IMG/VR virus record: IMGVR_UViG_3300011994_000001
Coordinates: 1 to 53,011 of that record
DNA length: 53,011 bases
DNA from: a virus
Reading direction: 5' to 3' (one strand)
Part shown: one piece after another, positions 1-53,011 of the stretch
How positions within the stretch are numbered: the first letter of the stretch is position 1
How the letters are laid out: every line of letters begins with the position of its first letter
Notes under the pieces: model-generated
Told to the model about the DNA's origin: nothing
Databases searched by the model: none
Seen by the model: the letters and a program-made list of their open reading frames with translations, nothing else
Translations under genes and position numbers: made by a program

Positions 1-148
1 GGTAAAAAGCTGATCGCCCGCTTGTAGGTTGAACCGAGATTTTAACCGCTCCAGAGACTAGCTTAATAGCCCCATAGGTGGCCCCAGTAGCATCGTCTTT
101 AGTCATAATAGCATATCCAAAGTTGTCTACATTAATGAAGTTACTCAT
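1..148 (-). CDS. Major tail protein, N-terminal part (gene cut by the window edge)
   Basis: This is the first part of the major tail (tube) protein. The ATG is at 148-146, with an AGGAGG ribosome site at 154-160. The frame runs off the left edge and resumes at the right edge of the window, where the same bases (52914-53011) are present again. Joined across the circular junction the gene is 885 nt (294 residues), exactly in frame, ending at 52176. The N-terminus carries a short modern tail-tube type beta segment (AIKLVSGAVKISV). The gene follows the tail terminator and precedes the tail chaperones, the usual place for the tube protein. Confidence 0.85.
   Translation of the reverse strand, partial: MSNFINVDNFGYAIMTKDDATGATYGAIKLVSGAVKISVQPTSGRSAFY
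2..99. repeat. Terminal redundancy of the assembly, copy 1
   Basis: Bases 2-99 are identical to 52914-53011 (98 bp). Base 1 is G whereas the matching base 52913 is C. The overlap falls inside one continuous gene, so it is best read as the overlap of a circular (or circularly permuted) assembly rather than as physical phage ends. Confidence 0.9.
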
Positions 149-163
149 TACGTTCCTCCTTAT

Positions 164-529
164 TTATTGACTTTCAACTATACCGTAAGTTTGTACGTAG
201 TGGTGTACCCCTGTATCGGGTTCGATAAGGTGTTGGAACCCAGCATCGTACCAGTTCCCGTCAGCTCCGAATGCTAGGTCAACAGCTACGTGAGGACTGG
301 ACGTTACGCCTGTGAGAGGGTCAGGACGCTCCCAGATATCGACCTTAATCTGTACTAGGTCTGCGCTTGCTTTTCCGTCAGCGTAGTTACCGTCTGAGTG
401 ATCGACGTCCATAAAGGTTATACAGGGGAACGCCGTTATCGAGTTTGGATAACTATCAAGAACAGGGCAACTATAGGTCACCCCAATAGGGGCTAGTAAG
501 GCGTAAACCTTTGCCATATTATCTATCAT
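164..529 (-). CDS. Tail terminator / tail completion protein
   Basis: A 121-residue protein between the gp10-like neck protein and the major tail protein, the position of the tail terminator in HK97- and SPP1-like phages. It begins with an N-terminal helix (KVYALLAPIGV), followed by a short beta-rich stretch containing FPCITF and VQIKVDIWERP, as in the minor capsid/tail-terminator family of Gram-positive siphophages. Its ATG overlaps the end of the upstream gene by four bases, so translation is probably coupled. The protein is expected to cap the tail tube and join it to the neck. The assignment rests on position and general sequence character more than on strong motifs. Confidence 0.6.
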   Translation of the reverse strand: MIDNMAKVYALLAPIGVTYSCPVLDSYPNSITAFPCITFMDVDHSDGNYADGKASADLVQIKVDIWERPDPLTGVTSSPHVAVDLAFGADGNWYDAGFQHLIEPDTGVHHYVQTYGIVESQ

Positions 530-939
530 CTGGTGACCTCCTTAATATACTGGGCGTAAATAGCCTTTATTTTCTCCCTGTTCTTGACTATAGAATCTGT
601 GATAATCATCAAAGCTTTTGGATTACGAGAGGTCCCGTACTCAAGCCACTTAGCGTAAGGCACAGTAGCAAATACAATAGCGGTATGGGGCTTTGAAGGA
701 TCCATACCCGAGCCGATACTGGCCTTGTATAGTCCTGTGCGCTTCCAAGCAGACTTGCCGTTCTTACCCATTCTCACGGGTATATTGTAGATTCTCTCCA
801 TAGCAAGTTTCTTTGCTTCTCCTTCGCAGAAGATAGCTGACTTGAGGTTACCCTTGTCTACGTTAAGAATAATCTGTTCTGTCTTAGCGTTCATCCTTCG
901 TATCCAGTCATCGACGGCTACTTGGATTTCATCCGACAT
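526..939 (-). CDS. HK97 gp10-like neck / head-tail joining protein
   Basis: A 137-residue protein with the hallmark pattern of the HK97-gp10 family: an N-terminal helix rich in charged residues, then TGLYKASIG, then VPYAKWLEYGTSRNP near residues 103-117. These proteins sit in the neck between connector and tail terminator and are needed to join tail to head. The start ATG overlaps the stop of the head-closure gene (base 939 is shared) and its stop overlaps the next start, giving a tightly coupled neck operon. Confidence 0.75.
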   Translation of the reverse strand: MSDEIQVAVDDWIRRMNAKTEQIILNVDKGNLKSAIFCEGEAKKLAMERIYNIPVRMGKNGKSAWKRTGLYKASIGSGMDPSKPHTAIVFATVPYAKWLEYGTSRNPKALMIITDSIVKNREKIKAIYAQYIKEVTR

Positions 940-1244
940 CAGATCACCTTCTCAACGTAAACCTCGTTATGGTTAATATAAGGCACTACGCTAGTGACCT
1001 TATAAACTTGAGGTAGCCCGTTAATTTGGAATCTGCTAAGCTCGTCAATACCAAAATCTTTACAAAAGATTATATGGCTAGCGAGGTTTGTAGTTCCTGC
1101 TTCCTCTCTGTTGTAACGAGTTTGAACAGCTTGAAAGTCTCCTTTGATAGTCCTATTAAGGACGTAAGGAACAACAAGCATTCCTTTGGAGTTAGGAGTA
1201 GCTGACGATGGGGCGAATATGGCGATTGAATCCCTCATCTTCAT
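939..1244 (-). CDS. Head closure protein
   Basis: A 101-residue, mostly beta-strand protein in the head-closure position (connector, closure, gp10, tail terminator). The start (MKMRDSIAIFAPSSATPN) and the C-terminal strand (YINHNEVYVEKVI) fit the small beta-barrel stopper proteins of siphophages, which plug the portal after DNA packaging. It follows the connector gene with one intervening base. The family assignment is mainly by gene order. Confidence 0.55.
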   Translation of the reverse strand: MKMRDSIAIFAPSSATPNSKGMLVVPYVLNRTIKGDFQAVQTRYNREEAGTTNLASHIIFCKDFGIDELSRFQINGLPQVYKVTSVVPYINHNEVYVEKVI

Positions 1245-1245
1245 A

Positions 1246-1839
1246 TTAGAACCTCACCGCCTTATAACGGTCCAGTACTTCGGAGATACTGGCTGGTATA
1301 GCTGACTCCTTCTTTGAGTAGGTATACTGTACTTGCCCCTCGCGTTCTGCATCTACCCCGAGCCTACCTTCACGGCTGTCCTTGTACTCCAAGGACGCTA
1401 GTTTAAGAGAGGCAAGGACTAGATCAGCAGGCATCGTAGCGTACCCAGCGTGGTAGTCTATGGATACGTACGATTCTTCTTGATTGACGTACCGTAACTT
1501 GCCCGCCATAGTAACGTATTGATAATCTAGCATATCCACGTAACCAGGGAATGTCCGATACCCCGAGATACCACTCGTATCGGGTAGCACGCCCCCCACC
1601 TCAGCGTCATATCGGACGATACTCTCAACCGATATGATGGGGTAGTTGTTAGTGAATATCTTATGGTTAGTCAAGTGCTGTTCTCCTACGTAAGCGGTTA
1701 CGTCAAACTTGCGATGGCAATAATTCTCGACCATAGCTTGTATACTACCAACGAGAAGCCCGAGAAATAAGTCATCACTAGTATCAGCAACGGGTATCTG
1801 GAGATAACTTTTGAGATCGTTTAAGGCGAATAAGGGCAT
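1246..1839 (-). CDS. Head-tail connector protein (gp6/gp15-like)
   Basis: A 197-residue protein. The N-terminal helical part (LNDLKSYLQIPVADTSDD) with the following LVGSIQAMVENYCHRKF matches the pattern of phage gp6-like head-tail connector proteins, which form the ring below the portal. It is first of the four-gene neck set that ends with the tail terminator. The central segment is an unusual beta-rich insertion (about residues 50-130), so it is longer than the typical 100-residue gp6. Expected to act in the capsid-proximal neck. Confidence 0.7.
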   Translation of the reverse strand: MPLFALNDLKSYLQIPVADTSDDLFLGLLVGSIQAMVENYCHRKFDVTAYVGEQHLTNHKIFTNNYPIISVESIVRYDAEVGGVLPDTSGISGYRTFPGYVDMLDYQYVTMAGKLRYVNQEESYVSIDYHAGYATMPADLVLASLKLASLEYKDSREGRLGVDAEREGQVQYTYSKKESAIPASISEVLDRYKAVRF

Positions 1840-1849
1840 GACCCATCAC

Positions 1850-2014
1850 CTACTCTTCTTCAATTACGAGGGTATCTTCCAGGTCAATTTCGTCAGCAAA
1901 ACCAGCTTCAATAATCTTGTCCGCCATCTTAGCGTTGAAAGTCGCGCATTGACCCTCGTTGTAGGGAGACATCGGTTTGATAAACTTTACGTGCTTTTCA
2001 GTTACTCTAGCCAT
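1850..2014 (-). CDS. Small acidic protein of the head operon
   Basis: A 54-residue protein (starts MARVTEKHVKFIKPMSPYN, ends in EIDLEDTLVIEEE). It has an ATG at 2014 and a perfect AGGAGG seven to nine bases upstream. It lies between the 98-residue protein and the connector. The acidic C-terminus and the pattern KMADKIIEAGFAD resemble the end of the neighbouring 98-residue protein (VADELVEQGLADYDF), so the two may be related small head proteins of the kind with a conserved 'A..LVE.G.A' helix. Function unknown. Confidence 0.7.
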   Translation of the reverse strand: MARVTEKHVKFIKPMSPYNEGQCATFNAKMADKIIEAGFADEIDLEDTLVIEEE

Positions 2015-2038
2015 AATTAATATTCCTCCTTATTTTTA

Positions 2039-2335
2039 TTATACGACAGGATCAGCGACAACTGTCGCAGTATCGACAGGGGCAGGGGCAGGTTCGACGA
2101 CAGCATCTGTCGGGGGTATTTCTACCGCTACGACAGTATCGACAACAGGTGAGCTTGCAGGAGCCTCAGCAGGCACTCCTCCGAGATTAGAGAAGTCGTA
2201 ATCTGCTAAACCCTGTTCAACTAGCTCATCCGCTACAGCGGGGTCTACTTCTACGCAATCCCCAACCTTTAAATCCGACAGCATACCCGTATTCTTCATA
2301 TTGGCGGGGGCTATAATTTTAATTCGCAAAACCAT
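2039..2335 (-). CDS. Small head-operon protein with Pro/Ala/Val-rich tail
   Basis: A 98-residue protein. The first 50 residues hold MLSDLKVGDCVEVD and VADELVEQGLADYDF, a compact motif seen in small phage head proteins. The last 45 residues are low-complexity, rich in Pro, Ala, Val and Asp, probably disordered. It follows the decoration-protein candidate by seven bases and is followed by a related 54-residue protein. The role is not known; a head-assembly or connector accessory role is only suggested by position. Confidence 0.6.
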   Translation of the reverse strand: MVLRIKIIAPANMKNTGMLSDLKVGDCVEVDPAVADELVEQGLADYDFSNLGGVPAEAPASSPVVDTVVAVEIPPTDAVVEPAPAPVDTATVVADPVV

Positions 2336-2342
2336 TTCCTCC

Positions 2343-2828
2343 TTACAGCGATCTTAGTTCAACCATTACGGTTACGCCCGAGAGCGAGGTGAGAACCCCC
2401 GCGTCTTTCAAGGCAAGTCTATCTCCAGTAGCAAGAGTAGTGTTTGTAGCTGATCCTAGCGTTGAAGTTACTACTGTGTTAGCAGTACCCTTTAGATTAA
2501 TAGGAGCAGACAGCGTAGATACTCCAGCATCAAGAGCTTGAGTACCCGTTAGTTTCTCGATGTCCAAGGTAACTGCACCTGCATCAGTACCCGATACAGA
2601 ATGAACTTCTCGCACGCTTGCTATCTGCATAGCGAAGGGGGCTATGAAGAAGATACCAAAGTTTGAGGCGGTAGAAGCGTCTGCTCCTGGTACGCTCTCT
2701 CTAATTAGTATCTCCAGACCTACAATCTTACCTCCTGCGATAGTTAGCTGAGAACCTGGACCGTATACTGACTCGTCACCGCCTTGTTTGCGGTACATCC
2801 CTGTATTATAACTTGAGTTCGCTGGCAT
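2343..2828 (-). CDS. Head decoration / minor head protein candidate
   Basis: A 161-residue, Gly/Ser/Thr/Ala-rich beta protein directly downstream of the major capsid gene. In this position phages commonly encode a capsid decoration protein. The second ATG (2828) is chosen because the GGGGG ribosome site at 2837-2841 is eight bases from it but only two from the upstream ATG at 2834. Both the ribosome site and the start region lie in a 12-bp perfect inverted repeat. It contains a strand-rich segment (FFIAPFAMQIASVREVHSV) and a Val-rich end (SGVTVMVELRSL). A similar composition and length is seen in the 163-residue protein at 8518-9009. Confidence 0.55.
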   Translation of the reverse strand: MPANSSYNTGMYRKQGGDESVYGPGSQLTIAGGKIVGLEILIRESVPGADASTASNFGIFFIAPFAMQIASVREVHSVSGTDAGAVTLDIEKLTGTQALDAGVSTLSAPINLKGTANTVVTSTLGSATNTTLATGDRLALKDAGVLTSLSGVTVMVELRSL

Positions 2829-2829
2829 T

Positions 2830-2867
2830 GACATAACCCCCTATAATTTATTTAAGGGGGTTATGTC
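2830..2867 (-). promoter_or_regulatory. Perfect 12-bp inverted repeat between capsid and decoration genes
   Basis: The arms 2830-2841 and 2856-2867 are perfectly complementary (GACATAACCCCC / GGGGGTTATGTC), with a 14-nt AT-rich loop. In the minus-strand transcript the downstream arm contains the ribosome site and the first ATG of the next gene. It may limit read-through from the capsid gene or hide the ribosome site to set the capsid:decoration ratio. There is no U-tract, so a classic terminator is unlikely. Confidence 0.7.
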
Positions 2868-2894
2868 GCCCCCCTTGTACTTACCTATAAGATA

Positions 2895-4019
2895 TTATTT
2901 CAAGAATCCCGTGAGCAGGGAGAAGGAAGCAGGAATGGAAAGTTTTCCGTCGATACGTTCCCACATCTTAACAAGAGCTTCGTGGTTCTTGAAGGCTTGA
3001 TCTGATTGAGTATTGATCTCAGAGCCCATCTCATTCTTGTCGAATAGATAGTAATAGTCGAGGTTACCAAAGGCAATCTCAGAACAAGTGGCCTTGGCGT
3101 TTACAGTCAAGTTCTCAGGGAAGAGAGCGGAGAACTCAATTACAGGGAATCCACCGAAGGTAGAAGGTTTGGAGTTGAGAACTCCGTTGTCTTGGTTATC
3201 TACCCAGAGGTATCGCCCTTGACCGTCTTTCATTTGACGCATTTGGCGAACAGCTCCTGTGTTTACGAAGTAGCAAGCTCCTGCTCTCCAGTTAACGTCG
3301 ATAGAATACGGAAGACCAACGAGATCGTCAGCAATCAATACGTTAGTGGTAGCCGCATTGGCACTAGCTACGGAGTTGATACCAACAGTACCTACAACAC
3401 CCTTGGGTTGGTTAGTTCCAGAACCGACCATGATAGCTTGGTTCTCTGCCTTAACAAAAGCCTTGGCGTATTGTTTGAGCAGGTATCCGTAAAGGTTGAC
3501 TGGGCTATCTGCCAATAGATCGCGAGCAATAGCAGTGTAACCGTCAAGACGGGATACGCTGTAGGTAAGAGAGGAGAACGTTGGAGCAGTAGCGGTAAGA
3601 GGGTTGGTATCCGATACTTCCCAAGTCAAGTTGATACCCGTAGCGCCTACAGGCCAGGTTCCGTTACGATAGGTTACAGGTACAACGGTACAACGATTAC
3701 GGAGAGCTTCTGGATCTGCGATGATCTTGTCGATAATATCGGTATGGAATTCAGTAGGAAGTAACTCAAGACCAGAACCAGCGGTTCCACCAGACAAGTC
3801 TTTAGCAATACCCCCACAGTATTTTTCTACCTCAGCTCTGTTGTTATCCATTTTAGCTACGAAGTAACGCATGGTCTTTTCTTCTTTGGACATATCGCCA
3901 ATAGGCTTTTCTTGGAAGGTGATCTTACGCATAGCCTTTGTTAATCCTTTGGCCTCCAGCATAGCCTCAACCATTTTCTCTGTTACAGCGTCAAACTCTT
4001 CTTTAGTGAAACGTGCCAT
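2895..4019 (-). CDS. Major capsid protein (HK97 fold)
   Basis: A 374-residue protein directly after the prohead protease, as in HK97-type head modules. It starts with a charged helical region (residues 1-75) of the type removed as a scaffolding delta domain. The coat domain follows from about LLPTEFHTDIIDKI. It includes SRLDGYTAIARDLLADSPVNLYGYL and AENQAIMVGSGTNQPKGV, the E-loop and spine-helix region characteristic of gp5-like coat proteins. The cleavage site is not visible with certainty; the Gly-rich GGTAGSG before residue 85 is a candidate. It forms the icosahedral shell. Confidence 0.9.
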   Translation of the reverse strand: MARFTKEEFDAVTEKMVEAMLEAKGLTKAMRKITFQEKPIGDMSKEEKTMRYFVAKMDNNRAEVEKYCGGIAKDLSGGTAGSGLELLPTEFHTDIIDKIIADPEALRNRCTVVPVTYRNGTWPVGATGINLTWEVSDTNPLTATAPTFSSLTYSVSRLDGYTAIARDLLADSPVNLYGYLLKQYAKAFVKAENQAIMVGSGTNQPKGVVGTVGINSVASANAATTNVLIADDLVGLPYSIDVNWRAGACYFVNTGAVRQMRQMKDGQGRYLWVDNQDNGVLNSKPSTFGGFPVIEFSALFPENLTVNAKATCSEIAFGNLDYYYLFDKNEMGSEINTQSDQAFKNHEALVKMWERIDGKLSIPASFSLLTGFLK

Positions 4020-4022
4020 CGA

Positions 4023-4919
4023 TTATTTCGCCCCTTTCATAATAGCTTCGAGTTTTTCCTCGACAGCTTTTTGGATCTGTTCGTCGGTGTATTCCTTACC
4101 TTCGTCACCGTCTGGCTCTTTACCAGGATCAGGTTGATCCCCAGATACCATAGACTTTAGATTTTTAATATGCTCCATCATACCGTCGCAAGCCTTATTG
4201 ATCTTAGCTTGATTACCAGCAGAGATACTAGCTCCCGATTTTGTTTCAGGCTCCGCAGGAGGTTCAACTGGATCGGCTACCTTTGTCGCTAACCCTGTTA
4301 CGAGGTCGCTGAGAGCTTTGATTTCTTCGGAGTAGTCCTTTTGCTCTGGGAATTGAATTGCCTTGATAGCATCCTCAATCGCTTTTGCTACTTCTTTAGG
4401 ATCCATTATCTCACCACTTTCTTTCATTTGGTCGAATAGACCTTTACTGATTTTACCCTCTTCAAACGCTCTTGCTACCGCATTAGGGTTGCATGGTACC
4501 GTCACCAAAGAAAGCTCCAAAAGCTCCCAACTCGTGAAGTCGTACCCGCCCGCCTTATTGGGCGCGCGTTCGAGAGGAATAAACCCGATGCTTGAGGCTT
4601 TCATATAGCCTTCACTGTAGAGATAGAACCATTCTTTTGCGTTATCTGTTTCCGCAAACTGTATCTTAAATACAAGCTGTTTAGCCTGTATGCTAACCCC
4701 GAGAGCTTTGCCGATGACCGTGGACTTCTCGCCCGCCGAATAGTTATGGTTAGCGAGAATGACTGGGTTCTTTAGGTAGTTTTCAAGCTTGACGCCGTCA
4801 ACCTTCATACTATCTCCAGCCCTGTCTATGTCCTCCGTACTACCGATCATTTCAATAATACGGTTGGCTTTGTCAAGGACTTTGACCTCCCAGGTTAGCT
4901 GTTTTTGAATAGGATCCAT
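4023..4919 (-). CDS. Prohead maturation protease (HK97 family), with scaffold-like tail
   Basis: A 298-residue protein. Residues 1-165 are a caudovirus prohead protease (peptidase S78): GSTEDIDRAGD, the catalytic His in NPVILANHNY, the Ser in MKASSIGFIP and the strand ELLELSLVTVPCNPNA. The remaining residues are charged with coiled-coil character (EVAKAIEDAIKAIQFPEQ onward) and acidic at the end, probably a fused scaffold. Protease and scaffold in one chain would be assembled inside the prohead and digested at maturation. The start has a GGGGTGAG ribosome site overlapping the end of the upstream small gene. Confidence 0.85.
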   Translation of the reverse strand: MDPIQKQLTWEVKVLDKANRIIEMIGSTEDIDRAGDSMKVDGVKLENYLKNPVILANHNYSAGEKSTVIGKALGVSIQAKQLVFKIQFAETDNAKEWFYLYSEGYMKASSIGFIPLERAPNKAGGYDFTSWELLELSLVTVPCNPNAVARAFEEGKISKGLFDQMKESGEIMDPKEVAKAIEDAIKAIQFPEQKDYSEEIKALSDLVTGLATKVADPVEPPAEPETKSGASISAGNQAKINKACDGMMEHIKNLKSMVSGDQPDPGKEPDGDEGKEYTDEQIQKAVEEKLEAIMKGAK

Positions 4920-4923
4920 GGCC

Positions 4924-5076
4924 TCACCCCCCTTTAGTTATTATCTTGTTAGTCCAGCCTACCCTGAGTATACAAGTACCGCGCCAACTAACGCAAGTAC
5001 CGCAGTTGTACACAGGGTCTACGAACTTAAATTTAACCTTGTTAAATTCGTAGTGTGGGCAGTTCCATCCTGCCAT
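4924..5076 (-). CDS. Small cysteine-containing protein between portal and protease
   Basis: A 50-residue protein (begins MAGWNCPHYEFNKVK). It has Cys-Pro-His and CGTCVSWRGTC motifs that could bind a metal ion. The ATG at 5076 has an AAGG ribosome site; the TGA at 4924-4926 lies in the ribosome site of the protease gene. Function unknown. Its conservation of reading frame between two essential head genes and correct spacing support that it is real. Confidence 0.6.
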   Translation of the reverse strand: MAGWNCPHYEFNKVKFKFVDPVYNCGTCVSWRGTCILRVGWTNKIITKGG

Positions 5077-5091
5077 ACTCAACCTTCTTTC

Positions 5092-7251
5092 TTAATCTGG
5101 AACGTTGACTTTAGGACTCATACAACAGTGACAATTTACAACTTCTTCGGCTGGTAGCGAGTCATCCCCAGGACAGTCGCAATCGTAACCTCCAACTACA
5201 AAAGGTTCGTCTACCGAAATAGCGTTTTCCTCTGAATAATCTTCTCCCGCTTGGATATGAGTCTCTCTTGGTTTGAATCCAGAACCTCCGCCAGAGTGTA
5301 GCCAGTACTTACCGTCGATAAGGTCTGAGTTTTGACGATACGTTTCCGAGGTAGCTTGATTAAGCGACGATAAAACCTCTGTTTGAGCTATCATTCTAGC
5401 CCTAACTTCGTCAAATAAATCTCCGAGCATAGAGGTTACATCGGCAATAGTAAACGTCCTACCATCGTTGTACTCCTCTGAGTCATAGGCTTCTTGAATG
5501 AGGTCTTTGACCCGTTGTCGGGTAGTCTCGTTAACATTCGCGATCTTGTTAACTTTACTCTGGATCTTCTTCTGTACCACAGGGTGTTTGAAGTCGAACT
5601 TGATTCCCGTATCCTTATGGATATAGTTACCAATACTCTTGAACTCGTTTACTACCGCTTTACCACCCGTCATAAACGCTTTGTTATATACGGGCGTCAG
5701 TATCTTTTTGAGTTCAGCATCCCAGTCCTTAGGATTGAGAGGGTCTTTACTACCTTGGCTTGCCTTCTCCGCTACCGCTTTGAGTTGCTTATCGAAGTAA
5801 CCGTGGAGCGTTGAAGAGAACTCTTTTACTAAGGGCTCGCCAAGCTTAATAAAATTTTCAGCCCGCTTACTATCTCCTTTAGCGATACCACGTGCAATCT
5901 TCTTCCTAGTAACTCTGTCTAGACCGAGCGTAAGACCTTCAGGCAGGGCTTTATTCGGTTGAGGCTCTTCGGGGGTAAGATTATCCCCGCCCGTCTCATC
6001 CGACACGTTAGAACCGTCATTTTGAGGCGTTGGACTAGGGGGTGCCGTCCCTATAGGCTGTAACGAGGTAGCTTGATATATGGTATCTCCCTCGGGTATG
6101 GGTTTCAACTGCATACCTAGCATCTTGCTTATGATCTCCCGACCTTCGTTAACAGTTAATGTCTTGTTAACTTGAGTATCTAGGACCGCTTTGATAAAGT
6201 CCTTGTTCTCAGGTACGTTATCTGTAAACCTGAGTTCAATGTCTTCTCCGAACATCTGGACAAACTCATTATTAAGCTTGTCTTGAATCATCTTTAGTCG
6301 GGGCTTAATTACGTGGGCTTGGAATACATACTCTGCAGTCTCAGCGTTAGCCCGAGATACATCGTCCGTCAATCCCAATATCGACTTATGAATTCCGAAG
6401 GTCCCCAGGATTTCATCCCTGTTCTGCTGGCGTAAGTTAAAAAAGTCCATATCCTTTTGACTAATCTGGATAGGCGTGTAGGTTACTCCTTCACCCCTAA
6501 CCATAGCAGTCTTCCTAGCGTTGGCTACTCCCTTATGCCTATCCTCCCACGCTTCCTTTAAGCGGTCAAAGTCATCATCGCCAACTTCTGGTAGAGTCAA
6601 TATACCCTGAGGTTCTGCATTATTGTAGAAGAAATTACGATTCCACTCGGCAGAATACTTGTCCGATTCTAGGGCGTTTGCAGATGCTTGAGTCGGTCCA
6701 ACTCCTCCGTACGGATTAAGGAAGTCAGGCATTTGAAAGTAGATAACCTCGTTAGGTTCAAGAGGTATCTGCTCCAGCCCCGCTCTGTAGATATAGCCCT
6801 TGATAAAGTCCTCCTTATCAGGGATAACCCACATATCCATAGGGTTTACAACCCACATTTCCTTTACCCTGCCTACTCCGTCTTTGGATAGATACAAGTA
6901 CGCTTTGCCGGTTAGGTCAAGAAAGCCCGAGATTCTCAAGAGCATCTCATACTTACTAAGATATGGGTTTGGATGATTCAGTACATTAAGAGCAAGACTA
7001 TTCTCAATAACCTTCTCGCCCTTATATGCTTTCCACTCGCTATCTCCCACGTTCTGACTTATCTTGGATACGCAAGCGAACAACCAACCTATCTGACCAT
7101 ACGATCTCAGGTAGTCTCCAGTACCCATAGCAGGAGGAATATGGATAACTTGGGAATAGTACCCGCCGAACTTCTTCTTGACGCTACTAACAGCCTGATT
7201 AACTGCAGAGACTACTTTGTTCCTACTAAATAAACCCAATAGTGTTTTCAC
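5092..7251 (-). CDS. Portal protein fused to a MuF-type minor head protein
   Basis: A 719-residue protein. Residues 1 to about 390 are an HK97-type portal: SYGQIGWLFACVSKISQNV, LNHPNPYLSKYEMLLRI, a 'GRVKEMWVVNP' stretch and the ILGTFGIHKSILGL clip/stem region. After a Pro-rich linker (about 390-435) comes a helical region and a Phage_Mu_F-like domain: RARMIAQTEVLSSLNQAT, a conserved K-W, RETHIQAGE, and LPAEEVVNCHC near the end. MuF proteins are minor head proteins placed inside the capsid with the portal; here both are one chain. The Cys/His-rich end (DCDCPGDD...NCHCC) could bind metal. The gene follows the polysaccharide-deacetylase-like gene. Confidence 0.85.
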   Translation of the reverse strand: MKTLLGLFSRNKVVSAVNQAVSSVKKKFGGYYSQVIHIPPAMGTGDYLRSYGQIGWLFACVSKISQNVGDSEWKAYKGEKVIENSLALNVLNHPNPYLSKYEMLLRISGFLDLTGKAYLYLSKDGVGRVKEMWVVNPMDMWVIPDKEDFIKGYIYRAGLEQIPLEPNEVIYFQMPDFLNPYGGVGPTQASANALESDKYSAEWNRNFFYNNAEPQGILTLPEVGDDDFDRLKEAWEDRHKGVANARKTAMVRGEGVTYTPIQISQKDMDFFNLRQQNRDEILGTFGIHKSILGLTDDVSRANAETAEYVFQAHVIKPRLKMIQDKLNNEFVQMFGEDIELRFTDNVPENKDFIKAVLDTQVNKTLTVNEGREIISKMLGMQLKPIPEGDTIYQATSLQPIGTAPPSPTPQNDGSNVSDETGGDNLTPEEPQPNKALPEGLTLGLDRVTRKKIARGIAKGDSKRAENFIKLGEPLVKEFSSTLHGYFDKQLKAVAEKASQGSKDPLNPKDWDAELKKILTPVYNKAFMTGGKAVVNEFKSIGNYIHKDTGIKFDFKHPVVQKKIQSKVNKIANVNETTRQRVKDLIQEAYDSEEYNDGRTFTIADVTSMLGDLFDEVRARMIAQTEVLSSLNQATSETYRQNSDLIDGKYWLHSGGGSGFKPRETHIQAGEDYSEENAISVDEPFVVGGYDCDCPGDDSLPAEEVVNCHCCMSPKVNVPD

Positions 7252-7293
7252 CTCCTTTCTACAATTATCAAGTTCCCTAGGGACAGATTCTGA

Positions 7294-8505
7294 CTATACC
7301 CTATTAACAGGGAGCGATCTATACCTAGGATTAGTTAGACCTTCATAGAATTCATCGATAGTTTGGAAGTCAAACCCCATAGCTATAGCTGTATTAATGA
7401 GTTCTCTAAAGTTAGCTATTGACCAATCGTTTCCAGTAGGCGTAGCAGTTAAGGTATGGAATAAAAACGATACAGGTATACCAAGTTTCTTAGCGGTTGT
7501 TAAATATCCTCTAGCCGTAGCCATGGTAATGGTACTACCCATACTATAACGCCCCAACCTATAAGGCGTATAAAGCGGAAGATATTGCCGGTTATCTCCT
7601 GCGCGTCCTGTTTTCATACCCGAGGCAGACATAGCTAGATCAGTAGAATCGGTGTATGCCCCCAAAGGATACGCAACATGACTTGACGCTCGAGTGTAGC
7701 CCATTGCGTTAATAGCATCCCTAACTCGTTCTAATTCGGCTTGTGCCGTTGATTGAGACGCGGTAACTCCTGCGTCTAACCAACCAATTGGATAGTTTCC
7801 AACTGCCCAACCTTTGGCGTAAGAATCTGCTAACTGTGCCGTTGTTATTCTACCAGCGACATCAATAGCTTCTGGATATGTGTAAATCGTTCCTTTGATT
7901 CCTTTACTTTGAGCATAAACAACACCTTCTGAATAACCCGTGTCGTATCCTGCATCAAACATTATAAGACACTTGGGTTTTCCAGTATACCCTAATTTAA
8001 TACTTCCAAAAGATATACTAGGCGTTTTACCCGCAGCCCCTGTAAATCTAAGAGCTAACTTGATCATGTTAACATCCCAACTTGTCGCTGTATTAACCCA
8101 GTCTTGAGCTTTTATAGGTATCCTGTTCCAGCCCCGTCTTAGGTTATGAGCACTTACGTTTATTTGCTGGTACATATAACTACCCAACGTGCTACTTGCC
8201 GAGATATAAACCCATATACTGCCGTATTCTACGGGGTCCGTGTGCAGATATACGTCCAAGGCAAAGTTTCTATCCTCGTGAAAGAGCCTAGAGGATATAA
8301 CTTTAGCAATAGACACCGCTCCTCCTGCTACCGAGGGCGTAACCTTTATAGATTGAGCTCCTTCAATTACGTGATCTATATCGGCAATAACCGTACCGTC
8401 ACCCATACCGCCTACGTTTGTTACCCACTCCCCAGTCGTTTGAAAGGATTCAAAAACAGCCCCTTCTTTGGATATATAATTTTGTGGTAATATTCCTCTG
8501 GACAT
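7294..8505 (-). CDS. Virion protein with degenerate NodB (polysaccharide deacetylase) domain
   Basis: A 403-residue protein; the ATG at 8505 is preferred to the GTG at 8511 because the AAGGAG site is eight bases upstream of it. Residues 1-175 look like a carbohydrate-binding jelly-roll (ending SISFGSIKLGY). Residues 176-end follow the layout of NodB/CE4 deacetylases. Motif 1 is CLIMFDAGYDTG (the family has FDDG), motif 2 is VGNYPIGW (the family has GNHxxxH), and a late SFLFHTLT matches motif 5. The second Asp and both metal His are replaced, so it is probably a binding rather than catalytic domain. It lies between TerL and portal, unusual for a surface-acting protein. Confidence 0.6.
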   Translation of the reverse strand: MSRGILPQNYISKEGAVFESFQTTGEWVTNVGGMGDGTVIADIDHVIEGAQSIKVTPSVAGGAVSIAKVISSRLFHEDRNFALDVYLHTDPVEYGSIWVYISASSTLGSYMYQQINVSAHNLRRGWNRIPIKAQDWVNTATSWDVNMIKLALRFTGAAGKTPSISFGSIKLGYTGKPKCLIMFDAGYDTGYSEGVVYAQSKGIKGTIYTYPEAIDVAGRITTAQLADSYAKGWAVGNYPIGWLDAGVTASQSTAQAELERVRDAINAMGYTRASSHVAYPLGAYTDSTDLAMSASGMKTGRAGDNRQYLPLYTPYRLGRYSMGSTITMATARGYLTTAKKLGIPVSFLFHTLTATPTGNDWSIANFRELINTAIAMGFDFQTIDEFYEGLTNPRYRSLPVNRV

Positions 8506-8517
8506 ATACACAGCTCC

Positions 8518-9009
8518 TTAATTAAACGGTACAACTCTAACTGTTAACGTACCGTCCGTTGTTCTTGTAGCGAGTAATTTAAGGAAATTTACACCGATAT
8601 TAGGGATAACATAACATAATCCTGCGTTGGTACTTATAGGGGGTATACTTACTACAGCAAACGTACCCGCGTCAACCTGTTTGTTAATAGTCCCAAACGT
8701 ACCTCCAGACAAGGCACTTCCCGTAAGGGCCAGAGCAAAGTTTCCAGATGTAAAAGCTGAACCCTCTAAATATAGGGCAACGTGTTTGAATCCGCTAGCT
8801 CCTATTGGTATCTCAGCAGAAGTTGTTGTTGCAACTATTGCGTCAAGAGCTACAGTCATACCGCCATTTGTCATCTTACCTACGTCGATAGAATCCAAAT
8901 CTTTTAGTAAAGGGGTTACCATATTTGTAAAAGCATACGTGTTAGGCATAGGTTTTCCATCCGAAGAATTGATAGCCGTACTTACTTGATAACCGTCTGT
9001 AGACATCAT
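8518..9009 (-). CDS. Hypothetical Ala/Gly/Thr-rich structural protein
   Basis: A 163-residue protein with a GGAGG ribosome site nine bases before the ATG at 9009. It is rich in Gly, Ala, Thr and Val with alternating strand-like stretches (FKHVALYLEGSAFTSGNFAL; GTFAVVSIPPIS), typical of phage surface or decoration proteins. It sits six bases upstream of the NodB-like gene and may be its virion partner. Length and composition resemble the decoration candidate at 2343-2828, but I see no clear alignment between them. No family recognised. Confidence 0.6.
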   Translation of the reverse strand: MMSTDGYQVSTAINSSDGKPMPNTYAFTNMVTPLLKDLDSIDVGKMTNGGMTVALDAIVATTTSAEIPIGASGFKHVALYLEGSAFTSGNFALALTGSALSGGTFGTINKQVDAGTFAVVSIPPISTNAGLCYVIPNIGVNFLKLLATRTTDGTLTVRVVPFN

Positions 9010-9024
9010 ACCATACTACCTCCT

Positions 9025-9111
9025 TTATTTATCCAGCATATTGAATAGATACCATCCCGTAATAGCGATTACAATTAATATAACAATAACTTCAAACAAT
9101 GCCGTAGTCAC
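9025..9111 (-). CDS. Tiny single-membrane-segment protein (tentative)
   Basis: A 28-codon frame (GTG at 9111, or more likely TTG at 9099 with AAGGTGA upstream). It encodes a continuous hydrophobic helix, FEVIVILIVIAITGWYLF, then NMLDK and stop. The stop sits just before the ribosome site of the next gene. It overlaps the end of the 53-residue protein upstream by four bases, which favours coupling. Too short for a family call. Confidence 0.4.
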   Translation of the reverse strand: MTTALFEVIVILIVIAITGWYLFNMLDK

Positions 9112-9269
9112 CTTCCGTTGCTACCTGTTAAGTCACGGTACTCTCTTAACCATTCCTCGTTAATAGGTAGTCCAGCTTGAGTATAATCTGATATAGCTCT
9201 TGCTAGGTCTTTCAGTCTCTTCTCAATCCAGAGCCGTCTAGGCATAACTCCAATAGGGGGCTTAATCAA
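9108..9269 (-). CDS. Small TerL-linked protein
   Basis: A 53-residue basic protein starting at TTG 9269 inside the last codons of TerL, with a GGTGAG ribosome site seven bases upstream. The sequence starts MIKPPIGVMPRRLWIEKRL and includes GLPINEEWLREYRDL, a pattern I recognise from small proteins that follow terminase genes in many Bacillota phages. Function unknown. Confidence 0.65.
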   Translation of the reverse strand: MIKPPIGVMPRRLWIEKRLKDLARAISDYTQAGLPINEEWLREYRDLTGSNGR

Positions 9270-10519
9270 GATATACTCACCGCTTTCCTCATGTCATCTT
9301 CCATAGCGTACCGAGTAGCGTCAATAGTGTGGTTGTCCTTATCTGCTAACCTATTCTTGATCTCTCCGTTGACCCCTGTAGCGTAGTCGATAGCTTCAAA
9401 CTCTTCCGCGATATGAGGAGTTCTAAGAGGATCAATAACAATCTCCGTAAGATCGTCAAGCCACTTCTCTCCGTACTCGACAGACCCTGGTCCCTTCTTA
9501 GCTCCCTTGATTCTTATCTGATAGCCCTTCATCTCAGATACGCTTTTGGGTTCTGCTCCATCTGCTACGGTCAACGACTGGGGAGCTCCGTCTATCTTTT
9601 TGATTGCTATAGACGCTTCCCTATTAGACATCTTTGTCTCATATATTTCATCCATAAAGAATATCGACCGCTTCTTTTTGTCGTAGTGCAACCTAACAAA
9701 AGCGAGAGGGTCAGCAGCATAACCCCAGTCCAGACCCTGACGGATGTTATCAAACGCTTCGTACTCTTCATCGGTTATCCTCCTAAATACTAAGTTTGCG
9801 AACGGCACTACTCCGCTACCTACAGGCTTGCCTAGATATTCGTGATCGTACTTGATCTGACTTCTCTCTCTTACTGCCTCTGCTTCCTCAATAAACGCCT
9901 TACTGCAGTATGTGTTATCGAGGTAAGTCGTGGTATGGACAAAAGTGTTCTTAGGTATTTTATGACCGTTGAACTTCTTGTTAACCCACGATGATTTTCT
10001 ACGCGGGGGGTTGTATGAGTAGTACACTTGATACTGTAACCCGTCAGGAAGTTCTGCCCGCACTATACTATTTACAAGGGTTGATATCTCTTCCTCAGTC
10101 TTGAATTCTGGAAGTTCTTCTACCCATAGTATAGCAATAGGAAACTTACTCATCTTGATAGATTTGATCTTGTCGGGCTTGTCCGCTCCCCTGAATATGA
10201 TCGAGTTACCCGTAGGCGTATATGTCAACTTCAAGGGCGACAAGTTAACCTTCCAGTACGCGCTTACGCCTAACTCATTAATAGCCCACTTAAGTTGTTC
10301 ATACACCGAGGTCTCCAACGTATTGCCGATCTTTCTAATACATAAGGCGTTTACCTCGTACTTCATCATATCCTTGATAATCTTGAGGGCTATGTGACTA
10401 CTCTTGGCCGAGTTACGACCGCCCTTACATACGATGAATAGATGCTTACGCGAATTGCTGGCTACCCAGAAGTCGTCAAAGGCAGGAAGAACTTTCTCAG
10501 ATAATTTAATCTTTTTCAT
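9266..10519 (-). CDS. terL: Terminase large subunit
   Basis: A 417-residue PBSX/Terminase_3-type packaging motor. The ATPase domain has Walker A at residues 32-41 (KGGRNSAKSS) and Walker B with catalytic Glu at 128-136 (IAILWVEEL). The C-terminal RNase H-like nuclease starts with GLDWGYAADP near residue 256, containing its first catalytic Asp, and ends with a conserved D near HTIDATRYA. It drives DNA translocation into the prohead and cuts DNA. Its ATG overlaps the end of the upstream zinc-binding protein gene. The length is typical of the family. Confidence 0.92.
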   Translation of the reverse strand: MKKIKLSEKVLPAFDDFWVASNSRKHLFIVCKGGRNSAKSSHIALKIIKDMMKYEVNALCIRKIGNTLETSVYEQLKWAINELGVSAYWKVNLSPLKLTYTPTGNSIIFRGADKPDKIKSIKMSKFPIAILWVEELPEFKTEEEISTLVNSIVRAELPDGLQYQVYYSYNPPRRKSSWVNKKFNGHKIPKNTFVHTTTYLDNTYCSKAFIEEAEAVRERSQIKYDHEYLGKPVGSGVVPFANLVFRRITDEEYEAFDNIRQGLDWGYAADPLAFVRLHYDKKKRSIFFMDEIYETKMSNREASIAIKKIDGAPQSLTVADGAEPKSVSEMKGYQIRIKGAKKGPGSVEYGEKWLDDLTEIVIDPLRTPHIAEEFEAIDYATGVNGEIKNRLADKDNHTIDATRYAMEDDMRKAVSIS

Positions 10520-10901
10520 TCAGATCGCCTACAGTAACGCCTGACTTGACTACAGCAAGATACTCCTCTTGAGTCATATCGTGTTTGGCTATCCAGTCAG
10601 CGTGCTCCTGTACACCGCGTTCTATCCGCTTGAGATGCCACTGAAGCTGAATTACGTTCTGCTCTGTAATCTCCAGTGAAGTCTCAATAGTTGTCCTGAT
10701 CTGCTTCTCCAGCGCGTCCATTTCCTTCATCCACGCTTCCATCTGCATGATATAGCATACTTCTTCAGGCGTCACTTTGCCTCCCGCTTCCGCAACTGCC
10801 ATACCGGCTACCCTACCGCAACCCTCGCAAGGATGGGTAACGTGACTCAAACAACCTTTATGGTCACAAGGCTCTCCATCTTTGTATTTATTCATCTTCA
10901 T
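10506..10901 (-). CDS. Small protein with N-terminal Cys/His cluster, between TerS and TerL
   Basis: A 131-residue protein. Residues 10-32 contain CDHKGCLSHVTHPCEGCGR, a likely zinc-binding cluster. The rest is helical (MEAWMKEMDALEKQIRTT), possibly a coiled coil. It may start at ATG 10901 or 10895; AGGAGG lies just upstream of both. Placed between terminase subunits, it may assist packaging, but that is inference from position. Its end overlaps the TerL start by 14 bases. Confidence 0.65.
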   Translation of the reverse strand: MKMNKYKDGEPCDHKGCLSHVTHPCEGCGRVAGMAVAEAGGKVTPEEVCYIMQMEAWMKEMDALEKQIRTTIETSLEITEQNVIQLQWHLKRIERGVQEHADWIAKHDMTQEEYLAVVKSGVTVGDLNEKD

Positions 10902-10910
10902 TCTCCTCCT

Positions 10911-11201
10911 CTACTTGAGATAATAAACTTTACGACACTCAGGACATCGACCTATATAAGTAAACAGGTTACCAAGAGCGTACTTGGTTAGGCTAATTGT
11001 CTCATAATCAATACTCGTTGATTCCAGAAGCGAACCGTCAGCGTATATCTGTACGGGAGCTTCGTGTCGGCATTTAATACCCGCTGGATAAGTTACTGCT
11101 ATTGCTTTATTTGGGTCTGCGTCCTTATAACCATAAGCCTCAATTAAGGCTAGCTGAGTTATGCTATTCATCCCGACTTTTGAGTCTACTCGATATGTCA
11201 T
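10911..11201 (-). CDS. Small putative zinc-ribbon protein
   Basis: A 96-residue protein overlapping the 3' end of terS. The start is uncertain: ATG 11201, TTG 11207 and TTG 11213 are all possible, with GGGAG at 11214-11218. It contains a Cys-His pair (KCRHEAPVQIY) and a C-terminal CPECRKVYYL, together a plausible zinc knuckle. Function unknown. Confidence 0.55.
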   Translation of the reverse strand: MTYRVDSKVGMNSITQLALIEAYGYKDADPNKAIAVTYPAGIKCRHEAPVQIYADGSLLESTSIDYETISLTKYALGNLFTYIGRCPECRKVYYLK

Positions 11202-11643
11202 CTTCAATAACAACTCCCACCGTAACTAGCGTTTGATTATCGTTAAACAGTCCGTGTATCTTAGCAAGCGAATCCATCGCGCCTTTTTGTACCGATCTTG
11301 GAACACGCTTGACTACCTCTATCTCGTCAGGTTCATCGCGACCCATCTTCCTAACTACATAGTTGTCTTCCAGAAGTTCTCCTCTAGCAGCCCGAGTAAG
11401 CAACATAATAACTTCTTCCCGCGAAGCTAATTGAGGAGTCCAGAACGCTATACGTTCAGATTCCAAAAACTCTCGCACCCTAACCTTTTTTAAGAGGTTG
11501 GAACCTAACACTCCAGCACTTTCTCTGTTAGTCGTATCAAAAGCCTTCATATATGCTTTAGTAGCGTTTGGGCTGTTGATATAATACCTAACAAAATTTT
11601 TCTCTCTCGTTGTTATACCGTTGTTTTTTCTCTTTGCTACCAT
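11164..11643 (-). CDS. terS: Terminase small subunit
   Basis: A 159-residue protein with the Terminase_2/XtmA signature: TTREKNFVRYYINSPNATKAYMKAF (helix-turn-helix DNA-binding region, residues 11-35), then VLGSNLLKKVRVREFLE and the oligomerisation part SREEVIMLLTRAARGE. It recognises the packaging start on phage DNA and hands it to TerL. A strong AGGAGG lies before the ATG. Together with TerL it opens the late operon. Confidence 0.85.
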   Translation of the reverse strand: MVAKRKNNGITTREKNFVRYYINSPNATKAYMKAFDTTNRESAGVLGSNLLKKVRVREFLESERIAFWTPQLASREEVIMLLTRAARGELLEDNYVVRKMGRDEPDEIEVVKRVPRSVQKGAMDSLAKIHGLFNDNQTLVTVGVVIEDDISSRLKSRDE

Positions 11644-11698
11644 ACCTCCTTTTCACCTCTTTCCAAAACAAAGGACCAACCGAAGTTAGCCCTGTTAT

Positions 11699-11800
11699 TT
11701 ATTTTCTGTTATTCTCGTTGTCCCATTGACTTCCTTTTTGTACCGCAGGATCGCCGAAGTTTCTGCAGATCAACTTCTGATACCGTTTATCCTCTTCCAT
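11699..11800 (-). CDS. Small 33-residue protein (tentative)
   Basis: A hydrophilic 33-residue frame starting at ATG 11800 (MEEDKRYQKLICRNFGDPA) that overlaps the end of the upstream 143-residue gene by 31 bases. AAGGGG lies ten bases upstream of the start. No family recognised. It fills the only gap between that gene and terS. Confidence 0.35.
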   Translation of the reverse strand: MEEDKRYQKLICRNFGDPAVQKGSQWDNENNRK

Positions 11801-12201
11801 ATAGAATTGACCCCTTCCATCCTTAACATAGATTCTTTACCCTGGGTCCACTTAATCATTTCCCCTCTGACTTCTTCATCTTCCAGCCCCGATATTGCTT
11901 CTTGCATCATTACAACGTTTAGATACCCGAGAGATATTCCATCATCTGTTTTCGTTCCTGAGTTACCGCCATAAGTTCCTTTTTGATCTACGGCATATTC
12001 TCCATCGTCTTCTGGTTCACCAATAGAGAACGTCTCCCAGTTATCTAACCATCCTACGATCATTCCACGACTTATATAATCTTCACCCATTATCGATCTG
12101 CCTTCAAGCTCTTGATTCCTTATCACCCGATCGGTTTCTCCCGCTATCAGCTCTTCAGCTAGGTCTTGATCCCATATTAACTTTCCTACAAAACCGCTCA
12201 T
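11770..12201 (-). CDS. Hypothetical acidic protein at the head of the late operon
   Basis: A 143-residue acidic protein, the first visible gene of the minus-strand late region. It starts at ATG 12201 with GAGGAG about eleven bases upstream. A second GAGGAG forms a 6-bp hairpin with CTCCTC at 12222-12240 in the leader. The sequence is helical and rich in Glu/Asp, with MIVGWLDNWETFSIGEPED and DDGISLGYLNVVMMQEAI. No known domain recognised. The position suggests an early-expressed or regulatory late-operon protein, but this is inference. Confidence 0.6.
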   Translation of the reverse strand: MSGFVGKLIWDQDLAEELIAGETDRVIRNQELEGRSIMGEDYISRGMIVGWLDNWETFSIGEPEDDGEYAVDQKGTYGGNSGTKTDDGISLGYLNVVMMQEAISGLEDEEVRGEMIKWTQGKESMLRMEGVNSIWKRINGIRS

Positions 12202-12462
12202 TTCTTGCCACTCTCCTCATTCTCCTCAAAATTAGAGGAGGAAAAATCACGCCCAATAAATAGAGAGGAGACTATTAAAGGGCACGACTTTCCTCAATTC
12301 ATATTCTACCTCTCGCCAACCCCGTTCGTAAAGCCAGTTTTACGTTTCTTTTAAAAGACACAAAATTATTCGATACCCCAGTAACGCTATTTTACGCCCT
12401 ATATAAAGGAAGCGTTTATTTTTCACGAACTATTATGTATTATTTTACCCGTCGCTAAATTA

Positions 12463-12577
12463 ATTACCGATTTATTACCGCTTTATTTCCAGACAATCGG
12501 TAATTTGCGGTAATTTTTCTCCAGACAAGCGGTAATAAATATAGCAAGGAAATCAGAAAAAATAACCGAAATAACCG
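12463..12577. repeat. Left iteron cluster
   Basis: ATTACCG sites occur at 12463 and 12474 (plus) and at 12498, 12508 and 12530 (minus, as CGGTAAT), with ATAACCG at 12562 and 12571. Two of the minus sites sit in a longer direct repeat, CCAGACAATCGGTAAT at 12489-12504 and CCAGACAAGCGGTAAT at 12521-12536 (one mismatch, 32 bp apart, three helical turns). Confidence 0.8.
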
Positions 12578-12591
12578 ATTTCAAAGATAAA

Positions 12592-12720
12592 AAAACTTTC
12601 TATATAATATAATATAATTACGTTAAACGTATACGTTGATACTATTGCTATATTGCATATTATTATATTATATATATATATACTTTATACTTAAATATAG
12701 TAATAATAGTAATAAAGATT
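12592..12720. other. AT-rich stretch with a 12-bp palindrome
   Basis: This run is almost only A and T (TATAATATAATATAATTA and similar), except for the perfect palindrome AACGTATACGTT at 12626-12637. It lies between two iteron clusters and is the likely DNA-unwinding element. It also holds several -10-like boxes on both strands, so late (minus strand) promoters may lie here, but none can be fixed. Confidence 0.5.
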
Positions 12721-12761
12721 GGATTGTCTGATTCAAAAATTACCCACTTGATGGTCCAGAA

Positions 12762-12800
12762 ATTACCGCATATTACCGATTTTTGGAAAACAAATTACCG
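12762..12800. repeat. Right iteron cluster
   Basis: Three plus-strand ATTACCG sites at 12762, 12772 and 12794; the first two are spaced one helical turn apart. A degenerate ATTACCC lies at 12739. Confidence 0.8.
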
Positions 12801-12863
12801 CTTTCAGCTCTCTCAAAGCACCGAAAAACTTACCTTTATAAGTTAAGTCAGAAAATACTTTCA

Positions 12864-12912
12864 CCTAAAAAAACTTTCACTTTTTCCATATTCCTAAAAA
12901 CTTTCACTTTTT
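12864..12912. repeat. Direct repeats upstream of the first early promoter
   Basis: CCTAAAAAAACTTTCACTTTTT (12864-12885) is repeated in near-identical, two-base-shorter form at 12893-12912. A partial third copy (TACTTTCACC) overlaps the start at 12857. The position 65-120 bp upstream of the 12978 promoter fits operator sites for a regulator, perhaps the adjacent helix-turn-helix protein. Confidence 0.55.
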
Positions 12913-12977
12913 TATAACAACCTTTTTAAAAACGAAAGTTTTCACCGTCTGATAATTTTAACTTCAAAAGTTATTTC

Positions 12978-13006
12978 TTTACTTACCCGCTATCTTAGTA
13001 TATACT
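12978..13006 (+). promoter_or_regulatory. Early promoter 1 (TTTACT-17-TATACT)
   Basis: The -35 box TTTACT is at 12978-12983 and the -10 box TATACT at 13001-13006, spacer 17 bp. It drives the helix-turn-helix and primase-helicase genes. Confidence 0.8.
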
Positions 13007-13032
13007 AGGTTATATAGTGAAAGGAGGACGTT

Positions 13033-13236
13033 ATGGAGGATTTAAAACTATACGCCCGAGGGGAGAGACACCATTCAGCTAAACTAACCAAGGATCAAGT
13101 AATTGAAATTAGGCGACGATATGCTACTAAACTAACGACTATGGTCTCTTTAGCAGAGGAGTTCAAAGTAAGTTATATATCCATATCGGCTATTATCCAC
13201 CGTAAAACTTGGAGACACCTAAAGGAGGAGAGATAA
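13033..13236 (+). CDS. Small helix-turn-helix DNA-binding protein
   Basis: A 67-residue protein. After GERHHSAKLTKDQVIEIRRRY comes a classic helix-turn-helix, VSLAEEFKVSYISISAII, then HRKTWRHL. This is the DNA-binding module usually found at the end of phage HNH endonucleases, here without a nuclease domain. It is the first early gene, 230 bp from the iterons and 120 bp from the ACTTTCAC repeats, so it may bind either set as initiator or regulator. The GGAGG ribosome site is clear. It is followed four bases later by the primase-helicase. Confidence 0.75.
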   Translation: MEDLKLYARGERHHSAKLTKDQVIEIRRRYATKLTTMVSLAEEFKVSYISISAIIHRKTWRHLKEER

Positions 13237-13239
13237 CAA

Positions 13240-15423
13240 TTGACGTTAGAAGAGTTTGATCAACTAATAGGACATCTAGGTCAGTATGTAAAATGCGGGT
13301 CGCCAACTACGCTCTTGGACAGAGAGTTACCGCTAAATCAGCAGAAACTGTACAAGAAACGTCTTGGGAAGCAGTTTTTCTCTCTGGAGGAATGTCAGAA
13401 GTGGCTAGCAGATTCTACGTTAGACAACGGTAAATGTATCGGTTGGTGGATACCTACAGGATATGTAGTAGCAGACGTGGATCAGAAGGGGCTGGTCTCT
13501 AACAAGATAGCCAAGGCTCTCAATATAAAGACGCTAAAGATCAAGACTTTCAAAGGCGTACACTTTGTATTCTCAACTCCAGACAAATTTGTACAAAACG
13601 CTGGCACGTTCCCATTTGGACTAACAGGAGATTTCAAGATAGGCGGGAGCGGGTATATTACTCTTCCATTTGGAGCTCACGCCCGAGAAATGAATCGTAA
13701 GTTTCTCAACAAGATTCCACCCGTCCCACTACCTCTTGAGTTTACCATATGGCCCAAGTATGATAACTCGTTAGCAGGTAAGATCGAAGGAACTCGAAAC
13801 AACGCCCTATTTGAGCAGATGTGCGAATACAAGGGTAGAGGAGCCTCAGACGATCAGATACGAGCTATGGCTCCTCTTATTAACCGTTATGTATTCGATG
13901 ATCCTTGGCCTGACGATGAAGAAGCCAACGAAATTGCCGAGAAAGTTATTCTCAAGCCTGACGTGACTATGCGACATGTAAAGAATCCATACTTATTTTA
14001 TACGCCGAAGAAAGATGCCGAGGACGTTGCTAGCGGGGTAAATCAACCTGCTATTGTACGGAGGATAATTGAAGACAACGATACTATTGTACTAGGCAAC
14101 GGTCTGGGAGGTTGCTTCAGTTATGTTAACGGTAGATTCATCGACGACAACACTTTGACCCTGGAGGAGAAGGTGGACGCCTTAATAGACAACGAGCGGT
14201 TATGTAAGGCAGGAACTGACGCGGAGGTTATCAAAAAGATACTTAGAAGTAAAGAACTCCAGAAAGATTCTTTTGAGCTAAACACGTTTAAAAAACTTAT
14301 CAACTTCAGGAACGGTATGTGGGACATAACCAAGAAAACCTTAGTTCCCCACGATCCAAAGTATCTATCAACAGTACAGATAGATCGAAACTGTCCTGAG
14401 TCTATAGACAGCATAACTAAGCAACCTTTCTCAGATTACGGTCTTAGACAGGGTCTAACCAAGACGTATATATACAAGATGCTTAATGAGAAATATCTAT
14501 TGGACGGAGCGACTATCAGGGTTATATTTGAGTTTATGGCATATTCTATGACTATTGAGAACGGTCTGAAGACGTCCGTCATATTGCTAGGTCCGAGTAA
14601 CACGGGTAAGACTACCTTGCTCAAAGTATTCTATGGCGTAGTCGGAGGAACCGAGAATTATTCGACGGTAACTATGGAGGATTTGAGCGGTCAGTTCGAT
14701 ACTAGCGCAGTAGTCAATAAGACCTTAAATGCGTCAGGAGAGAACAGCTCCAAGCCCCTAGAGGATATAACCAACTTCAAGATTATTACTGGTAATGATA
14801 CGGGCACGATAGAGCAAAAGTATCGTGCTAAGGTTAAAGCTAAGTTCTTTGCTAAGTGTATATTCTGCTATAATACATTACCTACTCAGAAAGGCGAACC
14901 GTCAGATGCGTTCTTCAACCGCCTGAGAATACTATCTTTGTTAAACGTACTATCCAAAGACTCAGTTCCTCAAAACATAATAGACAGTTTTGAGGAACCT
15001 GATGGAGAACCCATAGTTGAGATTACGCCCTACTTATTGGATATGCTTCCTTTGGAGGTTATATCAAATACAGCTCATAGCAGGAAGAGCGTACAAGAAA
15101 TGCGGAGCGACAGTAACAGCGTGTTCTCCTTCGTAAACCATATGTGTATACTAGGTAGTCAGAAAGAACATCAAATGCCTAAGCAAGAGCTAGAGCAAAG
15201 ATACTCTGCGTATTGTGCAAAGAATTACAAAGAATCGGGGCTAACCCCTAGAGAACTCAAGAAGAAACTAGCAGAATTGGGGGTATTAGCAAAGAAAGAG
15301 ACAGGAACAGGAAGAGCTGTATACAAGGGTATAAGCTTCAAAAAACCTACTGTATTCACTCCTCTTGCTACGGTAACGGATATCCATACCAAGGAGGTAT
15401 TGCTAGACTTTACAAACGCTTGA
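13240..15423 (+). CDS. Primase-polymerase / D5-type SF3 helicase
   Basis: A 727-residue replication protein starting at TTG 13240 with AAAGGAGG upstream. Residues 1-200 resemble a bifunctional primase-polymerase domain: GWWIPTGYVVADVDQKG (metal-binding Asp pair) and FKGVHFVFSTPDK, then GSGYITLPFGAH. The C-terminal helicase has Walker A near residue 449 (LLGPSNTGKTTLL), the D5_N region before it (FRNGMWDITKKTLVPHD) and the SF3 features KCIFCYNTLPTQK and FFNRLRIL. It should synthesise primers and unwind DNA at the nearby origin. Fused prim-pol and SF3 helicase is typical of plasmid and phage replication proteins. Confidence 0.85.
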   Translation: MTLEEFDQLIGHLGQYVKCGSPTTLLDRELPLNQQKLYKKRLGKQFFSLEECQKWLADSTLDNGKCIGWWIPTGYVVADVDQKGLVSNKIAKALNIKTLKIKTFKGVHFVFSTPDKFVQNAGTFPFGLTGDFKIGGSGYITLPFGAHAREMNRKFLNKIPPVPLPLEFTIWPKYDNSLAGKIEGTRNNALFEQMCEYKGRGASDDQIRAMAPLINRYVFDDPWPDDEEANEIAEKVILKPDVTMRHVKNPYLFYTPKKDAEDVASGVNQPAIVRRIIEDNDTIVLGNGLGGCFSYVNGRFIDDNTLTLEEKVDALIDNERLCKAGTDAEVIKKILRSKELQKDSFELNTFKKLINFRNGMWDITKKTLVPHDPKYLSTVQIDRNCPESIDSITKQPFSDYGLRQGLTKTYIYKMLNEKYLLDGATIRVIFEFMAYSMTIENGLKTSVILLGPSNTGKTTLLKVFYGVVGGTENYSTVTMEDLSGQFDTSAVVNKTLNASGENSSKPLEDITNFKIITGNDTGTIEQKYRAKVKAKFFAKCIFCYNTLPTQKGEPSDAFFNRLRILSLLNVLSKDSVPQNIIDSFEEPDGEPIVEITPYLLDMLPLEVISNTAHSRKSVQEMRSDSNSVFSFVNHMCILGSQKEHQMPKQELEQRYSAYCAKNYKESGLTPRELKKKLAELGVLAKKETGTGRAVYKGISFKKPTVFTPLATVTDIHTKEVLLDFTNA

Positions 15424-15443
15424 TTATACCAACAATTTATATC

Positions 15444-15470
15444 AGACCGCTTTGGCGGTCTTTCTTTTTG
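15444..15470 (+). terminator. Intrinsic terminator after primase-helicase
   Basis: GACCGC-TTTG-GCGGTC hairpin followed by TTTCTTTTT. Confidence 0.85.
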
Positions 15471-15501
15471 TAAAATACCCAATAAATATCCAAGATATCT
15501 A

Positions 15502-15530
15502 TTTACTTATCCAAGAAAGTATTATATAAT
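15502..15530 (+). promoter_or_regulatory. Early promoter 2 (TTTACT-17-TATAAT)
   Basis: TTTACT is at 15502-15507 and TATAAT at 15525-15530, spacer 17 bp, with a perfect -10 box. The predicted transcript starts at about 15537. Confidence 0.85.
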
Positions 15531-15536
15531 AAGGTT

Positions 15537-15662
15537 GTAAGAGAGATTGACTTACTAAACCTTAAACTATTAAGACGCGGTCGCAAGGCTTTCCTAACCT
15601 CCTTCTTATAACGGAGAATGGCGCGGTAGCAGTAGATAAAGGGAAGTAAAAAACTCTCTTAC
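15537..15662 (+). promoter_or_regulatory. Structured 5' leader RNA
   Basis: The predicted RNA begins with GTAAGAGAG (15537-15545), which pairs perfectly with CTCTCTTAC at 15654-15662, closing a domain of about 110 nt. Inside are GC-rich pieces (ACGCGGTCGCAAGGC, GGCGCGGTAGC) and a CTCC/GGAG hairpin. The ribosome site (AAGAAGGA) lies just after the closing stem. No known riboswitch class was recognised. Confidence 0.5.
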
Positions 15663-15680
15663 AGAAAGAAGGAATGCAGG

Positions 15681-15947
15681 ATGACAGACGTACAAAGAGT
15701 AAAATTTGAGGCTATGATGGCTAAAGACCGAGCCGAAACTGCTAAACGTCAAGAGGAGTTTGTAGCTAAGAGAGACAATAACATAATCCACGAAGGTAGA
15801 TATGGCGTAGTAAGAAAAGCTCACCTCTGCTCTAACTGCGGTAACAATATAAAGAAGGGTGCTAAAGTTATAATGATAGAGAGAAGAAACAGCAACGGAG
15901 CTATATACACCGACTACTATTGCGGTTGTACCCATATAGAGTATTAG
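15681..15947 (+). CDS. Small zinc-ribbon-like protein
   Basis: An 88-residue protein. The first 40 residues are charged and helical; the rest has HLCSNCGNNIKKGAKVI and YYCGCTHIEY, a plausible treble-clef zinc-binding site found in small phage proteins. It is monocistronic: own promoter, long leader and own terminator (15946-15972). The dedicated control suggests a strongly or conditionally made protein. Function unknown. Confidence 0.7.
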   Translation: MTDVQRVKFEAMMAKDRAETAKRQEEFVAKRDNNIIHEGRYGVVRKAHLCSNCGNNIKKGAKVIMIERRNSNGAIYTDYYCGCTHIEY

Positions 15948-15972
15948 CCCGAGCGGGCTTTTCTTTTTGCCC
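15946..15972 (+). terminator. Intrinsic terminator
   Basis: AGCCC-GAGC-GGGCT hairpin starting at the stop codon, followed by TTTTCTTTTT. Confidence 0.85.
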
Positions 15973-15998
15973 TTTTCTGAAAATATTTCTTCCTCTGG

Positions 15999-16027
15999 GT
16001 TCTAATATTGGTACTACAACGTATACT
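15999..16027 (+). promoter_or_regulatory. Possible non-consensus promoter of the conjugation-like cassette
   Basis: A TATACT box is at 16022-16027, but the position 17 bp upstream reads GTTCTA rather than TTTACT. This is the only candidate before the 16064-19669 operon. Confidence 0.35.
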
Positions 16028-16063
16028 TAGATAGGATTAATTAAAAGAAAGAAGGAAAACCAA

Positions 16064-16369
16064 ATGAACTGTAACGCTAAGATCACAATCAACCAAACAG
16101 GAACCTCAATCATTATTACCGAGCTATCTCCAAGCCCCTCTTTATGTCGTAACTGCTCCCTCGTAACGGTATGCCCTCCTCTCCCGACCCGCGAAGTATT
16201 TGCGTTTACAGGGTTATCCCTGGGTATGCTTCCTGTTACCGACATAACTGATGACGTAGTTACCCTACTCAAGAGGGATGGCAAAGAGATAAAGTTCCAT
16301 ATCTCCTCAGGGTTACAGATTGACCCTAGCAAGCCACGATACGCTAACCATATCAAAGGAGGAGAGTGA
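16064..16369 (+). CDS. Hypothetical protein with the 'G-K/R-E' C-terminal mini-domain
   Basis: A 101-residue protein, first of the conjugation-like cassette. It has CRNCSLVTVC (four possible ligands) in the middle. The C-terminal 35 residues (LLKRDGKEIKFH...PRYANHIKGGE) resemble the ends of the proteins at 25634 (HADGRELTFD...YANKI) and 40342 (GSGRELTFD...FANKITWE). This shared small module suggests phage-specific origin of the gene. The stop overlaps the start of the next gene. Function unknown. Confidence 0.6.
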   Translation: MNCNAKITINQTGTSIIITELSPSPSLCRNCSLVTVCPPLPTREVFAFTGLSLGMLPVTDITDDVVTLLKRDGKEIKFHISSGLQIDPSKPRYANHIKGGE

Positions 16370-16371
16370 GC

Positions 16372-16677
16372 GTGAAGAAGCTACTCTTGACTGCTACCCT
16401 ATCTGCTCTTGCCCTCTCGCTTGTAGTTCCTCACGTAGCTCTTGCCGATATCGGTAGTATCCCAGAAGTAGGTAACCAGTTTTACGGTAAGGTAGCTCTG
16501 ATCGGTAAAGTTATTATTCTAATCAAGGGAGGAATTGATATTAGTCAAGCAGCATTATCAAACGACTTCCCGCTCGTCAAGAAGATATTCCTGTACTCAG
16601 CTGGTACCCTACTTGCTCTTGTAACTCTACCTATCTTCCTTACTATGATCGAAGGTGTAGCAAAGGGGCTGAAATAA
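16372..16677 (+). CDS. Secreted, pilin-like small membrane protein
   Basis: A 101-residue protein starting at GTG 16372, with AAAGGAGGAG well spaced upstream (GTG 16366 is possible but too close). It has a textbook signal peptide (KKLLLTATLSALALSLVV, cleavage after VALA). Two hydrophobic segments follow: VALIGKVIILIKGG and IFLYSAGTLLALVTLPIFL. Signal peptide, short length and two membrane helices match VirB2/TrbC-type pilins or other small conjugation subunits. It lies between a hypothetical gene and the M23 peptidase gene with two bases between. The pilin call is an inference from architecture. Confidence 0.6.
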   Translation: MKKLLLTATLSALALSLVVPHVALADIGSIPEVGNQFYGKVALIGKVIILIKGGIDISQAALSNDFPLVKKIFLYSAGTLLALVTLPIFLTMIEGVAKGLK

Positions 16678-16679
16678 CC

Positions 16680-17336
16680 ATGATAGAAGAGCTAACTTAC
16701 AGGATAACTACTCACTTCGGAGAGATAGACCGTGTCCATACCCTACCTCACTCTGGTATTGACTACGCTACCCCGCTCCATACCCTAGCTCAATCACTTA
16801 GTGACGGCGTTGTAGGTAAGATAACCAACGATCCAATTCTAGGAGAGAACGTCAGGATCACGAGCGAAGGAGGAAAGGAATGGGTGTATGGACACCTATC
16901 CCAAGTAGACGTATCTTACGGTCAACACGTTAAGCTGGGAGACCGATTGGGACTAACTGGAGGTCAACCTGGCACGTGGGGAGCTGGTCACAGTACTGGC
17001 CCTCACCTCCATATCTCTCTCCTAGACAAAGGTCACATAATAGACCCTACTCCCTTTGTATCTGATCCGTCCTTCTTGGATAAAGTCAAGAACTTTATGC
17101 TAACTCCTCCGCATATACAAACCCCAGGAGAGATATTCATGAGCGGTCTATCCTCTATATCGCAATCGTTGTACGACTCCTTTGTACACGTTATTCTACC
17201 CCTGTCGCACAGTATTACCCTGGTTGGAGGGGCACTCCTGATAGTCCTATCTGTAGGAGGTTACAAACAAGGACTAAACAAACTTGGTATATTAATAGTC
17301 CTGGATATGACAATACAGACCGTATTCTCAACTTAG
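16680..17336 (+). CDS. M23 peptidase with C-terminal membrane segments
   Basis: A 218-residue protein. Residues 20-130 are a LytM/M23 zinc metallopeptidase: HSGIDY (His24, Asp28), YGHLS (His72) and GPHLHI (His109, His111), all metal and catalytic residues kept. These enzymes cut peptide cross-links of the cell wall. The last 50 residues hold two membrane helices (HSITLVGGALLIVLSVGG and LGILIVLDMTIQTVF). No signal peptide precedes the peptidase, which is odd for a wall enzyme unless the C-terminus sets the topology. Peptidoglycan hydrolases of this kind accompany Gram-positive conjugation systems. The phage has a separate endolysin. Confidence 0.75.
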   Translation: MIEELTYRITTHFGEIDRVHTLPHSGIDYATPLHTLAQSLSDGVVGKITNDPILGENVRITSEGGKEWVYGHLSQVDVSYGQHVKLGDRLGLTGGQPGTWGAGHSTGPHLHISLLDKGHIIDPTPFVSDPSFLDKVKNFMLTPPHIQTPGEIFMSGLSSISQSLYDSFVHVILPLSHSITLVGGALLIVLSVGGYKQGLNKLGILIVLDMTIQTVFST

Positions 17337-17347
17337 GAGGCAAGAAT

Positions 17348-19669
17348 ATGAAATCTCCGATAACTGTACTCAAGCCCGAGTATTCATACCTGAAGATGAC
17401 TCCTAACAATTCGATAAAGAATATTCATACGGACAAGATCGCTCTAGCAATAGGTTCTCTTCAAACGTCCTTCGCGGTAAGGATAACAGCGGGTTTTGCC
17501 CCGCCTTTTCTTTTCAAGCTTATTCCTTATCGTTGGTCTATTTCTGTTCCTGCTAAGACATCTTTCTATGTGTACCTCCATAACCAATCTGCTGAGTTCT
17601 ACTTCGTTGTTCCTACCCTCTCACTATCGATTATCAAAGAGAAGATCAGGTCTGTATGGCCCACGGTAACAATGTCTATTGTAGATCGTCTTCCGCTCCT
17701 CCCCGATGATTCTACCAAGTATTCTTTGTTATATACCCAAGAGGACGCCTTGTCTTTAGCGTCAAAGCGATCTGATAACGATTTGATAAACTCCTCATTG
17801 AATACTATCTCCTCGCTGGAAGAAGACGATGAGGCGGGAATATTCTACAACTTTATACCGACGTCTCAGAAAGGGTGGAGGGCTAACTATAAGAATACAA
17901 TAAGTAAGATTAAACAGAACCAGCCTACAGACAAGGAGAAGTTTAACCTATCAGACTTTAGGACTTATCTGTATATACTCAGGGTTCTATCATCCATACT
18001 ACAGTCTATATCAAACGATATATCAAACATATCTGCTTATAAAGTTACCAAGACAGCTACCAATTATGACGCTTATCCCCAGAAACTTAATGTATCCGAG
18101 GATACCCGCAAGAAGAACAACCAACACGTAGTTGATACTCAGATAGTTGTTATGTCCAAGTCCTCCTCACCGCTACGTCAACATAACAATGCTAAGTCAC
18201 TGGCTCAGAGCTTTTTGGTACTTAGTGAACCTGAGGGTGGAAACTCCCTTAGATACAAGAGATATCGCAAAAGTTTCAAACCGCTCGCATATTCTCTACC
18301 CGTCGAACGTAACAAGATGTCTACCTCTGAGTGTCAGAGCTTTATATCGTTACCAGGGAGAGAGCTGCTAGAGAGATTCCCTCATATACAGAAAACTGAT
18401 ACTCAAGAAACCCTAGTGCCTATTGACCTACGTCAAGGAGTTATGTGCATAGGTAAGAACAAGTACAGGGGTAGCGAACAAAAGGCGTACTTATCTACAG
18501 ATCAAGAGTACCAGCAGTTAACCCTGGTAGTTGTAGGACCTACCCGAGCGGGTAAAACTACGTTGATTGGATCTCTTGCACAGGACGCTATAAATAATCA
18601 AGAGTGCGTTATTATGTTTGACTTCGTTGAGAACTGCGAATCGTCCTCCGAGGTAGCCCAAAAGTTTACAAAAGACAAAACGCTAGTCATATCCTGTGCC
18701 GATATCGAGTGCCTGCAGGGGCTAGGTTATAATGAATCTGCTTCCGTTAGTAGTAACCCCCTAGATGTGTATATAACCGCTAAGAGACAGACTACGCAGC
18801 TTCTGGCATTAATTAATTCTATTAATACGGAGGATAAAGTACTGCCTCCTAAAATGGAGCGGTATCTTACCTGTGCGTCATTGATAACTTTCTGCCAAAA
18901 TGGCAGTATCAAGGATGTATTTGACGTATTGACTAATCACCTCGTAAGAGCGAGATACGTCAGACATAATAGCTCCGATCAAAAAGAGAACCTGGAGGAA
19001 TACGTTATGGGTCTTAGAGAGCTTGACGAAGTAGATAAGACTGGAGAGGTAACAGGAACCAAGTTCAGTGCTATAGCGGGCGTAATGGATAGACTTCAAA
19101 AGTTAAAGAGCAACCCTTATATGGAGCTTATGCTAAAGAAAGATACCCAGGGTAACCTAAACTTAATCGAGGAGATACAGAAGCCCCAGTTGATCGTATT
19201 ACAAATGCCCGAGAAGATGTTTGGGACAGATGAGGAACGAGACACGTACTGTATATATTGGATGACTAAGATATGGCTTGCCTTACAGTTACGAGCCGAT
19301 ATACTCAAGGATAAATCAACCCGTACCAAAGTCAATCTTTTTATCGATGAGCTGTATCAAGTACATCATACAGAGGAGTTTCTCAAAGAAAAGTTGTCCA
19401 GACTTGCTAAATTCCGCTTGAAACCAATTATCTCCTGCCACTATCTTAATCAAATCAAGATTATTCGCGACGAACTCCGATCTGCTAATGCGTCCTACAT
19501 GCTGATATCGGGTTGCGATAAGAAGAACTTCCAGGAATTAAAGGAGGAGCTGTACCCATTTGATACAGAGGATTTATTGTCGTTACCAAGATTTCATAGC
19601 ATGAACCTAATCAAGTCAAAAGGCGGGTACGAGCGGTTTATCACGGATTTGACGAATATTGGAAAATAA
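17348..19669 (+). CDS. VirD4/HerA-type conjugation ATPase
   Basis: A 773-residue protein. Residues 1-380 are a non-conserved N-terminal part with a hydrophobic patch (GFAPPFLFKLIPY). The last 390 residues are an AAA-type DNA-translocase core with Walker A near 394 (VVGPTRAGKTTLIG), then CVIMFDFVENCE, Walker B near 663 (LFIDELYQV) and the sensor region KPIISCHYLNQ. This order matches the type IV secretion DNA-transfer ATPases of Gram-positive conjugative elements (TraG/VirD4, HerA superfamily). Just before the P-loop is a 'pre-motor' strand (LSTDQEYQQLTL) as in that family. No relaxase or VirB4 is present in the window. It is the largest gene of the cassette. Confidence 0.7.
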   Translation: MKSPITVLKPEYSYLKMTPNNSIKNIHTDKIALAIGSLQTSFAVRITAGFAPPFLFKLIPYRWSISVPAKTSFYVYLHNQSAEFYFVVPTLSLSIIKEKIRSVWPTVTMSIVDRLPLLPDDSTKYSLLYTQEDALSLASKRSDNDLINSSLNTISSLEEDDEAGIFYNFIPTSQKGWRANYKNTISKIKQNQPTDKEKFNLSDFRTYLYILRVLSSILQSISNDISNISAYKVTKTATNYDAYPQKLNVSEDTRKKNNQHVVDTQIVVMSKSSSPLRQHNNAKSLAQSFLVLSEPEGGNSLRYKRYRKSFKPLAYSLPVERNKMSTSECQSFISLPGRELLERFPHIQKTDTQETLVPIDLRQGVMCIGKNKYRGSEQKAYLSTDQEYQQLTLVVVGPTRAGKTTLIGSLAQDAINNQECVIMFDFVENCESSSEVAQKFTKDKTLVISCADIECLQGLGYNESASVSSNPLDVYITAKRQTTQLLALINSINTEDKVLPPKMERYLTCASLITFCQNGSIKDVFDVLTNHLVRARYVRHNSSDQKENLEEYVMGLRELDEVDKTGEVTGTKFSAIAGVMDRLQKLKSNPYMELMLKKDTQGNLNLIEEIQKPQLIVLQMPEKMFGTDEERDTYCIYWMTKIWLALQLRADILKDKSTRTKVNLFIDELYQVHHTEEFLKEKLSRLAKFRLKPIISCHYLNQIKIIRDELRSANASYMLISGCDKKNFQELKEELYPFDTEDLLSLPRFHSMNLIKSKGGYERFITDLTNIGK

Positions 19670-19702
19670 TTAAAATTCTTTTGGAATTTATCAATAAAAG
19701 GC

Positions 19703-19731
19703 TTTACTTTGTATCCAAGATATAGTATGAT
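19703..19731 (+). promoter_or_regulatory. Early promoter 3 (TTTACT-17-TATGAT)
   Basis: TTTACT is at 19703-19708 and TATGAT at 19726-19731, spacer 17 bp. Confidence 0.8.
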
Positions 19732-19771
19732 AAGGTTGTAGAGATAAATAAACGAGAGCGAGGAAACAAAA

Positions 19772-19942
19772 ATGAAAAAGTTTAAAGTGGGATACATGAG
19801 TAGTGGAACCAACAAGGGTCAAAGAACCGTAACCGCTAACAATGCTAACGAAGCGGAAGCACGATTGCTCCGTACTCTTAGAAAAGAAGGAAAGAATGTA
19901 TACTCAGTACTGGTTATAAGGGAAATAGTCGAGGAGCGGTAA
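19772..19942 (+). CDS. Small basic protein
   Basis: A 56-residue protein (starts MKKFKVGYMSSGTNKGQR). It has own promoter 40 bp upstream and a terminator that overlaps its stop, so it is monocistronic. The pattern TVTANNANEAEARLLRTL followed by SVLVIREI resembles small beta-alpha-beta phage proteins. No function known. High expression from a consensus promoter early in infection is likely. Confidence 0.7.
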   Translation: MKKFKVGYMSSGTNKGQRTVTANNANEAEARLLRTLRKEGKNVYSVLVIREIVEER

Positions 19943-19960
19943 AACGCTCCTTTTCTTTCT
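19933..19960 (+). terminator. Intrinsic terminator overlapping the stop codon
   Basis: GGAGCG-GTAAAA-CGCTCC hairpin followed by TTTTCTTTCTT. Confidence 0.85.
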
Positions 19961-19974
19961 TCCTATATAGATTC

Positions 19975-20006
19975 TAGCTCAGTCTCTTACTGAGCTATTT
20001 TCTATT
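19975..20006 (+). terminator. Second, tandem terminator-like hairpin
   Basis: TAGCTCAGT / ACTGAGCTA (9 bp, 5-nt loop) followed by TTTTCTATTAT. The next 120 bp (20007-20129) hold no gene; a nested CCCC/GGGG and ACCTC/GAGGT fold is possible there. Confidence 0.7.
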
Positions 20007-20129
20007 ATAGGCGTGTACCCCTTATAATCTTACCTCCGAGAGGTCTGCGGGGCTTAGAGACACCATTCTGTCGCTCATATATCGCAATCTTGACGTATTA
20101 AATATGTGAAAATAAAGGTAAAATAATCC

Positions 20130-20158
20130 TTTACTTTTCGCGGAAACAGGTATATTAT
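20130..20158 (+). promoter_or_regulatory. Early promoter 4 (TTTACT-17-TATTAT)
   Basis: TTTACT is at 20130-20135 and TATTAT at 20153-20158, spacer 17 bp. Confidence 0.75.
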
Positions 20159-20205
20159 AAAGATGTCGAACGTATACTATTAAGTTTGGGAGGAGGAAAC
20201 AGATT

Positions 20206-20373
20206 ATGCTGATAGCGGTATTCTGCGCTATTGTAACTTACTTTTCTTATAAGGTAACTCAAGAGTATATCGAGAAAAGTAAAAAGCCCCTTGAGATTGC
20301 GGTCTCAGGAGGTATCACTGGATTTTCTCTAGCTCTGACGATTCTTCAAATTCTTCAAATCAAGATTTATTAA
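20206..20373 (+). CDS. Small two-helix membrane protein
   Basis: A 55-residue protein with a GGAGGAGG ribosome site. Two membrane helices (LIAVFCAIVTYFSY and IAVSGGITGFSLALTILQIL) are joined by a charged stretch (YIEKSKKP). It resembles a small holin or accessory membrane protein, but it lies in the early region, far from the lysis genes, so a host-membrane role early in infection is equally likely. It is the first gene after promoter 4. Confidence 0.65.
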   Translation: MLIAVFCAIVTYFSYKVTQEYIEKSKKPLEIAVSGGITGFSLALTILQILQIKIY

Positions 20374-20391
20374 TTTTTTCTCTATCTATTT

Positions 20392-20485
20392 CAGGGTCAG
20401 ACCTCGCCTATGGTCGTTACTTTGTTCCTAAAGTAACTGTATTCCACGAAAATCGAGTTTAGAACCAAATTAGCCTTGCACCCTG
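20392..20485 (+). ncRNA. Structured RNA candidate upstream of the HNH gene
   Basis: CAGGGT (20392-20397) can pair with ACCCTG (20480-20485). Inside are GACC/GGTC (20400-20403 with 20412-20415) and a perfect 8-bp hairpin GTTACTTT/AAAGTAAC (20416-20423 with 20430-20437). The multi-hairpin layout and the HNH gene just downstream suggest a mobile-intron remnant or a leader element. No intron core was recognised. Confidence 0.35.
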
Positions 20486-20528
20486 ATTATTCAAAAAATA
20501 AATATTTTGAACGGGGGAATCTGTATCT

Positions 20529-20792
20529 ATGATCAGCGAAGGAGATCACCTATTCTGGGACAAAGTTAGAAAGAAAGAGAACGGTTGCTGGATCTGGTTA
20601 GCGGGTTGCGGAAGTCCTAGACATTTTGGGTACTTCACTTACAACGGTAGGACTGTAAGTGCTTCCAGATTAGCTTGGGAATCCAAGAACGGTAAACTGG
20701 ATATCAAAAAGCGTCTGCGGCATAGTTGCCAAAACGCTAAATGCGTTAACCCCGACCATATGTTCGTTATAGATCGGGGGGCTAGGAAATGA
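20529..20792 (+). CDS. HNH homing-type endonuclease, short
   Basis: An 87-residue protein of the small HNH_3 type. It begins FWDKVRKKENGCWIWLAG, then GYFTYNGRTVSASRLAWE, and ends with the Cys/His core LRHSCQNAKCVNPDHM, in which the HNH histidine, Asn and His are present. These free-standing nucleases spread between phages. No DNA-binding extension follows. The stop overlaps the next gene's ATG. Confidence 0.75.
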   Translation: MISEGDHLFWDKVRKKENGCWIWLAGCGSPRHFGYFTYNGRTVSASRLAWESKNGKLDIKKRLRHSCQNAKCVNPDHMFVIDRGARK

Positions 20793-21004
20793 TGCGTTCT
20801 CATAAGAACAGGGTCAAGACCTATGCTTCTCTCAAGTATCTTAACTGGAAGAAGCGCAAAGTTGTAAAGTGCTTCGATCAATCGGACTGTGACCGACCAA
20901 ATTTAAACTGCCAAGATTGCAATAACTGGCTAGAGGAAGAACGCGAATTTGTACCTCAGACAGATAGACCTGTTGTACAGGACTTTTGGGTTGGGGGAAT
21001 ATAA
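20789..21004 (+). CDS. Small basic protein with Cys cluster
   Basis: A 71-residue protein. Its ATG overlaps the stop of the HNH gene (ATGATG). The basic N-terminus (KNRVKTYASLKYLNWKKRK) is followed by KCFDQSDCDRPNLNCQDCNN, four Cys that could bind zinc. No family recognised. Confidence 0.55.
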   Translation: MMRSHKNRVKTYASLKYLNWKKRKVVKCFDQSDCDRPNLNCQDCNNWLEEEREFVPQTDRPVVQDFWVGGI

Positions 21005-21018
21005 GAGGAGGGACCTGA

Positions 21019-21528
21019 ATGTTAATATGCGCGAGGGCTTATACAGGTAAACAGCAAAGGAGTATGATACAGCCAAAGATATTTTGTAACCTATCTGGGT
21101 GCTACTGCCAGTATACCGAATGGTCAAGAGGTACCTACGACCAAGCTGAATCTTGTATAGAGTGCCCGAGATACCTTGGTGAGGAAGAGCTTGATTATGC
21201 TGATGTAGCGTTACAGAAAAAGTGCAGACTTATTATGGAGGACGCAACAAGTTTAGTAGCCTCCCTTAACAGTAATCCTACGCCAAAGATAAAGCGACCA
21301 AGCTTTAACTCAGTTATCCAAGGAAACGCCGATAACTTGAGTGCGCTCACCGGAGAGCTTATGGCGTCAAAGTCTAAACAGCGGAAAGAAGAACACACAA
21401 AGGAGAAACTTAATGTGCAAGAGTTGAGGGAAGTACAAGATGCGGAGTTGTGCAAAGGAGAGTCAAGAAACTTCTACCCAACAAGGACTACCGCCAAAAG
21501 TCGTTACGCAGAGGGCGAGTATTCATGA
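21019..21528 (+). CDS. Hypothetical protein with N-terminal Cys cluster
   Basis: A 169-residue protein. ATG 21019 has GAGGAGGG nine bases upstream. Residues 20-50 contain CNLSGCYCQYTEW and CIECPRYLGEEEL, likely a zinc site. The remainder is charged and probably helical. The gene ends at the TGA of an ATGA overlap with the amino-acid:DNA transferase-like gene, so they are translationally coupled and may work together. Function unknown. Confidence 0.55.
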   Translation: MLICARAYTGKQQRSMIQPKIFCNLSGCYCQYTEWSRGTYDQAESCIECPRYLGEEELDYADVALQKKCRLIMEDATSLVASLNSNPTPKIKRPSFNSVIQGNADNLSALTGELMASKSKQRKEEHTKEKLNVQELREVQDAELCKGESRNFYPTRTTAKSRYAEGEYS

Positions 21529-22517
21529 AGAATAGACCTGCGGATGTTCCTTATTGCGGGGTAAGAGAGGATAAGATCAAGAACGCAAAGCCCGTATTGA
21601 ACGAGACCAACTTCAAGTACTTGTTCGATTTCATAACGCGTAGGTATCGTATCCATAAAAAGAAAGACGTCAAGAAGTTACCCGCTCCGTGGACGAAAGA
21701 CCCGATACTGCGAGACTACAAGTTCACGAATGTTCGGAGAGAACACGACAGAGAATCTTTATGGCTTATCAAGAACATAGCCGAAAATGACTATCTTAGC
21801 TACGAAGACAAGCTGATGAATATTATCCTCTTTAGGATGTTTAACAAGTCGGACACCTCCTCAATAATCGGTCTGATACAATTCTCTACGTTTGATATTA
21901 TCAAGAAGAGTATCGAGGACAGGTTGAGACGGAAAGCGGAGAATACGCCTGACTATATATTCTTTACCAACGCCTTTCTTACCTGCGGTCTCAAAGTAGC
22001 TCTTGGGAATAACCCCGAAACTACTGACGAGTTTATGCCTATGAGGGTTATCAAGTTTATCGAGGTCTTGTACAAGGACGGTATCGTGGATAAGATCAAG
22101 AAAGCTAAAGATCAAAAAGCGGTCTTTGAGGTAGTCAAGAGCTACAAGGGGTTAGGAGAGTTTCTGAGCTATCAAATATTTGTAGATTTCACTTATATCC
22201 ACGACTTCCCATTCTCAGAGAATGAGTTTACAATATCGGGTCCAGGATGTATACGAGGGCTAGACAACGTCTTTGACGATAGGGACGGGATGACTCACGA
22301 CGAATGTTTATTCTGGTTACGGGATAACTTACACATGGAGTTCTTCGATAGAGGTTACAAATATGACCCTATCAAGCTATATAGCGACCTGCCGATGAGC
22401 GACAGGAGAACAAACGTAATGTCCTTGGAGAACATTCACTGTGAGTTGAGTAAGTATATCCGAGCGAGGAACGGCACGGGCGGTCCAAGAAACCGCTATA
22501 AACCGAGAGGATTATAA
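21525..22517 (+). CDS. DNA base hypermodification protein (amino-acid:DNA transferase-like, HMUDK_hel type)
   Basis: A 330-residue protein; ATG 21525 with GAGGGCGAG upstream. The signature near residues 54-80 (PAPWTKDPILRDYKFTNV, then RREHDRESLWL) is that of the helical domain of 5-hydroxymethyl-dU hypermodification proteins (Pfam HMUDK_hel, related to the alpha-glutamyl/putrescinyl-thymine pyrophosphorylases). The helical stretch YKGLGEFLSYQIFVDFTY and the FTISGPGCIRGLD site near residue 260 also fit this DNA-glycosylase-like fold. Family members act on DNA after replication and replace the pyrophosphate on hydroxymethyl-uracil with an amino acid or amine. Together with the proteins at 30517 and 33037 it points to base hypermodification. 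Confidence 0.7.
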   Translation: MKNRPADVPYCGVREDKIKNAKPVLNETNFKYLFDFITRRYRIHKKKDVKKLPAPWTKDPILRDYKFTNVRREHDRESLWLIKNIAENDYLSYEDKLMNIILFRMFNKSDTSSIIGLIQFSTFDIIKKSIEDRLRRKAENTPDYIFFTNAFLTCGLKVALGNNPETTDEFMPMRVIKFIEVLYKDGIVDKIKKAKDQKAVFEVVKSYKGLGEFLSYQIFVDFTYIHDFPFSENEFTISGPGCIRGLDNVFDDRDGMTHDECLFWLRDNLHMEFFDRGYKYDPIKLYSDLPMSDRRTNVMSLENIHCELSKYIRARNGTGGPRNRYKPRGL

Positions 22518-22518
22518 T

Positions 22519-22605
22519 ATGTGGATAATCGAGGATGCTATACTGTTTGTTGAAGTATTCTGTTTAACCTGGGTTGCGATTTTCTTATTATGCTGTATTA
22601 AGTAG
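22519..22605 (+). CDS. Tiny single-helix membrane protein
   Basis: A 28-residue frame starting two bases after the previous stop region, with AGAGG eight bases upstream. It is almost entirely hydrophobic (AILFVEVFCLTWVAIFLLCC). A real small membrane peptide is plausible; no family. Confidence 0.5.
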   Translation: MWIIEDAILFVEVFCLTWVAIFLLCCIK

Positions 22606-22645
22606 AAGGACTGACTAAGTCAGCGATCAAGAGGAGGAGAACTAT

Positions 22646-23119
22646 ATGAAAAGGGCAAAGTCTGCTATAAGTTACCTGCGTTTGGCTAGTTTCTATGCTA
22701 AAGAGAACTCAGGATGTTTAAAAGTTAAGGTAGGAGCGGTTATTGTAAAGAACGGTAAAGTTGTTGGTCTTGGAGCTAATCAAGCTGATCTAAACTTATG
22801 TTTGAGCGATAGAGGTTGCTTGCGTATAGAGAAGTATGGCGAGTCTTCCAAAGATCACCGACTTCCTGCCGATTGCAGGGCTGTACACTCCGAGGTCGAT
22901 GCTATCAGCTCTAGCCCCGTAGACCTAGAGGGAGCGACGATATATGTGACAAGATACCCCTGCGAATCTTGCGCCCGAGCTATTATATCTGCGGGTATAT
23001 CCAGAGTAGTCTACGGAAGGGAACAAAGTATAACGCCATATACGGACAGACTATTCGACTTCAACAATATTGAGGTATCTCACATAAGGGAGTACGCTGA
23101 AGAAGATGTTGTTGTATGA
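22646..23119 (+). CDS. dCMP deaminase
   Basis: A 157-residue cytidine/deoxycytidylate deaminase. Zinc ligands and general acid are present: His81 and Glu83 in VHSEVDAI, Cys106 and Cys109 in PCESCA. The N-terminal KVKVGAVIVKNGKVVG is the usual substrate strand. The enzyme converts dCMP to dUMP and so feeds the thymidylate-synthase-family enzyme at 34305. A clear GAGGAGG lies before the ATG. It is tightly followed by a small Cys protein and MazG, a nucleotide-pool cluster. Confidence 0.88.
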   Translation: MKRAKSAISYLRLASFYAKENSGCLKVKVGAVIVKNGKVVGLGANQADLNLCLSDRGCLRIEKYGESSKDHRLPADCRAVHSEVDAISSSPVDLEGATIYVTRYPCESCARAIISAGISRVVYGREQSITPYTDRLFDFNNIEVSHIREYAEEDVVV

Positions 23120-23334
23120 AGGGCGGGAGGCATATGGGGCTAAACTCTGACGAGAAAATATGTAAGGTATGTGGCAAAATGTTTATCTTATTTGACGTTG
23201 CTAATTACGCTTACAAGATAGCGAGGATAAACGGAGCTCACGATTGGTACTGCGGGTATAGCCACTTTAGAATCGGTCAAAAAGAGCATGAGGCTAGAAT
23301 CAAGAAAAGCAGAGAGAGGAAGAGCAGAGTATGA
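23116..23334 (+). CDS. Small zinc-finger-like protein
   Basis: A 72-residue protein overlapping the deaminase stop (ATGA). It has KICKVCGKMFIL and DWYCGYSHFRIG (two Cys pairs, zinc ribbon-like), then a basic tail (KEHEARIKKSRERKSRV). Probably binds nucleic acid; function unknown. Confidence 0.6.
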   Translation: MKGGRHMGLNSDEKICKVCGKMFILFDVANYAYKIARINGAHDWYCGYSHFRIGQKEHEARIKKSRERKSRV

Positions 23335-23759
23335 AAGACGCAGAAATGAAAGATATTCTTGTAAGAGCTCAAGAGGCATATGGATTCAAAAACCAAGTAT
23401 CGGTAGCAACGGAGGAGTTATGTGAGCTTGCTTGCGTACTATCTAAGTATGTACGATACCCAGATCACGATACCGCTTCTGAGGCACTCCGAGATAAGAT
23501 ACTGGACGAAGTAGCCGATGTTAATGTAATTCTAAATCACCTGTATATCATGTTCGGGTTCTCTTATGACGAGATAGTCAAAGCAATGGAGCCCAAACTC
23601 CTCAGATTAAAACGCTGGTTGGATACCAATTCTGAGTTCGTTCAAACTACCCGAGATAGAACGGTCAGAACTTGCGATAATTGCGCGTATACTATGACGG
23701 GAGACATAACGTGCATGAGTTGCGTAGACAAGAGTAAATGGCTTCACGTAGAGGGGTAA
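23331..23759 (+). CDS. MazG-like nucleotide pyrophosphohydrolase with zinc tail
   Basis: A 142-residue protein. Residues 22-70 have the all-alpha NTP pyrophosphatase pattern: VATEELCELACVLSKY and DEVADVNVILNHLY, the EExxE and ExxD metal sites. The C-terminal 30 residues have CDNCAY and CMSC, a zinc-binding addition uncommon in MazG. The reaction is dNTP to dNMP plus PPi, used by phages to adjust pools or remove unmodified dNTPs. The ATG overlaps the end of the previous gene. Confidence 0.75.
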   Translation: MKDAEMKDILVRAQEAYGFKNQVSVATEELCELACVLSKYVRYPDHDTASEALRDKILDEVADVNVILNHLYIMFGFSYDEIVKAMEPKLLRLKRWLDTNSEFVQTTRDRTVRTCDNCAYTMTGDITCMSCVDKSKWLHVEG

Positions 23760-23763
23760 GAAT

Positions 23764-25503
23764 GTGAGCAGATTTAAGTACGCTATGATAGATATCGAAG
23801 CTACTGGGTTGAGTAGATTCAAAAACGAGATAACCTATATTGGGGCTGGTCTAGCGGAGGAGATCGGTCAGCCCCTCTCCAAGTCCTATATATTTAATAT
23901 GTTCAAACCCAAGGACGTAGCTAGGTTCAAGAAGTTCTGTACCTGGATGAGAGCTAACAAAATCAAGATCGTATGGCAAAACGGTAAGTTTGATACGCTA
24001 TTTATAGAATGGAAACTTGGCGTAGTTCTACCTATCCATCACGATGTAATGCTACTTGGTACGGCATACGATATGGCGGCAAGCCATAAATTGAAGGATA
24101 TGGGACCAACCTATCTTGGAGTACCTAATTGGGATATACCGCTCAAGGAGAAGATAAAGCCCAATAACCCTATTGTAGAAAAGTACCTAGAGAGTGACTT
24201 GAGCGTACCCTGGGAACTGTTTAACTTCTTCCACGCTAGGATAACAGATAAGCAATGGCTTATCTACAACCAACTTTTAAAGCCTGCCTACCTTATGTAC
24301 AGAAGAGTGGAACGAACAGGTATATACTTGGACCGAAAGAAACTTGCGACCGTTAAGAAAGAGTATAAGCATCAGGAGGTTACCAAGTTAGCTGAGCTTA
24401 ACAGTATTCACCCTATCAACTGGAATAGCCCAGTACAAGTATCCAAAGCCCTATTCAATCAAAACGTAGCCAACGCCCTTCCTGTATTAAAGAGGTCAGG
24501 CAAGACGGGATTGCCTTCTGCCGACGCTAAAGTTCTGAAGAGACTATCCGCTCAGGGTCACGACCTTCCTCAAAAACTATTGGACTATAAGTTCTATTAC
24601 GGAGCAAATACCAAGTTCTTGAATAAGTGGGGAATATTCGCCAGCTATGATGGAAGAATCCACCCGAGCTTTAATCTGTCGATAGCGCGAACGGGTAGAA
24701 CGAGTTGTAGTGATCCTAACCTTCAACAGGTTCCTCGTAATAAAGAACTCAGAACTATGTTTACTGCCGAAGAGGGACGGGTAATGCTAGAAGCTGACTA
24801 CTCTCAAATCGAATTGAGGATTGCGGCAGACTACTCCAACGACCCTACTATGATTAAGGTTTATCATACTCCAGGAGGAGATATCCATACCGAGACTGGA
24901 TGCAGTCTAGCGGGATGTTCTCCAGAGAATCTAAGTAAGGACGATAGATCAAAAGCCAAGCCTGTAAACTTTGGGTTCTTATTTGGAATGATGGCTAAAG
25001 GCTTTGTAGATTATGCTTACGACAACTACGGAGTAATATTCACGCTCAAAGAAGCTCAGAGGTATCGAGAGTTGTTCTTTGCTAAGTACGGTAGGCTGTT
25101 GCCCTGGCATGAAGAAATGGGCAAACTATGCGAACGCGACGGCGGGGTAGAGAACCGCTGGGGTCAATTCCGAGCCTTACCCGATATTTACAGTCGCGAT
25201 TGGGGAGAGAAGTCTGGCGCTCAGAGAAGGGCAATAAACACCCCTGTACAGAGTACCGCGTCAGGGTTACTACTATTAGCAGCTGTCGAGATCGACCATA
25301 CTCTAAGAAAGGAAATGGACCTCAAGATAGTGGGTACAGTACACGATGCTGTCCTCCTAGATATTCCAGCCGATTGCGTTAAGGATGCTACTAGAGAAGT
25401 AAAGAGGATTATGGCTCACCCTTCCGCTATGGATATATTCGGGGTAGAATTCAAAGTTCCAATTATCGCAGACGTAGGCGTAGGTGCTTGGGGCGCCAAG
25501 TAA
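23764..25503 (+). CDS. DNA polymerase, family A
   Basis: A 579-residue replicative polymerase starting at GTG 23764 (GAGGGG eight bases upstream). The N-terminus has a DnaQ-like 3'-5' exonuclease (MIDIEATGL, KIVWQNGKFD). The polymerase domain has motif A near residue 345 (DYSQIELRIA), motif B near 394 (RSKAKPVNFGFLFGM) and motif C near 525 (VHDAVLLDIP). The C-terminal RRAINTPVQSTASGLL is the family Q/R helix. It is compact compared with E. coli Pol I because the 5' nuclease is missing. It copies the phage genome. Confidence 0.93.
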   Translation: MSRFKYAMIDIEATGLSRFKNEITYIGAGLAEEIGQPLSKSYIFNMFKPKDVARFKKFCTWMRANKIKIVWQNGKFDTLFIEWKLGVVLPIHHDVMLLGTAYDMAASHKLKDMGPTYLGVPNWDIPLKEKIKPNNPIVEKYLESDLSVPWELFNFFHARITDKQWLIYNQLLKPAYLMYRRVERTGIYLDRKKLATVKKEYKHQEVTKLAELNSIHPINWNSPVQVSKALFNQNVANALPVLKRSGKTGLPSADAKVLKRLSAQGHDLPQKLLDYKFYYGANTKFLNKWGIFASYDGRIHPSFNLSIARTGRTSCSDPNLQQVPRNKELRTMFTAEEGRVMLEADYSQIELRIAADYSNDPTMIKVYHTPGGDIHTETGCSLAGCSPENLSKDDRSKAKPVNFGFLFGMMAKGFVDYAYDNYGVIFTLKEAQRYRELFFAKYGRLLPWHEEMGKLCERDGGVENRWGQFRALPDIYSRDWGEKSGAQRRAINTPVQSTASGLLLLAAVEIDHTLRKEMDLKIVGTVHDAVLLDIPADCVKDATREVKRIMAHPSAMDIFGVEFKVPIIADVGVGAWGAK

Positions 25504-25555
25504 TCAAGTTTGACGGATACTGAAAAATTATTTTTAAAAAAGTTCTATTTTTGGC

Positions 25556-25584
25556 TTTACTTTAATAGGTATATAGGTTATACT
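25556..25584 (+). promoter_or_regulatory. Early promoter 5 (TTTACT-17-TATACT)
   Basis: TTTACT is at 25556-25561 and TATACT at 25579-25584, spacer 17 bp. It drives the recombination operon 25634-29380. Confidence 0.85.
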
Positions 25585-25633
25585 AAGTTTAGTTAAGAAC
25601 CGCCAAGGCGGAAAACGAAGGAGATAAAATATT

Positions 25634-26134
25634 ATGAGTATTAAAGCTAAAAAAGGCGAACTGGTAGCCCTTATCGGATTTACAGGAATTTACTTATCGG
25701 ATAAAGAGGTTCACTCAGCTACCAAAACCGAGATTACCCTGCTCCACGCGGATGGACGAGAATTGACTTTTGATCGCAAAACTGGTAAGCAAACGAACTT
25801 GGTAGCTGGTAAGGAGCAATACGCTAACAAGATTATGAATCTGGACGAAGCTCCTGAGAAGCCCGTTAAGAAAGCCCGAACACCTAAAGCCAAACCTGTT
25901 AAATCCAAAAAGCCCGCCCCAGTAGTTGACGAAGAAGATGAGGATGACGAGGACGAGGACGAAGCGCCTGCTCCAAAACCTAAAAAAGGTAAAAAACCAG
26001 CTCCAGTAGTCGAAGATGACGACGATGAGGATGAAGATGAGCCAGTCGCTCCTCCGAAGAAAGCCAAGAAAGCCAAAAAGCCAGTCGAAATCGTTGAAGA
26101 TGACGACGATGACGACGATGACGACGAAGACTAA
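25634..26134 (+). CDS. Protein with 'GRELTFD' mini-domain and charged repeats
   Basis: A 166-residue protein. Residues 1-70 contain LLHADGRELTFDRKTGKQTN and YANKIM, a module also ending the 40342 protein and similar to the end of the 16064 protein. After residue 75 alternating Lys/Ala/Pro-rich and Asp/Glu-rich blocks (three copies of KKPAPVV-like plus acid run) make a disordered, strongly charged tail. Acidic tails of this kind in phages often bind positively charged partners or mimic DNA; here function is unknown. First gene of the operon with RecB-like, Sak4-like and SSB-like proteins. Confidence 0.65.
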   Translation: MSIKAKKGELVALIGFTGIYLSDKEVHSATKTEITLLHADGRELTFDRKTGKQTNLVAGKEQYANKIMNLDEAPEKPVKKARTPKAKPVKSKKPAPVVDEEDEDDEDEDEAPAPKPKKGKKPAPVVEDDDDEDEDEPVAPPKKAKKAKKPVEIVEDDDDDDDDDED

Positions 26135-26146
26135 GCAGAGTAGCCT

Positions 26147-26162
26147 GGGGGTGACTACCCCC
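26147..26162 (+). repeat. GGGGGT/ACCCCC hairpin after the charged-repeat gene
   Basis: A 6-bp stem (26147-26152 with 26157-26162) with a GACT loop. Only two Ts follow, so termination is doubtful. Confidence 0.4.
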
Positions 26163-26166
26163 TCGT

Positions 26167-26233
26167 TAATGCGCCAGCTAGCCCCGTTACAAGTCGGGGA
26201 GCATAAGCCAGATTCACGAAGGCTGGCGCATTA
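26167..26233 (+). promoter_or_regulatory. Long inverted repeat in an intergenic leader
   Basis: TAATGCGCCAGC (26167-26178) is perfectly complementary to GCTGGCGCATTA (26222-26233). A second hairpin, CCCCG/CGGGG (26182-26186 with 26195-26199), lies inside. The next gene's ribosome site (GAGGAGG) follows at once, so the fold may control its translation. Confidence 0.6.
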
Positions 26234-26251
26234 GAGGAGGAAAAAATACTT

Positions 26252-26611
26252 ATGACTAAACCAGAAAAACTCAACGAGGATACCCGAATTGATGCCTTAG
26301 ACCCCGAACAAGTTAAGCTCTCGTCAACCCAAGTTCTGGAATCTGCTCTGGAAGCTGTAAAGAGCGGAAAAATCACCCAAGTAGTTGTACTTGGACTTCA
26401 AGAAGCCCCTGACGAGGATACGATGAGTTACGCAGTAATGTCGGGTATGGCCCTAGTGAACCAAGCTAGAATATCCGCTGGATTCGCTGAAAAGGTCCAT
26501 AAAATGGTTGTTAACCAGTTTGTAGATCGTAAACTCGATTGCGACGGGGACTGCGATAACTGCGACCCTGAGGATAAAGAACGGTTACACCGCGAAGCGG
26601 GTATGCACTGA
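26252..26611 (+). CDS. Hypothetical protein with Cys-rich end
   Basis: A 119-residue protein. The N-terminal part is helical (VKLSSTQVLESALEAVKSG) with QVVVLGLQEAP in the middle. The C-terminus has DCDGDCDNCDPED, three Cys and many Asp, a possible metal site. GAGGAGG lies before the ATG, right behind the large inverted repeat. Its TGA overlaps the CTG start proposed for the next gene. No family recognised. Confidence 0.6.
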   Translation: MTKPEKLNEDTRIDALDPEQVKLSSTQVLESALEAVKSGKITQVVVLGLQEAPDEDTMSYAVMSGMALVNQARISAGFAEKVHKMVVNQFVDRKLDCDGDCDNCDPEDKERLHREAGMH

Positions 26612-27549
26612 AAGTAAGTTACTCCAGATCGTCAACCTACCAGGGTTGTCCGAACGCTCACTATCTTGGGTATGTAGAGTGTCTAACGACTAACAAGGTT
26701 GTTAGACCTCTATCCTTCGGATCAGATATGCACACTCTTCTCCAATACCGAATTAAGCCAAAGAAACTAATCAAGGCTAAAAAGGAAATTGAGAAGGTGT
26801 ACCGCGCCCTGAAACCCCGAGAGCAGGAGGAGTTAGGACAAAACTATCTATCTGACGTCTTCACCGTGTTTGGGGATTATCAGGAGGTCTGGAAGGGTAA
26901 GGAGTTACCCCGAGAAACGGAACACGATTTTGAAATACCTATGGGAAAGATCAAGGGCGAACCTGTTATTTTCAAGGGTATTATTGACGAGGTGTACGAT
27001 TCCAAGGTACTAGGAGAGCATAAGACCTTTACTATAGCCCCCAAGATGAGTATCCTAGCTATGAATACCCAAGTATGCTTATATGCAAAGGCTCACGAGT
27101 TGGAGACGGGGGAAGTCCTTGAGAGGGTACGCTGGGATTATATCCGAAGTTCTCCAGCGTTGGAACCGCTCTGGCTACCGAAGTCTAACCGATTCAGCGA
27201 AGCTTCTAACTCTAAAATCACGAATTTGAGTTGGCTAAGAGCCTGCCAGAGCCGTGGGATTACCGACCCCCTAGTATTAGCCAAGGCGAACAATTACAAG
27301 CCTAATTTGTCTGACTCTTTCTTCCGTTGCGACGTTGAACTTATACCAGAAATGGTAGATTCTGTTTGGGAAGACTTTAAGTTTGTAGCCAAGGATATCG
27401 TTAACAGGGGTAAGACTAACAAAATCAAGCGTATAACCCGAGATTGCGATTGGTGTAACTTCCGACCTATATGCTATGCCGAATTCACGGGGGCGGATGT
27501 AGACTATATCAAAAAACACGATTATGTATACAGAGAAAGAAAGGATTGA
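26608..27549 (+). CDS. RecB/Cas4-like PD-(D/E)XK nuclease with iron-sulfur cysteines
   Basis: A 313-residue protein if translation begins at CTG 26608, overlapping the previous TGA. The upstream region KVSYSRSSTYQGCPNAHYL carries the conserved N-terminal Cys of the family, so the ATG at 26728 would lose it. The catalytic core is FKGIIDEVYD and VLGEHKT (Asp and Glu-x-Lys). The C-terminus CDWCNFRPIC supplies the three other cluster Cys. AddB/Cas4-type nucleases resect or process DNA ends. It is followed by Sak4-like and SSB-like genes, a recombination set. Confidence 0.75.
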   Translation: MKVSYSRSSTYQGCPNAHYLGYVECLTTNKVVRPLSFGSDMHTLLQYRIKPKKLIKAKKEIEKVYRALKPREQEELGQNYLSDVFTVFGDYQEVWKGKELPRETEHDFEIPMGKIKGEPVIFKGIIDEVYDSKVLGEHKTFTIAPKMSILAMNTQVCLYAKAHELETGEVLERVRWDYIRSSPALEPLWLPKSNRFSEASNSKITNLSWLRACQSRGITDPLVLAKANNYKPNLSDSFFRCDVELIPEMVDSVWEDFKFVAKDIVNRGKTNKIKRITRDCDWCNFRPICYAEFTGADVDYIKKHDYVYRERKD

Positions 27550-27554
27550 TTATT

Positions 27555-27920
27555 TTGGATAAATCAACTATGACGGGACAATCTAAGGAGAGCTTGGACG
27601 CTTTCAAAGAAAATAGGAGTAAACTTCTTGGAACGCCTATCGACGCTCTTGATAAACCCCCTACTATCCAGTTAAAGTTTACCCTGAGAACTCCCGAGGG
27701 AGATAAAGTTCAAGAGTCCGAGGGAGACTGCTTCGTTGGTATCTGCTTAGCGGAGGAACCTGGTAGGTTCAAAGTTAATATGCTGGGTGGCGGGGCGTTC
27801 AATATGGATAGAACTCTTGCGATGCTACAAGCTCTTGACCAGATGAAGGAGAAACTTATCAAGGATATGATTTCTAATGATCCTCTTGTAGCGTTACGCG
27901 GAATGATGGGTAGCCTGTAG
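27555..27920 (+). CDS. Hypothetical protein in the recombination operon
   Basis: A 121-residue protein. The TTG at 27555 is preferred, with AAAGGA upstream; the first ATG (27570) has no ribosome site. The sequence has a beta-rich centre (IQLKFTLRTPEGDKVQE) and FNMDRTLAMLQALDQM near the end. The stop overlaps the GTG of the ATPase gene, so they are coupled. Possibly a small ATPase partner; no family recognised. Confidence 0.6.
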   Translation: MDKSTMTGQSKESLDAFKENRSKLLGTPIDALDKPPTIQLKFTLRTPEGDKVQESEGDCFVGICLAEEPGRFKVNMLGGGAFNMDRTLAMLQALDQMKEKLIKDMISNDPLVALRGMMGSL

Positions 27921-28654
27921 TGGGCGACGTACTAGACCGAGCAGTCGATATCAGCGAGTTAGGACAGAGAAATCTCTGGGTTATATACGGGAAAAGTACA
28001 AGCGGTAAAACTGGTCTGCTAGCCACTTTCCCAAAGCCCATTCTCTATTTACAGATAGGTGATGACGGTAGCAATACCATATCCGAAGTAGACGGTATAA
28101 AAGCCATACGAATAACCGAGATTGCCGACCTCAACTCAGCCCTTATCGAAGCAAGGTTGGATACCTACTACAAGACCGTTGCAGTGGACACTTTCTCCCT
28201 CCTAGTAAACGAATGGACGGATGTAAACGCTATCCAAAAGAAGAAGAAAATGTCTATGAATATGTGGGGAGACTTGAAGACCGATACTGAGGAATTAGTC
28301 AAGCTAGCCCATATTCTAGCCCTCAAAAAGATCGTGGTTCTAACTTGCCACGAGGTATCTGATTCCATAGAAGGTTTTGAGGATGAGATCACTCCTGACG
28401 TTCGACCTAGCGTAAGTAAGGGGGCTAGAACCTATCTTGAGGGTATGGCAAATTACGGTATCCATACTACTCTTATAACCAAAGATAAACAACAGCCCGA
28501 TGGTTCTATAGCCGAAGTGGTATTGCACGCAGCTCACCTAGGACCAAACCCGTACTACTGGAATAAAACTCAAAAGTCTACTAGTATCAAGCTTCCAAAG
28601 ATTATGATTAATCCAACGTACGCTAAAATTATGAAAAAAATTAAGGGGGAATAA
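27920..28654 (+). CDS. Sak4-like AAA recombinase ATPase
   Basis: A 244-residue protein starting at GTG 27920. Walker A is at residues 24-31 (GKSTSGKT), with IYGKSTSGKTGLL typical of the phage AAA_24/Sak4 group. Walker B-like VAVDTFSLLVNEW and the switch Gln/His region VVLTCHEV follow. Sak4 proteins are short RecA-like single-strand annealing recombinases that need an SSB; the next gene is SSB-like. They help rebuild the phage genome by recombination. Confidence 0.75.
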   Translation: MGDVLDRAVDISELGQRNLWVIYGKSTSGKTGLLATFPKPILYLQIGDDGSNTISEVDGIKAIRITEIADLNSALIEARLDTYYKTVAVDTFSLLVNEWTDVNAIQKKKKMSMNMWGDLKTDTEELVKLAHILALKKIVVLTCHEVSDSIEGFEDEITPDVRPSVSKGARTYLEGMANYGIHTTLITKDKQQPDGSIAEVVLHAAHLGPNPYYWNKTQKSTSIKLPKIMINPTYAKIMKKIKGE

Positions 28655-28660
28655 TTAATT

Positions 28661-29380
28661 ATGGCAAAGATTAAATTGGATTTTACAGGGGTAGAAAGCT
28701 ATATCAAGTGTGCTGAGGGAGAACATATCTGCGTACTCAAAGAGGTTGAGGAAGTCAAAGCCAAGTCTTCAGGAGCCGATATGCTCAAGTGTGTCTTTGA
28801 AGTATCCAAGGGTAGCTCTACGGGTGCGATCTTGTACGATAACTTCGTGTTAACTCAAAAGGCTTTATGGAAGCTCAAGGGGTTCTTGGAGATTATGGGA
28901 CAGAAGGTAGCAGACGGTAAGATGTCTCTTGACCTATCCAAATTAGTAGGACGAGCCTGTATTGTAAGCGTCAAATACGAAATGTACGAGGGTAAGGAAC
29001 AATCCCGAGTTGACTCGTATCGTAAACTTGAACTGGAACCTTCTGGGGACGAAGATGACGAGGACATCGATGACGAGGACGATGAAGAAGATGATGAGCC
29101 TGTAGAAACTCCTAAGCAAAAGAAAGCGCGTCTTGCGGCTGAGGCAGAAGCTAAGGCAAAAGAACTAGCCAAGAAGAAAGCCAAAAAGAAACCCGAGCCT
29201 GAGCCTGAAGATGAAGATGAAGATGAAGAGGAAGAAGATGACGAAGAACCTGCCGAGACGCCTAAGCAGAAAAAAGCTAGGGAGAAAGCAGAAGCTGAAG
29301 CCAAAGCTAAAAAGAAACCTAAGAAGAAACCTCCTGTCGAGGAAGATGAGGATGAGGAGTGGGACGAAGAGGACGAATAA
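28661..29380 (+). CDS. SSB-like (DUF669-type) protein with charged repeat tail
   Basis: A 239-residue protein. The first 125 residues are beta-rich (AEGEHICVLKEVEEVKAK, LKCVFEVSKG, ACIVSVKYEMYEGKEQSRV) and match the DUF669-type OB-fold partners of Sak4 ATPases. The rest is a repeated tail: ETPKQKKAR-LAAEAEAKAK then acid block, twice, ending EEWDEEDE. Acidic C-terminal tails on SSBs recruit partner proteins, so this tail may be a large docking platform. Six bases separate it from the ATPase gene. Confidence 0.7.
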   Translation: MAKIKLDFTGVESYIKCAEGEHICVLKEVEEVKAKSSGADMLKCVFEVSKGSSTGAILYDNFVLTQKALWKLKGFLEIMGQKVADGKMSLDLSKLVGRACIVSVKYEMYEGKEQSRVDSYRKLELEPSGDEDDEDIDDEDDEEDDEPVETPKQKKARLAAEAEAKAKELAKKKAKKKPEPEPEDEDEDEEEEDDEEPAETPKQKKAREKAEAEAKAKKKPKKKPPVEEDEDEEWDEEDE

Positions 29381-29396
29381 TCAAGGACTACTTGGG

Positions 29397-29422
29397 GGAG
29401 CGGTGACGCTCCTCTATTTTTA
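29397..29422 (+). terminator. Intrinsic terminator after the recombination operon
   Basis: GGAGCG-GTGA-CGCTCC hairpin followed by TCTATTTTTA. Confidence 0.8.
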
Positions 29423-29431
29423 AAATAAGTG

Positions 29432-29460
29432 TTTACTTTTTGAAGAAAGTATAGTATACT
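29432..29460 (+). promoter_or_regulatory. Early promoter 6 (TTTACT-17-TATACT)
   Basis: TTTACT is at 29432-29437 and TATACT at 29455-29460, spacer 17 bp. It drives the modification operon. Confidence 0.85.
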
Positions 29461-29503
29461 ATTACTGTAGGGCGAATACACTAGTAAGTTGAGGAGGAGA
29501 GTT

Positions 29504-30505
29504 ATGTTAAATGTTAGATCCATCGAACACGGCAGAGGTACTATCCAGGGTATAAAATTTCTGATTGAGGGCAAGGATACGTTGGTAATTACCAGTCAAT
29601 CCGCTTGGTCATCGCTTAGAAAACTGTTGGCTTTTGGACCCGTAAATGTATTTTCAGCTACCTCTGTATCTCAGAAGAGTTTGGACGAGTTACTCGCTAT
29701 GTCTAAGAGGTTCAAGACCATTATCGGTATCGGGGGAGGTATGGTAATTGACTCAGCTAAGTACGTTGCTTGGATTACTGGAGCTAGACTTGTTCTTGTT
29801 CCTACTGTGTTATCAACTAACGCGTTTGCTACGGAAGCAATAGGCGTTCGTACCGAGGAAGGCAAAGTAGTGTATGTAGGTAACTCTCGTGCTGATAAGC
29901 TTATTGTAGACTTCGATCTGTTGAGAATGTCTCCCCCAGCGTTAAACTACTCAGGTACAGTAGACGTACTATCTTGCCATACAGCTACCCGAGATTGGGA
30001 GATAGCGGTTGAAGACGGAGTACTGAGTCACCCCTTAGACCTTCAGGCAGGTCGCAAAGCCCGCCAATTAGTGAACCGTATAGATAACTACTCTGAAGAC
30101 ATTAGAGAGCTTACGGACATCGGTTTGAAGGTCTTATTAGACTGCTTGCTAGATACCGCTGAGATATGTCAACCGCTAGGACACTACCGAGCGGAGGAAG
30201 GATCAGAACACTTCTTATTTTACGCTATCGAGAAGATACTCAAAAGACCGTTTATCCACGGTCAGATAGTAGGCCTGGGAATACAGATTATGAGTAGTCT
30301 ACAGGTAAACAGTACCAACGATATATCCTGTGTTATGAAGGATATCGGTCTTAATATAACCCCTAAGTCAATGGGTATTACCAAGGACGTTCTTAGACAA
30401 GCTTTGGTTGATCTTAGGACGTATCCTCAACCCTGGCATACGATTATTGATAGGGGTATATCAGATAGTTTTATCGAGCAAACGTTGTATTATTTGGAAT
30501 TCTAG
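29504..30505 (+). CDS. Metal-dependent dehydroquinate synthase / glycerol-1-phosphate dehydrogenase-like enzyme
   Basis: A 333-residue protein (ATG 29504; the upstream frame is the AGGAGG site itself). It has the fold signature of the DHQ synthase / iron-alcohol dehydrogenase superfamily: nucleotide-binding GIGGGMVIDSAKYVA near 73-87, LVLVPTVLSTNAFATEA, and metal ligands Asp154 (GTVDVLS), His236 (GSEHFLFYAIE) and His252 (FIHGQIVGLG). All ligands are present, so it should be active, using NAD and a polyol phosphate, keto-acid or alcohol. It opens the modification operon, 11 bases before the amino-acid:DNA transferase, so a role in preparing or altering the base substituent is likely. Its substrate cannot be read from sequence. 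Confidence 0.75.
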   Translation: MLNVRSIEHGRGTIQGIKFLIEGKDTLVITSQSAWSSLRKLLAFGPVNVFSATSVSQKSLDELLAMSKRFKTIIGIGGGMVIDSAKYVAWITGARLVLVPTVLSTNAFATEAIGVRTEEGKVVYVGNSRADKLIVDFDLLRMSPPALNYSGTVDVLSCHTATRDWEIAVEDGVLSHPLDLQAGRKARQLVNRIDNYSEDIRELTDIGLKVLLDCLLDTAEICQPLGHYRAEEGSEHFLFYAIEKILKRPFIHGQIVGLGIQIMSSLQVNSTNDISCVMKDIGLNITPKSMGITKDVLRQALVDLRTYPQPWHTIIDRGISDSFIEQTLYYLEF

Positions 30506-30516
30506 GAGGTTGTGTT

Positions 30517-31470
30517 ATGGATCTGTATAATATACACGGGGATACGGGCGGGGATTGGAGAATGAACAAGTTCAAAGAGTATTGCGACGGAGATATTGAC
30601 GACACGCTTGCTCCTATGAACTGGTTACTCAAAAAGGCGGGGGCTAATCGAGGAGATAGAATATGGGCGTCATTTCTCTATTCTACCTGCTATTGCCTAG
30701 GAACAACGATGTTTATGTATAACGAGTTATTCTATGGTACGCTGACACCCAGGAAATTAGACGAATTCTGGGAGGACTACAAAAAAGATCTGGTATTCCA
30801 AACAGACCGTAAGTACGCGAAGAATCTAAACTGGTTTGTGCCTATGGTAGTTCAGTTTATGGCTAAGACCAAGAGAGACCCAGAAAAGTACTTCAGACCG
30901 CTTCTAACAGGTACGCCCGAGGAAGTATACCGTAAGATGTACAAAGAGGTTTCAGGATGGAAGTTCTTTGGACGATTCTCCACGATACTATTCCTCAAGA
31001 CCCTCATATCTATTCTCCCTATCGAAATGGACTTTGATACAGAGTACGATTGGGCTAATGGAGAAACCACTACCGCGGGGGCTCTTATCTTACACTACCG
31101 CGACGAAGAAGCCAAACAGTTTCTCCTAGATCATAAGATCACGCCTGACATGAAGAAGTATTTTGACGAGTTACTGGAAGAGTGTAAAGGCAAGATAGCG
31201 GGTAATATGCTCCATACCTCATCCGCTTTTTGTAGTCACTTTAAATTATACAAAGAGCAAAGGTACCTTGGATATTACGTTGATCGAGGTCAACACGAAC
31301 TTAGAACTCTACAAAAGAACCTACCTCAAGCTCACGAGCTGTGGGACCGAATATGGATAGCCCGAAGAAGGACTATTGATTGGAAGTATCTTGGGGAGAT
31401 CAACGGTTGGGCTGGTACAAGACCTGAGAAGTGTCATGACTTTATGAAAACTGGAAGGATGTATGAATAA
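30517..31470 (+). CDS. Amino-acid:DNA transferase-like protein (thymine pyrophosphorylase clade 2 type)
   Basis: A 317-residue protein. RGDRIWASFLYSTCYCLGTT near 45-64, VFQTDRKYAKNLNWFV and GWKFFGRFSTILFLKTL near 145-165 recall the amino-acid:DNA transferase (alpha-glutamyl/putrescinyl thymine pyrophosphorylase clade 2) family of hypermodifying phages. These proteins swap the pyrophosphate of pyrophosphorylated hydroxymethyl-uracil in DNA for an amino acid. The basic RRRTIDWKY end fits DNA binding. Stop and next ATG overlap (TAATG). It is the second such protein in the genome. I rely on remembered family patterns, not an alignment. Confidence 0.65.
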   Translation: MDLYNIHGDTGGDWRMNKFKEYCDGDIDDTLAPMNWLLKKAGANRGDRIWASFLYSTCYCLGTTMFMYNELFYGTLTPRKLDEFWEDYKKDLVFQTDRKYAKNLNWFVPMVVQFMAKTKRDPEKYFRPLLTGTPEEVYRKMYKEVSGWKFFGRFSTILFLKTLISILPIEMDFDTEYDWANGETTTAGALILHYRDEEAKQFLLDHKITPDMKKYFDELLEECKGKIAGNMLHTSSAFCSHFKLYKEQRYLGYYVDRGQHELRTLQKNLPQAHELWDRIWIARRRTIDWKYLGEINGWAGTRPEKCHDFMKTGRMYE

Positions 31471-31643
31471 TGACAGACGCTATAAAAGATACCAAAATTA
31501 ATCTTTGTTCTACTTGCGCGTTTGAGATTCCTTCTTGCGAAGCTAGTCCTGAAGATATTGAGTTCGGCGACGGTCTGAGTAATGATAATGTAATACTTTG
31601 TAAGCATTATGAGCTGGAAGAAGGAATTGTTTATGAGCAATAA
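31470..31643 (+). CDS. Small Cys-containing protein in the modification operon
   Basis: A 57-residue protein (MTDAIKDTKINLCSTCAFEI). Cys pairs CSTC, then SC and CKHY are compatible with one metal site, as in other small proteins here that contain the 'CSTCAFEIPSCEA' pattern. Start overlaps the previous stop; its end overlaps the start of the glycosyltransferase. Function unknown. Confidence 0.6.
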   Translation: MTDAIKDTKINLCSTCAFEIPSCEASPEDIEFGDGLSNDNVILCKHYELEEGIVYEQ

Positions 31644-32601
31644 TGAATGGCAAGAAGGCAAGCCTTATCGAACTGAGAAAATTAGCAGAAAGGTAGCGGG
31701 ACGAAAGCTTGAGATTCCAATTTGTATCCCGTCCTACGGTAGACCCGACTCAGCTATGTTCAAGATTTTAGAGAAAGAACCCGATCTGCCTATGGTTTTC
31801 TTTATCCGAGAGGAGCAGAAAGAGCTGTATGCAGGATTGAAGGGCAAAGCCCGTATAGTTACTCTAAAGAACGTGGATAACATAGGACAGACCCGAGCTA
31901 AGATTGTAAAGTGGGCTCATAAGCAGGGTTACGAGAATATATTTATGTTTGACGATAAAGTAACCGCTGTAAATGCCCTCGCTCCTAGACTTAGCAGGAA
32001 CGATAATTGGTCGATGAGCAAGTTTACTACGACGATGTATCAAGCTCTTCAAGTTTGGGAATACCTTATCAGAAAGTACAAACCCTGCATGTCAGGAGGT
32101 CTCCACAAAGGATTCAGTTTCTCCCCAGGTAACATCAACGCTGAGCCTGAGATAGCCCCGGGTATATGGTGCGCTATACAACTTAACGTCGATATGTTGT
32201 CTGAGAATGATATTAACTACCGAGACAGTAATATATACGGTCACGAGGATAACATAATGGAGATAGAGGTTATGCAGAAGCGTCTAAAGCATATTTGCTT
32301 CAAGGATATCGAGTTTGATAACATACCTTCCTCCGACAAGTATACGGGCGGGATTCAGGATACGTGCCCCGAGAGCGAGACTAGACTGGAACGGGTAAGT
32401 AGACTATCTGATCTTGTAGAGAAGTTCGTAGGCAAGGGTCACCCTGGAATAATATTTTATACTTGGAAAGACGGAGCGAGATATGTGCGCATGAATTGGA
32501 AATACTGGAGAAAGCATTACTCCGAAGAACCTAAATTGACTAAGAAACAAATCGATCGTTTTAACGTATTGAAATTGTCGGAGGTATCCAAGGATGAGTA
32601 G
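31633..32601 (+). CDS. TET-associated-type glycosyltransferase (GT-A fold)
   Basis: A 322-residue protein; ATG 31633 chosen for the AAGGA nine bases upstream. It has a GT-A N-terminus (IPICIPSYGRPDSAMF), the LKNVDNIGQTRAKIVKWA helix with its conserved Asn-Ile-Gly-Gln-x-Arg, and the metal-binding MFDDKV near residue 107. The acceptor part carries NIYGHEDNIMEIEVM. This layout matches the TET/JBP-associated glycosyltransferase family, which attaches sugars to hydroxymethyl bases in DNA. No TET enzyme is present, so the target is likely the base made by the 34305 enzyme or a further modified form. It lies in one operon with transferase and HAD genes. Confidence 0.65.
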   Translation: MSNNEWQEGKPYRTEKISRKVAGRKLEIPICIPSYGRPDSAMFKILEKEPDLPMVFFIREEQKELYAGLKGKARIVTLKNVDNIGQTRAKIVKWAHKQGYENIFMFDDKVTAVNALAPRLSRNDNWSMSKFTTTMYQALQVWEYLIRKYKPCMSGGLHKGFSFSPGNINAEPEIAPGIWCAIQLNVDMLSENDINYRDSNIYGHEDNIMEIEVMQKRLKHICFKDIEFDNIPSSDKYTGGIQDTCPESETRLERVSRLSDLVEKFVGKGHPGIIFYTWKDGARYVRMNWKYWRKHYSEEPKLTKKQIDRFNVLKLSEVSKDE

Positions 32602-32992
32602 AATATTGGATCAAGCAGAGTACGATTCTCTCCCTAAAATTGCGGCGGTAGACTTCGATGGAACCCTGGCTATTGTAAAAAACTATCGAGGAACTGGCGT
32701 TGCTAATCGCCTAGTAATGGATAGGGTCAAGAGACTGCAGAAAGAGGGCTGGAAGCTTATCCTATGGACCTGTAGAGACGATGAGAACGAGGACATGGAG
32801 TTGACGTCTGCGGTACTATTCTGTGCAAAACACGGGCTATTCTTCGATGCGGTCAACGAGAATATCAAGGAAGTTCAAGACCTTATGGAAGGAGATACGC
32901 GAAAGATATATGCTAACGTGTACATTGACGATAAGTCAATAGTAGACTGGGATAAAATATTACCTTTACTTTTAGAGGAAAGAGTAGTATAA
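32594..32992 (+). CDS. HAD-family phosphatase, copy 1
   Basis: A 132-residue HAD hydrolase with motif I at residues 20-24 (DFDGT), WKLILWTCRD (motif II with Thr) and VYIDDKSI (motif IV Asp pair). There is no cap domain. A closely similar domain ends the protein at 35364-36011 (WKVILWTCRD, FDAVNENIKEV in both). It likely removes phosphate from a nucleotide or sugar-phosphate in the modification pathway. The start overlaps the glycosyltransferase by eight bases. Its 3' end contains the promoter of the kinase operon. Confidence 0.75.
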   Translation: MSRILDQAEYDSLPKIAAVDFDGTLAIVKNYRGTGVANRLVMDRVKRLQKEGWKLILWTCRDDENEDMELTSAVLFCAKHGLFFDAVNENIKEVQDLMEGDTRKIYANVYIDDKSIVDWDKILPLLLEERVV

Positions 32993-32993
32993 T
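32965..32993 (+). promoter_or_regulatory. Early promoter 7 (TTTACT-17-TATAAT), inside the HAD gene
   Basis: TTTACT is at 32965-32970 and TATAAT at 32988-32993, spacer 17 bp, overlapping the last codons of the HAD gene. It drives the long kinase-to-helicase operon 33037-38786. Confidence 0.8.
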
Positions 32994-33036
32994 TGAGTTG
33001 TTGAGGGAATAGAATATAGGTTAGAGAGGAGCGAAC

Positions 33037-33654
33037 ATGAAACTACTTGTAAATATACGCGGGACAAACGGAGCGGGAAAATCCACGATACCTATGGCTA
33101 TGCTAGACGATCCAAAGATGCACGTTGTAGGATGCGGGTACAAGGCTGAGAAGCCCTGTGCCCCGTGGCTAACTGTATTTCCTACCTACGGATGGGTTGC
33201 CTTGGGTACGTACCGAGCTAAGACGGGCGGGATGGATACTATGTCGACCAACGCTGATATAGCCTTTGCTCTAGCTACCGCTTGGGATAGATACCCAGAG
33301 AGAGATATACTAATGGAGGGTATCATAGCCTCAACGATTAAGTCCACTTATGCCGAGCTTTTTGGTAATTACCAGTCTATGGTAGACGCGGAGGAAGTTA
33401 CCCCGAGGAAGATCGTAATTATGTCGTTTGTACCGCCCTTGGAGGTATGCCTATCCCGAGTTCAGGAGCGTAACGGGGGAAAACCTGTTAAAGAGGACGC
33501 AATAGCTGGTAAGTGGAGAACGGTAGACCGAAACGTGCAGTACTTCAAAGATATGGGATTTACATCCTTGCGGATAGATAACTCCAATATCAAGAAGGAA
33601 AGTATGTTCAAGAACTTCTTGCGAACTTGTGATAAGTACCGAGAGGAGGACTAG
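33037..33654 (+). CDS. P-loop kinase, 5-hydroxymethyl-pyrimidine DNA kinase-like
   Basis: A 205-residue protein opening with NIRGTNGAGKSTI, residues 6-18 (Walker A GTNGAGKST), the start typical of 5-hydroxymethyl-dU DNA kinases of hypermodifying phages. These enzymes phosphorylate the hydroxymethyl group in DNA before the amino-acid:DNA transferase acts. Other features are DILMEGIIAST (Walker B region) and IVIMSFVPPLEVCLSRVQER. A nucleotide-monophosphate kinase would be the alternative. GAGAGGAG lies before the ATG. Confidence 0.65.
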   Translation: MKLLVNIRGTNGAGKSTIPMAMLDDPKMHVVGCGYKAEKPCAPWLTVFPTYGWVALGTYRAKTGGMDTMSTNADIAFALATAWDRYPERDILMEGIIASTIKSTYAELFGNYQSMVDAEEVTPRKIVIMSFVPPLEVCLSRVQERNGGKPVKEDAIAGKWRTVDRNVQYFKDMGFTSLRIDNSNIKKESMFKNFLRTCDKYREED

Positions 33655-33656
33655 AC

Positions 33657-33758
33657 TTGAGAGTTTGTTCTAACTGTACGCGCTCTTGGTATTGCGAATA
33701 TGCTACTAACCAGATAATATGCTTTAAATACGAGTCAACTCGTAAGTACCGTGTGTAA
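33657..33758 (+). CDS. Small Cys-rich protein (TTG start)
   Basis: A 33-residue protein with a perfect AGGAGG nine bases before TTG 33657. It has CSNCTRSWYCEY and ICFKYE, four Cys, likely a zinc knuckle. Function unknown. Confidence 0.5.
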   Translation: MRVCSNCTRSWYCEYATNQIICFKYESTRKYRV

Positions 33759-33957
33759 GCACGAATGGTCCTCTCTTGGAGGTAACCGACCTAAACGCTG
33801 TATACTCTGCGGAGAGTACGAGCAGAAGCCTAAAAACAACTTCCATATAGGTAATAAGAGGAGGAGAGTAATACATGATAGCCTACCAAGAAACTCCCGA
33901 GCAACAGACGCGAGTAGAAGCCCAAGCACTAGAGGAGCTAGCTCTTACCATGATTAG
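33751..33957 (+). CDS. Small zinc-finger-like protein (tentative)
   Basis: A 68-residue frame starting at GTG 33751, within the end of the previous gene and overlapping the next gene by 80 bases. The first 30 residues (CKHEWSSLGGNRPKRCILCG) are a typical short zinc motif; the rest runs through the next gene's ribosome site and start and may be non-native. Translation would depend on coupling. Confidence 0.4.
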   Translation: MCKHEWSSLGGNRPKRCILCGEYEQKPKNNFHIGNKRRRVIHDSLPRNSRATDASRSPSTRGASSYHD

Positions 33958-34282
33958 TCAATTTGAAAAGAAGAATGTTGCGTACGGCAACGCTTTTGGT
34001 AATCAGTTTCAGAAGTACGGTCCCATAGCAGGTCTTCAAAGGCTAGCTGATAAGTTCTCCCGTATTGAAGCTCTTATGCTAGGAGCTCAGAACGGAGTTC
34101 CAGATGAGAGCTTGGAGGATACGCTAATGGATAGTGCTTGCTACGCTCTTATGGTTATCTACGAGCTACGGAGAAAGAAGAAGCTTGAGGAAGAAGATTC
34201 CTTTGTTCCAAACCGCGCTAAACAACCTCCCAAGCCCGCTAAACAACCTTGGGTGGAGAGAATGGAAAACGGCGAACTGTAG
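33875..34282 (+). CDS. DUF1599 / nucleotide-modification-associated domain 1 protein
   Basis: A 135-residue protein. KNVAYGNAFGNQFQKYGPIAGL, then LADKFSRIEALML and DESLEDTLMDSACYALMVIYEL, is the all-alpha DUF1599 pattern (named nucleotide modification associated domain 1). It is often next to phage thymidylate-synthase-type genes, as here (23 bases to the next start). Its role in pool control or modification is not known. AGAGGAGGAG precedes the ATG. Confidence 0.7.
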   Translation: MIAYQETPEQQTRVEAQALEELALTMISQFEKKNVAYGNAFGNQFQKYGPIAGLQRLADKFSRIEALMLGAQNGVPDESLEDTLMDSACYALMVIYELRRKKKLEEEDSFVPNRAKQPPKPAKQPWVERMENGEL

Positions 34283-34304
34283 AAGATAAGAGGAGGGAAT
34301 AAAC

Positions 34305-35009
34305 ATGGGGTATTTAATTGCTAATAACGCTACTCAAGCTTGGGAAAGTTTGTATTATCAACTAAAAAATCAAGCTAGAAACGGGTTTTTACAACCGTCC
34401 CGAGCGGGAAATGTAGTAGGAGAAATCATAAACGCTGTAACAGTAATCAAGAACCCTCGCCAGGGTATCGTAGAATCCAAGATAAGAAATATGTCTATAA
34501 AATACGCTCTTGGAGAGTTACTTTGGTATATGTCGGGCAGTAACCGCTTGAGCGATATCTCTCCTTACTCTAAAGCTTGGGAAGGTCTATCAGACGATGG
34601 GGAGACGGTAAACTCAGCGTATGGGTACAGAATAGGTTCTATGTTTGGATTTGATCAGTACTCCTACGTGAGAGATATGCTACACAGAGACCCTTTATCG
34701 CGTCAGGCTATTATCCATATTAAAGACCCTAGTGAGAAGATAACTAAAGACACTCCTTGTACCCTGTCACTCCAATACCTCTTGCGGGACGGAAAACTGC
34801 ACGCTACCACGGTAATGCGATCAAACGATATTTGGCTTGGGTTCCCTTATGACGTATTCGCTTTTACCTCTCTACAGGTGATGATGGCTATGGAGCTAGG
34901 GGTAGACGTGGGAGAGTATACCCATATAGCTGGATCGCTACACTTGTACGAACGAGATTTGAAAGGGGCTGTAAACGTTGGAACTACACAAGATAGCGAT
35001 AAAAGTTGA
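34305..35009 (+). CDS. Thymidylate-synthase-family pyrimidine hydroxymethylase
   Basis: A 234-residue ThyA-family protein: catalytic Cys152 (TPCTLSLQY), phosphate site (SRQAIIHI), MRSNDIWLGFPYDVFAFT and HIAGSLHLYERDL. The position equivalent to the dUMP-reading Asn177 of E. coli ThyA is Asp183, the change seen in T4 dCMP hydroxymethylase and related enzymes. It ends about 25 residues early and lacks the usual ThyA C-terminal tail that closes over folate. This points to a hydroxymethylase, giving 5-hydroxymethyl-dCMP or -dUMP, the first step of hypermodification. The ATG has AGAGGAGGG upstream. Confidence 0.75.
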   Translation: MGYLIANNATQAWESLYYQLKNQARNGFLQPSRAGNVVGEIINAVTVIKNPRQGIVESKIRNMSIKYALGELLWYMSGSNRLSDISPYSKAWEGLSDDGETVNSAYGYRIGSMFGFDQYSYVRDMLHRDPLSRQAIIHIKDPSEKITKDTPCTLSLQYLLRDGKLHATTVMRSNDIWLGFPYDVFAFTSLQVMMAMELGVDVGEYTHIAGSLHLYERDLKGAVNVGTTQDSDKS

Positions 35010-35313
35010 AGGCAGAAAAGGAGATAAGAACTGGGTTCACTTCTGCTATATCCCGCCCGAGCTAAAGGACGAGTTTGACTCCAAAGTTGAGGCGGACCCT
35101 AGATGGGTTATTAAATGGGCAAACGAGGATTTTGGTATGGGCATAGGCGAAGTTATGACCGAGATAGAACTGGATCAACTCCGAGAGCTTATCAAGGAAC
35201 GGTATCAACGATTGTACCCTGATCTTTATATCGAAAGTCAGACCGATAATCAAGGTTGGGTACGAGTTTGGATGATATCTAATATGAGGAGCGAGATCGC
35301 CAAGCGCGGTTAA
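34978..35313 (+). CDS. Hypothetical protein overlapping the hydroxymethylase gene
   Basis: A 111-residue protein starting at TTG 34978 with AAAGGGG ten bases upstream, overlapping the previous gene by 32 bases. It is charged and rich in aromatic residues (YIPPELKDEFDSKVEADPRW, LYIESQTDNQGWVRVWMI). No family recognised. Coupled translation suggests joint function with the hydroxymethylase. Confidence 0.6.
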   Translation: MELHKIAIKVEGRKGDKNWVHFCYIPPELKDEFDSKVEADPRWVIKWANEDFGMGIGEVMTEIELDQLRELIKERYQRLYPDLYIESQTDNQGWVRVWMISNMRSEIAKRG

Positions 35314-35363
35314 ACTACCAGGGTACAGGGCACGAATATGTAGCCCAAGAGGAGGAAATAAGT

Positions 35364-36011
35364 ATGACATGCGGTAATACTATTGATTGTAGAGACTGTG
35401 AGGATAGATATAAATGCGGGCCAGCTGTGGGTATGATAGGAGATTACACAACTAAAGAGTATGAAAAAATGAAAGCCCGTAAATCGTCTGTTAGTACTGA
35501 TATCGATTATTCAAGACGCTGCGGAGAGTTTGGACATTCTGATGCTATGAATAGGGCTAGTTGCGTATCTTGCAGTATGCACGCGATAGAGTTGTACAAA
35601 GCTTGCTTAAATAAAAAACACGCTGGGGTTACCCCGAAAACGTACAAAGATAAACCCAAAGTTGAGAAACAACATATGGATAAGCTACCAAGTATATTAG
35701 CGGTAGACTTCGATGGAACTCTCGTTCACGATGACTATCCCTTGATTGGTAAGGCTAGAACGGAGGTATTTGACCTTGTAAGAACGTATATCCACAGAGG
35801 TTGGAAAGTTATCTTATGGACTTGTAGGGATCACGAATGGTTAGCTAGTGCCGTTGACTATTGTAGGAACCAGGGTCTAGAGTTTGACGCTGTTAACGAG
35901 AATATCAAAGAGGTCAAGGAAATGTTCGACAACGATACCCGTAAGGTGTTTGCTAATATTTATATTGACGATAAATTTTTGTTTGTAGAAGGTGTTAATA
36001 ATGCCTCTTGA
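35364..36011 (+). CDS. Cys-rich N-terminal domain fused to HAD phosphatase, copy 2
   Basis: A 215-residue protein. Residues 1-75 hold about eight Cys in pairs (CRDCEDRYKC, CGEFGH, CVSC), likely a zinc domain. Residues 108-210 are a HAD hydrolase with DFDGT at 115-119, WKVILWTCRD and IYIDDKF. The HAD part is a paralogue of 32594-32992, with FDAVNENIKEV identical in both. The zinc domain probably recruits it to DNA or a partner. Good AGAGGAGG before the ATG. Confidence 0.72.
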   Translation: MTCGNTIDCRDCEDRYKCGPAVGMIGDYTTKEYEKMKARKSSVSTDIDYSRRCGEFGHSDAMNRASCVSCSMHAIELYKACLNKKHAGVTPKTYKDKPKVEKQHMDKLPSILAVDFDGTLVHDDYPLIGKARTEVFDLVRTYIHRGWKVILWTCRDHEWLASAVDYCRNQGLEFDAVNENIKEVKEMFDNDTRKVFANIYIDDKFLFVEGVNNAS

Positions 36012-36378
36012 AACATCTATAACCGCTAGTATTATGAAGTATCTCAACGGTCTACCTGAGTGCGTAGCGGAGAAAGTAATGGGCAACGCTTATCAATTCG
36101 GTAGACCCGATATCAACGCTTGTTACCAAGGTAAGACCTACCGAATAGAGGTCAAAACCGCAGACAACGGTAACAAACCTAGTAAGTCCCAAGAGCTTAA
36201 TCTCAAGAAGTGGGCGAAAGCAGGTGCTATCTGTATTGCTGTATGGTCCCTCGATGATGTTAAGAATATTATTGAGCATCACGGTTGTTACAACTCTTCA
36301 TTCCGGGGTTGGTACTTCACTGAGGACAAGAAAATAATTAAGTGTAGAGAAGGAGAGAGCTGCTGTGATGAGTCCTGA
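36001..36378 (+). CDS. VRR-NUC-type nuclease
   Basis: A 125-residue protein starting at ATG 36001 (GAAGGTG six bases upstream). VRR-NUC core: GRPDINACYQGKTYRIEVKT (Asp, Glu-x-Lys), then KSQELNLKKWAKAGAICIAV and WSLDDVKNII. Members are structure-specific nucleases of phages and plasmids, often near a SNF2 helicase, as here (37395). A Cys pair ends the protein (CCDES). Confidence 0.75.
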   Translation: MPLETSITASIMKYLNGLPECVAEKVMGNAYQFGRPDINACYQGKTYRIEVKTADNGNKPSKSQELNLKKWAKAGAICIAVWSLDDVKNIIEHHGCYNSSFRGWYFTEDKKIIKCREGESCCDES

Positions 36379-36478
36379 GGTAGACCTTATATGGGCAACT
36401 CTTGAGTCAATAAGGACTAGCGAGAACGGGGCTATTATTGATACGTTACAGACAAAATTAGAGGGGGAAGAATTATGA
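36368..36478 (+). CDS. Small acidic protein
   Basis: A 36-residue frame (MSPEVDLIWATLESIRTSE) with AAGGAGAG about eight bases upstream. It overlaps the previous stop and shares ATGA with the next start. Function unknown. Confidence 0.45.
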   Translation: MSPEVDLIWATLESIRTSENGAIIDTLQTKLEGEEL

Positions 36479-37398
36479 AATGTTTTTATCATGAGGACGA
36501 TGACGGACGTTGCGCGGGGTATCTAGTTAATAAGAACGATAAAGGTCACCACGGCATCCAAGGACGAGAATTCGTAGCAATAAACTACGGACACAGGTTC
36601 CCGCTCGAAACCATACTACCAGACGAAGTAGTATATATAGTTGACTTCTCGATAAGCCCCCGAGAAATGGAACAACTACTGGATATTACTCCAAACGTAA
36701 TCTGGATAGATCATCACAAGACGGCTATTGATAAATACAAGGACTTCAAACAGCCTATTGAGGGGCTTAGAATTGATGGAGTTGCTGGTTGTATGCTGAC
36801 ATACTTGTACCTAGTAAAGAAACTAAATCAAATTTTGCTGCCTGAGTGGGGGGATGCAGATTTGGCTGTGTGGATGAGTGGTGCTCCTAAGTTTGTTAGA
36901 CTTATTGCCGACTGGGATACCTGCACAGACAGAGACAACTTCAAGTACGGGGAAAATACAACGTGTTTCCACCTAGGGTTCGACGCTTACGATTTCAACC
37001 CCGAGTCTTATCTCTGGAACTTGTTAGATAACAAGGACGGGAAAATGGTAACCGATATGCTTGTAAGGGGCTCAGTTATTCAAGATTATAAGGACACATG
37101 GGCAAAGAATTATCTTGCACAGTTCGGGTTTGAGGTTTGGTTCGACGGGTTAAAGTGTTTTGCTCTTAATCTAGGTAATGCGGGAAGTGACTACTTCAAA
37201 AGTCTCCCGCCAGACCTCGATTATGATGCGTTTATTGGGTTTGCTTTTAACGGAGATACCTTCAAAGTTAGTATGAGATCTGCTAAGCCCGATGAAGTTG
37301 ACGTTTCTGAGGTTTGCCTAAAGTATGGGGGCGGTGGTCACAGAGGTGCTGCTGGATTCAATATAGCATCACTACCCTTCTCAAGGAGCTACGAATGA
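36475..37398 (+). CDS. DHH-family phosphoesterase
   Basis: A 307-residue protein of the DHH/DHHA1 superfamily: FYHEDDDGRCAGYL at residues 4-17 (metal-binding His and Asp), VYIVDFS, IDHH at 78-81 and, near the end, GGGGHRGAAGF (DHHA1 signature). These enzymes cut nucleic-acid ends or short oligonucleotides (nanoRNase, RecJ-like). It may degrade host DNA or recycle oligonucleotides. It is coupled (ATGA) with the gene before it and by a TGA overlap with the helicase. Confidence 0.8.
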   Translation: MKCFYHEDDDGRCAGYLVNKNDKGHHGIQGREFVAINYGHRFPLETILPDEVVYIVDFSISPREMEQLLDITPNVIWIDHHKTAIDKYKDFKQPIEGLRIDGVAGCMLTYLYLVKKLNQILLPEWGDADLAVWMSGAPKFVRLIADWDTCTDRDNFKYGENTTCFHLGFDAYDFNPESYLWNLLDNKDGKMVTDMLVRGSVIQDYKDTWAKNYLAQFGFEVWFDGLKCFALNLGNAGSDYFKSLPPDLDYDAFIGFAFNGDTFKVSMRSAKPDEVDVSEVCLKYGGGGHRGAAGFNIASLPFSRSYE

Positions 37399-38786
37399 GG
37401 TTCTTCACCTCTCCCTGGAAGCATCAAGTCAAAGCCCTGAAATACCTTATAACAAGGTCCTTCGGGGCTTTGTTCCTTGATATGGGCGCGGGTAAGACAA
37501 AAATAATGGTAGACTTGATAGTTAACAGAGGTTTCAAGAGAACCCTGATTATAGCTCCGAAGAGAGTTTGCCGAGTTTGGGCTCCTGAATTCCAGAAACA
37601 CGCTCCTAGCGAGAATATACGTGTCTTAGACGTGAGTGAAGTGTCGGGCGGGGCGAGAAGTCGATGGCTTAAATCTAACCTAACTGGCAGCGAAATAGAC
37701 CAACAAGTTATCATATGTAACTACGAATCTGTGTGGCGCGAACCGCTCCGCTCCTACTTATTAAGTAAGAAGGGACAAATGGACTGTGTAATATGCGATG
37801 AGTCCCATAGGATTAAGACCCCTGGTAGTAAGGTATCCCGCTTTCTTCAGCTCCTTGGAAGGAGAGTTGAGAACCGATTCCTGATGACGGGTACGCCCCT
37901 GGCACAGTCTCCCTTGGATATATACGCTCAATACAGATTCCTCAAAGAAACTATCTTTGGTACGAGCTACGGTAGATTTACAAATGAGTTTGCTAATTTC
38001 ATTCAGACTTCGGGCGGGTTCCCAATGCTAGACCCCAAGACCCCCTACAAGAACCTCGATGAGCTTCATGATCGTATGTTCTCCTGCGCGTTTTGCGTAG
38101 AAGTTGACTTGAATCTCCCACCTACCCAGGATATACAAATTGAGTTTGACCTTCCTCCGAAGGTTCAAAAGATGTATAAAGAACTGGAGAAGGAAGGTTG
38201 CTTGACTCTCAAAGATGGAACCTTAGAAACTGGTAATATACTGACGGTTATCATGAGACTACAACAGCTCACCTCAGGTTATATACCGCTTGAAGATGCG
38301 GGCGGCAATAGTAAGTTAACAACGGTAGATGACTCTCGTCAACTAGCCTTGAAAGAGCTACTGGAGGGTATACCTGAGGATGAGCCCGTAGTTATATTTT
38401 GTAGGTTCAGAAAGGACATAAATAACATCCGATCTCTTGTTAAGAGTATCGGACGTAAATCATCCGAACTATCTGGAGCTAGAGATACCCTACACCGATG
38501 GCAAGCGGGTAAAACCACGGTTCTTGTCGTTCAGATAGCGTCAGGAGCCGAAGGCAACGACTTCACCCGAGCTAAGTATTGTATATATTATACCTTGGCA
38601 CACTCCCTAGCAAAGTATAAGCAAAGCCGAAAGAGGATACACCGCCCTGGGCAAACCCGTCCCGTGATCTACTATACCCTGGTAGCTAAACTCGACAAGG
38701 GACTAACTATTGACGAGAAGATCGTGGAGAGCCTACGAACTAATCAGAACCTAGTTGATATAATCATGCGAGAAAGAAAAATATAA
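37395..38786 (+). CDS. SNF2-family DNA helicase/translocase
   Basis: A 463-residue protein starting at ATG 37395 (AAGGAG upstream), overlapping the DHH stop. Motif I is FLDMGAGKTK (27-36), with TLIIAPKRVCRVW, motif II CDESHRIK, motif III MTGTPLAQ, and near the C-terminus RIHRPGQTRPVIYY (motif VI). Two RecA-like domains without extra domains are typical of phage Rad54/SNF2-like proteins. It works on double-stranded DNA in recombination or repair. Last gene of the operon started by promoter 7. Confidence 0.88.
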   Translation: MRFFTSPWKHQVKALKYLITRSFGALFLDMGAGKTKIMVDLIVNRGFKRTLIIAPKRVCRVWAPEFQKHAPSENIRVLDVSEVSGGARSRWLKSNLTGSEIDQQVIICNYESVWREPLRSYLLSKKGQMDCVICDESHRIKTPGSKVSRFLQLLGRRVENRFLMTGTPLAQSPLDIYAQYRFLKETIFGTSYGRFTNEFANFIQTSGGFPMLDPKTPYKNLDELHDRMFSCAFCVEVDLNLPPTQDIQIEFDLPPKVQKMYKELEKEGCLTLKDGTLETGNILTVIMRLQQLTSGYIPLEDAGGNSKLTTVDDSRQLALKELLEGIPEDEPVVIFCRFRKDINNIRSLVKSIGRKSSELSGARDTLHRWQAGKTTVLVVQIASGAEGNDFTRAKYCIYYTLAHSLAKYKQSRKRIHRPGQTRPVIYYTLVAKLDKGLTIDEKIVESLRTNQNLVDIIMRERKI

Positions 38787-38793
38787 TTTCCTC

Positions 38794-38822
38794 TTTACTT
38801 TTGTAGGAAATAGGAGTATACT
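38794..38822 (+). promoter_or_regulatory. Early promoter 8 (TTTACT-17-TATACT)
   Basis: TTTACT is at 38794-38799 and TATACT at 38817-38822, spacer 17 bp. It drives 38859-40212. Confidence 0.8.
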
Positions 38823-38858
38823 CAAGGTAGTTAATAAACACAGAAAGAGGTTGTTAAA

Positions 38859-39119
38859 ATGGAAAAGAAATTAGCAGTAACAAACGGTATTCCTGAAGAG
38901 GTTCTATCCTTCGCTCGCGGCGTATCCCAATTAAGAAGAGACACGGGGGTAGAAAGTTTCAGTTTTGATTGGAGCGAACCAATGATTCAACTAGGCGACA
39001 AAGTATACTTCCTAACTTGGGATTCAGATTCTCAGGAGTATGCCGTTGACGAGGAGTGGAGACAACAGCTGGAGAGGTTGGCTAAAGAAGAACAATTGAC
39101 TAAAGAATCTAATCTTTAA
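38859..39119 (+). CDS. Hypothetical acidic protein
   Basis: An 86-residue protein, first after promoter 8. N-terminal helix PEEVLSFARGVSQLRR, then a strand pair (IQLGDKVYFLTWDSDSQEY) and a helical Lys/Glu end. No family recognised. Followed by a strong GAAA-loop hairpin. Confidence 0.65.
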   Translation: MEKKLAVTNGIPEEVLSFARGVSQLRRDTGVESFSFDWSEPMIQLGDKVYFLTWDSDSQEYAVDEEWRQQLERLAKEEQLTKESNL

Positions 39120-39125
39120 ATACTA

Positions 39126-39141
39126 GGGGGCGAAAGCCCCC
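39126..39141 (+). repeat. GGGGGC-GAAA-GCCCCC hairpin
   Basis: A perfect 6-bp stem with a GNRA tetraloop, followed by GATAATAAAA and the next ribosome site. It lacks a U-tract; possibly an RNA-stability or processing element. Confidence 0.6.
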
Positions 39142-39165
39142 GATAATAAAAGGAGGAAATGCGGT

Positions 39166-39438
39166 ATGAAAACCAAGATGATAAACTGTATATTTGAGAA
39201 ACGGGTTTGTAGTTACGCTAGAATGAACAAGGGTTGCTTTTCCTGCGAAGCTCCGTCCGATTGGGACATGACTTGCCGAAACTTTCCCGAGGTTACGCTG
39301 GTTACTGGAGACACTCTTACCCTGAGCGGTTTGGTAGAAACAGCCCTAGCTTATGGAATAAAGATACCCAAGTCTGTATCGGTTACGCAGTTGGCTCGCA
39401 GGGTGAACAGGCGTATAGAGGAGGAGCGGATGTTTTGA
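39166..39438 (+). CDS. Cys-rich protein with C-terminal 'VTGDT' module
   Basis: A 90-residue protein. The first 40 residues have CIFEKRVCSYARMNKGCFSC and CRNF (zinc-like). The rest, TLVTGDTLTLSGLVETALAY ... RRVNRRIEEER, is similar to the whole of the 55-residue protein at 39786 (ELVTGDTVSLDDLVHTARTY ... EVNRCIEAER). The two look like products of a local duplication. Function unknown. Confidence 0.65.
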   Translation: MKTKMINCIFEKRVCSYARMNKGCFSCEAPSDWDMTCRNFPEVTLVTGDTLTLSGLVETALAYGIKIPKSVSVTQLARRVNRRIEEERMF

Positions 39439-39602
39439 AAGACAAAGGTTGCCTTGGATACTCAACATTTAACGGAGAGAGCACCGAGTATGAGTGCGGG
39501 TATGAATTTGCTGGGGATATAGACTGCGAAGACTGTATGTTTGGATCGTGTGGAGGAATGATGGATCCAAGTGTTGACCCTAGAGAGGACGATGAAGATT
39601 GA
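39435..39602 (+). CDS. Small Cys/Asp-rich protein
   Basis: A 55-residue protein; TTG 39435 overlaps the previous TGA, with GAGGAGCGG upstream. Cys-rich centre: YECGYEFAGDIDCEDC and MFGSCGG. Acidic end (DPREDDED). Probably a metal-binding protein of unknown function. Confidence 0.55.
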   Translation: MKDKGCLGYSTFNGESTEYECGYEFAGDIDCEDCMFGSCGGMMDPSVDPREDDED

Positions 39603-39808
39603 GTCAACGTAAGAAAATGGACAAGCTCGCAAAGGCAGGGTATCGTATAGGGTTCAGCGATGCCTGCGAGTTCTGGGACTTAGCACTGAAGAACACTAAG
39701 TACATTGGCCCCAAAAGGCAGAAGGCAATCATGGATACAGTAACTCACTTAATCAAGAACGCAAATACAAAGGAGGAAATCAGTCATGAGCAAGTTAAAA
39801 ATGTATGA
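39599..39808 (+). CDS. Small basic helical protein
   Basis: A 69-residue protein starting at TTG 39599, overlapping the previous stop. KAGYRIGFSDACEFWDLALKN and a helical end. No family recognised. Confidence 0.55.
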   Translation: MSQRKKMDKLAKAGYRIGFSDACEFWDLALKNTKYIGPKRQKAIMDTVTHLIKNANTKEEISHEQVKNV

Positions 39809-39953
39809 GCTGGTAACTGGTGATACAGTAAGTCTTGATGATTTAGTGCACACAGCTAGAACCTATGGTATACTATGGGGAGGGATGAGCGCATCTCTGT
39901 TACTTGAAGAAGTTAATAGGTGTATAGAGGCAGAGAGAGAAAATGGCTGTTAG
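39786..39953 (+). CDS. 'VTGDT' module protein (stand-alone)
   Basis: A 55-residue protein with AAAGGAGG before ATG 39786. It consists almost only of the module seen at the end of the 39166-39438 protein: LVTGDTVSLDDLVHTARTYG and EEVNRCIEAER. It overlaps both neighbours. Confidence 0.6.
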   Translation: MSKLKMYELVTGDTVSLDDLVHTARTYGILWGGMSASLLLEEVNRCIEAERENGC

Positions 39954-40212
39954 GCGCACTAAGTGCATGTTTCAACGTAAACAATATGGGCGTTGGGAGT
40001 ATGGGACCCTGGTAGAAGGCAAGCGCAAGCGGGTGGTTGATAAAGAGGGCGAAACAGTTGAGATAGTACATGCCTATGTAAAATACATCATATCCACCAG
40101 AAGCTGTAACAACTGTAAGTTCTGGAGAGAGTACAAGAGGATCAAGTGTAAGAAGAAGCAACCAGAACAGCAGAGTCTGTATGGAGCCAACCGATGCAAG
40201 GAATGGGGCTGA
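39943..40212 (+). CDS. Small basic protein with Cys motif
   Basis: An 89-residue, strongly basic protein (GKRKRVVDKEGETVEIVHAY). CNNCKFW and CKKKQ near the C-terminus give a zinc-like site. Probably a nucleic-acid binder. The terminator starts at its stop codon. Confidence 0.6.
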   Translation: MAVRRTKCMFQRKQYGRWEYGTLVEGKRKRVVDKEGETVEIVHAYVKYIISTRSCNNCKFWREYKRIKCKKKQPEQQSLYGANRCKEWG

Positions 40213-40236
40213 TCTTATCAGCTCTTTCTTTTTGTA
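40208..40236 (+). terminator. Intrinsic terminator
   Basis: GCTGAT-CTT-ATCAGC hairpin followed by TCTTTCTTTTT. Confidence 0.8.
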
Positions 40237-40267
40237 AAAATTCTTTTGGAAAAACCATCAAAAGGGC

Positions 40268-40296
40268 TTTACTTTCCAGTCAAGATATAGTATGAT
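40268..40296 (+). promoter_or_regulatory. Early promoter 9 (TTTACT-17-TATGAT)
   Basis: TTTACT is at 40268-40273 and TATGAT at 40291-40296, spacer 17 bp. Confidence 0.85.
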
Positions 40297-40341
40297 AAGG
40301 TTGTAGGAGAGCTACGAACGATAAGAAAGAGGTAATGCAGG

Positions 40342-40926
40342 ATGAAAAAGTTAACCGCGTTTGAAGTATCAGTTATGGAGTGTATCCCTAAAGAGTGTTT
40401 TTACGAAAATGGATTTGACTCCGTACTCTGGATGGATTGCTTCCTGGATACGGTACTAAGAGAAGCCAAGATCGAAAACAAAAAATCCCGAGCGGTAGTT
40501 GTTAACTTGGAGAAGAAGGGGCTTTTGACTATAGCCTTTGAGAAAAGAGATATTGACGGTAGCGGAGGAACGACCTTTGTACTAGCTCAAGACGGGAAAG
40601 ACTACCTAGTCAAAAAAGGTCTTGTAGAAGCGGGAACAGGTTACGTAGTAAGACAGAAAGTCAAAACTGAGGTATCGCCAAAGGTACTAGATATGGCGAA
40701 TAGAATATCAAAACTGAAGTCCCCAATTCCCGAGGAAGTCAAGGGTACAGTAGTCCTCCGAGCGTTCACGAACTTGGTTCTTGGTAAGTACCCTGAGTAC
40801 GCCGAACTGGACGGAATAGTTTCTATAGTAATAGGGAGCGGAAGAGAATTGACCTTCGACAAAGAAACTGGAAAACAAACCAACGCTCTGAAACCTAAGT
40901 TCGCTAATAAGATCACCTGGGAATAG
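40342..40926 (+). CDS. Winged-helix-like protein with 'GRELTFD' end module
   Basis: A 194-residue protein. Residues 30-75 (DTVLREAKIENKKSRAVVVNLEKKGLLTIAFE) look like a winged helix-turn-helix. The end module GSGRELTFDKETGKQTN, then FANKITWE, is shared with the protein at 25634 and resembles the end of 16064. It is the only gene between promoter 9 and its terminator. It could be a regulator of early transcription; inference from the helix-turn-helix-like part. Confidence 0.65.
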   Translation: MKKLTAFEVSVMECIPKECFYENGFDSVLWMDCFLDTVLREAKIENKKSRAVVVNLEKKGLLTIAFEKRDIDGSGGTTFVLAQDGKDYLVKKGLVEAGTGYVVRQKVKTEVSPKVLDMANRISKLKSPIPEEVKGTVVLRAFTNLVLGKYPEYAELDGIVSIVIGSGRELTFDKETGKQTNALKPKFANKITWE

Positions 40927-40967
40927 GGCGCAAGCCCTCTCCCCGTTGGGGAAAATAATTTTTTCAA
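40925..40967 (+). terminator. Double hairpin terminator
   Basis: AGGGC-GCAA-GCCCT (40925-40938), then CCCC-GTT-GGGG (40941-40951), then an AAAATAATTTTTT tail. Confidence 0.75.
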
Positions 40968-40972
40968 GGGGC

Positions 40973-41001
40973 TTTACTTATTGAAGTAATGGGTATATAC
41001 T
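40973..41001 (+). promoter_or_regulatory. Early promoter 10 (TTTACT-17-TATACT)
   Basis: TTTACT is at 40973-40978 and TATACT at 40996-41001, spacer 17 bp. Confidence 0.85.
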
Positions 41002-41041
41002 AAGGGTGTAGAGAGATTATCAAGGAAAGAAGGACTGCGGG

Positions 41042-41851
41042 ATGAAGTACTCAACGATCCAGACAAAAGACGGATGGAACGCTAAGATTCAGGAATTTGA
41101 TTCGATAGGGGATTTAAGAGGTCATATGGCTTCGATGCCTGAGAAGAGTACGCTCTGGATAAACGTATCCAAGGAGAGTCTAGTCAAAGGGTCAAGTTGG
41201 GCGGGTACTTACGATTATGAAGAAGCTGATTACCTCCTAACTCACGGATGGCAGGAAAAAGCAGAAAAGCTAGCCAAGAAGCTGCCGATCAAAGTAGTAT
41301 CCAGCGAAGTACGGAAAACAACCCCGAGCTACGGAATGGTAGGACACCAAGCTTCTGTACCCCGATATATAATGGGAGTACCTCAGAATATGATTAATAG
41401 CAAGCCCGTAACGGTACAGCAGAAGATAATCACGATAAACAAAAGTATCAGCGTCAACTGTAGAGTAACCGCAGAACAAATAGAGGAGGAAGGTATCAAG
41501 GCTCTTCAAATAATACAAGCTCTTGAGGGCAAAGGGTATCGAGTCAAGTTGAATATATTCTGGTTATCTCTTGTTACTAACGAAATGGCGATATGCAAAG
41601 TATGTATCAAAAAGCCCGAGGAGAGGTTGAGCCTTATCAAGGTAGCTTTCCCGATAGCTCACCCATCGATGTTACGAAGGATTATGCTTAACTGGATGGA
41701 GCGATTCGAGGAATTGACAGATAGGAGCTTCACCTATGGATACGGCAGAGCGAACGGGACCCAATACTCAAGCCTACTCAAGAAAGGAGAATACCTGCTA
41801 CCAGAGTTTATACCGAACGTTGACGAGTTCGTAAAAAAGATGGGGCTGTAA
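41042..41851 (+). CDS. DUF7192-like phage protein
   Basis: A 269-residue protein. The N-terminal region (DLRGHMASMPEKS, AGTYDYEEADYLLTHGWQEKAE) matches a domain of unknown function found in large phages, often beside a MoxR-type ATPase as here (41969). The middle PRYIMGVPQNMINSKPVT and C-terminal MLRRIMLNWMERFEELTDR also fit. Probably a substrate or target of the ATPase. Monocistronic, with own promoter and leader. Confidence 0.6.
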   Translation: MKYSTIQTKDGWNAKIQEFDSIGDLRGHMASMPEKSTLWINVSKESLVKGSSWAGTYDYEEADYLLTHGWQEKAEKLAKKLPIKVVSSEVRKTTPSYGMVGHQASVPRYIMGVPQNMINSKPVTVQQKIITINKSISVNCRVTAEQIEEEGIKALQIIQALEGKGYRVKLNIFWLSLVTNEMAICKVCIKKPEERLSLIKVAFPIAHPSMLRRIMLNWMERFEELTDRSFTYGYGRANGTQYSSLLKKGEYLLPEFIPNVDEFVKKMGL

Positions 41852-41858
41852 GCCCCTT
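41842..41858 (+). terminator. Hairpin overlapping the stop codon
   Basis: GGGGCT-GTA-AGCCCC followed by TTCCG; weak as a terminator. Confidence 0.45.
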
Positions 41859-41900
41859 CCGCGCTCCTGAAAATAATTTTAAATTCTTTTGTAAAAACGC

Positions 41901-41929
41901 TTTACTTCTTGAAGTAAAAGTAGTATGAT
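41901..41929 (+). promoter_or_regulatory. Early promoter 11 (TTTACT-17-TATGAT)
   Basis: TTTACT is at 41901-41906 and TATGAT at 41924-41929, spacer 17 bp. Confidence 0.85.
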
Positions 41930-41968
41930 AAGAATGTAGAGAGATTACAAAGAAAGAAGGAACGCGGA

Positions 41969-43009
41969 ATGAAACCTGTATACTTAACTCCTGAACTAGC
42001 TAAAGAGATTGGGGTCCAAAAGATCACGAGAGTTGAAACTAAGTATCTGGAGATAACAGTCGGAGGTAAACCAGTAATCAGAACTCTCTCCCTTAACAAG
42101 GATGGATCGGGATACTTTAACTTTAACAAAGTCGGATACTTGATCGAGAATTGCCTGAGAGTTGTTCCTGAGTTAGAAGGTAAGACCGTAACAAAAACGG
42201 TAGAAATAGCCCCTAGAATCAAGGAAGTGGATTTCTCCCCCGTTGTACCCGAGGTAGATAAAACTAAACACGCGAAACACGAGAAAATTAAAATCTGCGT
42301 TAAAAACGATATTCCTGTATACTTAGTAGGCGAAGCAGGAACTGGTAAGAACTATACCCTGGAGCTTATCGCTAAAGAGCTGGACCTAGACTTCTACTTC
42401 ACTAATAGCGTCCAACAAGAGTATAAGATCACTGGATTTATCGACGCTGGCGGTAAGTACCACGAAACTGAATTCTACAAAGCTTTTACGAAGGGCGGAC
42501 TTTTCTTCCTTGACGAGATTGACGCTAGTATCCCCGAGGTTCTGGTTCTACTAAATGCGGCAATAGCTAATCGCTACTTTGAATTTCCTACTGGTAAAGT
42601 AAACGCTCACCCAGACTTCCGAGTAGTATCCGCTGGTAATACCTCAGGGTCAGGATCAAACGAGCTATACACGGGAAGACTGGTATTGGATTCCGCTACC
42701 CTGGACCGTTTCGTAATTATCGACTTTGATTACGATAAGAACGTGGAACTGCACTTAGCAAAAGGAGATACTCACCTGGTAAACTTCGTGAGATCGCTCC
42801 GAGAGTTCTCAAAGAAATCTGGAATCAGAGCTACCTTCTCTTACCGCTGTATAATGACCGTAGTCAAGCTAGAAAGAGCGGGAATGGACCTCAAGAGTAT
42901 ACTGGAGATTGCGGTAGTCAAGGGAATGGATCAAGATACGATTAGCACTCTCAAAGTAGTTGACGCTGGAAAATATTTCTTCGCTTTAAAAGAGCTTCAA
43001 GTTGCTTAG
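41969..43009 (+). CDS. MoxR-type AAA+ ATPase
   Basis: A 346-residue protein with a 100-residue phage-specific N-terminus and an AAA+ core: Walker A near 120 (LVGEAGTGKNYTL, Asn in place of the usual Ser/Thr), Walker B near 177 (GGLFFLDEID), sensor DFRVVSAGNTSG and Arg-finger region LDSATLDRF. MoxR-type ATPases act as chaperones or remodel complexes, often with the DUF7192-type partner at 41042. The replacement of Thr by Asn in the P-loop is worth noting. Confidence 0.78.
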   Translation: MKPVYLTPELAKEIGVQKITRVETKYLEITVGGKPVIRTLSLNKDGSGYFNFNKVGYLIENCLRVVPELEGKTVTKTVEIAPRIKEVDFSPVVPEVDKTKHAKHEKIKICVKNDIPVYLVGEAGTGKNYTLELIAKELDLDFYFTNSVQQEYKITGFIDAGGKYHETEFYKAFTKGGLFFLDEIDASIPEVLVLLNAAIANRYFEFPTGKVNAHPDFRVVSAGNTSGSGSNELYTGRLVLDSATLDRFVIIDFDYDKNVELHLAKGDTHLVNFVRSLREFSKKSGIRATFSYRCIMTVVKLERAGMDLKSILEIAVVKGMDQDTISTLKVVDAGKYFFALKELQVA

Positions 43010-43017
43010 TAGAATAG

Positions 43018-43039
43018 GCGGGAGCAATCCCGCTTTTCT
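43018..43039 (+). terminator. Intrinsic terminator
   Basis: GCGGGA-GCAA-TCCCGC followed by TTTTCTC. Confidence 0.8.
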
Positions 43040-43051
43040 CTAAAATAACTC

Positions 43052-43080
43052 TTTACTTCTTGAGGAAAATATTATATACT
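43052..43080 (+). promoter_or_regulatory. Early promoter 12 (TTTACT-17-TATACT)
   Basis: TTTACT is at 43052-43057 and TATACT at 43075-43080, spacer 17 bp. Confidence 0.85.
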
Positions 43081-43102
43081 TGTGTTGGGGGGAGGTGAGA
43101 TT

Positions 43103-43261
43103 ATGAAATACAAAGAAACTACTTGTCCCAAGTGTGGAGTATCCCATGCAACTGAAGACTACTTATTTGACCATACTGATGTGGACGGGTATGAAACTGG
43201 TGACGTAGACTGGTATGCATGTCCTACTTGTAATCAATTATTTAATGACCTAGAATGTTAA
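43103..43261 (+). CDS. Small zinc-ribbon protein
   Basis: A 52-residue protein with GGGAGGTGA before ATG 43103. CPKCGVSH at the start and WYACPTCNQLF at the end form a clear zinc ribbon; the central part is acidic. Function unknown. Confidence 0.65.
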   Translation: MKYKETTCPKCGVSHATEDYLFDHTDVDGYETGDVDWYACPTCNQLFNDLEC

Positions 43262-43277
43262 GAGGAGGAAATATATT

Positions 43278-43817
43278 ATGAAAAAACGTTGGTATGTACT
43301 TGGAGCGGTCATTATTATCGGAGCGGTAGCGGGTTCTCAAGGAGGTACGACAACCCCAAATCCAGCCCCCGTAGCTACGCAAACTTCAAGCCCCGTAGCT
43401 AGTGCGCCAGTAGCCCTCTCAAAAACTGGCGTGTCGAGCAACGTAACAATCGAGGTAACTGGATTTGATTCTACCGATACTGTTGGGAATAACCCGTACT
43501 CAAACTCCAAAGCCAAGGGCGTATTCAAGGTTGTTGGTCTTACTCTTACGAATAACCAAAAGGATGCTATAACAGTAACAAGCGGGAGCTTTAAACTGTA
43601 TGATAGCAAAGACCGAGAGTTCACTGATTCAACGGATGCTGGAATGTCTCTTACGTTGAACGATCCAAAGATTGAATCCTTTATGGCTACTACGGTGAAC
43701 CCTGGGATGAGCGTATCGGGAGAGGTCGTATTTGACGTACCGAAGGACGCTACAGGATTCTACTTGAAAGCCTCAGGAGGAATGGTGGGTACTCCTATCA
43801 AACTAGCGGTACAATAA
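43278..43817 (+). CDS. Membrane-anchored DUF4352 (Telokin/MPB63-like) surface protein
   Basis: A 179-residue protein. Residues 1-20 (KKRWYVLGAVIIIGAVAG) are an uncleaved membrane anchor or signal. A Thr/Pro/Ser-rich linker follows, then an Ig-like DUF4352 domain (VFKVVGLTLTNNQKDAITV, FKLYDSKDREFTD, GEVVFDVPKDATGFYLKAS). Extracellular Ig-like proteins of this type, made early and anchored outside, are candidates for superinfection exclusion or host-surface change. There is no lipobox Cys. AGAGGAGG precedes the ATG. Confidence 0.7.
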   Translation: MKKRWYVLGAVIIIGAVAGSQGGTTTPNPAPVATQTSSPVASAPVALSKTGVSSNVTIEVTGFDSTDTVGNNPYSNSKAKGVFKVVGLTLTNNQKDAITVTSGSFKLYDSKDREFTDSTDAGMSLTLNDPKIESFMATTVNPGMSVSGEVVFDVPKDATGFYLKASGGMVGTPIKLAVQ

Positions 43818-43834
43818 GGAAGGAGAGAGTAAGT

Positions 43835-44116
43835 ATGAAGATGAAAAGTCCTGCCAAAATAAAGGTTAATGTAATAGACGTAATAAACAAACACGAGGGT
43901 ATGGTCAAAAATGTTAAAGACCTTGAAGTTGGTATATGTGGATTGAGAGATTACAAAAAGTTCTCTGACGCTACCTATGATATTGACGATGATGAGAGGT
44001 TGTCTGTGATACTTCTTTGGGGGGAATACCAAGAACGATCCAAAGCCCTCGCTAGGTATCTTAATCAGGAGATTATCGTTGATAGTGACGAGGAGGAAGA
44101 CGTTGACTTGGGATAA
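43835..44116 (+). CDS. Hypothetical protein
   Basis: A 93-residue protein (KVNVIDVINKHEGMVKNV, then ERLSVILLWGEYQERSKA) with an acidic end (DSDEEEDVDLG). It overlaps the next gene's start. No family recognised. Confidence 0.6.
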   Translation: MKMKSPAKIKVNVIDVINKHEGMVKNVKDLEVGICGLRDYKKFSDATYDIDDDERLSVILLWGEYQERSKALARYLNQEIIVDSDEEEDVDLG

Positions 44117-44393
44117 GAACGATCATCTGGCGATAGTCAATAGGCTGAGACGGAATATCATCGTACATTCGGTTATCTATTATGTATTCAACAGGAATTT
44201 AATCTCAGATTCTGACTACGATAAGATGTGCCAGAAGTTAGCTAGGATTCATAAAAAGTACCCGAAGTTATGTTCTCAAGCGGTATTCCCAAAAGCCTTT
44301 AAAAACTATGATCCTAGTACGGGAATGAACTTTATCAACCATAAGTGGGGGAACAGGGCTGCCGAGCGGTTACTGAAATCCCATAATAAGTGA
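44103..44393 (+). CDS. LigA N-terminal-like small protein
   Basis: A 96-residue protein starting at TTG 44103 with GAGGAGG seven bases upstream. IVNRLRRNIIVHSVIYYVFN followed by NLISDSDYDKMCQKLARIHK resembles domain Ia of NAD-dependent DNA ligase, the part that binds the nicotinamide nucleotide; the catalytic adenylation domain is absent. Such short ligase-related proteins occur in several phages with unknown role. It ends just before the central terminator. Confidence 0.6.
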   Translation: MTWDKNDHLAIVNRLRRNIIVHSVIYYVFNRNLISDSDYDKMCQKLARIHKKYPKLCSQAVFPKAFKNYDPSTGMNFINHKWGNRAAERLLKSHNK

Positions 44394-44403
44394 AAGAAAA
44401 ATA

Positions 44404-44430
44404 ACCCCGCCTTTACAGCGGGGTATCTTT
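44404..44430. terminator. Bidirectional terminator between early and late arms
   Basis: CCCCGC (44405-44410) pairs with GCGGGG (44418-44423). The plus strand is followed by TATCTTTC; the minus strand by TTATTTTTCTTTC. It ends both converging transcripts. Confidence 0.8.
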
Positions 44431-44445
44431 CTGCCCTTTTATATC

Positions 44446-44901
44446 CTATACGGGAATAGGGGCGGGAGTGTCCTCTGAAGCGTTTGAAGGTACATTTGAA
44501 GCGGGTGCGGTGACTTCGGGGGTAACTATAGGGGTAGGGATCACCGCAGGGCTTATAGGGGCGAAAACTACAGTATTCATTTTAGATAGCGAGTCGTTAA
44601 GGATAACTTTAACCCCTGCCATAATATCGTCAACGGGAATAGGAGTTTTGAACTTGACCAATTCGGTCTGTAAGAGGTTTGAAACTGCGTCGGTTACGTC
44701 TCCTACAGGGAGCACCGTGGAAGGTTGCTGTTTGGCGTCTACATAGCCCTGACCTAGGATATACGATGCCGATAACCCGAGGAGATACAAGAGAGACTGT
44801 TCAGGGAGCTTTAAGTCAAACAACGAGTTAGCTACCACTACCAGGAACGAAACAACGAACGCCCAAAGTTTACGGGATTTGAGTCTTGGTGAGATTGTCA
44901 T
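44446..44901 (-). CDS. Putative holin
   Basis: A 151-residue protein. Two hydrophobic segments, KLWAFVVSFLVVVANSLF (about 12-29) and LLYLLGLSASYILGQGYVDA (about 38-57), precede a hydrophilic tail rich in Pro, Ala, Thr and Val. The pattern and its place right after the amidase match two-helix phage holins with the conserved 'LGQGYVDA'-type end. It would form lesions in the inner membrane to release the endolysin. The low-complexity tail is longer than usual. Last gene of the late arm. Confidence 0.7.
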   Translation of the reverse strand: MTISPRLKSRKLWAFVVSFLVVVANSLFDLKLPEQSLLYLLGLSASYILGQGYVDAKQQPSTVLPVGDVTDAVSNLLQTELVKFKTPIPVDDIMAGVKVILNDSLSKMNTVVFAPISPAVIPTPIVTPEVTAPASNVPSNASEDTPAPIPV

Positions 44902-44934
44902 AATTTTATCCTCCTCAAATTTACTTAAATTTAC

Positions 44935-45702
44935 TTAGCAAAGGGGTAAGACCTTACATGCAAAACCGAGTTTGTTAATATCCAGGATAGCTTGGGGGGC
45001 TTTGTCTTTAGTTACCCTTACGCACAGGTAGATATCGTCGGGAGATATCGAGGTCACTCCTGGGGCGATACTAACGATAGACTTGATAGTATCCAACGTA
45101 ACCGCTCCTTTCTCTTTGTATGGTAAGTTGAATATCTGGCATAAACCCTTGGTATGGGCTACAGCTAGGGCTTGACGGAAGTTTGGATCGCGAAGTCGAT
45201 CTGTATCTCCAACGTTGTTGATAAACCCATTTTCGGTTAAAATAGCGGGCATATCTGTTTCGCGAAGAACCTCTACGTTTTGTACTTTTACGCCCCTTGA
45301 GCGCCATCCTCCGACTGCGGAGAGAAGAGGTAACATAATATTAGCGAAGTCTCCTGCGCGACCTCCCGAGCCTTGGATGAGAATCTCTTCGCCCTCACCC
45401 CCCGCTCCAGCGTTGATGTGAACAGACATCATCGCGTCTACTTTGCTGTCGTTAGCTATTCGACAACGCTCTCCAAGTTCTTTATTAAGATCGCCCTCAA
45501 AGTGTCCTGGAGCATAGTCTCCGCTCCTAGTCAGTACAACGTCTATTCCGCAATATTCCGCTAGAGGTTTGATACGTAAGCAGATATCCAGGGTTAGGTC
45601 CTTCTCTTGTAGACCGTTACCGCAAGCTCCTGGGTCGTAACCTCCGTGACCAGGGTCTAAACATAATTTGGGTCTTGATCCGAGATAGATTATAATACCC
45701 AC
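44935..45702 (-). CDS. Endolysin: N-acetylmuramoyl-L-alanine amidase (Amidase_3)
   Basis: A 255-residue zinc amidase. Metal and catalytic residues are His19 (LDPGHGG), Glu33 (LQEKDL), His95 (SVHIN) and Glu157 (ILTENGF). It cleaves the bond between muramic acid and L-Ala of the wall peptide. The last 60 residues (ISPDDIYLCVRVTKDKAPQ ... LGFACKVLPLC) look like a small SPOR-like or wall-binding domain. It is in the lysis cassette between XhlA-like and holin-like genes. Confidence 0.9.
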   Translation of the reverse strand: MGIIIYLGSRPKLCLDPGHGGYDPGACGNGLQEKDLTLDICLRIKPLAEYCGIDVVLTRSGDYAPGHFEGDLNKELGERCRIANDSKVDAMMSVHINAGAGGEGEEILIQGSGGRAGDFANIMLPLLSAVGGWRSRGVKVQNVEVLRETDMPAILTENGFINNVGDTDRLRDPNFRQALAVAHTKGLCQIFNLPYKEKGAVTLDTIKSIVSIAPGVTSISPDDIYLCVRVTKDKAPQAILDINKLGFACKVLPLC

Positions 45703-45715
45703 GGTCTTAATCCTC

Positions 45716-46102
45716 CTATTGTCCTAGTATCTTTGGAGCAAAGGTCTTAACAAGGCTTAATAGGCTACCGAGCACATAAGTTAATCCAAAGCCCCACAAT
45801 AGAACTTTGTAATACTTATAACTTGCCGCACTCTCTCTAACAGGCTTGTCCTTCAATTCTTGGAGAGACTCCATCATACGAATTTGATTTTCTTTCATTT
45901 CCTTCTGATTATCCTTCGTTTCCTGTGCCATATTACTCTGGGATTCTTGGATCTGCCTAATGAAAATTTTTGTCTCGATATGAGAGTCTCTCATGCTTAG
46001 CATATCCTTACTTTGCTCCTTAGCAGTAGCGCGAATGTCTGACATATCCGACTTAATATGGTCGAACTCCAGCTTCATTACGCAAACGTGATCATCAGGC
46101 AT
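45716..46102 (-). CDS. XhlA-like lysis accessory protein
   Basis: A 128-residue protein starting at ATG 46102 (AAGGGGGTGG upstream). A long charged coiled coil (MSDIRATAKEQSKDMLSM through QESQSNMAQETKDNQKEM) ends in one membrane helix (YKVLLWGFGLTYVLGSLLSL), the build of hemolysin XhlA/BhlA-type proteins that assist the holin. The frame could be extended to 46168, but that extension crosses a terminator-like hairpin. Confidence 0.7.
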   Translation of the reverse strand: MPDDHVCVMKLEFDHIKSDMSDIRATAKEQSKDMLSMRDSHIETKIFIRQIQESQSNMAQETKDNQKEMKENQIRMMESLQELKDKPVRESAASYKYYKVLLWGFGLTYVLGSLLSLVKTFAPKILGQ

Positions 46103-46131
46103 AAGTATCTTCCACCCCCTTTTGTTCACAC

Positions 46132-46157
46132 AAAAAAGCAGGATTATTTCGCCCGCT
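46132..46157 (-). terminator. Terminator-like hairpin before the lysis cassette
   Basis: On the minus strand, AGCGGG-loop-CCTGCT (one G-U pair) is followed by TTTTTT. It probably attenuates late transcription before the lysis genes. Confidence 0.6.
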
Positions 46158-46195
46158 CCGCTATGCAAACTATTTAAGAATTCATAGTATCTGCT

Positions 46196-46228
46196 TTATT
46201 GGGTATCGAAAAACCACCACCACCACAT
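46196..46228 (-). CDS. Ten-residue micro-ORF with strong ribosome site (tentative)
   Basis: ATG 46228 is preceded by AGAGGAGGTGA at ideal distance and encodes MWWWWFFDTQ, then TAA. Four Trp in a row is extremely unusual. It may act as a leader for the lysis genes or be chance; see findings. Confidence 0.3.
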   Translation of the reverse strand: MWWWWFFDTQ

Positions 46229-46258
46229 AGTCCTCACCTCCTCTCCCCTGAAGGCTAA

Positions 46259-46522
46259 TTAGGAGGTAGTTATCATAGCATCAGGTCTATGTTGAGGGTC
46301 TTCTGGACCTTTAAGGGCTAGAGTATCAGCGTGTTCTTGAGAGGTTATCCAGCCTTTTGTTAATGCATCGTCAATGTCTTCGATGTAATAGTGATCCGCT
46401 CCGCGTTGCATAACAGGCGTTACGTAGTCAGGACGGGTAAGAGCGATATTGGAGAGTGTATTTATTCCTACCATATATACATTCAGAGCATAAGAGTTAA
46501 CTAAAATTTGATTAACGCTCAT
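46259..46522 (-). CDS. Hypothetical tail-region protein (87 residues)
   Basis: An 87-residue protein starting at ATG 46522, directly after its neighbour. LVNSYALNVYMVGINTLSNI and DYVTPVMQRGADHYYIEDI, then DALTKGWITSQEHADTLAL. The last part resembles the short XkdX-type 'W..G.IT.EEY' motif of proteins next to tail-fibre genes. Function unknown. Confidence 0.6.
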   Translation of the reverse strand: MSVNQILVNSYALNVYMVGINTLSNIALTRPDYVTPVMQRGADHYYIEDIDDALTKGWITSQEHADTLALKGPEDPQHRPDAMITTS

Positions 46523-46523
46523 A

Positions 46524-46853
46524 TTAAATTACCCCCGCTTCAATTAGTGCTTCCAGTAAGTCTTGACTAGTTTGACTATTATCTGAGTTTACTCGCTCCG
46601 CTTGAGCTAACCTGTCTTGGAGAGCTTGATTATCAGCTTGTAGAATCTCAAGCGGGGCTGGCTCTGAAACTTGAATCTCTTCGGTATAGACAACGGGAAG
46701 ATCTGCATCTGCATATAGGTGACTAAGTGCTGATGGTATACCTTGCGCTATCTCAGCAACGCCGTTATCATTGGCCATTTGTAAAAAATCCTCTACTTTA
46801 CCGTCGGGAGGAATAATAAGTATCTTTCTCAAGTCGCTACCTCCATTACTCAA
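46524..46853 (-). CDS. Hypothetical protein, coiled-coil end
   Basis: A 109-residue protein. The N-terminus has KILIIPPDGKVEDFLQMAND; residues 65-100 form a probable coiled coil (LQADNQALQDRLAQAERVN). It sits next to the polyglycine protein, overlapping it by eight bases. It might be a chaperone or clamp for that adhesin; inference. Confidence 0.6.
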   Translation of the reverse strand: MSNGGSDLRKILIIPPDGKVEDFLQMANDNGVAEIAQGIPSALSHLYADADLPVVYTEEIQVSEPAPLEILQADNQALQDRLAQAERVNSDNSQTSQDLLEALIEAGVI

Positions 46854-47700
46854 TTAATAGGTCAGTAACTACGCCGACAGAGCCTGTTACTCCTGTGGCA
46901 TACCCTGTTCCCCCTGTACCAGCATTAACAAGGATGGTTCCTCGGGTAGTTATTAGTCGGTAGGCTAGTAGGATAAAGCCACCACCGCCTCCGCCTCCTC
47001 CTCCACCATATCCCGTGTAACCCGTTCCTCCAGTACCTCCGTTTGCTTTGATAGTTCCGTTATTTACGATGTTCTTAGCAATGATATATAATCTGCCACC
47101 ACCGCCACCGCCTCCACCGCCAGTTCCTCCTGCGCTACCTGGGGTACCGCCAGCACCACCGCCTCCGCCTCCAAAGGTAGAAGTGCATAGTAATTGATAT
47201 AATGCTAGGGATATGTTTAAGGATGTAACGCTAGCAGTTCCTGCTAACCCTATACCAGCGTTACCGTTACCTGGTGCCCCATTACCACCAGCACCGCCTC
47301 CGCCTCCATTAGCCCCAGCGCCCCCACTACCGCTTGCAGGAGAGCTTCCCCCAGTACCTCCGCCAATACCAGCAGCCCCTCCTGCAGCACTGGTGCCAGC
47401 AGGTCCATTGACTCCAGCCTGCCCGCTGTTATCTATGGTTCCGTTGTTTGTTAGGGTATTTTTAACAAATATCTTGTACCCTGCTGTGCTAAGAGTTATA
47501 CCGCTGTTTACTGTTAGGTTGTCGTAGTACATATCCCTCGTTAGAGTTGTGTTACCTGCGATAGTGACCGTTCCGTCACAGCCTGTTCCAAATAGTAATT
47601 TAGTCTGAGCATCCAATACTCCTTGCTCTAGGTTATTTAGATTGGTGGCTGATACAGGAGTTACGTTATCAACCCAAGTAGTTCTTCCATAAATACTCAC
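46846..47700 (-). CDS. Polyglycine-rich tail adhesin candidate
   Basis: A 284-residue protein. The N-terminus (YGRTTWVDNVTPVSATNLNN followed by LEQGV) is the tail-attachment sequence typical of baseplate/fibre proteins. A beta-helical part (NLTVNSGITLSTAGYKIFVK, TNNGTIDNSG) leads to long Gly-rich runs (GGGGGGAGG, GGTGGGGGGGGGG, GGGGGGGGGG). Alternating with loops (STFGGG, RLYIIAKN, YRLITTRGT), these recall the polyglycine-II sandwich of the phage S16 gp38 adhesin that carries the receptor-binding loops. The role is host recognition at the tail tip. Confidence 0.6.
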   Translation of the reverse strand: MSIYGRTTWVDNVTPVSATNLNNLEQGVLDAQTKLLFGTGCDGTVTIAGNTTLTRDMYYDNLTVNSGITLSTAGYKIFVKNTLTNNGTIDNSGQAGVNGPAGTSAAGGAAGIGGGTGGSSPASGSGGAGANGGGGGAGGNGAPGNGNAGIGLAGTASVTSLNISLALYQLLCTSTFGGGGGGAGGTPGSAGGTGGGGGGGGGRLYIIAKNIVNNGTIKANGGTGGTGYTGYGGGGGGGGGGFILLAYRLITTRGTILVNAGTGGTGYATGVTGSVGVVTDLLIE

Positions 47701-48032
47701 TGAGTCACCTCCACGGTCCAGATTATAGTTAGACTGTTAGTGTTGTCTTTAACGATAGTTACGGGTTGAGTTGCTATCTCCGTACCCGTACCCAAGGTAG
47801 CTGTAGCCCCGTTACCGTACAAGGAAAGAGTAACCAACGCTCCGTTACCCTCGAAAGTATCAATCCAAAAGGTGAATACCTTCTTTTGAGGAACGCTAGT
47901 GTCTACGCTTGTGGGTATCTTTCGGAACAGCTCCCCTCCTGCGGTCTTCAACGATATTACAGATATAGAATTCATAGTTGACGCTAGTACCGAGTTGAGA
48001 GCTAGTGAGTTACCAGCAGAAGTTATGCTCAT
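47697..48032 (-). CDS. Hypothetical tail protein (111 residues)
   Basis: A 111-residue beta-rich protein (VFTFWIDTFEGNGALVTLSL, ATQPVTIVKDNTNSLTIIW) between the tail hub and the polyglycine protein, overlapping both by four bases. Probably a baseplate component or fibre-binding protein. No family recognised. Confidence 0.55.
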   Translation of the reverse strand: MSITSAGNSLALNSVLASTMNSISVISLKTAGGELFRKIPTSVDTSVPQKKVFTFWIDTFEGNGALVTLSLYGNGATATLGTGTEIATQPVTIVKDNTNSLTIIWTVEVTQ

Positions 48033-49441
48033 ATTAGAACCCCCGTCCCACAGTTAAATGTACCGCATAAACGGTACTGATGTAGAAACCAAGTCAGCCC
48101 GTCGTCAACTACTACAGGACAAACTACAGTGTCGCTATAGGCTAGATAGTTCTCAACAGCTCCGTCCTGATCGTTGAAAGTAAGTTTCTCTAGCTTGGCT
48201 AATCTGCTATTCATATCCATTAGGATACTAACAGCATCACGTTCTTGGCTAACTAGGACCAAAGACCGATCTACCCAGTTTTCCTCGCCCGAGCTATCGC
48301 ACTGTACCGAATATATCTGCATAAAATCGTCAATATTCAAGTCAGGTATCGTAATCTTGATAAGTTCGCCAGGTTTGTAAGTCCCGTGGAAGGGGCTTAT
48401 TTTACCCTTGATTACGGGGTTGGAGTACTGCGCTAGGTACTGTAAACCCTGGTCCCTAGCAAGAATCTTATCGTCAGTTTCTACCTTCAGAACATCCTCA
48501 AATAGCCCGTACTTAGCTTGAGAAACAGTATCCTCCAAGAGTAACTTGATTGGGTATTGGTAGCTGTAAACTATGGTACCGCTCCCTGTAGTAGTCAAGT
48601 CAGGAATAAGAAGTTTCTCAGCGCAGTTTAACAAGAAGTCCTTGGTGCCAGCCTTGTCTATATTCTGAATACCTACTGTTTTGGCTACTCCCCCAATAGT
48701 TACTGTTACGCCCGAACCGTCTGGAGATAATGGGGTATAAAAGAGCGGTATGGGTATTACTCCGCTAACCGTTATGGCTTGAGTAAATGGTAGTGACGTT
48801 GCCTTACCGCCTTTAACCCATAGCTTGTTTACTAGCTTAGTAGCGTCAGGGGTAAAACTAGCAGAACCTATCTTGTAGTTGTTAAGGGCTTGACTTAGAG
48901 TTATTGGATTGACCCTGGTAGCTCCGTCGAAGAAGTTAACATCCAAGTTCTCGTCAATAAACCAGTCGTACTGAGATATTTGACAAAGTTGATCCATAAC
49001 GTCCCAGAGGTATAAATCCCCAAAGCGTATTGTGATAAGTTTAGTACACGATTGTACGTTTACAACAGTAGCCCAAGGAACGTACTTGCTAAATACGTCA
49101 AGAACGATAGAACTAACAGAAGCGTTTGTATAGCTCTCTGTTACGATTATCTTTTGAGTACGAGCAGTATAAGTAGCCCCGCTTAATTCCACGATCTTGC
49201 TTATACCGTTTACACTCTTAGGAGGGCTAATGACCCAACCCCTGAATACGTTACCGTCTTGGTTGACTTGAACGTCTGTACCGACAGGAAATTGATCTAC
49301 CAACGCAGAGTTCTTAGCAGGTACAGAAATAGTAAAAGACCCCGCCCTGTCTGTCTTAGATAGGGTCATAGAGCACGATTCATACGATTTTAGTTGAACT
49401 TGAGCCCCGCCAGGGGGCGTAACTAATATTGTAGTCGTCAT
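48029..49441 (-). CDS. Tail hub / baseplate protein (gp27/late-control-D-like)
   Basis: A 470-residue protein directly downstream of the tape measure. The N-terminal SMTLSKTDRAGSFTISVPAK, FPVGTDVQVNQDGNVFRGWV and VDGISKIVELSG-like region, then ASVSSIVLDVFSKYVPW and QICQISQYDWFIDENLDVNF, fit the gp27-like hub domains of siphophage baseplates (late control D family). It forms the ring that anchors tail fibres. The stop of the tape measure overlaps its ATG. Confidence 0.75.
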   Translation of the reverse strand: MTTTILVTPPGGAQVQLKSYESCSMTLSKTDRAGSFTISVPAKNSALVDQFPVGTDVQVNQDGNVFRGWVISPPKSVNGISKIVELSGATYTARTQKIIVTESYTNASVSSIVLDVFSKYVPWATVVNVQSCTKLITIRFGDLYLWDVMDQLCQISQYDWFIDENLDVNFFDGATRVNPITLSQALNNYKIGSASFTPDATKLVNKLWVKGGKATSLPFTQAITVSGVIPIPLFYTPLSPDGSGVTVTIGGVAKTVGIQNIDKAGTKDFLLNCAEKLLIPDLTTTGSGTIVYSYQYPIKLLLEDTVSQAKYGLFEDVLKVETDDKILARDQGLQYLAQYSNPVIKGKISPFHGTYKPGELIKITIPDLNIDDFMQIYSVQCDSSGEENWVDRSLVLVSQERDAVSILMDMNSRLAKLEKLTFNDQDGAVENYLAYSDTVVCPVVVDDGLTWFLHQYRLCGTFNCGTGVLI

Positions 49442-51639
49442 TAGAACGAACCCCCCGTACTTAATCCGAATTTACTTCCCATAGACCTACTCATCATATC
49501 GGAGAACTCTTTCATACCTCCAGAACCTACAAGAGTACCCTTGTTAACCACTGTAACCGAGTATTGATTAGTTACCTTGGAACCTCCTGAAACAGAACCT
49601 CCTGAGGCAATACTTGCTAGTGCGCTACCTGTTAATTTTACTTTGGCGTTAAGATCAGGAGCGGTTATGACGCTAGCCATCAAGTTCTTGAGGTCTGGTA
49701 TCTTAGATTTTATACCGTCTGAGAAACCGTTGATCATACCTGCTCCCCACTCTACGATATGTCTGCCTTCCCCTTCTTCCGAGGGAGATTTGAATCCAAT
49801 CAACTTCGCAGCTGCCTTCATTACCTGACTAACAGCATCTTTTACAGCTCCTATTTTACTCAGAATACCGTCGATGAATCCCTGTATCATATGCTCGCCC
49901 CAGCCTAGGGCGCTATTGATAACATCAGCGAATATAGCAGCGATACTATGGATAATATCTTGGATAATCTTAATAGCTCCTGAAAAAATACGCTTAACCG
50001 CATCGCAAACTTTCTGCCAAGCTTCTCCCCACTTACCGTTGATAACTAGCATGACGGCAGAGATAAGATCAAGAACAACGTGTATAACTGTATCTACTAT
50101 TGTCTTGATTATATCCCACGTGCTCTTTAGAACAGAGGATATAGTAGTCCAGTGATCTTTCCAGAAATCCATAATATACCCGCACACCGTTTGTATTATA
50201 ACAAATACTACTCCAATAATCGTTTCTACAACGGACTTAACCGCGTCAAATACAATTTTGATAGTGTCGCTAATTAAGGGCCAATTTGCCTTCACCCAGG
50301 CTACTATTACACCAAGTTCTTGAGTTATAAAGAGGAGTACGGGCTTGAGTACGGTATCCCAGTAACCTTTTATCGCGTCAAACACCACTTTAAAAGTAGC
50401 TTCGATAGCAGGCCAGTTTGCCTTAACCCAGTCTACTACTTGACCTACGATAACCAAAAGGTCTAAAAAGATAGGCTTGAGAACGCTGTTCCAGAACCCT
50501 TTGATGGCGTTAAACACGGCAAGAAACGTTGCTTGTATAGTGGGCCAGTTAGCTACCACCCAAGCTTGTACGTCTGCCATAATCTGTTGAAGTACTTTCA
50601 TGCTTCCAGCTATAAACCCATCTACAGCGGTCTTCATACCCCCGAAGTTCTTAGCGTAAGCTACCCCGAGGAGAGCTATGATCGCAATAATAGCTGCTAC
50701 GGGAAGAACCATACCCTCAAGCGCAACAGCGGCACCCTTAACAACGGGTCCAAGTACTCCCATAATCTTTTGGACTAAACTAGCTCCCCCTACGAAGGTT
50801 CCAAACCCCGCCGTTAGAGATAAAATAACCGCGGCAAGTTTTGAATTAGTCTTGATAAAGTCTGCTATAGGGTTGATTACCTTTTGGATACCCTCTACCA
50901 TCATCTGAAGATACGGTAAAACTGCGGTACCGATAGAGGTCTTTATACCTCCGAGACTTTTGGTCATCATCTGAATTTGACCGTCATAAGTCTTGGTTGC
51001 CGCAAGAGCCTGACCACCAAACTCGTTATTAAGCTCTCCGAGTATAATCTTTTGCGCTCCTGCTACGTCTCCTGTCTTTACCAGCGACGCAATAACTTCT
51101 TTTTGAGAAGCTGAGAAGGTTACCCCAACTCTTGATAAAGCTCCGACACCCTTAATAGGATCATTGAGAGCCTTTCCCAATTGCATTGCCGCTTGAGTTG
51201 GGTCAGTTCCCATCTTTTGAGATAAATCAAGCATAGCCTGGGTAGCCATAGGAAACACGTCTTTACCAATATTAGTAAAGGTTAGCAACATCGCTTCCCC
51301 AGACTTAATCGCGTTACCTCCTTGAAGAGATACTTTGCTAAACCCTAAGGCCATATCCTCCGCTTGCTTAGCAGTTATTCCAGCTGCACCGCCCGTAGAC
51401 TTGATAGTTGTCTCTAGGTTTGAGTTGGCTTTTTGAGCCTCAGAAGCGTTCTTAATAGCCCCTTCTAAGTACCCCGCTGCCATTACTCCTACCGCTCCAA
51501 ACGACGCTTTGACGTTAGCCAGGGAGCTTCTGACTCCCTCAGTACTAGCAGATACGCTAGTCTGTATTACGTTCATAGCTGTTCTAAAAGGGTTAGTGTC
51601 GGCTGTTATGGGTATTACTAATCCTACATCGTCAGCCAC
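49441..51639 (-). CDS. Tape measure protein
   Basis: A 732-residue protein starting at GTG 51639. The N-terminal half is the TMP helical region with GQALAATKTYDGQIQMMTKS, then hydrophobic segments (LAAVILSLTAGFGTFVGGA, LPVAAIIAIIALLG). Residues about 370-520 contain four ~40-residue repeats of the type WVxANWPxIxxTFxxVFxAIKG. The end has SGGSVSGG-type loops. It sets tail length and helps DNA entry. With 732 residues a tail of about 110 nm is expected by the usual 0.15 nm per residue rule. Confidence 0.9.
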   Translation of the reverse strand: MADDVGLVIPITADTNPFRTAMNVIQTSVSASTEGVRSSLANVKASFGAVGVMAAGYLEGAIKNASEAQKANSNLETTIKSTGGAAGITAKQAEDMALGFSKVSLQGGNAIKSGEAMLLTFTNIGKDVFPMATQAMLDLSQKMGTDPTQAAMQLGKALNDPIKGVGALSRVGVTFSASQKEVIASLVKTGDVAGAQKIILGELNNEFGGQALAATKTYDGQIQMMTKSLGGIKTSIGTAVLPYLQMMVEGIQKVINPIADFIKTNSKLAAVILSLTAGFGTFVGGASLVQKIMGVLGPVVKGAAVALEGMVLPVAAIIAIIALLGVAYAKNFGGMKTAVDGFIAGSMKVLQQIMADVQAWVVANWPTIQATFLAVFNAIKGFWNSVLKPIFLDLLVIVGQVVDWVKANWPAIEATFKVVFDAIKGYWDTVLKPVLLFITQELGVIVAWVKANWPLISDTIKIVFDAVKSVVETIIGVVFVIIQTVCGYIMDFWKDHWTTISSVLKSTWDIIKTIVDTVIHVVLDLISAVMLVINGKWGEAWQKVCDAVKRIFSGAIKIIQDIIHSIAAIFADVINSALGWGEHMIQGFIDGILSKIGAVKDAVSQVMKAAAKLIGFKSPSEEGEGRHIVEWGAGMINGFSDGIKSKIPDLKNLMASVITAPDLNAKVKLTGSALASIASGGSVSGGSKVTNQYSVTVVNKGTLVGSGGMKEFSDMMSRSMGSKFGLSTGGSF

Positions 51640-51641
51640 GT

Positions 51642-52126
51642 TTACACCCCCATACTGTCGTACTCTTTGATCTTTTTGAGCTCTTCAGCTTCTTCGCGGT
51701 AGATAAGAATATCAAAATAGTACATAATATCCATCTCATCTATGGACGGCATACTATGACCGTTATCCATCAACCCCGAGTAGACCGAGCACATGAAATC
51801 GTGGGGGGTGAGCTCCTCCCCCGTTACGCGTTTGGGCCAGCTAGTGCCGTCAACTTCGCGTCAAGTTTACCCGTTACTCCTTCAAGGGTAGCTTGGAAAG
51901 TAGAAATAACCGCGTCAGAAGCCGTACCATCCAGAAATTGATCTGCAGTAAACTGTTTACCGTATACCATCGCCACATAATCGGCCATAACGTCAATTAG
52001 TTTACCATCAACGTTTTTCAGTTCTTCCGATGCAGATAGTTCAATCGTGGTCTTTAAAGTACGTCCCGAGATAAACGGAGTTGTAAAAGTTTTAGTTTCT
52101 CCGTCAATAAATAGATCAAGTTTCAT
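51642..52126 (-). CDS. Tail assembly chaperone, -1 frameshift product (gpGT type)
   Basis: The frame of the 100-residue chaperone ends at 51824, but a -1 shift on C-CCA-AAC at 51830-51836 opens a second frame that continues KRVTGEELTPHDF ... MDIMYYFDILIYREEAEEL and stops at 51642. The product would be 161 residues. The slippery heptamer CCCAAAC is followed by a GGGGG/CCCCC hairpin. This is the gpG/gpGT arrangement that guards the tape measure during tail assembly. Confidence 0.8.
51824..52126 (-). CDS. Tail assembly chaperone (gpG type)
   Basis: A 100-residue protein between the major tail protein and tape measure genes, the conserved location of gpG. It begins MKLDLFIDGETKTFTTPF and holds the helical region DVMADYVAMVYGKQFTADQ. 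The stop is two codons after the frameshift site, so most ribosomes make this short form. Confidence 0.8.
   Translation of the reverse strand: MKLDLFIDGETKTFTTPFISGRTLKTTIELSASEELKNVDGKLIDVMADYVAMVYGKQFTADQFLDGTASDAVISTFQATLEGVTGKLDAKLTALAGPNA
51830..51836 (-). promoter_or_regulatory. -1 frameshift slippery site CCCAAAC
   Basis: In the gpG frame the sequence reads GGC CCA AAC GCG TAA; the XXXYYYZ heptamer is CCCAAAC. A GC-rich hairpin (GGGGG with CCCCC) lies about 10 bases downstream. The -1 frame is then open for 63 codons. Confidence 0.8.
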
Positions 52127-52152
52127 AATGCAACCTCCTCAGATTTTAAACA

Positions 52153-52168
52153 GGGGGCGTGAGCCCCC
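52153..52168 (-). terminator. Hairpin after the major tail gene
   Basis: On the minus strand GGGGGC-TCAC-GCCCCC, then TGTTTAAAA. Probably an attenuator that raises tail-protein yield over downstream genes. Confidence 0.6.
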
Positions 52169-52175
52169 TTTACGC

Positions 52176-53011
52176 TTATGCCGTGGTAAAGATACGAGTG
52201 TTAGTAACAAGAGAGTTACCAGCTAGGTCAGTAGTATCGTTGTCGGATACCGCAAGATACTTCGTTGCCGCAGTCAACGCAGAAGCTGGTGTCAAAGTAA
52301 CTGTCTTAGCTGCGTCATTGTAAACTACAGAGCTAGAAGCCACTATGCTACCATCCGTGTCCTTGATAAGGTAGAAGTTCTTGGAGTTGACCGTCGATGG
52401 GTTAAGAGACTCAGAGAACGTCCATACATACGTTGTACCGACTACTACAGCTGTAGCTCCCGTAGTAGGAACAGACAACGTAATCGTAGGAGGAGTTACG
52501 TCAACAGCTCCCTCAATAGAAGCAAACCAAGTAGCAGAAACGTCAACATAGCCTACTTCATCGGCATCAGCGTATTTACGCCACATAGTATCAAATGTAC
52601 GTGGAAGAGCTACGCCATCAAATTGATCGTTCTGGAACTTAGGAGTAGCTACGGCTGTTTCTGCATCGTCTTTAGATTCTCCAAATAGAGCTTTAAGAAC
52701 TTTTACATAGCGGAATTTGCCGTTGGCTTTCTTTCTTCGATAGAAGAAACCAACGTAAGGAGCCACGTCAGTAGCCTTACACGTCATTCCTCCTAAACCG
52801 TCGAGAGTATGACCAAGTAGGTCTGCTTGTACTGCTAGAGATACCGTGCTTAGGTCAACCGATATTTTAATCTCCCCAAGAACTTGACCGTACTCAGTAA
52901 TAACTCCGTCAGCGTAAAAAGCTGATCGCCCGCTTGTAGGTTGAACCGAGATTTTAACCGCTCCAGAGACTAGCTTAATAGCCCCATAGGTGGCCCCAGT
53001 AGCATCGTCTT
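52176..53011 (-). CDS. Major tail protein, main part (runs off the right edge)
   Basis: The frame is open to the edge of the window and joins bases 1-148, giving 294 residues. The tube domain includes ISVDLSTVSLAVQADLLGH and CKATDVAPYVGFFYRRKKAN, typical of phi13/TP901-type major tail proteins. The C-terminal 100 residues are an added SbsA/Big_5-like Ig domain (VTPPTITLSVPTTGATAVVV, KTVTLTPASALTAATKYLA, TTDLAGNSLVTNTRIF) that would project from the tail surface. The RBS and start are at the other edge. Confidence 0.88.
   Translation of the reverse strand, partial: DDATGATYGAIKLVSGAVKISVQPTSGRSAFYADGVITEYGQVLGEIKISVDLSTVSLAVQADLLGHTLDGLGGMTCKATDVAPYVGFFYRRKKANGKFRYVKVLKALFGESKDDAETAVATPKFQNDQFDGVALPRTFDTMWRKYADADEVGYVDVSATWFASIEGAVDVTPPTITLSVPTTGATAVVVGTTYVWTFSESLNPSTVNSKNFYLIKDTDGSIVASSSVVYNDAAKTVTLTPASALTAATKYLAVSDNDTTDLAGNSLVTNTRIFTTA
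52914..53011. repeat. Terminal redundancy of the assembly, copy 2
   Basis: Identical to bases 2-99. The two copies flank the cut in a circular assembly; see finding on circularity. Confidence 0.9.

Follow-up and report, generated by a model that had tools for sequence, protein, structure and literature searches.

Terminator-promoter cassettes were reportedly described in T4-type phages by Arbiol et al. in 2010. In the PeSL cassettes of these phages a terminator and then an early promoter lie between small genes, and some of the cassettes are duplicated. The early promoters of T4 carry GTTTAC and are rich in A from −40 to −44, and sigma-70 reads them without phage factors (PMC1524935, PMC2988021). 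Those of Kayvirus (phage K) are of the sigma-A type, with 17-bp spacing, a TATANT box and many copies (PMC7698491). For ViI-like phages, early promoters could not be identified by the authors who described them (PMC3184105).

We analysed a 53,011-nucleotide stretch of viral DNA (the window), which represents a siphophage of 53 kb with the genes of a pathway for thymidine hypermodification, the modification itself being predicted (Table 1). A first-pass annotation had listed twelve promoters in it, all on the plus strand, and all 12 coordinates proved exact: when both strands were searched, the pattern TTTACTT-N16-TATNNT was found 12 times on the plus strand and 0 times on the minus strand, with 0 matches in both reversed controls. 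The all-plus orientation is expected, because every gene of the block is on the plus strand; the late genes are on the minus strand and are without any promoter of this class. The looser pattern TTTACT-N17-TANNNT, proposed earlier for comparison with chance, gave 15 matches against 1.46 expected from shuffles. Its three extra matches (5426 −, 14225 − and 27028 +) are not members of the class, that at 27028, for example, scoring 6.1 bits. With TTTACT held fixed, TAT..T occurs 13 times on the plus strand at a gap of 17 and 0 times at 16 or 18, and it was never found at a gap of 17 from TTGACA or TTGACT in the window. A matrix scan separated the twelve sites cleanly, at 21.7–38.0 bits, from the next best match at 10.8. 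Promoter 1 precedes an HNH-like small gene (13033) and a primase gene (13240), and an ORF (32594–32992) runs with its end into the site at 32965.

Table 1. Promoter sites and predicted modification genes of the window.
Feature	Position	Strand	Details
Promoter 1	12978..13006	+	TTTACT, 17 bp, TATACT; 21.7 bits; without spacer motif
Promoter 2	15502..15530	+	TATAAT; 34.2 bits; hairpin terminator 40 nt upstream
Promoter 3	19703..19731	+	TATGAT; 25.9 bits
Promoter 4	20130..20158	+	TATTAT; 30.0 bits
Promoter 5	25556..25584	+	TATACT; 24.4 bits; directly 3′ of DNA polymerase
Promoter 6	29432..29460	+	TATACT; 38.0 bits; hairpin terminator 15 nt upstream
Promoter 7	32965..32993	+	TATAAT; 36.2 bits; precedes 5-hmdU DNA kinase gene
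Promoter 8	38794..38822	+	TATACT; 33.8 bits; directly 3′ of SNF2 helicase gene
Promoter 9	40268..40296	+	TATGAT; 26.9 bits; hairpin terminator 40 nt upstream
Promoter 10	40973..41001	+	TATACT; 31.7 bits
Promoter 11	41901..41929	+	TATGAT; 33.3 bits; −35 within inverted repeat TTTACTTC-TT-GAAGTAAA
Promoter 12	43052..43080	+	TATACT; 36.8 bits; hairpin terminator 17 nt upstream
HMUDK helical-domain / thymine pyrophosphorylase-like hypermodification gene	21450..22517	+	Pfam PF18723, E 5e-68; annotated homologue
Amino acid:DNA transferase (ADDT)	30517..31470	+	Pfam PF18724
TAGT-like glycosyltransferase	31609..32601	+	Pfam PF20691, 25.7 bits, under cut-off 27.5
5-hmdU DNA kinase, P-loop part	33037..33654	+	Pfam PF18748, E 1e-23
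Thymidylate synthase family, presumed dUMP hydroxymethylase	34305..35009	+	PF00303; 33% to SPO1

It can be seen that the −10 box is TATAAT-like, with TAT and the final T in 12/12 sites, and that the spacer is 17 bp in 12/12, with none at 16 or 18, which lies within the 16–18 bp range of sigma-70/sigma-A promoters. The −35 box is TTTACT at every site and matches TTGACA at 4/6 positions; because it is TTTACT, not TTGACA, the sites were classed as a variant of the sigma-70/sigma-A promoter. There is no TGn extension, the bases before −10 being AG, TA or GT. This and the 4/6 match are counterpoints to a plain sigma-A reading, and so invariant a −35 is likewise unusual for plain sigma-A promoters. 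Conservation extends past the boxes: a C stands before −35 in 10/12 sites and a T in seventh place in 12/12, the spacer contains GAA and TTG lies around +1 (T in 11/12, G in 9/12), and A/T is preferred 4–9 nt 5′ of −35 by up to 0.9 bit per position.

Compared with the known systems, the sites resemble T4 early promoters in their TTTAC −35, 17-bp spacing, TATAAT-like −10 and presence in many copies before early genes, and their upstream A/T preference may correspond to the A-rich stretch of T4 (PMC1524935). They differ from T4 in that the base before TTTAC is usually C, whereas in T4 it is G (−36), and in being without the GT-rich TGn found before −10 in T4; no protein of the window has a match in G005, a T4-like fragment. 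GTTTAC was recovered from T4 without bias (17 against 3.2 expected), and TTGACA from phage K (44 against 6 expected). The Kayvirus promoters are similar to those of the window in their sigma-A type, spacing, TATANT box and copy number, but have a TTGACW −35 and a TRTGN extension. A TTTACTTCTTC-type −35 with 16–17 bp spacing is present in EP75, KpS110 and Coodle (Ackermannviridae/ViI-like), and TTTACTT also occurs in TSW001 and SH-Ab 15599. The ViI-like phages (Kuttervirus and other Ackermannviridae) share both this −35 and thymidine-modification genes with the window, but are myoviruses of ~150 kb. The TTTACTTCTTC-type sites, which are not presented as promoters in PMC3184105, are supplied as candidate early promoters for phages in which the authors of that paper reported that they could identify none.

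Relatives of the window were recovered through alignments; by polymerase or HMUDK protein alone no close relatives were found among viral contigs, and the exact promoter-plus-leader pattern had no match there. The place of promoter 5, 3′ of the DNA polymerase gene, is kept in L350, L361, L362, L363 and L237 together with the CTTTACTT −35 and 17-bp spacing, while the polymerases are 47–61% identical and the promoter spacer and leader have changed. The upkeep of this site in five diverged relatives argues that the sites function. In the relative G006 such sites number 8/1, and TTGACW sites 0. Relatives by TerL have little in common with the window beyond TerL, and neither promoter signal was seen in them, a weak control that covers late-gene regions.

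We conclude that the twelve sites are very probably early promoters of the phage, which host RNA polymerase reads by means of its housekeeping sigma factor, and as a class they are best read as early promoters for host sigma-A with the TTTAC box that T4 also uses. The earlier proposal of early promoters for host RNA polymerase is supported by the 17-bp spacing, the TATAMT −10, the position before early genes and the conservation; we infer that host sigma acts alone, and likewise the start site and timing. In this reading the polymerase and its sigma factor would bind CTTTACTT (−35) and TATAMT (−10), 17 bp apart, assisted by the A/T-rich stretch just 5′ of −35, and transcription would start ~7 nt past −10, where the conserved TTG has its G. 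A short plus-strand block of early genes would be transcribed from each promoter, some promoters would be part of terminator-promoter cassettes and two promoter pairs recent copies, and the late minus-strand genes would need another signal. The motif can serve as a signature by which to search for early promoters in a family of siphophages with modified DNA.

The first-pass annotation had suggested that a phage factor takes part or that the sites were recently copied. A phage-coded sigma factor or activator might read TTTACTT, perhaps as a dimer bound to TTTACTT-N4-AAGTAAA, like MotA at T4 middle promoters; the invariance of the −35 box fits such a factor, and the 67-aa first early protein, which has a weak HNH-type match, might bind DNA. 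The inverted repeat, which could be an operator, spans −35 at part of the sites, is complete or nearly complete at 40973 and 41901 and is very clear in the relative G008 (for example TTTACTTTTAAAAGTAAA), but it is missing at 12978, 19703, 25556 and 40268. A MotA-type GCTT box 11–13 bp upstream of −10 is absent at the sites, no sigma, MotA or activator family match was found among the proteins searched, nor one to AsiA among the early proteins searched, and the occurrence of the same box in unrelated phages would require a similar factor in each. As the T4 TTTAC promoters, moreover, need host sigma-70 only (PMC2988021, PMC1524935), we regard a phage factor as unlikely.

Recent copying applies to two pairs only: promoters 3 and 9 (19696–19741/40261–40306) are 89% identical over 46 nt, and promoters 10 and 11 with their leaders (40953–41027/41881–41955) are 73% identical over 75 nt. 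These pairs, and comparable cassettes described in T4-type phages, would suit a single mobile promoter cassette whose constancy reflects common descent, not function, but most spacers and leaders have diverged among the twelve sites with both boxes fixed, and an orthologous site is retained in diverged relatives, so that this origin for the whole set is very improbable. At some sites the arrangement is like that of the PeSL cassettes (terminator, then promoter, some duplicated), but a terminator-like hairpin lies upstream of 5/12 sites only (background 4%), and to describe the promoters as usually behind a terminator was an overstatement. We give hardly any credence to the idea that TTTACTT also serves as the T-run of a terminator joined to the promoter, with −35 shaped by termination. 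In phiW-14 the −35 is directly 3′ of a hairpin, as it is at some of the EP75 sites, and the hairpin at 40973 ends 1 nt before −35, but this is the sole one of the five in the window to touch −35, and RB49 retains TTGACA despite a GC-rich inverted repeat that fills the spacer of several of its promoters.

Unexpectedly, a −35 box of this spelling recurs in unrelated phages that carry base-modification genes. At HMUDK loci of unrelated phages TTTACT was found 33 times against 5.1 expected and TTGACA 4 times against 5.0, and a TTTACT-type −35 is also enriched in T4, Ackermannviridae and M6 and at TET+TAGT loci (15 against 2.9 expected). At TET loci the counts of TTTACT and TTGACA, in that order, were 29 and 30 with ADDT and 9 and 19 with GT1. 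TTGACA is used by phage K, RB49, C48C1 and PQ006096, the last a relative of the window. The notion that every bulky-modification phage avoids TTGACA is weakened, as TTGACA is also in use at those TET loci that carry ADDT or a GT1 glycosyltransferase (9 in L321). Since the TET-type phages are mixed, the tie between a TTTACT −35 and base modification is a lead, not proof. Host lineage as the sole cause was also rejected: T4, EP75 and RB49 all have Escherichia hosts and differ in −35, and host alone is therefore not decisive. The 7-deazaguanine phage 9g gave no clear signal, and a TTTACT signal was absent from SPO1, SBSphiC, PaMx11, LuckyBarnes, Sinatra and Vibrio 207E48.1, of which those rich in GC have too few TAT boxes for a verdict; RB69, in which the T4 glucosyltransferase families were absent by Pfam, was left out of this comparison.

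A −35 signal of a special form may be required on heavily modified DNA. Tentatively, and with rather less than even confidence, we suggest that TTTACTT is a convergent −35 of phages with bulky pyrimidine groups, a spelling common to phages with hypermodified T or C and readable by host polymerase on modified incoming DNA, and that modification has changed the course of promoter evolution in several lineages that are unrelated. If true, this would show how host polymerase is still able to read viral DNA that is chemically armoured, which would be directly testable with synthetic modified templates. The template strand of TTTACTT (AAGTAAA) has pyrimidines at 1/7 positions and that of TTGACA (TGTCAA) at 3/6; because AAGTAAA is poor in pyrimidines, fewer modified bases would face sigma region 4.

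All twelve candidate early promoters predicted by the first-pass annotation were found in the window, and a pattern search of both strands bore out their restriction to the plus strand, with 12 plus-strand and no minus-strand matches to TTTACTT-N16-TATNNT. The reversed pattern had no match in the window, and dinucleotide shuffles gave 1.46 matches of a looser pattern. A position matrix scored the sites at 21.7-38.0 bits and everything else in the window at 10.8 or below; because these sites were also its training set, their scores are favoured, and it is the gap to the next site that counts. Since the matrix separates the 12 sites from all others, the constant box and spacing are not an artefact of the search pattern. 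No TTGACA or TTGACT with TAT..T at 17 bp was found in the window. The base preceding the -35 is C at 10 of the 12 sites and the seventh -35 base is always T, GAA or GGAAA tends to occur in the spacer, TTG lies in the start region 6-7 nt past the -10 (T in 11/12, G in 9/12), and at most sites the start codon follows the -10 by a few tens of nt. A terminator-like hairpin precedes only 5/12 sites (background 4%), and the description of the sites as usually lying behind a terminator was therefore not upheld. We conclude that the twelve sites are real and very likely functional.

Coordinates of features in the window and in compared loci
Feature	Location	Strand	Content
Twelve candidate promoters	window 12978-43080	plus	TTTACT, 17 bp, TATNNT
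Promoter 5	window 25556-25584	plus	just downstream of DNA polymerase
Early block	window ~12,978-44,116	plus	replication, recombination and nucleotide genes, including primase, DNA polymerase A, exonuclease, Sak4-like annealing protein, SNF2 helicase
Head genes	window <12,201	minus
Tail genes	window >44,446	minus
AT-rich region between divergent blocks	window 12440-12800	both	many TTACCG/CGGTAA repeats
Early reading frames with acidic tails	window 25901-26147, 29051-29393		DNA repeats D1, D2
Predicted modification cluster	window 29489-36011		iron-alcohol-dehydrogenase-like, TAGT-like glycosyltransferase and phosphoheptose-isomerase-like proteins, ADDT, 5-hmdU kinase
Palindromic -35 regions	G008, e.g. 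4303-4331, 17354-17382		near-perfect, 18 bp
TET locus with TTGACA promoters	L321, 10001-12801		9 sites
TET locus with TTGACA promoters	L320		4 sites
Delftia phage phiW-14	L157-L164	plus only	nine TTTGCT-type -35 boxes
Phage RB49	L199-L207		inverted repeats in promoter spacers

A search with a two-polymerase alignment gave 36 loci. In the five diverged relatives L350, L361, L362, L363 and L237 (polymerase identity 47-61%) a promoter directly follows the polymerase gene, as in the window, with CTTTACTT, 17-bp spacing and a -10 of TATAAT, TAGAAT, TATACT or TATGAT; spacer and leader have changed relative to the window, whereas place, -35 and spacing are kept. At this position L355 and L360 instead have boxes resembling CTTGCA and TTTACA, so the TTTACT-type box is not absolute. 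In contig G006, whose 5-hmdU DNA kinase (HMUDK) protein is 64% identical to that of the window, TTTACT sites number 8 on the forward and 1 on the reverse strand, and TTGACW sites are absent. Judged by sequence comparison, this conservation is as would be expected of functional promoters. In G008, the contig of locus L236, the -35 lies within palindromes such as TTTACTTTTAAAAGTAAA, possibly an operator or a doubled -35 element.

The sites had been suggested to reflect recognition by host RNA polymerase with a phage factor, or recent copying. Neither a sigma factor, MotA, AsiA nor an activator was found among the window early proteins searched, with several small proteins left unassigned, and the TTTAC early promoters of T4 need host sigma-70 alone (PMC2988021, PMC1524935); recognition by host sigma-A would thus be the simplest reading, retaining the host enzyme but not the factor. 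Copying accounts for two pairs, which are clear copies, but the remaining sites have little in common beyond the boxes. Read by host sigma-A, the promoters would be ordinary in kind, early promoters in T4 spelling. The window TerL is 65% identical to those of Brevibacillus phages, which suggests a host in the Bacillota.

Searching viral contigs with a strict promoter pattern brought up G005, a T4-like fragment with no protein similar to those of the window. G005 carries TTTACT at 12 forward sites and 1 reverse site, lacks forward TTGACW sites, and has genes for a TET/JBP oxygenase (TET) and a TET-associated glycosyltransferase (TAGT). The -35 boxes were then compared across phages without choosing any box beforehand. 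TTTACT or GTTTAC/CTTTAC ranks first in T4 and in the HMUDK phages Aeromonas TSW001, Acinetobacter SH-Ab 15599 and EP75, and M6, with HMUDK genes, has three sites of this kind; TTTGCT ranks first in phiW-14, and TTGACA in RB49, C48C1, phage K and PQ006096. Of these four, PQ006096 has its polymerase (48%) and further replication genes in common with the window, and tblastn found no modification genes in it. Neither T4 glucosyltransferase family is present in RB49 or RB43; in these phages and Aeh1 the -33 base is G, not T, a base tied to Alt rather than to base modification (PMC1524935). C48C1 has TET and uses TTGACA, and tblastn found no relative of the G005 TAGT in it. SPO1, listed as a hydroxymethyluracil phage (PMC5977210), gave neither a TTTACT nor a TTGACA signal. 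Most phiW-14 boxes lie immediately behind a GC-rich hairpin, so that terminator and promoter look fused. Several TTGACA/TTGACG promoters of RB49 have their 17-bp spacer filled by a GC-rich inverted repeat, e.g. TTGACAGGGGATCGGTGATCCCCTATACT, and EP75, KpS110, Coodle and M6, from different families, share the -35 extension TTTACTTCTTC(AATAA).

Association with base modification was scored on dereplicated sites, with spacing-shifted controls as expectation, modification being predicted from genes within the fetched flanks. Thirty HMUDK loci gave 33 TTTACT sites (5.1 expected) and 4 TTGACA (5.0 expected), or 26 (3.4) and 2 (1.8) without Ackermannviridae-like contigs. TET loci with TAGT had 15 TTTACT (2.9 expected) and 1 TTGACA (0.6), whereas those without TAGT had 39 (12.4) and 52 (12.2); the p-value of the difference (Fisher, 2e-4) is a guide only, as neither sites within one genome nor related genomes are independent, genes were scored just in the fetched flanks, and modification is a prediction. 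TTTACT and TTGACA counts were 29 and 30 in the TET subset with amino acid:DNA transferase (ADDT), 9 and 19 with GT1 glycosyltransferase, and 1 and 6 where none of these genes was found. TTTACT is therefore strongly associated with thymidine hypermodification, and the picture in TET phages is mixed. L321 and L320, which have a GT1 glycosyltransferase beside the oxygenase yet use TTGACA, are the main counterexamples.

Sigma region 4 contacts the -35 box through the major groove, into which groups on pyrimidine C5 point. On the template strand TTTACTT becomes AAGTAAA, with one pyrimidine, and TTGACA becomes TGTCAA, with three; a purine-rich template strand at the -35 would give fewer clashes in T- and C-modified DNA alike. 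This possible mechanism may not apply to TET phages, only part of whose cytosines are modified.

Early promoters have been described for T4 and Kayvirus (PMC2988021, PMC1524935, PMC7698491). A ViI-like phage paper gave only eight TTGACA-type candidates and found early promoters not identifiable (PMC3184105), and the word 'promoter' is absent from the text of the phiW-14/SP-15 paper. A full-text literature search of incomplete coverage found no link of TTTACT-type -35 boxes to DNA modification; their spread across modified-DNA phages is apparently unreported and merits a direct test.

The window itself carries thymidine-hypermodification genes, namely HMUDK domains, ADDT and a thymidylate-synthase family protein. 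The gene content of the modification cluster suggests a hypermodified thymidine of a kind not yet described, perhaps with a sugar attached. The window, a virus record of 53,011 bases, has early and late blocks that diverge, as in a siphophage genome that appears to be circularly permuted, and the AT-rich region between the blocks is possibly a replication origin with iterons. Two early reading frames end in long acidic Asp/Glu repeat tails.

Follow-up and report, generated by a model that had tools for sequence, protein, structure and literature searches.

A candidate cytosine-hypermodification module with unusual tailoring enzymes in an uncultivated bacterial virus

Results

The evidence supports reading the gene block at 29504-35009 of the uncultivated bacterial virus IMGVR_UViG_3300011994_000001 as a DNA-hypermodification module built on a hydroxymethylase, a kinase, and a transferase, with an unusual set of enzymes for tailoring. 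We consider it fairly probable that the module acts on cytosine, combining a maker of hydroxymethyl-dCMP, a kinase, an amino-acid:DNA transferase family protein (ADDT), and variable tailoring. The sequence shows which genes are present and that the set recurs in relatives; it also shows cytosine-type residues in the hydroxymethylase and altered sites in a dehydrogenase and a glycosyltransferase. The window analyzed is the whole 53,011-nt record, which may be a fragment, and all features given below with start and end coordinates lie on its plus strand.

The original prediction had placed a hypermodification gene set in one block. The eight genes that it named are intact plus-strand open reading frames at their predicted positions, and most score far above chance in profile searches. 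Profile matches confirmed ThyA, kinase, ADDT, TET-associated-type glycosyltransferase (TAGT), HAD, DUF1599, and G1PDH-like proteins, and the unusual tailoring mix that had been proposed (a glycosyltransferase, phosphatases, and a metal dehydrogenase) was borne out for these families by profiles and, for the glycosyltransferase, by fold. In a comparison of conserved columns, the window's core enzymes proved well conserved. No DNA-level relatives of the block were found among named phages. Viral scans with single proteins found nothing, and alignments were needed instead.

The ThyA-family pyrimidine hydroxymethylase (34305..35009; PF00303, 2.2e-27) is the sole ThyA of this possibly fragmentary record, in which ThyX was searched for and not found. 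Its best PDB match is a CMP hydroxymethylase (1.1e-31). Where the E. coli protein has Asn177 the enzyme carries Asp, and its residue at position 147 is Thr; the T4 dCMP hydroxymethylase (gp42) shows this same pair. Alignment with the T4 enzyme identified the catalytic Cys (C152), the Thr that follows it (T153), and the equivalents of Asp179 (D183) and Asp145 (D149), the D179 loop being shifted by one alignment column. Asp at 177 is a published cytosine determinant (MilA/T4 papers; MetaGPA), and the phage 5-carbamoyloxymethyl-C pathway uses this marker too (PMC8670742). Asp177 is also present in VR26, a thymidylate-synthase-like phage protein, with different residues at other positions. Whereas the M6-like, ViI-like, and other hmU-type phages compared have the Asn177 of dUMP-type enzymes and Asn at 147 as well, both positions are of the other type here, and a mixture of the Asp/Thr and Asn/Asn patterns was seen in no hydroxymethylase compared. 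Judged by these residues, the base made by the enzyme is likely 5-hydroxymethylcytosine (5hmC). A Tet/JBP domain (PF12851) was not found in the window; the same search detected it in 8 of the 11 other records with ADDT.

The P-loop 5-hydroxymethyl-pyrimidine DNA kinase (HMUDK, 33037..33654; PF18748, 9.6e-24) deviates at 0 of 22 conserved columns and the ADDT (30517..31470; PF18724, 8.1e-8, above the cut-off; phrog_3271, 1.3e-17) at 1 of 16. The gene at 21525, originally read as a second transferase-type protein, had to be reassigned: it encodes a member of HMUDK_hel, the family of helical proteins that partner the kinase (21525..22517; PF18723, 5e-68; phrog_2396, 1.4e-84), and falls outside the ADDT Pfam family. 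Its frame is open from a GTG at 21450, with an ATG at 21525, and the protein is about 40% identical to Ackermannviridae proteins. The separation of the P-loop and helical genes was considered as an oddity and rejected, because M6-like phages, PaMx11-like phages, and the Lysinibacillus phage LysYB1 show it too. The module has all three proteins (kinase, helical partner, and ADDT) of M6/ViI-type thymidine hypermodification. To our knowledge, HMUDK and ADDT have been characterized on hmU only.

Thymidine hypermodification of phages was reportedly described by Lee et al. in 2018 and 2022. It occurs in phages M6, ViI, SP10, and phiW-14 (PMC6449724), whose systems share these three families with the module and, like it, have a ThyA-family hydroxymethylase. 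The original prediction had compared the block with known thymidine hypermodification pathways. In a pathway like that of M6 and ViI, the hydroxymethylase would make hm-dUMP, or its hm-dCMP would be deaminated by a deaminase-like protein encoded at 22646, and the kinase and ADDT would use hmU. Both of these enzymes are known from hmU phages, the nearest groups in the kinase tree include hmU-type phages, and the deaminase-like gene is present. However, dCMP deaminases are found also in hmC phages such as T4, and the window and all its relatives have cytosine-type residues at both specificity positions, as opposed to the Asn/Asn dUMP type of the M6, ViI, SP10, and phiW-14 systems. Because both published base-specificity positions are cytosine-type, a thymidine pathway is not supported and we regard it as quite unlikely. 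The tailoring genes differ as well: the module has a glycosyltransferase, HADs, and a dehydrogenase, and nothing in the block was recognized as a radical SAM or PLP gene for tailoring.

An Asp/Thr hydroxymethylase occurs together with kinase and ADDT in at least 19 related virus contigs (confirmed with Pfam models), a count that does not represent independent cases because the contigs share kinship and were partly selected by ThyA. The combination is repeated in a distant lineage (L113), and the ADDT and kinase are fused in L023 and L073. In L038, L047, and L048, an Asp-type hydroxymethylase without a kinase adjoins glycosyltransferases, neighbors that would suit a maker of 5hmC. In the LysYB1 cluster (L001), ADDT occurs along with a hydroxymethylase, the kinase and its helical partner, a HAD, and DUF1599. 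Its ADDT, which makes up the N-terminal portion of a protein of 640 aa, is the closest to that of the module in named phages (28%). The hydroxymethylase of this cluster is, in contrast, of the Asn/Asn uracil type, and TAGT and the dehydrogenase were not found there.

The glycosyltransferase gene, previously placed at 31633, opens at 31609 (31609..32601). The protein matches phrog_842 (1e-9) and PF20691 (1.3e-5; 25.7 bits, slightly below the cut-off of 27.5), and in a fold search its model found a TAGT-domain protein as best BFVD match (E 1.8e-23). The fold also resembles beta-glucosyl-HMC-alpha-glucosyltransferase, as in T4-type glucosyl-5hmC, a system that likewise has a cytosine-type hydroxymethylase. 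T4 is not known to have a DNA kinase/ADDT pair. In the alignment, the metal-binding DxD motif of this GT-A enzyme reads D115-D116-K117: the second Asp, which all 10 relatives retain, is replaced by Lys. Sequence and modeled fold support membership of the TAGT family with a changed metal-binding motif.

Some 5hmC residues may be glycosylated directly by TAGT and others modified via kinase and ADDT, with sugar and amino acid never on the same side chain. L047 and L048, where TAGT accompanies the Asp-type hydroxymethylase in the absence of a kinase, and the many relatives with ADDT and kinase but no TAGT would fit such parallel decoration, yet in several relatives TAGT adjoins ADDT and kinase in one operon, and 5hmC is a putative acceptor for TAGT. 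We hold this to be a reasonable possibility, if a less than even one; it is compatible with cytosine as the base.

The G1PDH-superfamily dehydrogenase (29504..30505; NCBIfam NF002022, 3.5e-32, far below the equivalog cut-off) has a remodeled substrate site. A G+C-rich, terminator-like hairpin with a T-run lies 5' of the gene (29393..29416). Similar hairpins stand directly 5' of ADDT in several relatives, and the dehydrogenase is placed exactly between the hairpin and ADDT, with an intact frame and a ribosome-binding site. Its metal ligands (D159, H241, and H257) and the GGG nucleotide loop (G82-G84) are retained. However, 21 of 51 conserved G1PDH columns are changed, versus a maximum of 7 in any of 81 cellular relatives. 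Because these changes include the substrate loops, the enzyme probably does not make G1P. As to the proposed sugar or polyol, the side chain may carry a sugar: the evidence favors a glycosyltransferase fold, but one with a changed DxD motif. The dehydrogenase implies neither G1P nor a polyol because it has lost residues invariant in the 81 cellular relatives.

A dehydrogenase homologue was absent from 38 related virus records and viral scans returned none; the idea that modules of this kind regularly include a G1PDH was therefore rejected. A tblastn search gave two "phage" matches, MT835727 and MT837087, of which MT835727 is bacterial in content. Apart from two P-loop kinase matches that scored very weakly (E about 5e-4), no modification genes were found beside cellular dehydrogenase homologues. 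The dehydrogenase, as recent cargo, and the glycosyltransferase, as a decaying gene, might lie outside the pathway or be inactive, and the product would then be a plain amino-acid-type cytosine modification. This would agree with the lack of the dehydrogenase in every relative and with the loss of conserved residues from both proteins, but both frames are intact and the dehydrogenase keeps its ribosome-binding site, metal ligands, and exact slot. We judge it unlikely.

Further genes accompany these enzymes. Beside the BT0820-like HAD phosphatase at 32594..32992 (NF046079, 1.5e-22; PDB 2obb, 2e-12), we found a second one with a cysteine-rich N-terminal extension at 35364..36011 (NF046079, 9.5e-27). 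The DUF1599 (nucleotide-modification-associated domain 1) protein at 33875..34282 scored only 0.002 with PF07659 and 1.1e-22 with phrog_1485. Additional members are a conserved small protein (34978..35313), which has a confident structure model with no fold match in the PDB and relatives occupying the corresponding slot in 28 of the 44 contigs of Asp type, and the dCMP/cytidine-deaminase-like protein (22646..23119; PF00383, 1.7e-17; PF14437, 6.3e-18), whose role would be nucleotide supply. A MazG-like protein is encoded at 23331; the likeness was seen by eye, and there was no Pfam match.

Discussion

We infer every reaction, the step order, and the final structure of the cytosine pathway as follows. 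The ThyA-family enzyme would make 5-hydroxymethyl-dCMP, which would be incorporated into phage DNA as 5hmC. The kinase, probably with its helical partner, would phosphorylate or pyrophosphorylate the 5-hydroxymethyl group in DNA, and with ADDT an amino acid or similar nucleophile would displace the (pyro)phosphate leaving group. Variable tailoring by the GT-A glycosyltransferase, both HADs, and the remodeled metal-dependent dehydrogenase would finish the side chain, and the finished modification would protect phage DNA against restriction. More tentatively, one may envisage a phage class with a cytosine counterpart of thymidine hypermodification, in which 5hmC in DNA is phosphorylated and substituted with an amino-acid-type group; in this virus the dehydrogenase and the glycosyltransferase devoid of its usual metal motif would modify the appended group to give an undescribed nucleoside. 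We hold this reading as a whole to be less likely than not.

Elaborated cytosines such as we propose are made by the phage pathways for 5-carbamoyloxymethyl-C (PMC8670742) and carboxymethyl-C (PMC12783734), which differ in using carbamoyltransferase or amide-ligase chemistry; the portions of these texts that were searched describe no kinase/ADDT. Bacillus phage SP-15, with dihydroxypentyl-uracil bearing sugar and phosphate (PMC5977210), sets a precedent for phage DNA in which a pyrimidine carries both polyol and sugar, but its base is uracil, its gene set is another, and no G1PDH-like gene is listed. A literature search, incomplete on the thymidine pathway, found no account of an hmC DNA kinase or of a cytosine version of the kinase-transferase pathway.

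If the proposal is correct, kinase-plus-transferase chemistry, which is not known from bases other than thymidine, would work on cytosine too, and one tool kit would serve three sources of the hydroxymethyl base: a uracil-type hydroxymethylase, a cytosine-type hydroxymethylase, and a Tet/JBP dioxygenase. Base specificity would be predicted from two residues. The module would also offer candidate enzymes for adding groups to 5hmC within DNA, which may be useful for 5hmC labeling and for studying the escape of phages from restriction.

Results

The window, an uncultivated virus record of 53,011 bases from IMG/VR, carries the tailed-phage genes for terminase, portal, capsid, tape measure, M23 peptidase and amidase. 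We found no DNA-level similarity to named phages. A polysaccharide deacetylase domain protein (PF01522; 7294-8511, minus strand) lies among the head and packaging genes, and a DUF7192 protein adjoins a MoxR/CbbQ-like AAA ATPase (41042-43009). Chaperone or VWA-type partners are frequent in pairs of this type.

The original prediction had placed a DNA-hypermodification gene set in one block. An ORF check of the window confirmed the block: every named gene is an intact plus-strand ORF. Profile searches backed the calls of a G1PDH-like dehydrogenase (start 29504), an amino-acid:DNA transferase (ADDT, 30517), a TET-associated glycosyltransferase (TAGT)-like protein (31609), a BT0820 HAD (32594), an HMUDK kinase (33037), DUF1599 (33875) and a ThyA-family hydroxymethylase (34305). 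The protein at 21525 had been proposed as a second transferase; it matches HMUDK_hel (PF18723, 5e-68), the kinase's helical partner family, and not ADDT (PF18724). The same stretch also includes a second HAD (35364) and, as a further member, a 111-aa protein (34978).

The ThyA-family protein decides which base is predicted to be modified. At the site of Asn177 in thymidylate synthase and in dUMP hydroxymethylase, an Asp is found in MilA, a CMP hydroxymethylase, and in the dCMP hydroxymethylase of T4 (PMC5175136; PMC6400193). In a metagenome association study positions 177 and 147 were the best separators of modified-cytosine from unmodified phage contigs (PMC8670742). In our alignment, the residue at the Asn177 position of the window protein is Asp183 (the T4 gp42 Asp lies one column off because of a loop length difference), and Thr153 directly follows the catalytic Cys152, as in T4 gp42. 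Asp149 is equivalent to T4 Asp145, a Leu in both thymidylate synthases compared (n=2); the T4 Ser94 equivalent is present, as are the Ser and Arg typical of deoxyribose-substrate enzymes. The closest solved structures are CMP hydroxymethylases. The hmU-type phages compared (M6-like LKO4, ViI-like GG32, Ab19, Vibrio K395, LysYB1 and LuckyBarnes) have Asn at both positions, and no hydroxymethylase among all fetched loci mixed the Asp/Thr and Asn/Asn patterns. A caveat to the Asp177 marker is phage VR26 (L013, KP007362; 144745-145605): its sole ThyA carries a thymidylate synthase annotation and shows Asp in place of Asn177, although the other positions hold Leu and His, as in thymidylate synthases. 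This protein could be a tolerant thymidylate synthase or else a methylase of dCMP.

Viral-collection scans with alignments yielded 43 ThyA relatives, 80 kinase relatives and, later, 50 ADDT relatives. Close relatives share a common order: polymerase, nuclease, AAA protein, DUF669 protein, hairpin, ADDT, kinase, an optional TAGT, a DUF1599 or nucleotide-kinase-like gene, the Asp-type hydroxymethylase, the 34978 protein, HAD and a large ORF in the slot of the window's SNF2-type helicase. Among 44 distinct Asp/Thr contigs, the window excluded, the kinase was found in 22, kinase plus ADDT in 19 and TAGT in 9, counts that are not independent events because the contigs are mutually related and were partly chosen by ThyA. 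Curated Pfam models concurred: of 15 records examined, the window among them, 11 matched for the kinase and 9 for ADDT. ThyX was absent from all 15, each of which had exactly one ThyA. HMUDK_hel scored above cut-off in 9/38 related virus records. ADDT and kinase are naturally fused in one continuous ORF in two records (L023:492-2015 and L073:3095-4699), the kinase half being confirmed by Pfam. In L113, a distant virus contig of 106 kb, the region 8315-12897 and the ThyA at 12866 bring together ADDT, kinase, a C5-cytosine methylase and an Asp-type hydroxymethylase, which may represent a second cytosine route.

The 34978-35313 protein, between hydroxymethylase and HAD, is conserved in most Asp-type relatives. 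Its model is confident (pLDDT 93), and no significant PDB match to it was found.

In the kinase tree, the window falls inside the main Asp-linked group, near the LysYB1-type hmU kinases; the label switches ~4-5 times and some branches are long. Beside this placement stands the strongest rival for the base, that the clade still produces hmU, which it would do in spite of the cytosine-type residues of its hydroxymethylases.

The window's core enzymes are conventional, whereas the two finishing enzymes, the TAGT-like protein and the dehydrogenase, are not. Conserved columns deviate at 0/22 in the kinase, 1/16 in the ADDT and 1/54 in the hydroxymethylase. In a fold search, the model of the TAGT-like protein matched both TET-associated glycosyltransferases and a phage beta-glucosyl-HMC-alpha-glucosyltransferase; the protein deviates at 5/14 conserved columns, and the second Asp of its DxD is Lys. 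Some GT-A enzymes dispense with metal and rely on basic residues, so the protein may still be active.

The dehydrogenase retains the metal ligands and nucleotide loop in the alignment. It deviates at 21 of 51 columns conserved in 81 relatives (at most 7 in any relative), including residues invariant in 81/81: K85, D111, G112, S115, P235, S237 and H245. Identity to the top-scoring cellular proteins, from a non-exhaustive sample drawn with two short motifs, is only 28-32%; these proteins are from both Clostridia and archaea. None of the 38 related virus records has a homologue. Several relatives have a G+C-rich hairpin immediately upstream of ADDT, and in the window the dehydrogenase sits between hairpin and ADDT. 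Given this placement, its absence from relatives and its changed residues, the dehydrogenase gene appears to have joined the operon at its front end, with a changed substrate pocket. MT835727 (L002), a tblastn match labelled 'Bacteriophage sp.', resembles bacterial chromosome, with ABC transporters and prephenate dehydratase-like and pullulanase-like proteins.

Of 11 additional ADDT records that showed no ThyA, 8 carry a Tet/JBP dioxygenase. Virus fragments of this kind, with ADDT, a weak kinase and no ThyA, are found among L242-L277 (e.g. L251 and L252), and most of them have the dioxygenase. The ADDT-kinase pair thus occurs with three sources: uracil-type hydroxymethylase, cytosine-type hydroxymethylase and Tet/JBP. 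The window has the cytosine-type only. Kinase-less Asp-type hydroxymethylases adjoin glycosyltransferase PF13524 in L038 and TAGT in L047 and L048, as expected of a 5hmC maker. Four records that lack the P-loop kinase (L047, L048, L009 and L012) have glycosyltransferases together with either HMUDK_hel or an Asp-type hydroxymethylase; HMUDK_hel may therefore be a base-recognition part serving other enzymes too.

Discussion

The scheme best supported by these sequences starts from cytosine: hm-dCMP would be synthesized first and built into DNA as 5hmC, the kinase would phosphorylate or pyrophosphorylate 5hmC within DNA, ADDT would let a nucleophile displace the phosphate or pyrophosphate group, and the tailoring enzymes would act last. 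The kinase's role is borrowed from thymidine phages (PMC6449724).

The transferase and pyrophosphate steps follow earlier work on such pathways. For the product there is an alternative that agrees with a cytosine base: hmC may be decorated along two separate routes.

There is precedent for kinase/ADDT modules, for hmC and for TAGT enzymes taken separately. The literature searched, with important papers outside that coverage, yielded no description of a dCMP-type hydroxymethylase linked with an ADDT/kinase pair. A new nucleoside is a possible product.

Follow-up and report, generated by a model that had tools for sequence, protein, structure and literature searches.

The products of amino acid:DNA transferases (AADTs) of which we know use amino acids or polyamines. 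AADT/HMUDK cassettes of the YuA/M6, ViI and LysYB1 types resemble the phage locus described here in combining a 5-hydroxymethyl DNA kinase with a thymidylate synthase (TS)-family hydroxymethylase, several of them also with an AADT; they differ in that none of those searched carries the dehydrogenase reported below, and in the TS itself, which has Asn177 in YuA, LysYB1 and Goe26 and Asp in the present phage group. For the dehydrogenase, the relevant comparison is with the archaeal EgsA and Bacillus subtilis AraM sn-glycerol-1-phosphate dehydrogenases (G1PDH; cd08549/PF13685), which share its fold (Z 32-34), GGG loop, Asp/His/His site and length, and from which it departs in having Tyr for the second His, Glu232, Asn106 and Met80, in belonging to a separate clade, and in residing in a phage operon. 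We found no paper tying G1P dehydrogenase to phage DNA modification or to auxiliary metabolic genes, in a search that covered the thymidine-hypermodification literature incompletely, so that an earlier description is possible. The dihydroxypentyl-uracil of phage SP-15 was considered as a parallel and set aside: its published cluster comprises a UDP-glucose dehydrogenase, glycosyltransferases and a CDP-glycerol transferase, with no Fe-ADH.

Here we analyze a 53,011-base IMG/VR virus record, read as one stretch (the window), in which a gene for an unusual dehydrogenase lies directly upstream of an AADT gene. We define the subfamily to which the enzyme very likely belongs, document its position relative to sibling phages, and weigh the functions that it might serve. 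With a dedicated dehydrogenase at its head, an AADT unit would suggest the use of another class of building block; the small gene set involved (dehydrogenase, AADT, glycosyltransferase, kinase and hydroxymethylase) can be rebuilt in vitro. The functional assignment is offered as a hypothesis, its support being the order of genes in a single genome.

Results and Discussion

A dehydrogenase gene upstream of AADT

The gene occupies positions 29504-30505 (+ strand, as are the hairpin, the promoters at 29432-29460 and 32965-32993, and the AADT, glycosyltransferase, small HAD-like (32594-32992), kinase, helical-domain, TS-family and dCMP deaminase-like genes described below) and encodes, from an ATG start, 333 amino acids plus stop of a Fe-ADH_2/G1PDH-like dehydrogenase of the NAD(P)-/metal type, assigned to what we term the Tyr240 subfamily. 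A good ribosome site, GGAGGAG, stands immediately 5' of the ATG. The stop codon (30503-30505) is separated by 11 bases from the AADT start codon at 30517, and the ribosome binding site of AADT sits at the dehydrogenase stop codon; the location and the spacing agree with those given in a preliminary description of the window.

On the 5' side, an intrinsic-terminator-like hairpin (29393-29416) follows an SSB-like gene, and similar hairpins are found between SSB and AADT, at the same gene boundary, in most siblings inspected. Next comes a promoter of the form TTTACT-N17-TATACT (29432-29460), assigned by its motif to a phage family whose following member, TTTACT-N17-TATAAT (32965-32993), precedes the kinase gene. 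Sites matching TTTACT-N17-TATANT with at most one mismatch number 18 in the window, as against 2.7 expected and a count of 18 reached by none of the shuffled sequences; this enrichment indicates that the dehydrogenase promoter is part of a real family. Example sites lie at 12978, 15502, 25556, 29432, 32965, 38794, 40973 and 43052, and many of these promoters have a TTTACTTT...GGAAA-like core. No terminator-like site was seen on the + strand 3' of the dehydrogenase, nor further on as far as the glycosyltransferase gene. From this absence, the expected transcript would comprise dehydrogenase, AADT, glycosyltransferase and HAD genes, and the dehydrogenase is probably the first gene of the AADT-containing transcription unit. 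The earlier proposal that it shares a promoter with AADT is thereby strengthened as to the promoter itself and the uninterrupted stretch beyond it, the joint transcript being a prediction.

The modification cassette and the base that it may modify

The AADT homologue (30517-31470) scores 32.7 bits with PF18724 (cut-off 26.2) and matches phrog_3271; its match in Lysinibacillus phage LysYB1 covers 98%. A TAGT-like DNA glycosyltransferase follows (31609-32601), with 25.7 bits against a PF20691 cut-off of 27.5, matches to phrog_842 and phrog_4519, and TAGT homologues in siblings. The end of its gene is overlapped by that of a small HAD-like protein (32594-32992; phrog_24386, phrog_1238), which has a paralogue at 35364-36011; in L005 and similar siblings, it is the copy near TS that is matched. 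Beyond these lie the P-loop part of a 5-hydroxymethyl-pyrimidine DNA kinase (HMUDK_HMUD1; 33037-33654; PF18748, 84.4 bits against 27) and the TS-family pyrimidine hydroxymethylase (34305-35009). A separate HMUDK helical-domain protein is encoded at 21450-22517 (PF18723, 229.9 bits against 25), with a dCMP deaminase-like gene at 22646-23119. The DNA kinase is thus split between genes 10.5 kb apart, its two parts being fused in Goe26 (L110) and in several viral contigs.

Where E. coli TS has RSCDVFLGLPFN, the window homologue shows RSNDIWLGFPYD, which puts Asp in the place of E. coli N177, as in dCMP-type enzymes. Asp is likewise found in all siblings whose motif was found and in Agathobaculum phage AB434P2, and Asn at position 177 in YuA, LysYB1, Goe26 and E. 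coli. The dUMP-type Asn177 expected of a thymidine (hmdU-based) hypermodification pathway was seen neither in the window nor in the siblings whose motif was located. Replacement of this Asn by Asp switches the preference of TS from dUMP to dCMP, and Asp marks cytosine-modifying phages (PMC8670742). The best PDB match of the homologue is the CMP hydroxymethylase MilA (113.7 bits; best TS, 78). Since both the Asp and the MilA match point the same way, the modified base may be cytosine rather than thymine, in the form of 5-hydroxymethylcytosine, a reading that the dCMP deaminase also present could change. The phage group may, then, hydroxymethylate dCMP and run its kinase and AADT chemistry on cytosine, and the occurrence of a dCMP-type hydroxymethylase across the group raises the general question of whether phosphorylate-and-displace chemistry extends to that base.

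An insertion among sibling phages

A scan with the kinase fetched 40 viral contigs, several of them fragments, and many share a common backbone of PolA, RecA-like, SSB-like, AADT, kinase and TS genes. When these 40 HMUDK-bearing loci and other siblings were searched with a dehydrogenase HMM, only the window copy was retrieved. The gap between SSB and AADT is at most 86 bases in 17 of the 18 contigs having both genes (the exception is 591); in the window it measures 1,136 bases and contains the promoter and the dehydrogenase. Given so short a gap in the siblings, the dehydrogenase is a gene inserted where the cassette begins with AADT, and because all detected siblings with the AADT-kinase core are devoid of it, an add-on. 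It is missing from about 20 sibling contigs that have AADT and is therefore unneeded for the basic chemistry. The gene matches the phage in G+C content (0.433 versus 0.437) and has phage-like codon use (r 0.87), which probably reflects long residence in the phage or a donor of similar composition. An assembly chimera was considered and judged unlikely, given phage genes on both sides, a phage promoter in front and the codon use just noted. The preliminary description would have been refuted if the gene were absent from related phages and proved to be a housekeeping enzyme lately picked up from the host; the first of these is what we observe and the second is not, since its relatives are no housekeeping enzymes, the nearest of them stands at 38% identity and the codon use is that of the phage.

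Siblings carry other extras in the cassette: a methyltransferase in L005 and, in L123 (11554-12561), a radical SAM/SPASM gene between the TAGT glycosyltransferase and kinase genes, possibly another tailoring enzyme. AADT and kinase are apparently fused in one ORF in two contigs (L131:3095-4702 and L136:492-2018), and these fusions support the two as a functional pair. In several siblings, a gene for a DUF2284 (predicted metal-binding) protein immediately precedes that of the dCMP deaminase (L113:3266-3916; L111:11870-12505).

The annotated phage collection INPHARED yielded no credible dehydrogenase homologue, as compared with 398 records containing the kinase and 250 containing AADT. Two matches labeled "Bacteriophage sp." (MT837087.1 and MT835727.1) were rejected as phage relatives: they are unannotated fecal contigs with bacterial-looking genes around the match, including chorismate mutase/prephenate dehydratase, MatE and ABC transporters, and a sensor kinase. 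Pattern scans of IMG/VR viral contigs with the protein and with four alignments, which require short conserved peptides and could let diverged copies escape, found no relative, and a BFVD fold search gave no match at E <= 1e-3. The window gene is the only viral copy found in these searches. By this and by its subfamily, the dehydrogenase is more unusual than the preliminary description stated.

A rare bacterial subfamily with Tyr at position 240

A genome scan with the single protein gave no relatives; an alignment-guided search afterwards did. At position 240, the window protein has Tyr in place of the second active-site His that canonical relatives keep without exception, a feature not noticed previously. 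All 88 canonical rows of our alignment have His240, Ser232 and Asp106, where the window protein has Tyr, Glu and Asn; Tyr240 and Glu232 occur in every subfamily member, and Arg116, Tyr124, Gly114 and Ala107 are fixed in the subfamily and absent or rare among canonical rows. The Lys following GGG (Lys80), invariant or nearly so in canonical rows, is Met here. In a tree of 30 proteins, the window protein falls within an eight-row group with proteins of L151, L152, L107 and L020/L106/L021, parted from the canonical G1PDH/AraM/clostridial group by a branch with 100/100 support; an earlier 33-row tree lacking L151 and L152 gave the same split. Placement inside the group is less certain, with 82/66 support for window, L151 and L152 together and a long branch for L107. 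We consider it very likely that the window protein is a member of this Tyr240 subfamily, which is a rare, uncharacterised bacterial branch of a well-known superfamily. Two of 398 Bacillota genomes sampled contain it; sampling of 398 genomes from the L065 phylum gave no member. We know of no description of its function.

The bacterial members, in Bacillota (L151/L153 and L152/L154), Trueperaceae (L020), L021, L106 and L107, share the clade and signature residues of the window protein at 28-38% identity, the nearest found being the Bacillota proteins of L151 and L152 (36-38%). They differ in occupying chromosomal ABC-transporter or catabolic loci rather than a phage. In L151/L153, the neighbors are a class-III aminotransferase, an ABC solute-binding protein and, beyond the dehydrogenase, an ABC permease; in L152/L154, an FGGY sugar kinase and a class-III aminotransferase are followed by the dehydrogenase and an ABC permease. 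Two paralogues in L021 accompany ABC transporter genes and a DgaE-type PLP lyase. ABC sugar transporters are present in L020 and L109, the latter also having IolE/IolG-like genes several kilobases off, and L108 has an ABC transporter, an SDR and a DHDPS-like aldolase. Neighbors lacking an HMM match were named by reading their sequences. These neighborhoods point to sugar, polyol or amino-polyol metabolism, and it is from them that we predict the class of substrate; that they vary between members counts against this prediction.

Predicted role of the enzyme

The earlier suggestion of a tailoring enzyme for DNA bases draws on gene position; gene order in this one genome leaves the odds that the dehydrogenase is linked to DNA modification about evenly balanced. 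The complete model that we tentatively prefer, with confidence somewhat short of that balance, is that it makes or adjusts a small molecule that AADT attaches, the tie to AADT being drawn from position. A phage ancestor would have acquired the gene from the bacterial Tyr240-type subfamily; the enzyme would perform a metal-dependent, NAD(P)-linked interconversion of alcohol and ketone in a small compound of polyol, ketose or cyclitol type, yielding a small molecule either made by it or changed in oxidation state; AADT would couple this molecule to phosphorylated 5-hydroxymethyl-pyrimidine in phage DNA, and the glycosyltransferase may then decorate the AADT product. The tie is favored by the 11-base gap, the ribosome site at the upstream stop codon, the shared promoter and the point of insertion, exactly where AADT begins the cassette; against it, we found no second phage combining dehydrogenase and AADT, and hence no support from co-occurrence. 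In a narrower version, the enzyme would produce a nucleophile of polyol, amino-polyol or cyclitol origin for AADT to place on a phosphorylated 5-hydroxymethyl base, which may be cytosine rather than thymine, and the resulting adduct would derive from neither an amino acid nor a polyamine; this version is unlikely in its full detail.

The main rival, possible if somewhat unlikely, is that the dehydrogenase is an auxiliary metabolic gene, unrelated to DNA modification, which alters the polyol, redox or carbon metabolism of the infected host and stands next to AADT by accident of insertion. Promoter and gene inserted together at a gene boundary, and missing from all siblings found, have a moron-like appearance, and the bacterial relatives belong to uptake and catabolism loci; yet the tight coupling to AADT, the use of the phage's own promoter family and the lack of a + strand terminator-like site after the gene argue against this rival. 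Rather improbable is that the dehydrogenase prepares not an acceptor for AADT but an uncommon donor sugar for use by the TAGT-like glycosyltransferase. The gene of the latter is the second one downstream, and the stretch between shows no + strand terminator-like site, but siblings L123-L126, L131 and L136 have TAGT without the dehydrogenase, and the genes examined included no recognizable nucleotidyltransferase. Of the two, AADT is the likelier user of the dehydrogenase product.

Fold, family scores and active site

An AlphaFold2 model built from 42 sequences (pLDDT 89.8, pTM 0.88) has the two-domain fold of the DHQ-synthase/Fe-ADH superfamily, with whole-length structural matches at Z 26-34. 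The top structural neighbors are AraM (9h4x, Z 33.7), 3ce9 (33.3) and 5fb3 (33.0); M. jannaschii G1PDH entries score about 32, glycerol dehydrogenases about 28-31, and Fe-ADHs, DHQ synthases (DHQS) and ValA about 26-27. The uncharacterised "glycerol dehydrogenase" 3ce9 of C. acetobutylicum, first in Foldseek rank and the best PDB match by sequence (phmmer, E 1.6e-23), differs from the window protein in belonging, with clostridial Fe-ADHs, to the canonical His240 group. Pfam Fe-ADH_2 (PF13685) is passed at 46.1 against a gathering cut-off of 28, as is the Pfam Fe-ADH cut-off, and the GldA model NF006941 reaches 51 of a required 336.

The prior assignment to a DHQ-synthase/G1P-dehydrogenase type therefore holds for the superfamily, the protein itself falling outside both the G1PDH/AraM group and DHQ synthase. 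That it is a true sn-glycerol-1-phosphate dehydrogenase of AraM/EgsA type, supplying G1P for lipid or a DNA adduct, is a shade less probable even than the sugar-donor reading: NF002022 (G1P dehydrogenase) is the best NCBIfam model (E 3.7e-32), and AraM and G1PDH are among the structural neighbors, but its 111.7 bits lie far under the cut-off of 413, the tree places the protein off the G1PDH/AraM side, and His240, Ser232, Asp106 and the Lys after GGG are all replaced. A DHQ-synthase-like cyclase using NAD catalytically to give a cyclitol would share the superfamily, the N-terminal DHQ_synthase match and the similarity to DHQS and ValA; it is nonetheless very improbable, with 24.2 bits against 305 for AroB (TIGR01357), 23 against 24.2 for PF01761, and a sequence and structure nearer to G1PDH and glycerol dehydrogenases. 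Equally improbable is oxidation or reduction of the adduct after its attachment to DNA, compatible with the enzyme's position in one unit with AADT and the glycosyltransferase but at variance with the superfamily members matched in our searches, which act on small metabolites in an active site formed by the cleft between two domains (PMC5125639).

For the small-molecule dehydrogenase that we prefer, catalytic activity is likely, as predicted from the active-site residues. Gly77-79 (GGG), Asp154, His236 and His252 align with the invariant cofactor and ligand columns of 88 homologues, which bears out the earlier observation of intact metal ligands and GGG motif. In FucO and GraC, the side chain four positions beyond the His ligand is proposed to touch substrate, not metal, and human ADHFE1 has Tyr at that position (PMC5125639). 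By this analogy, Tyr240 suggests a changed substrate specificity rather than an inactive enzyme. Within the subfamily, Asp154 is replaced by Glu in the proteins of L020 and L106.
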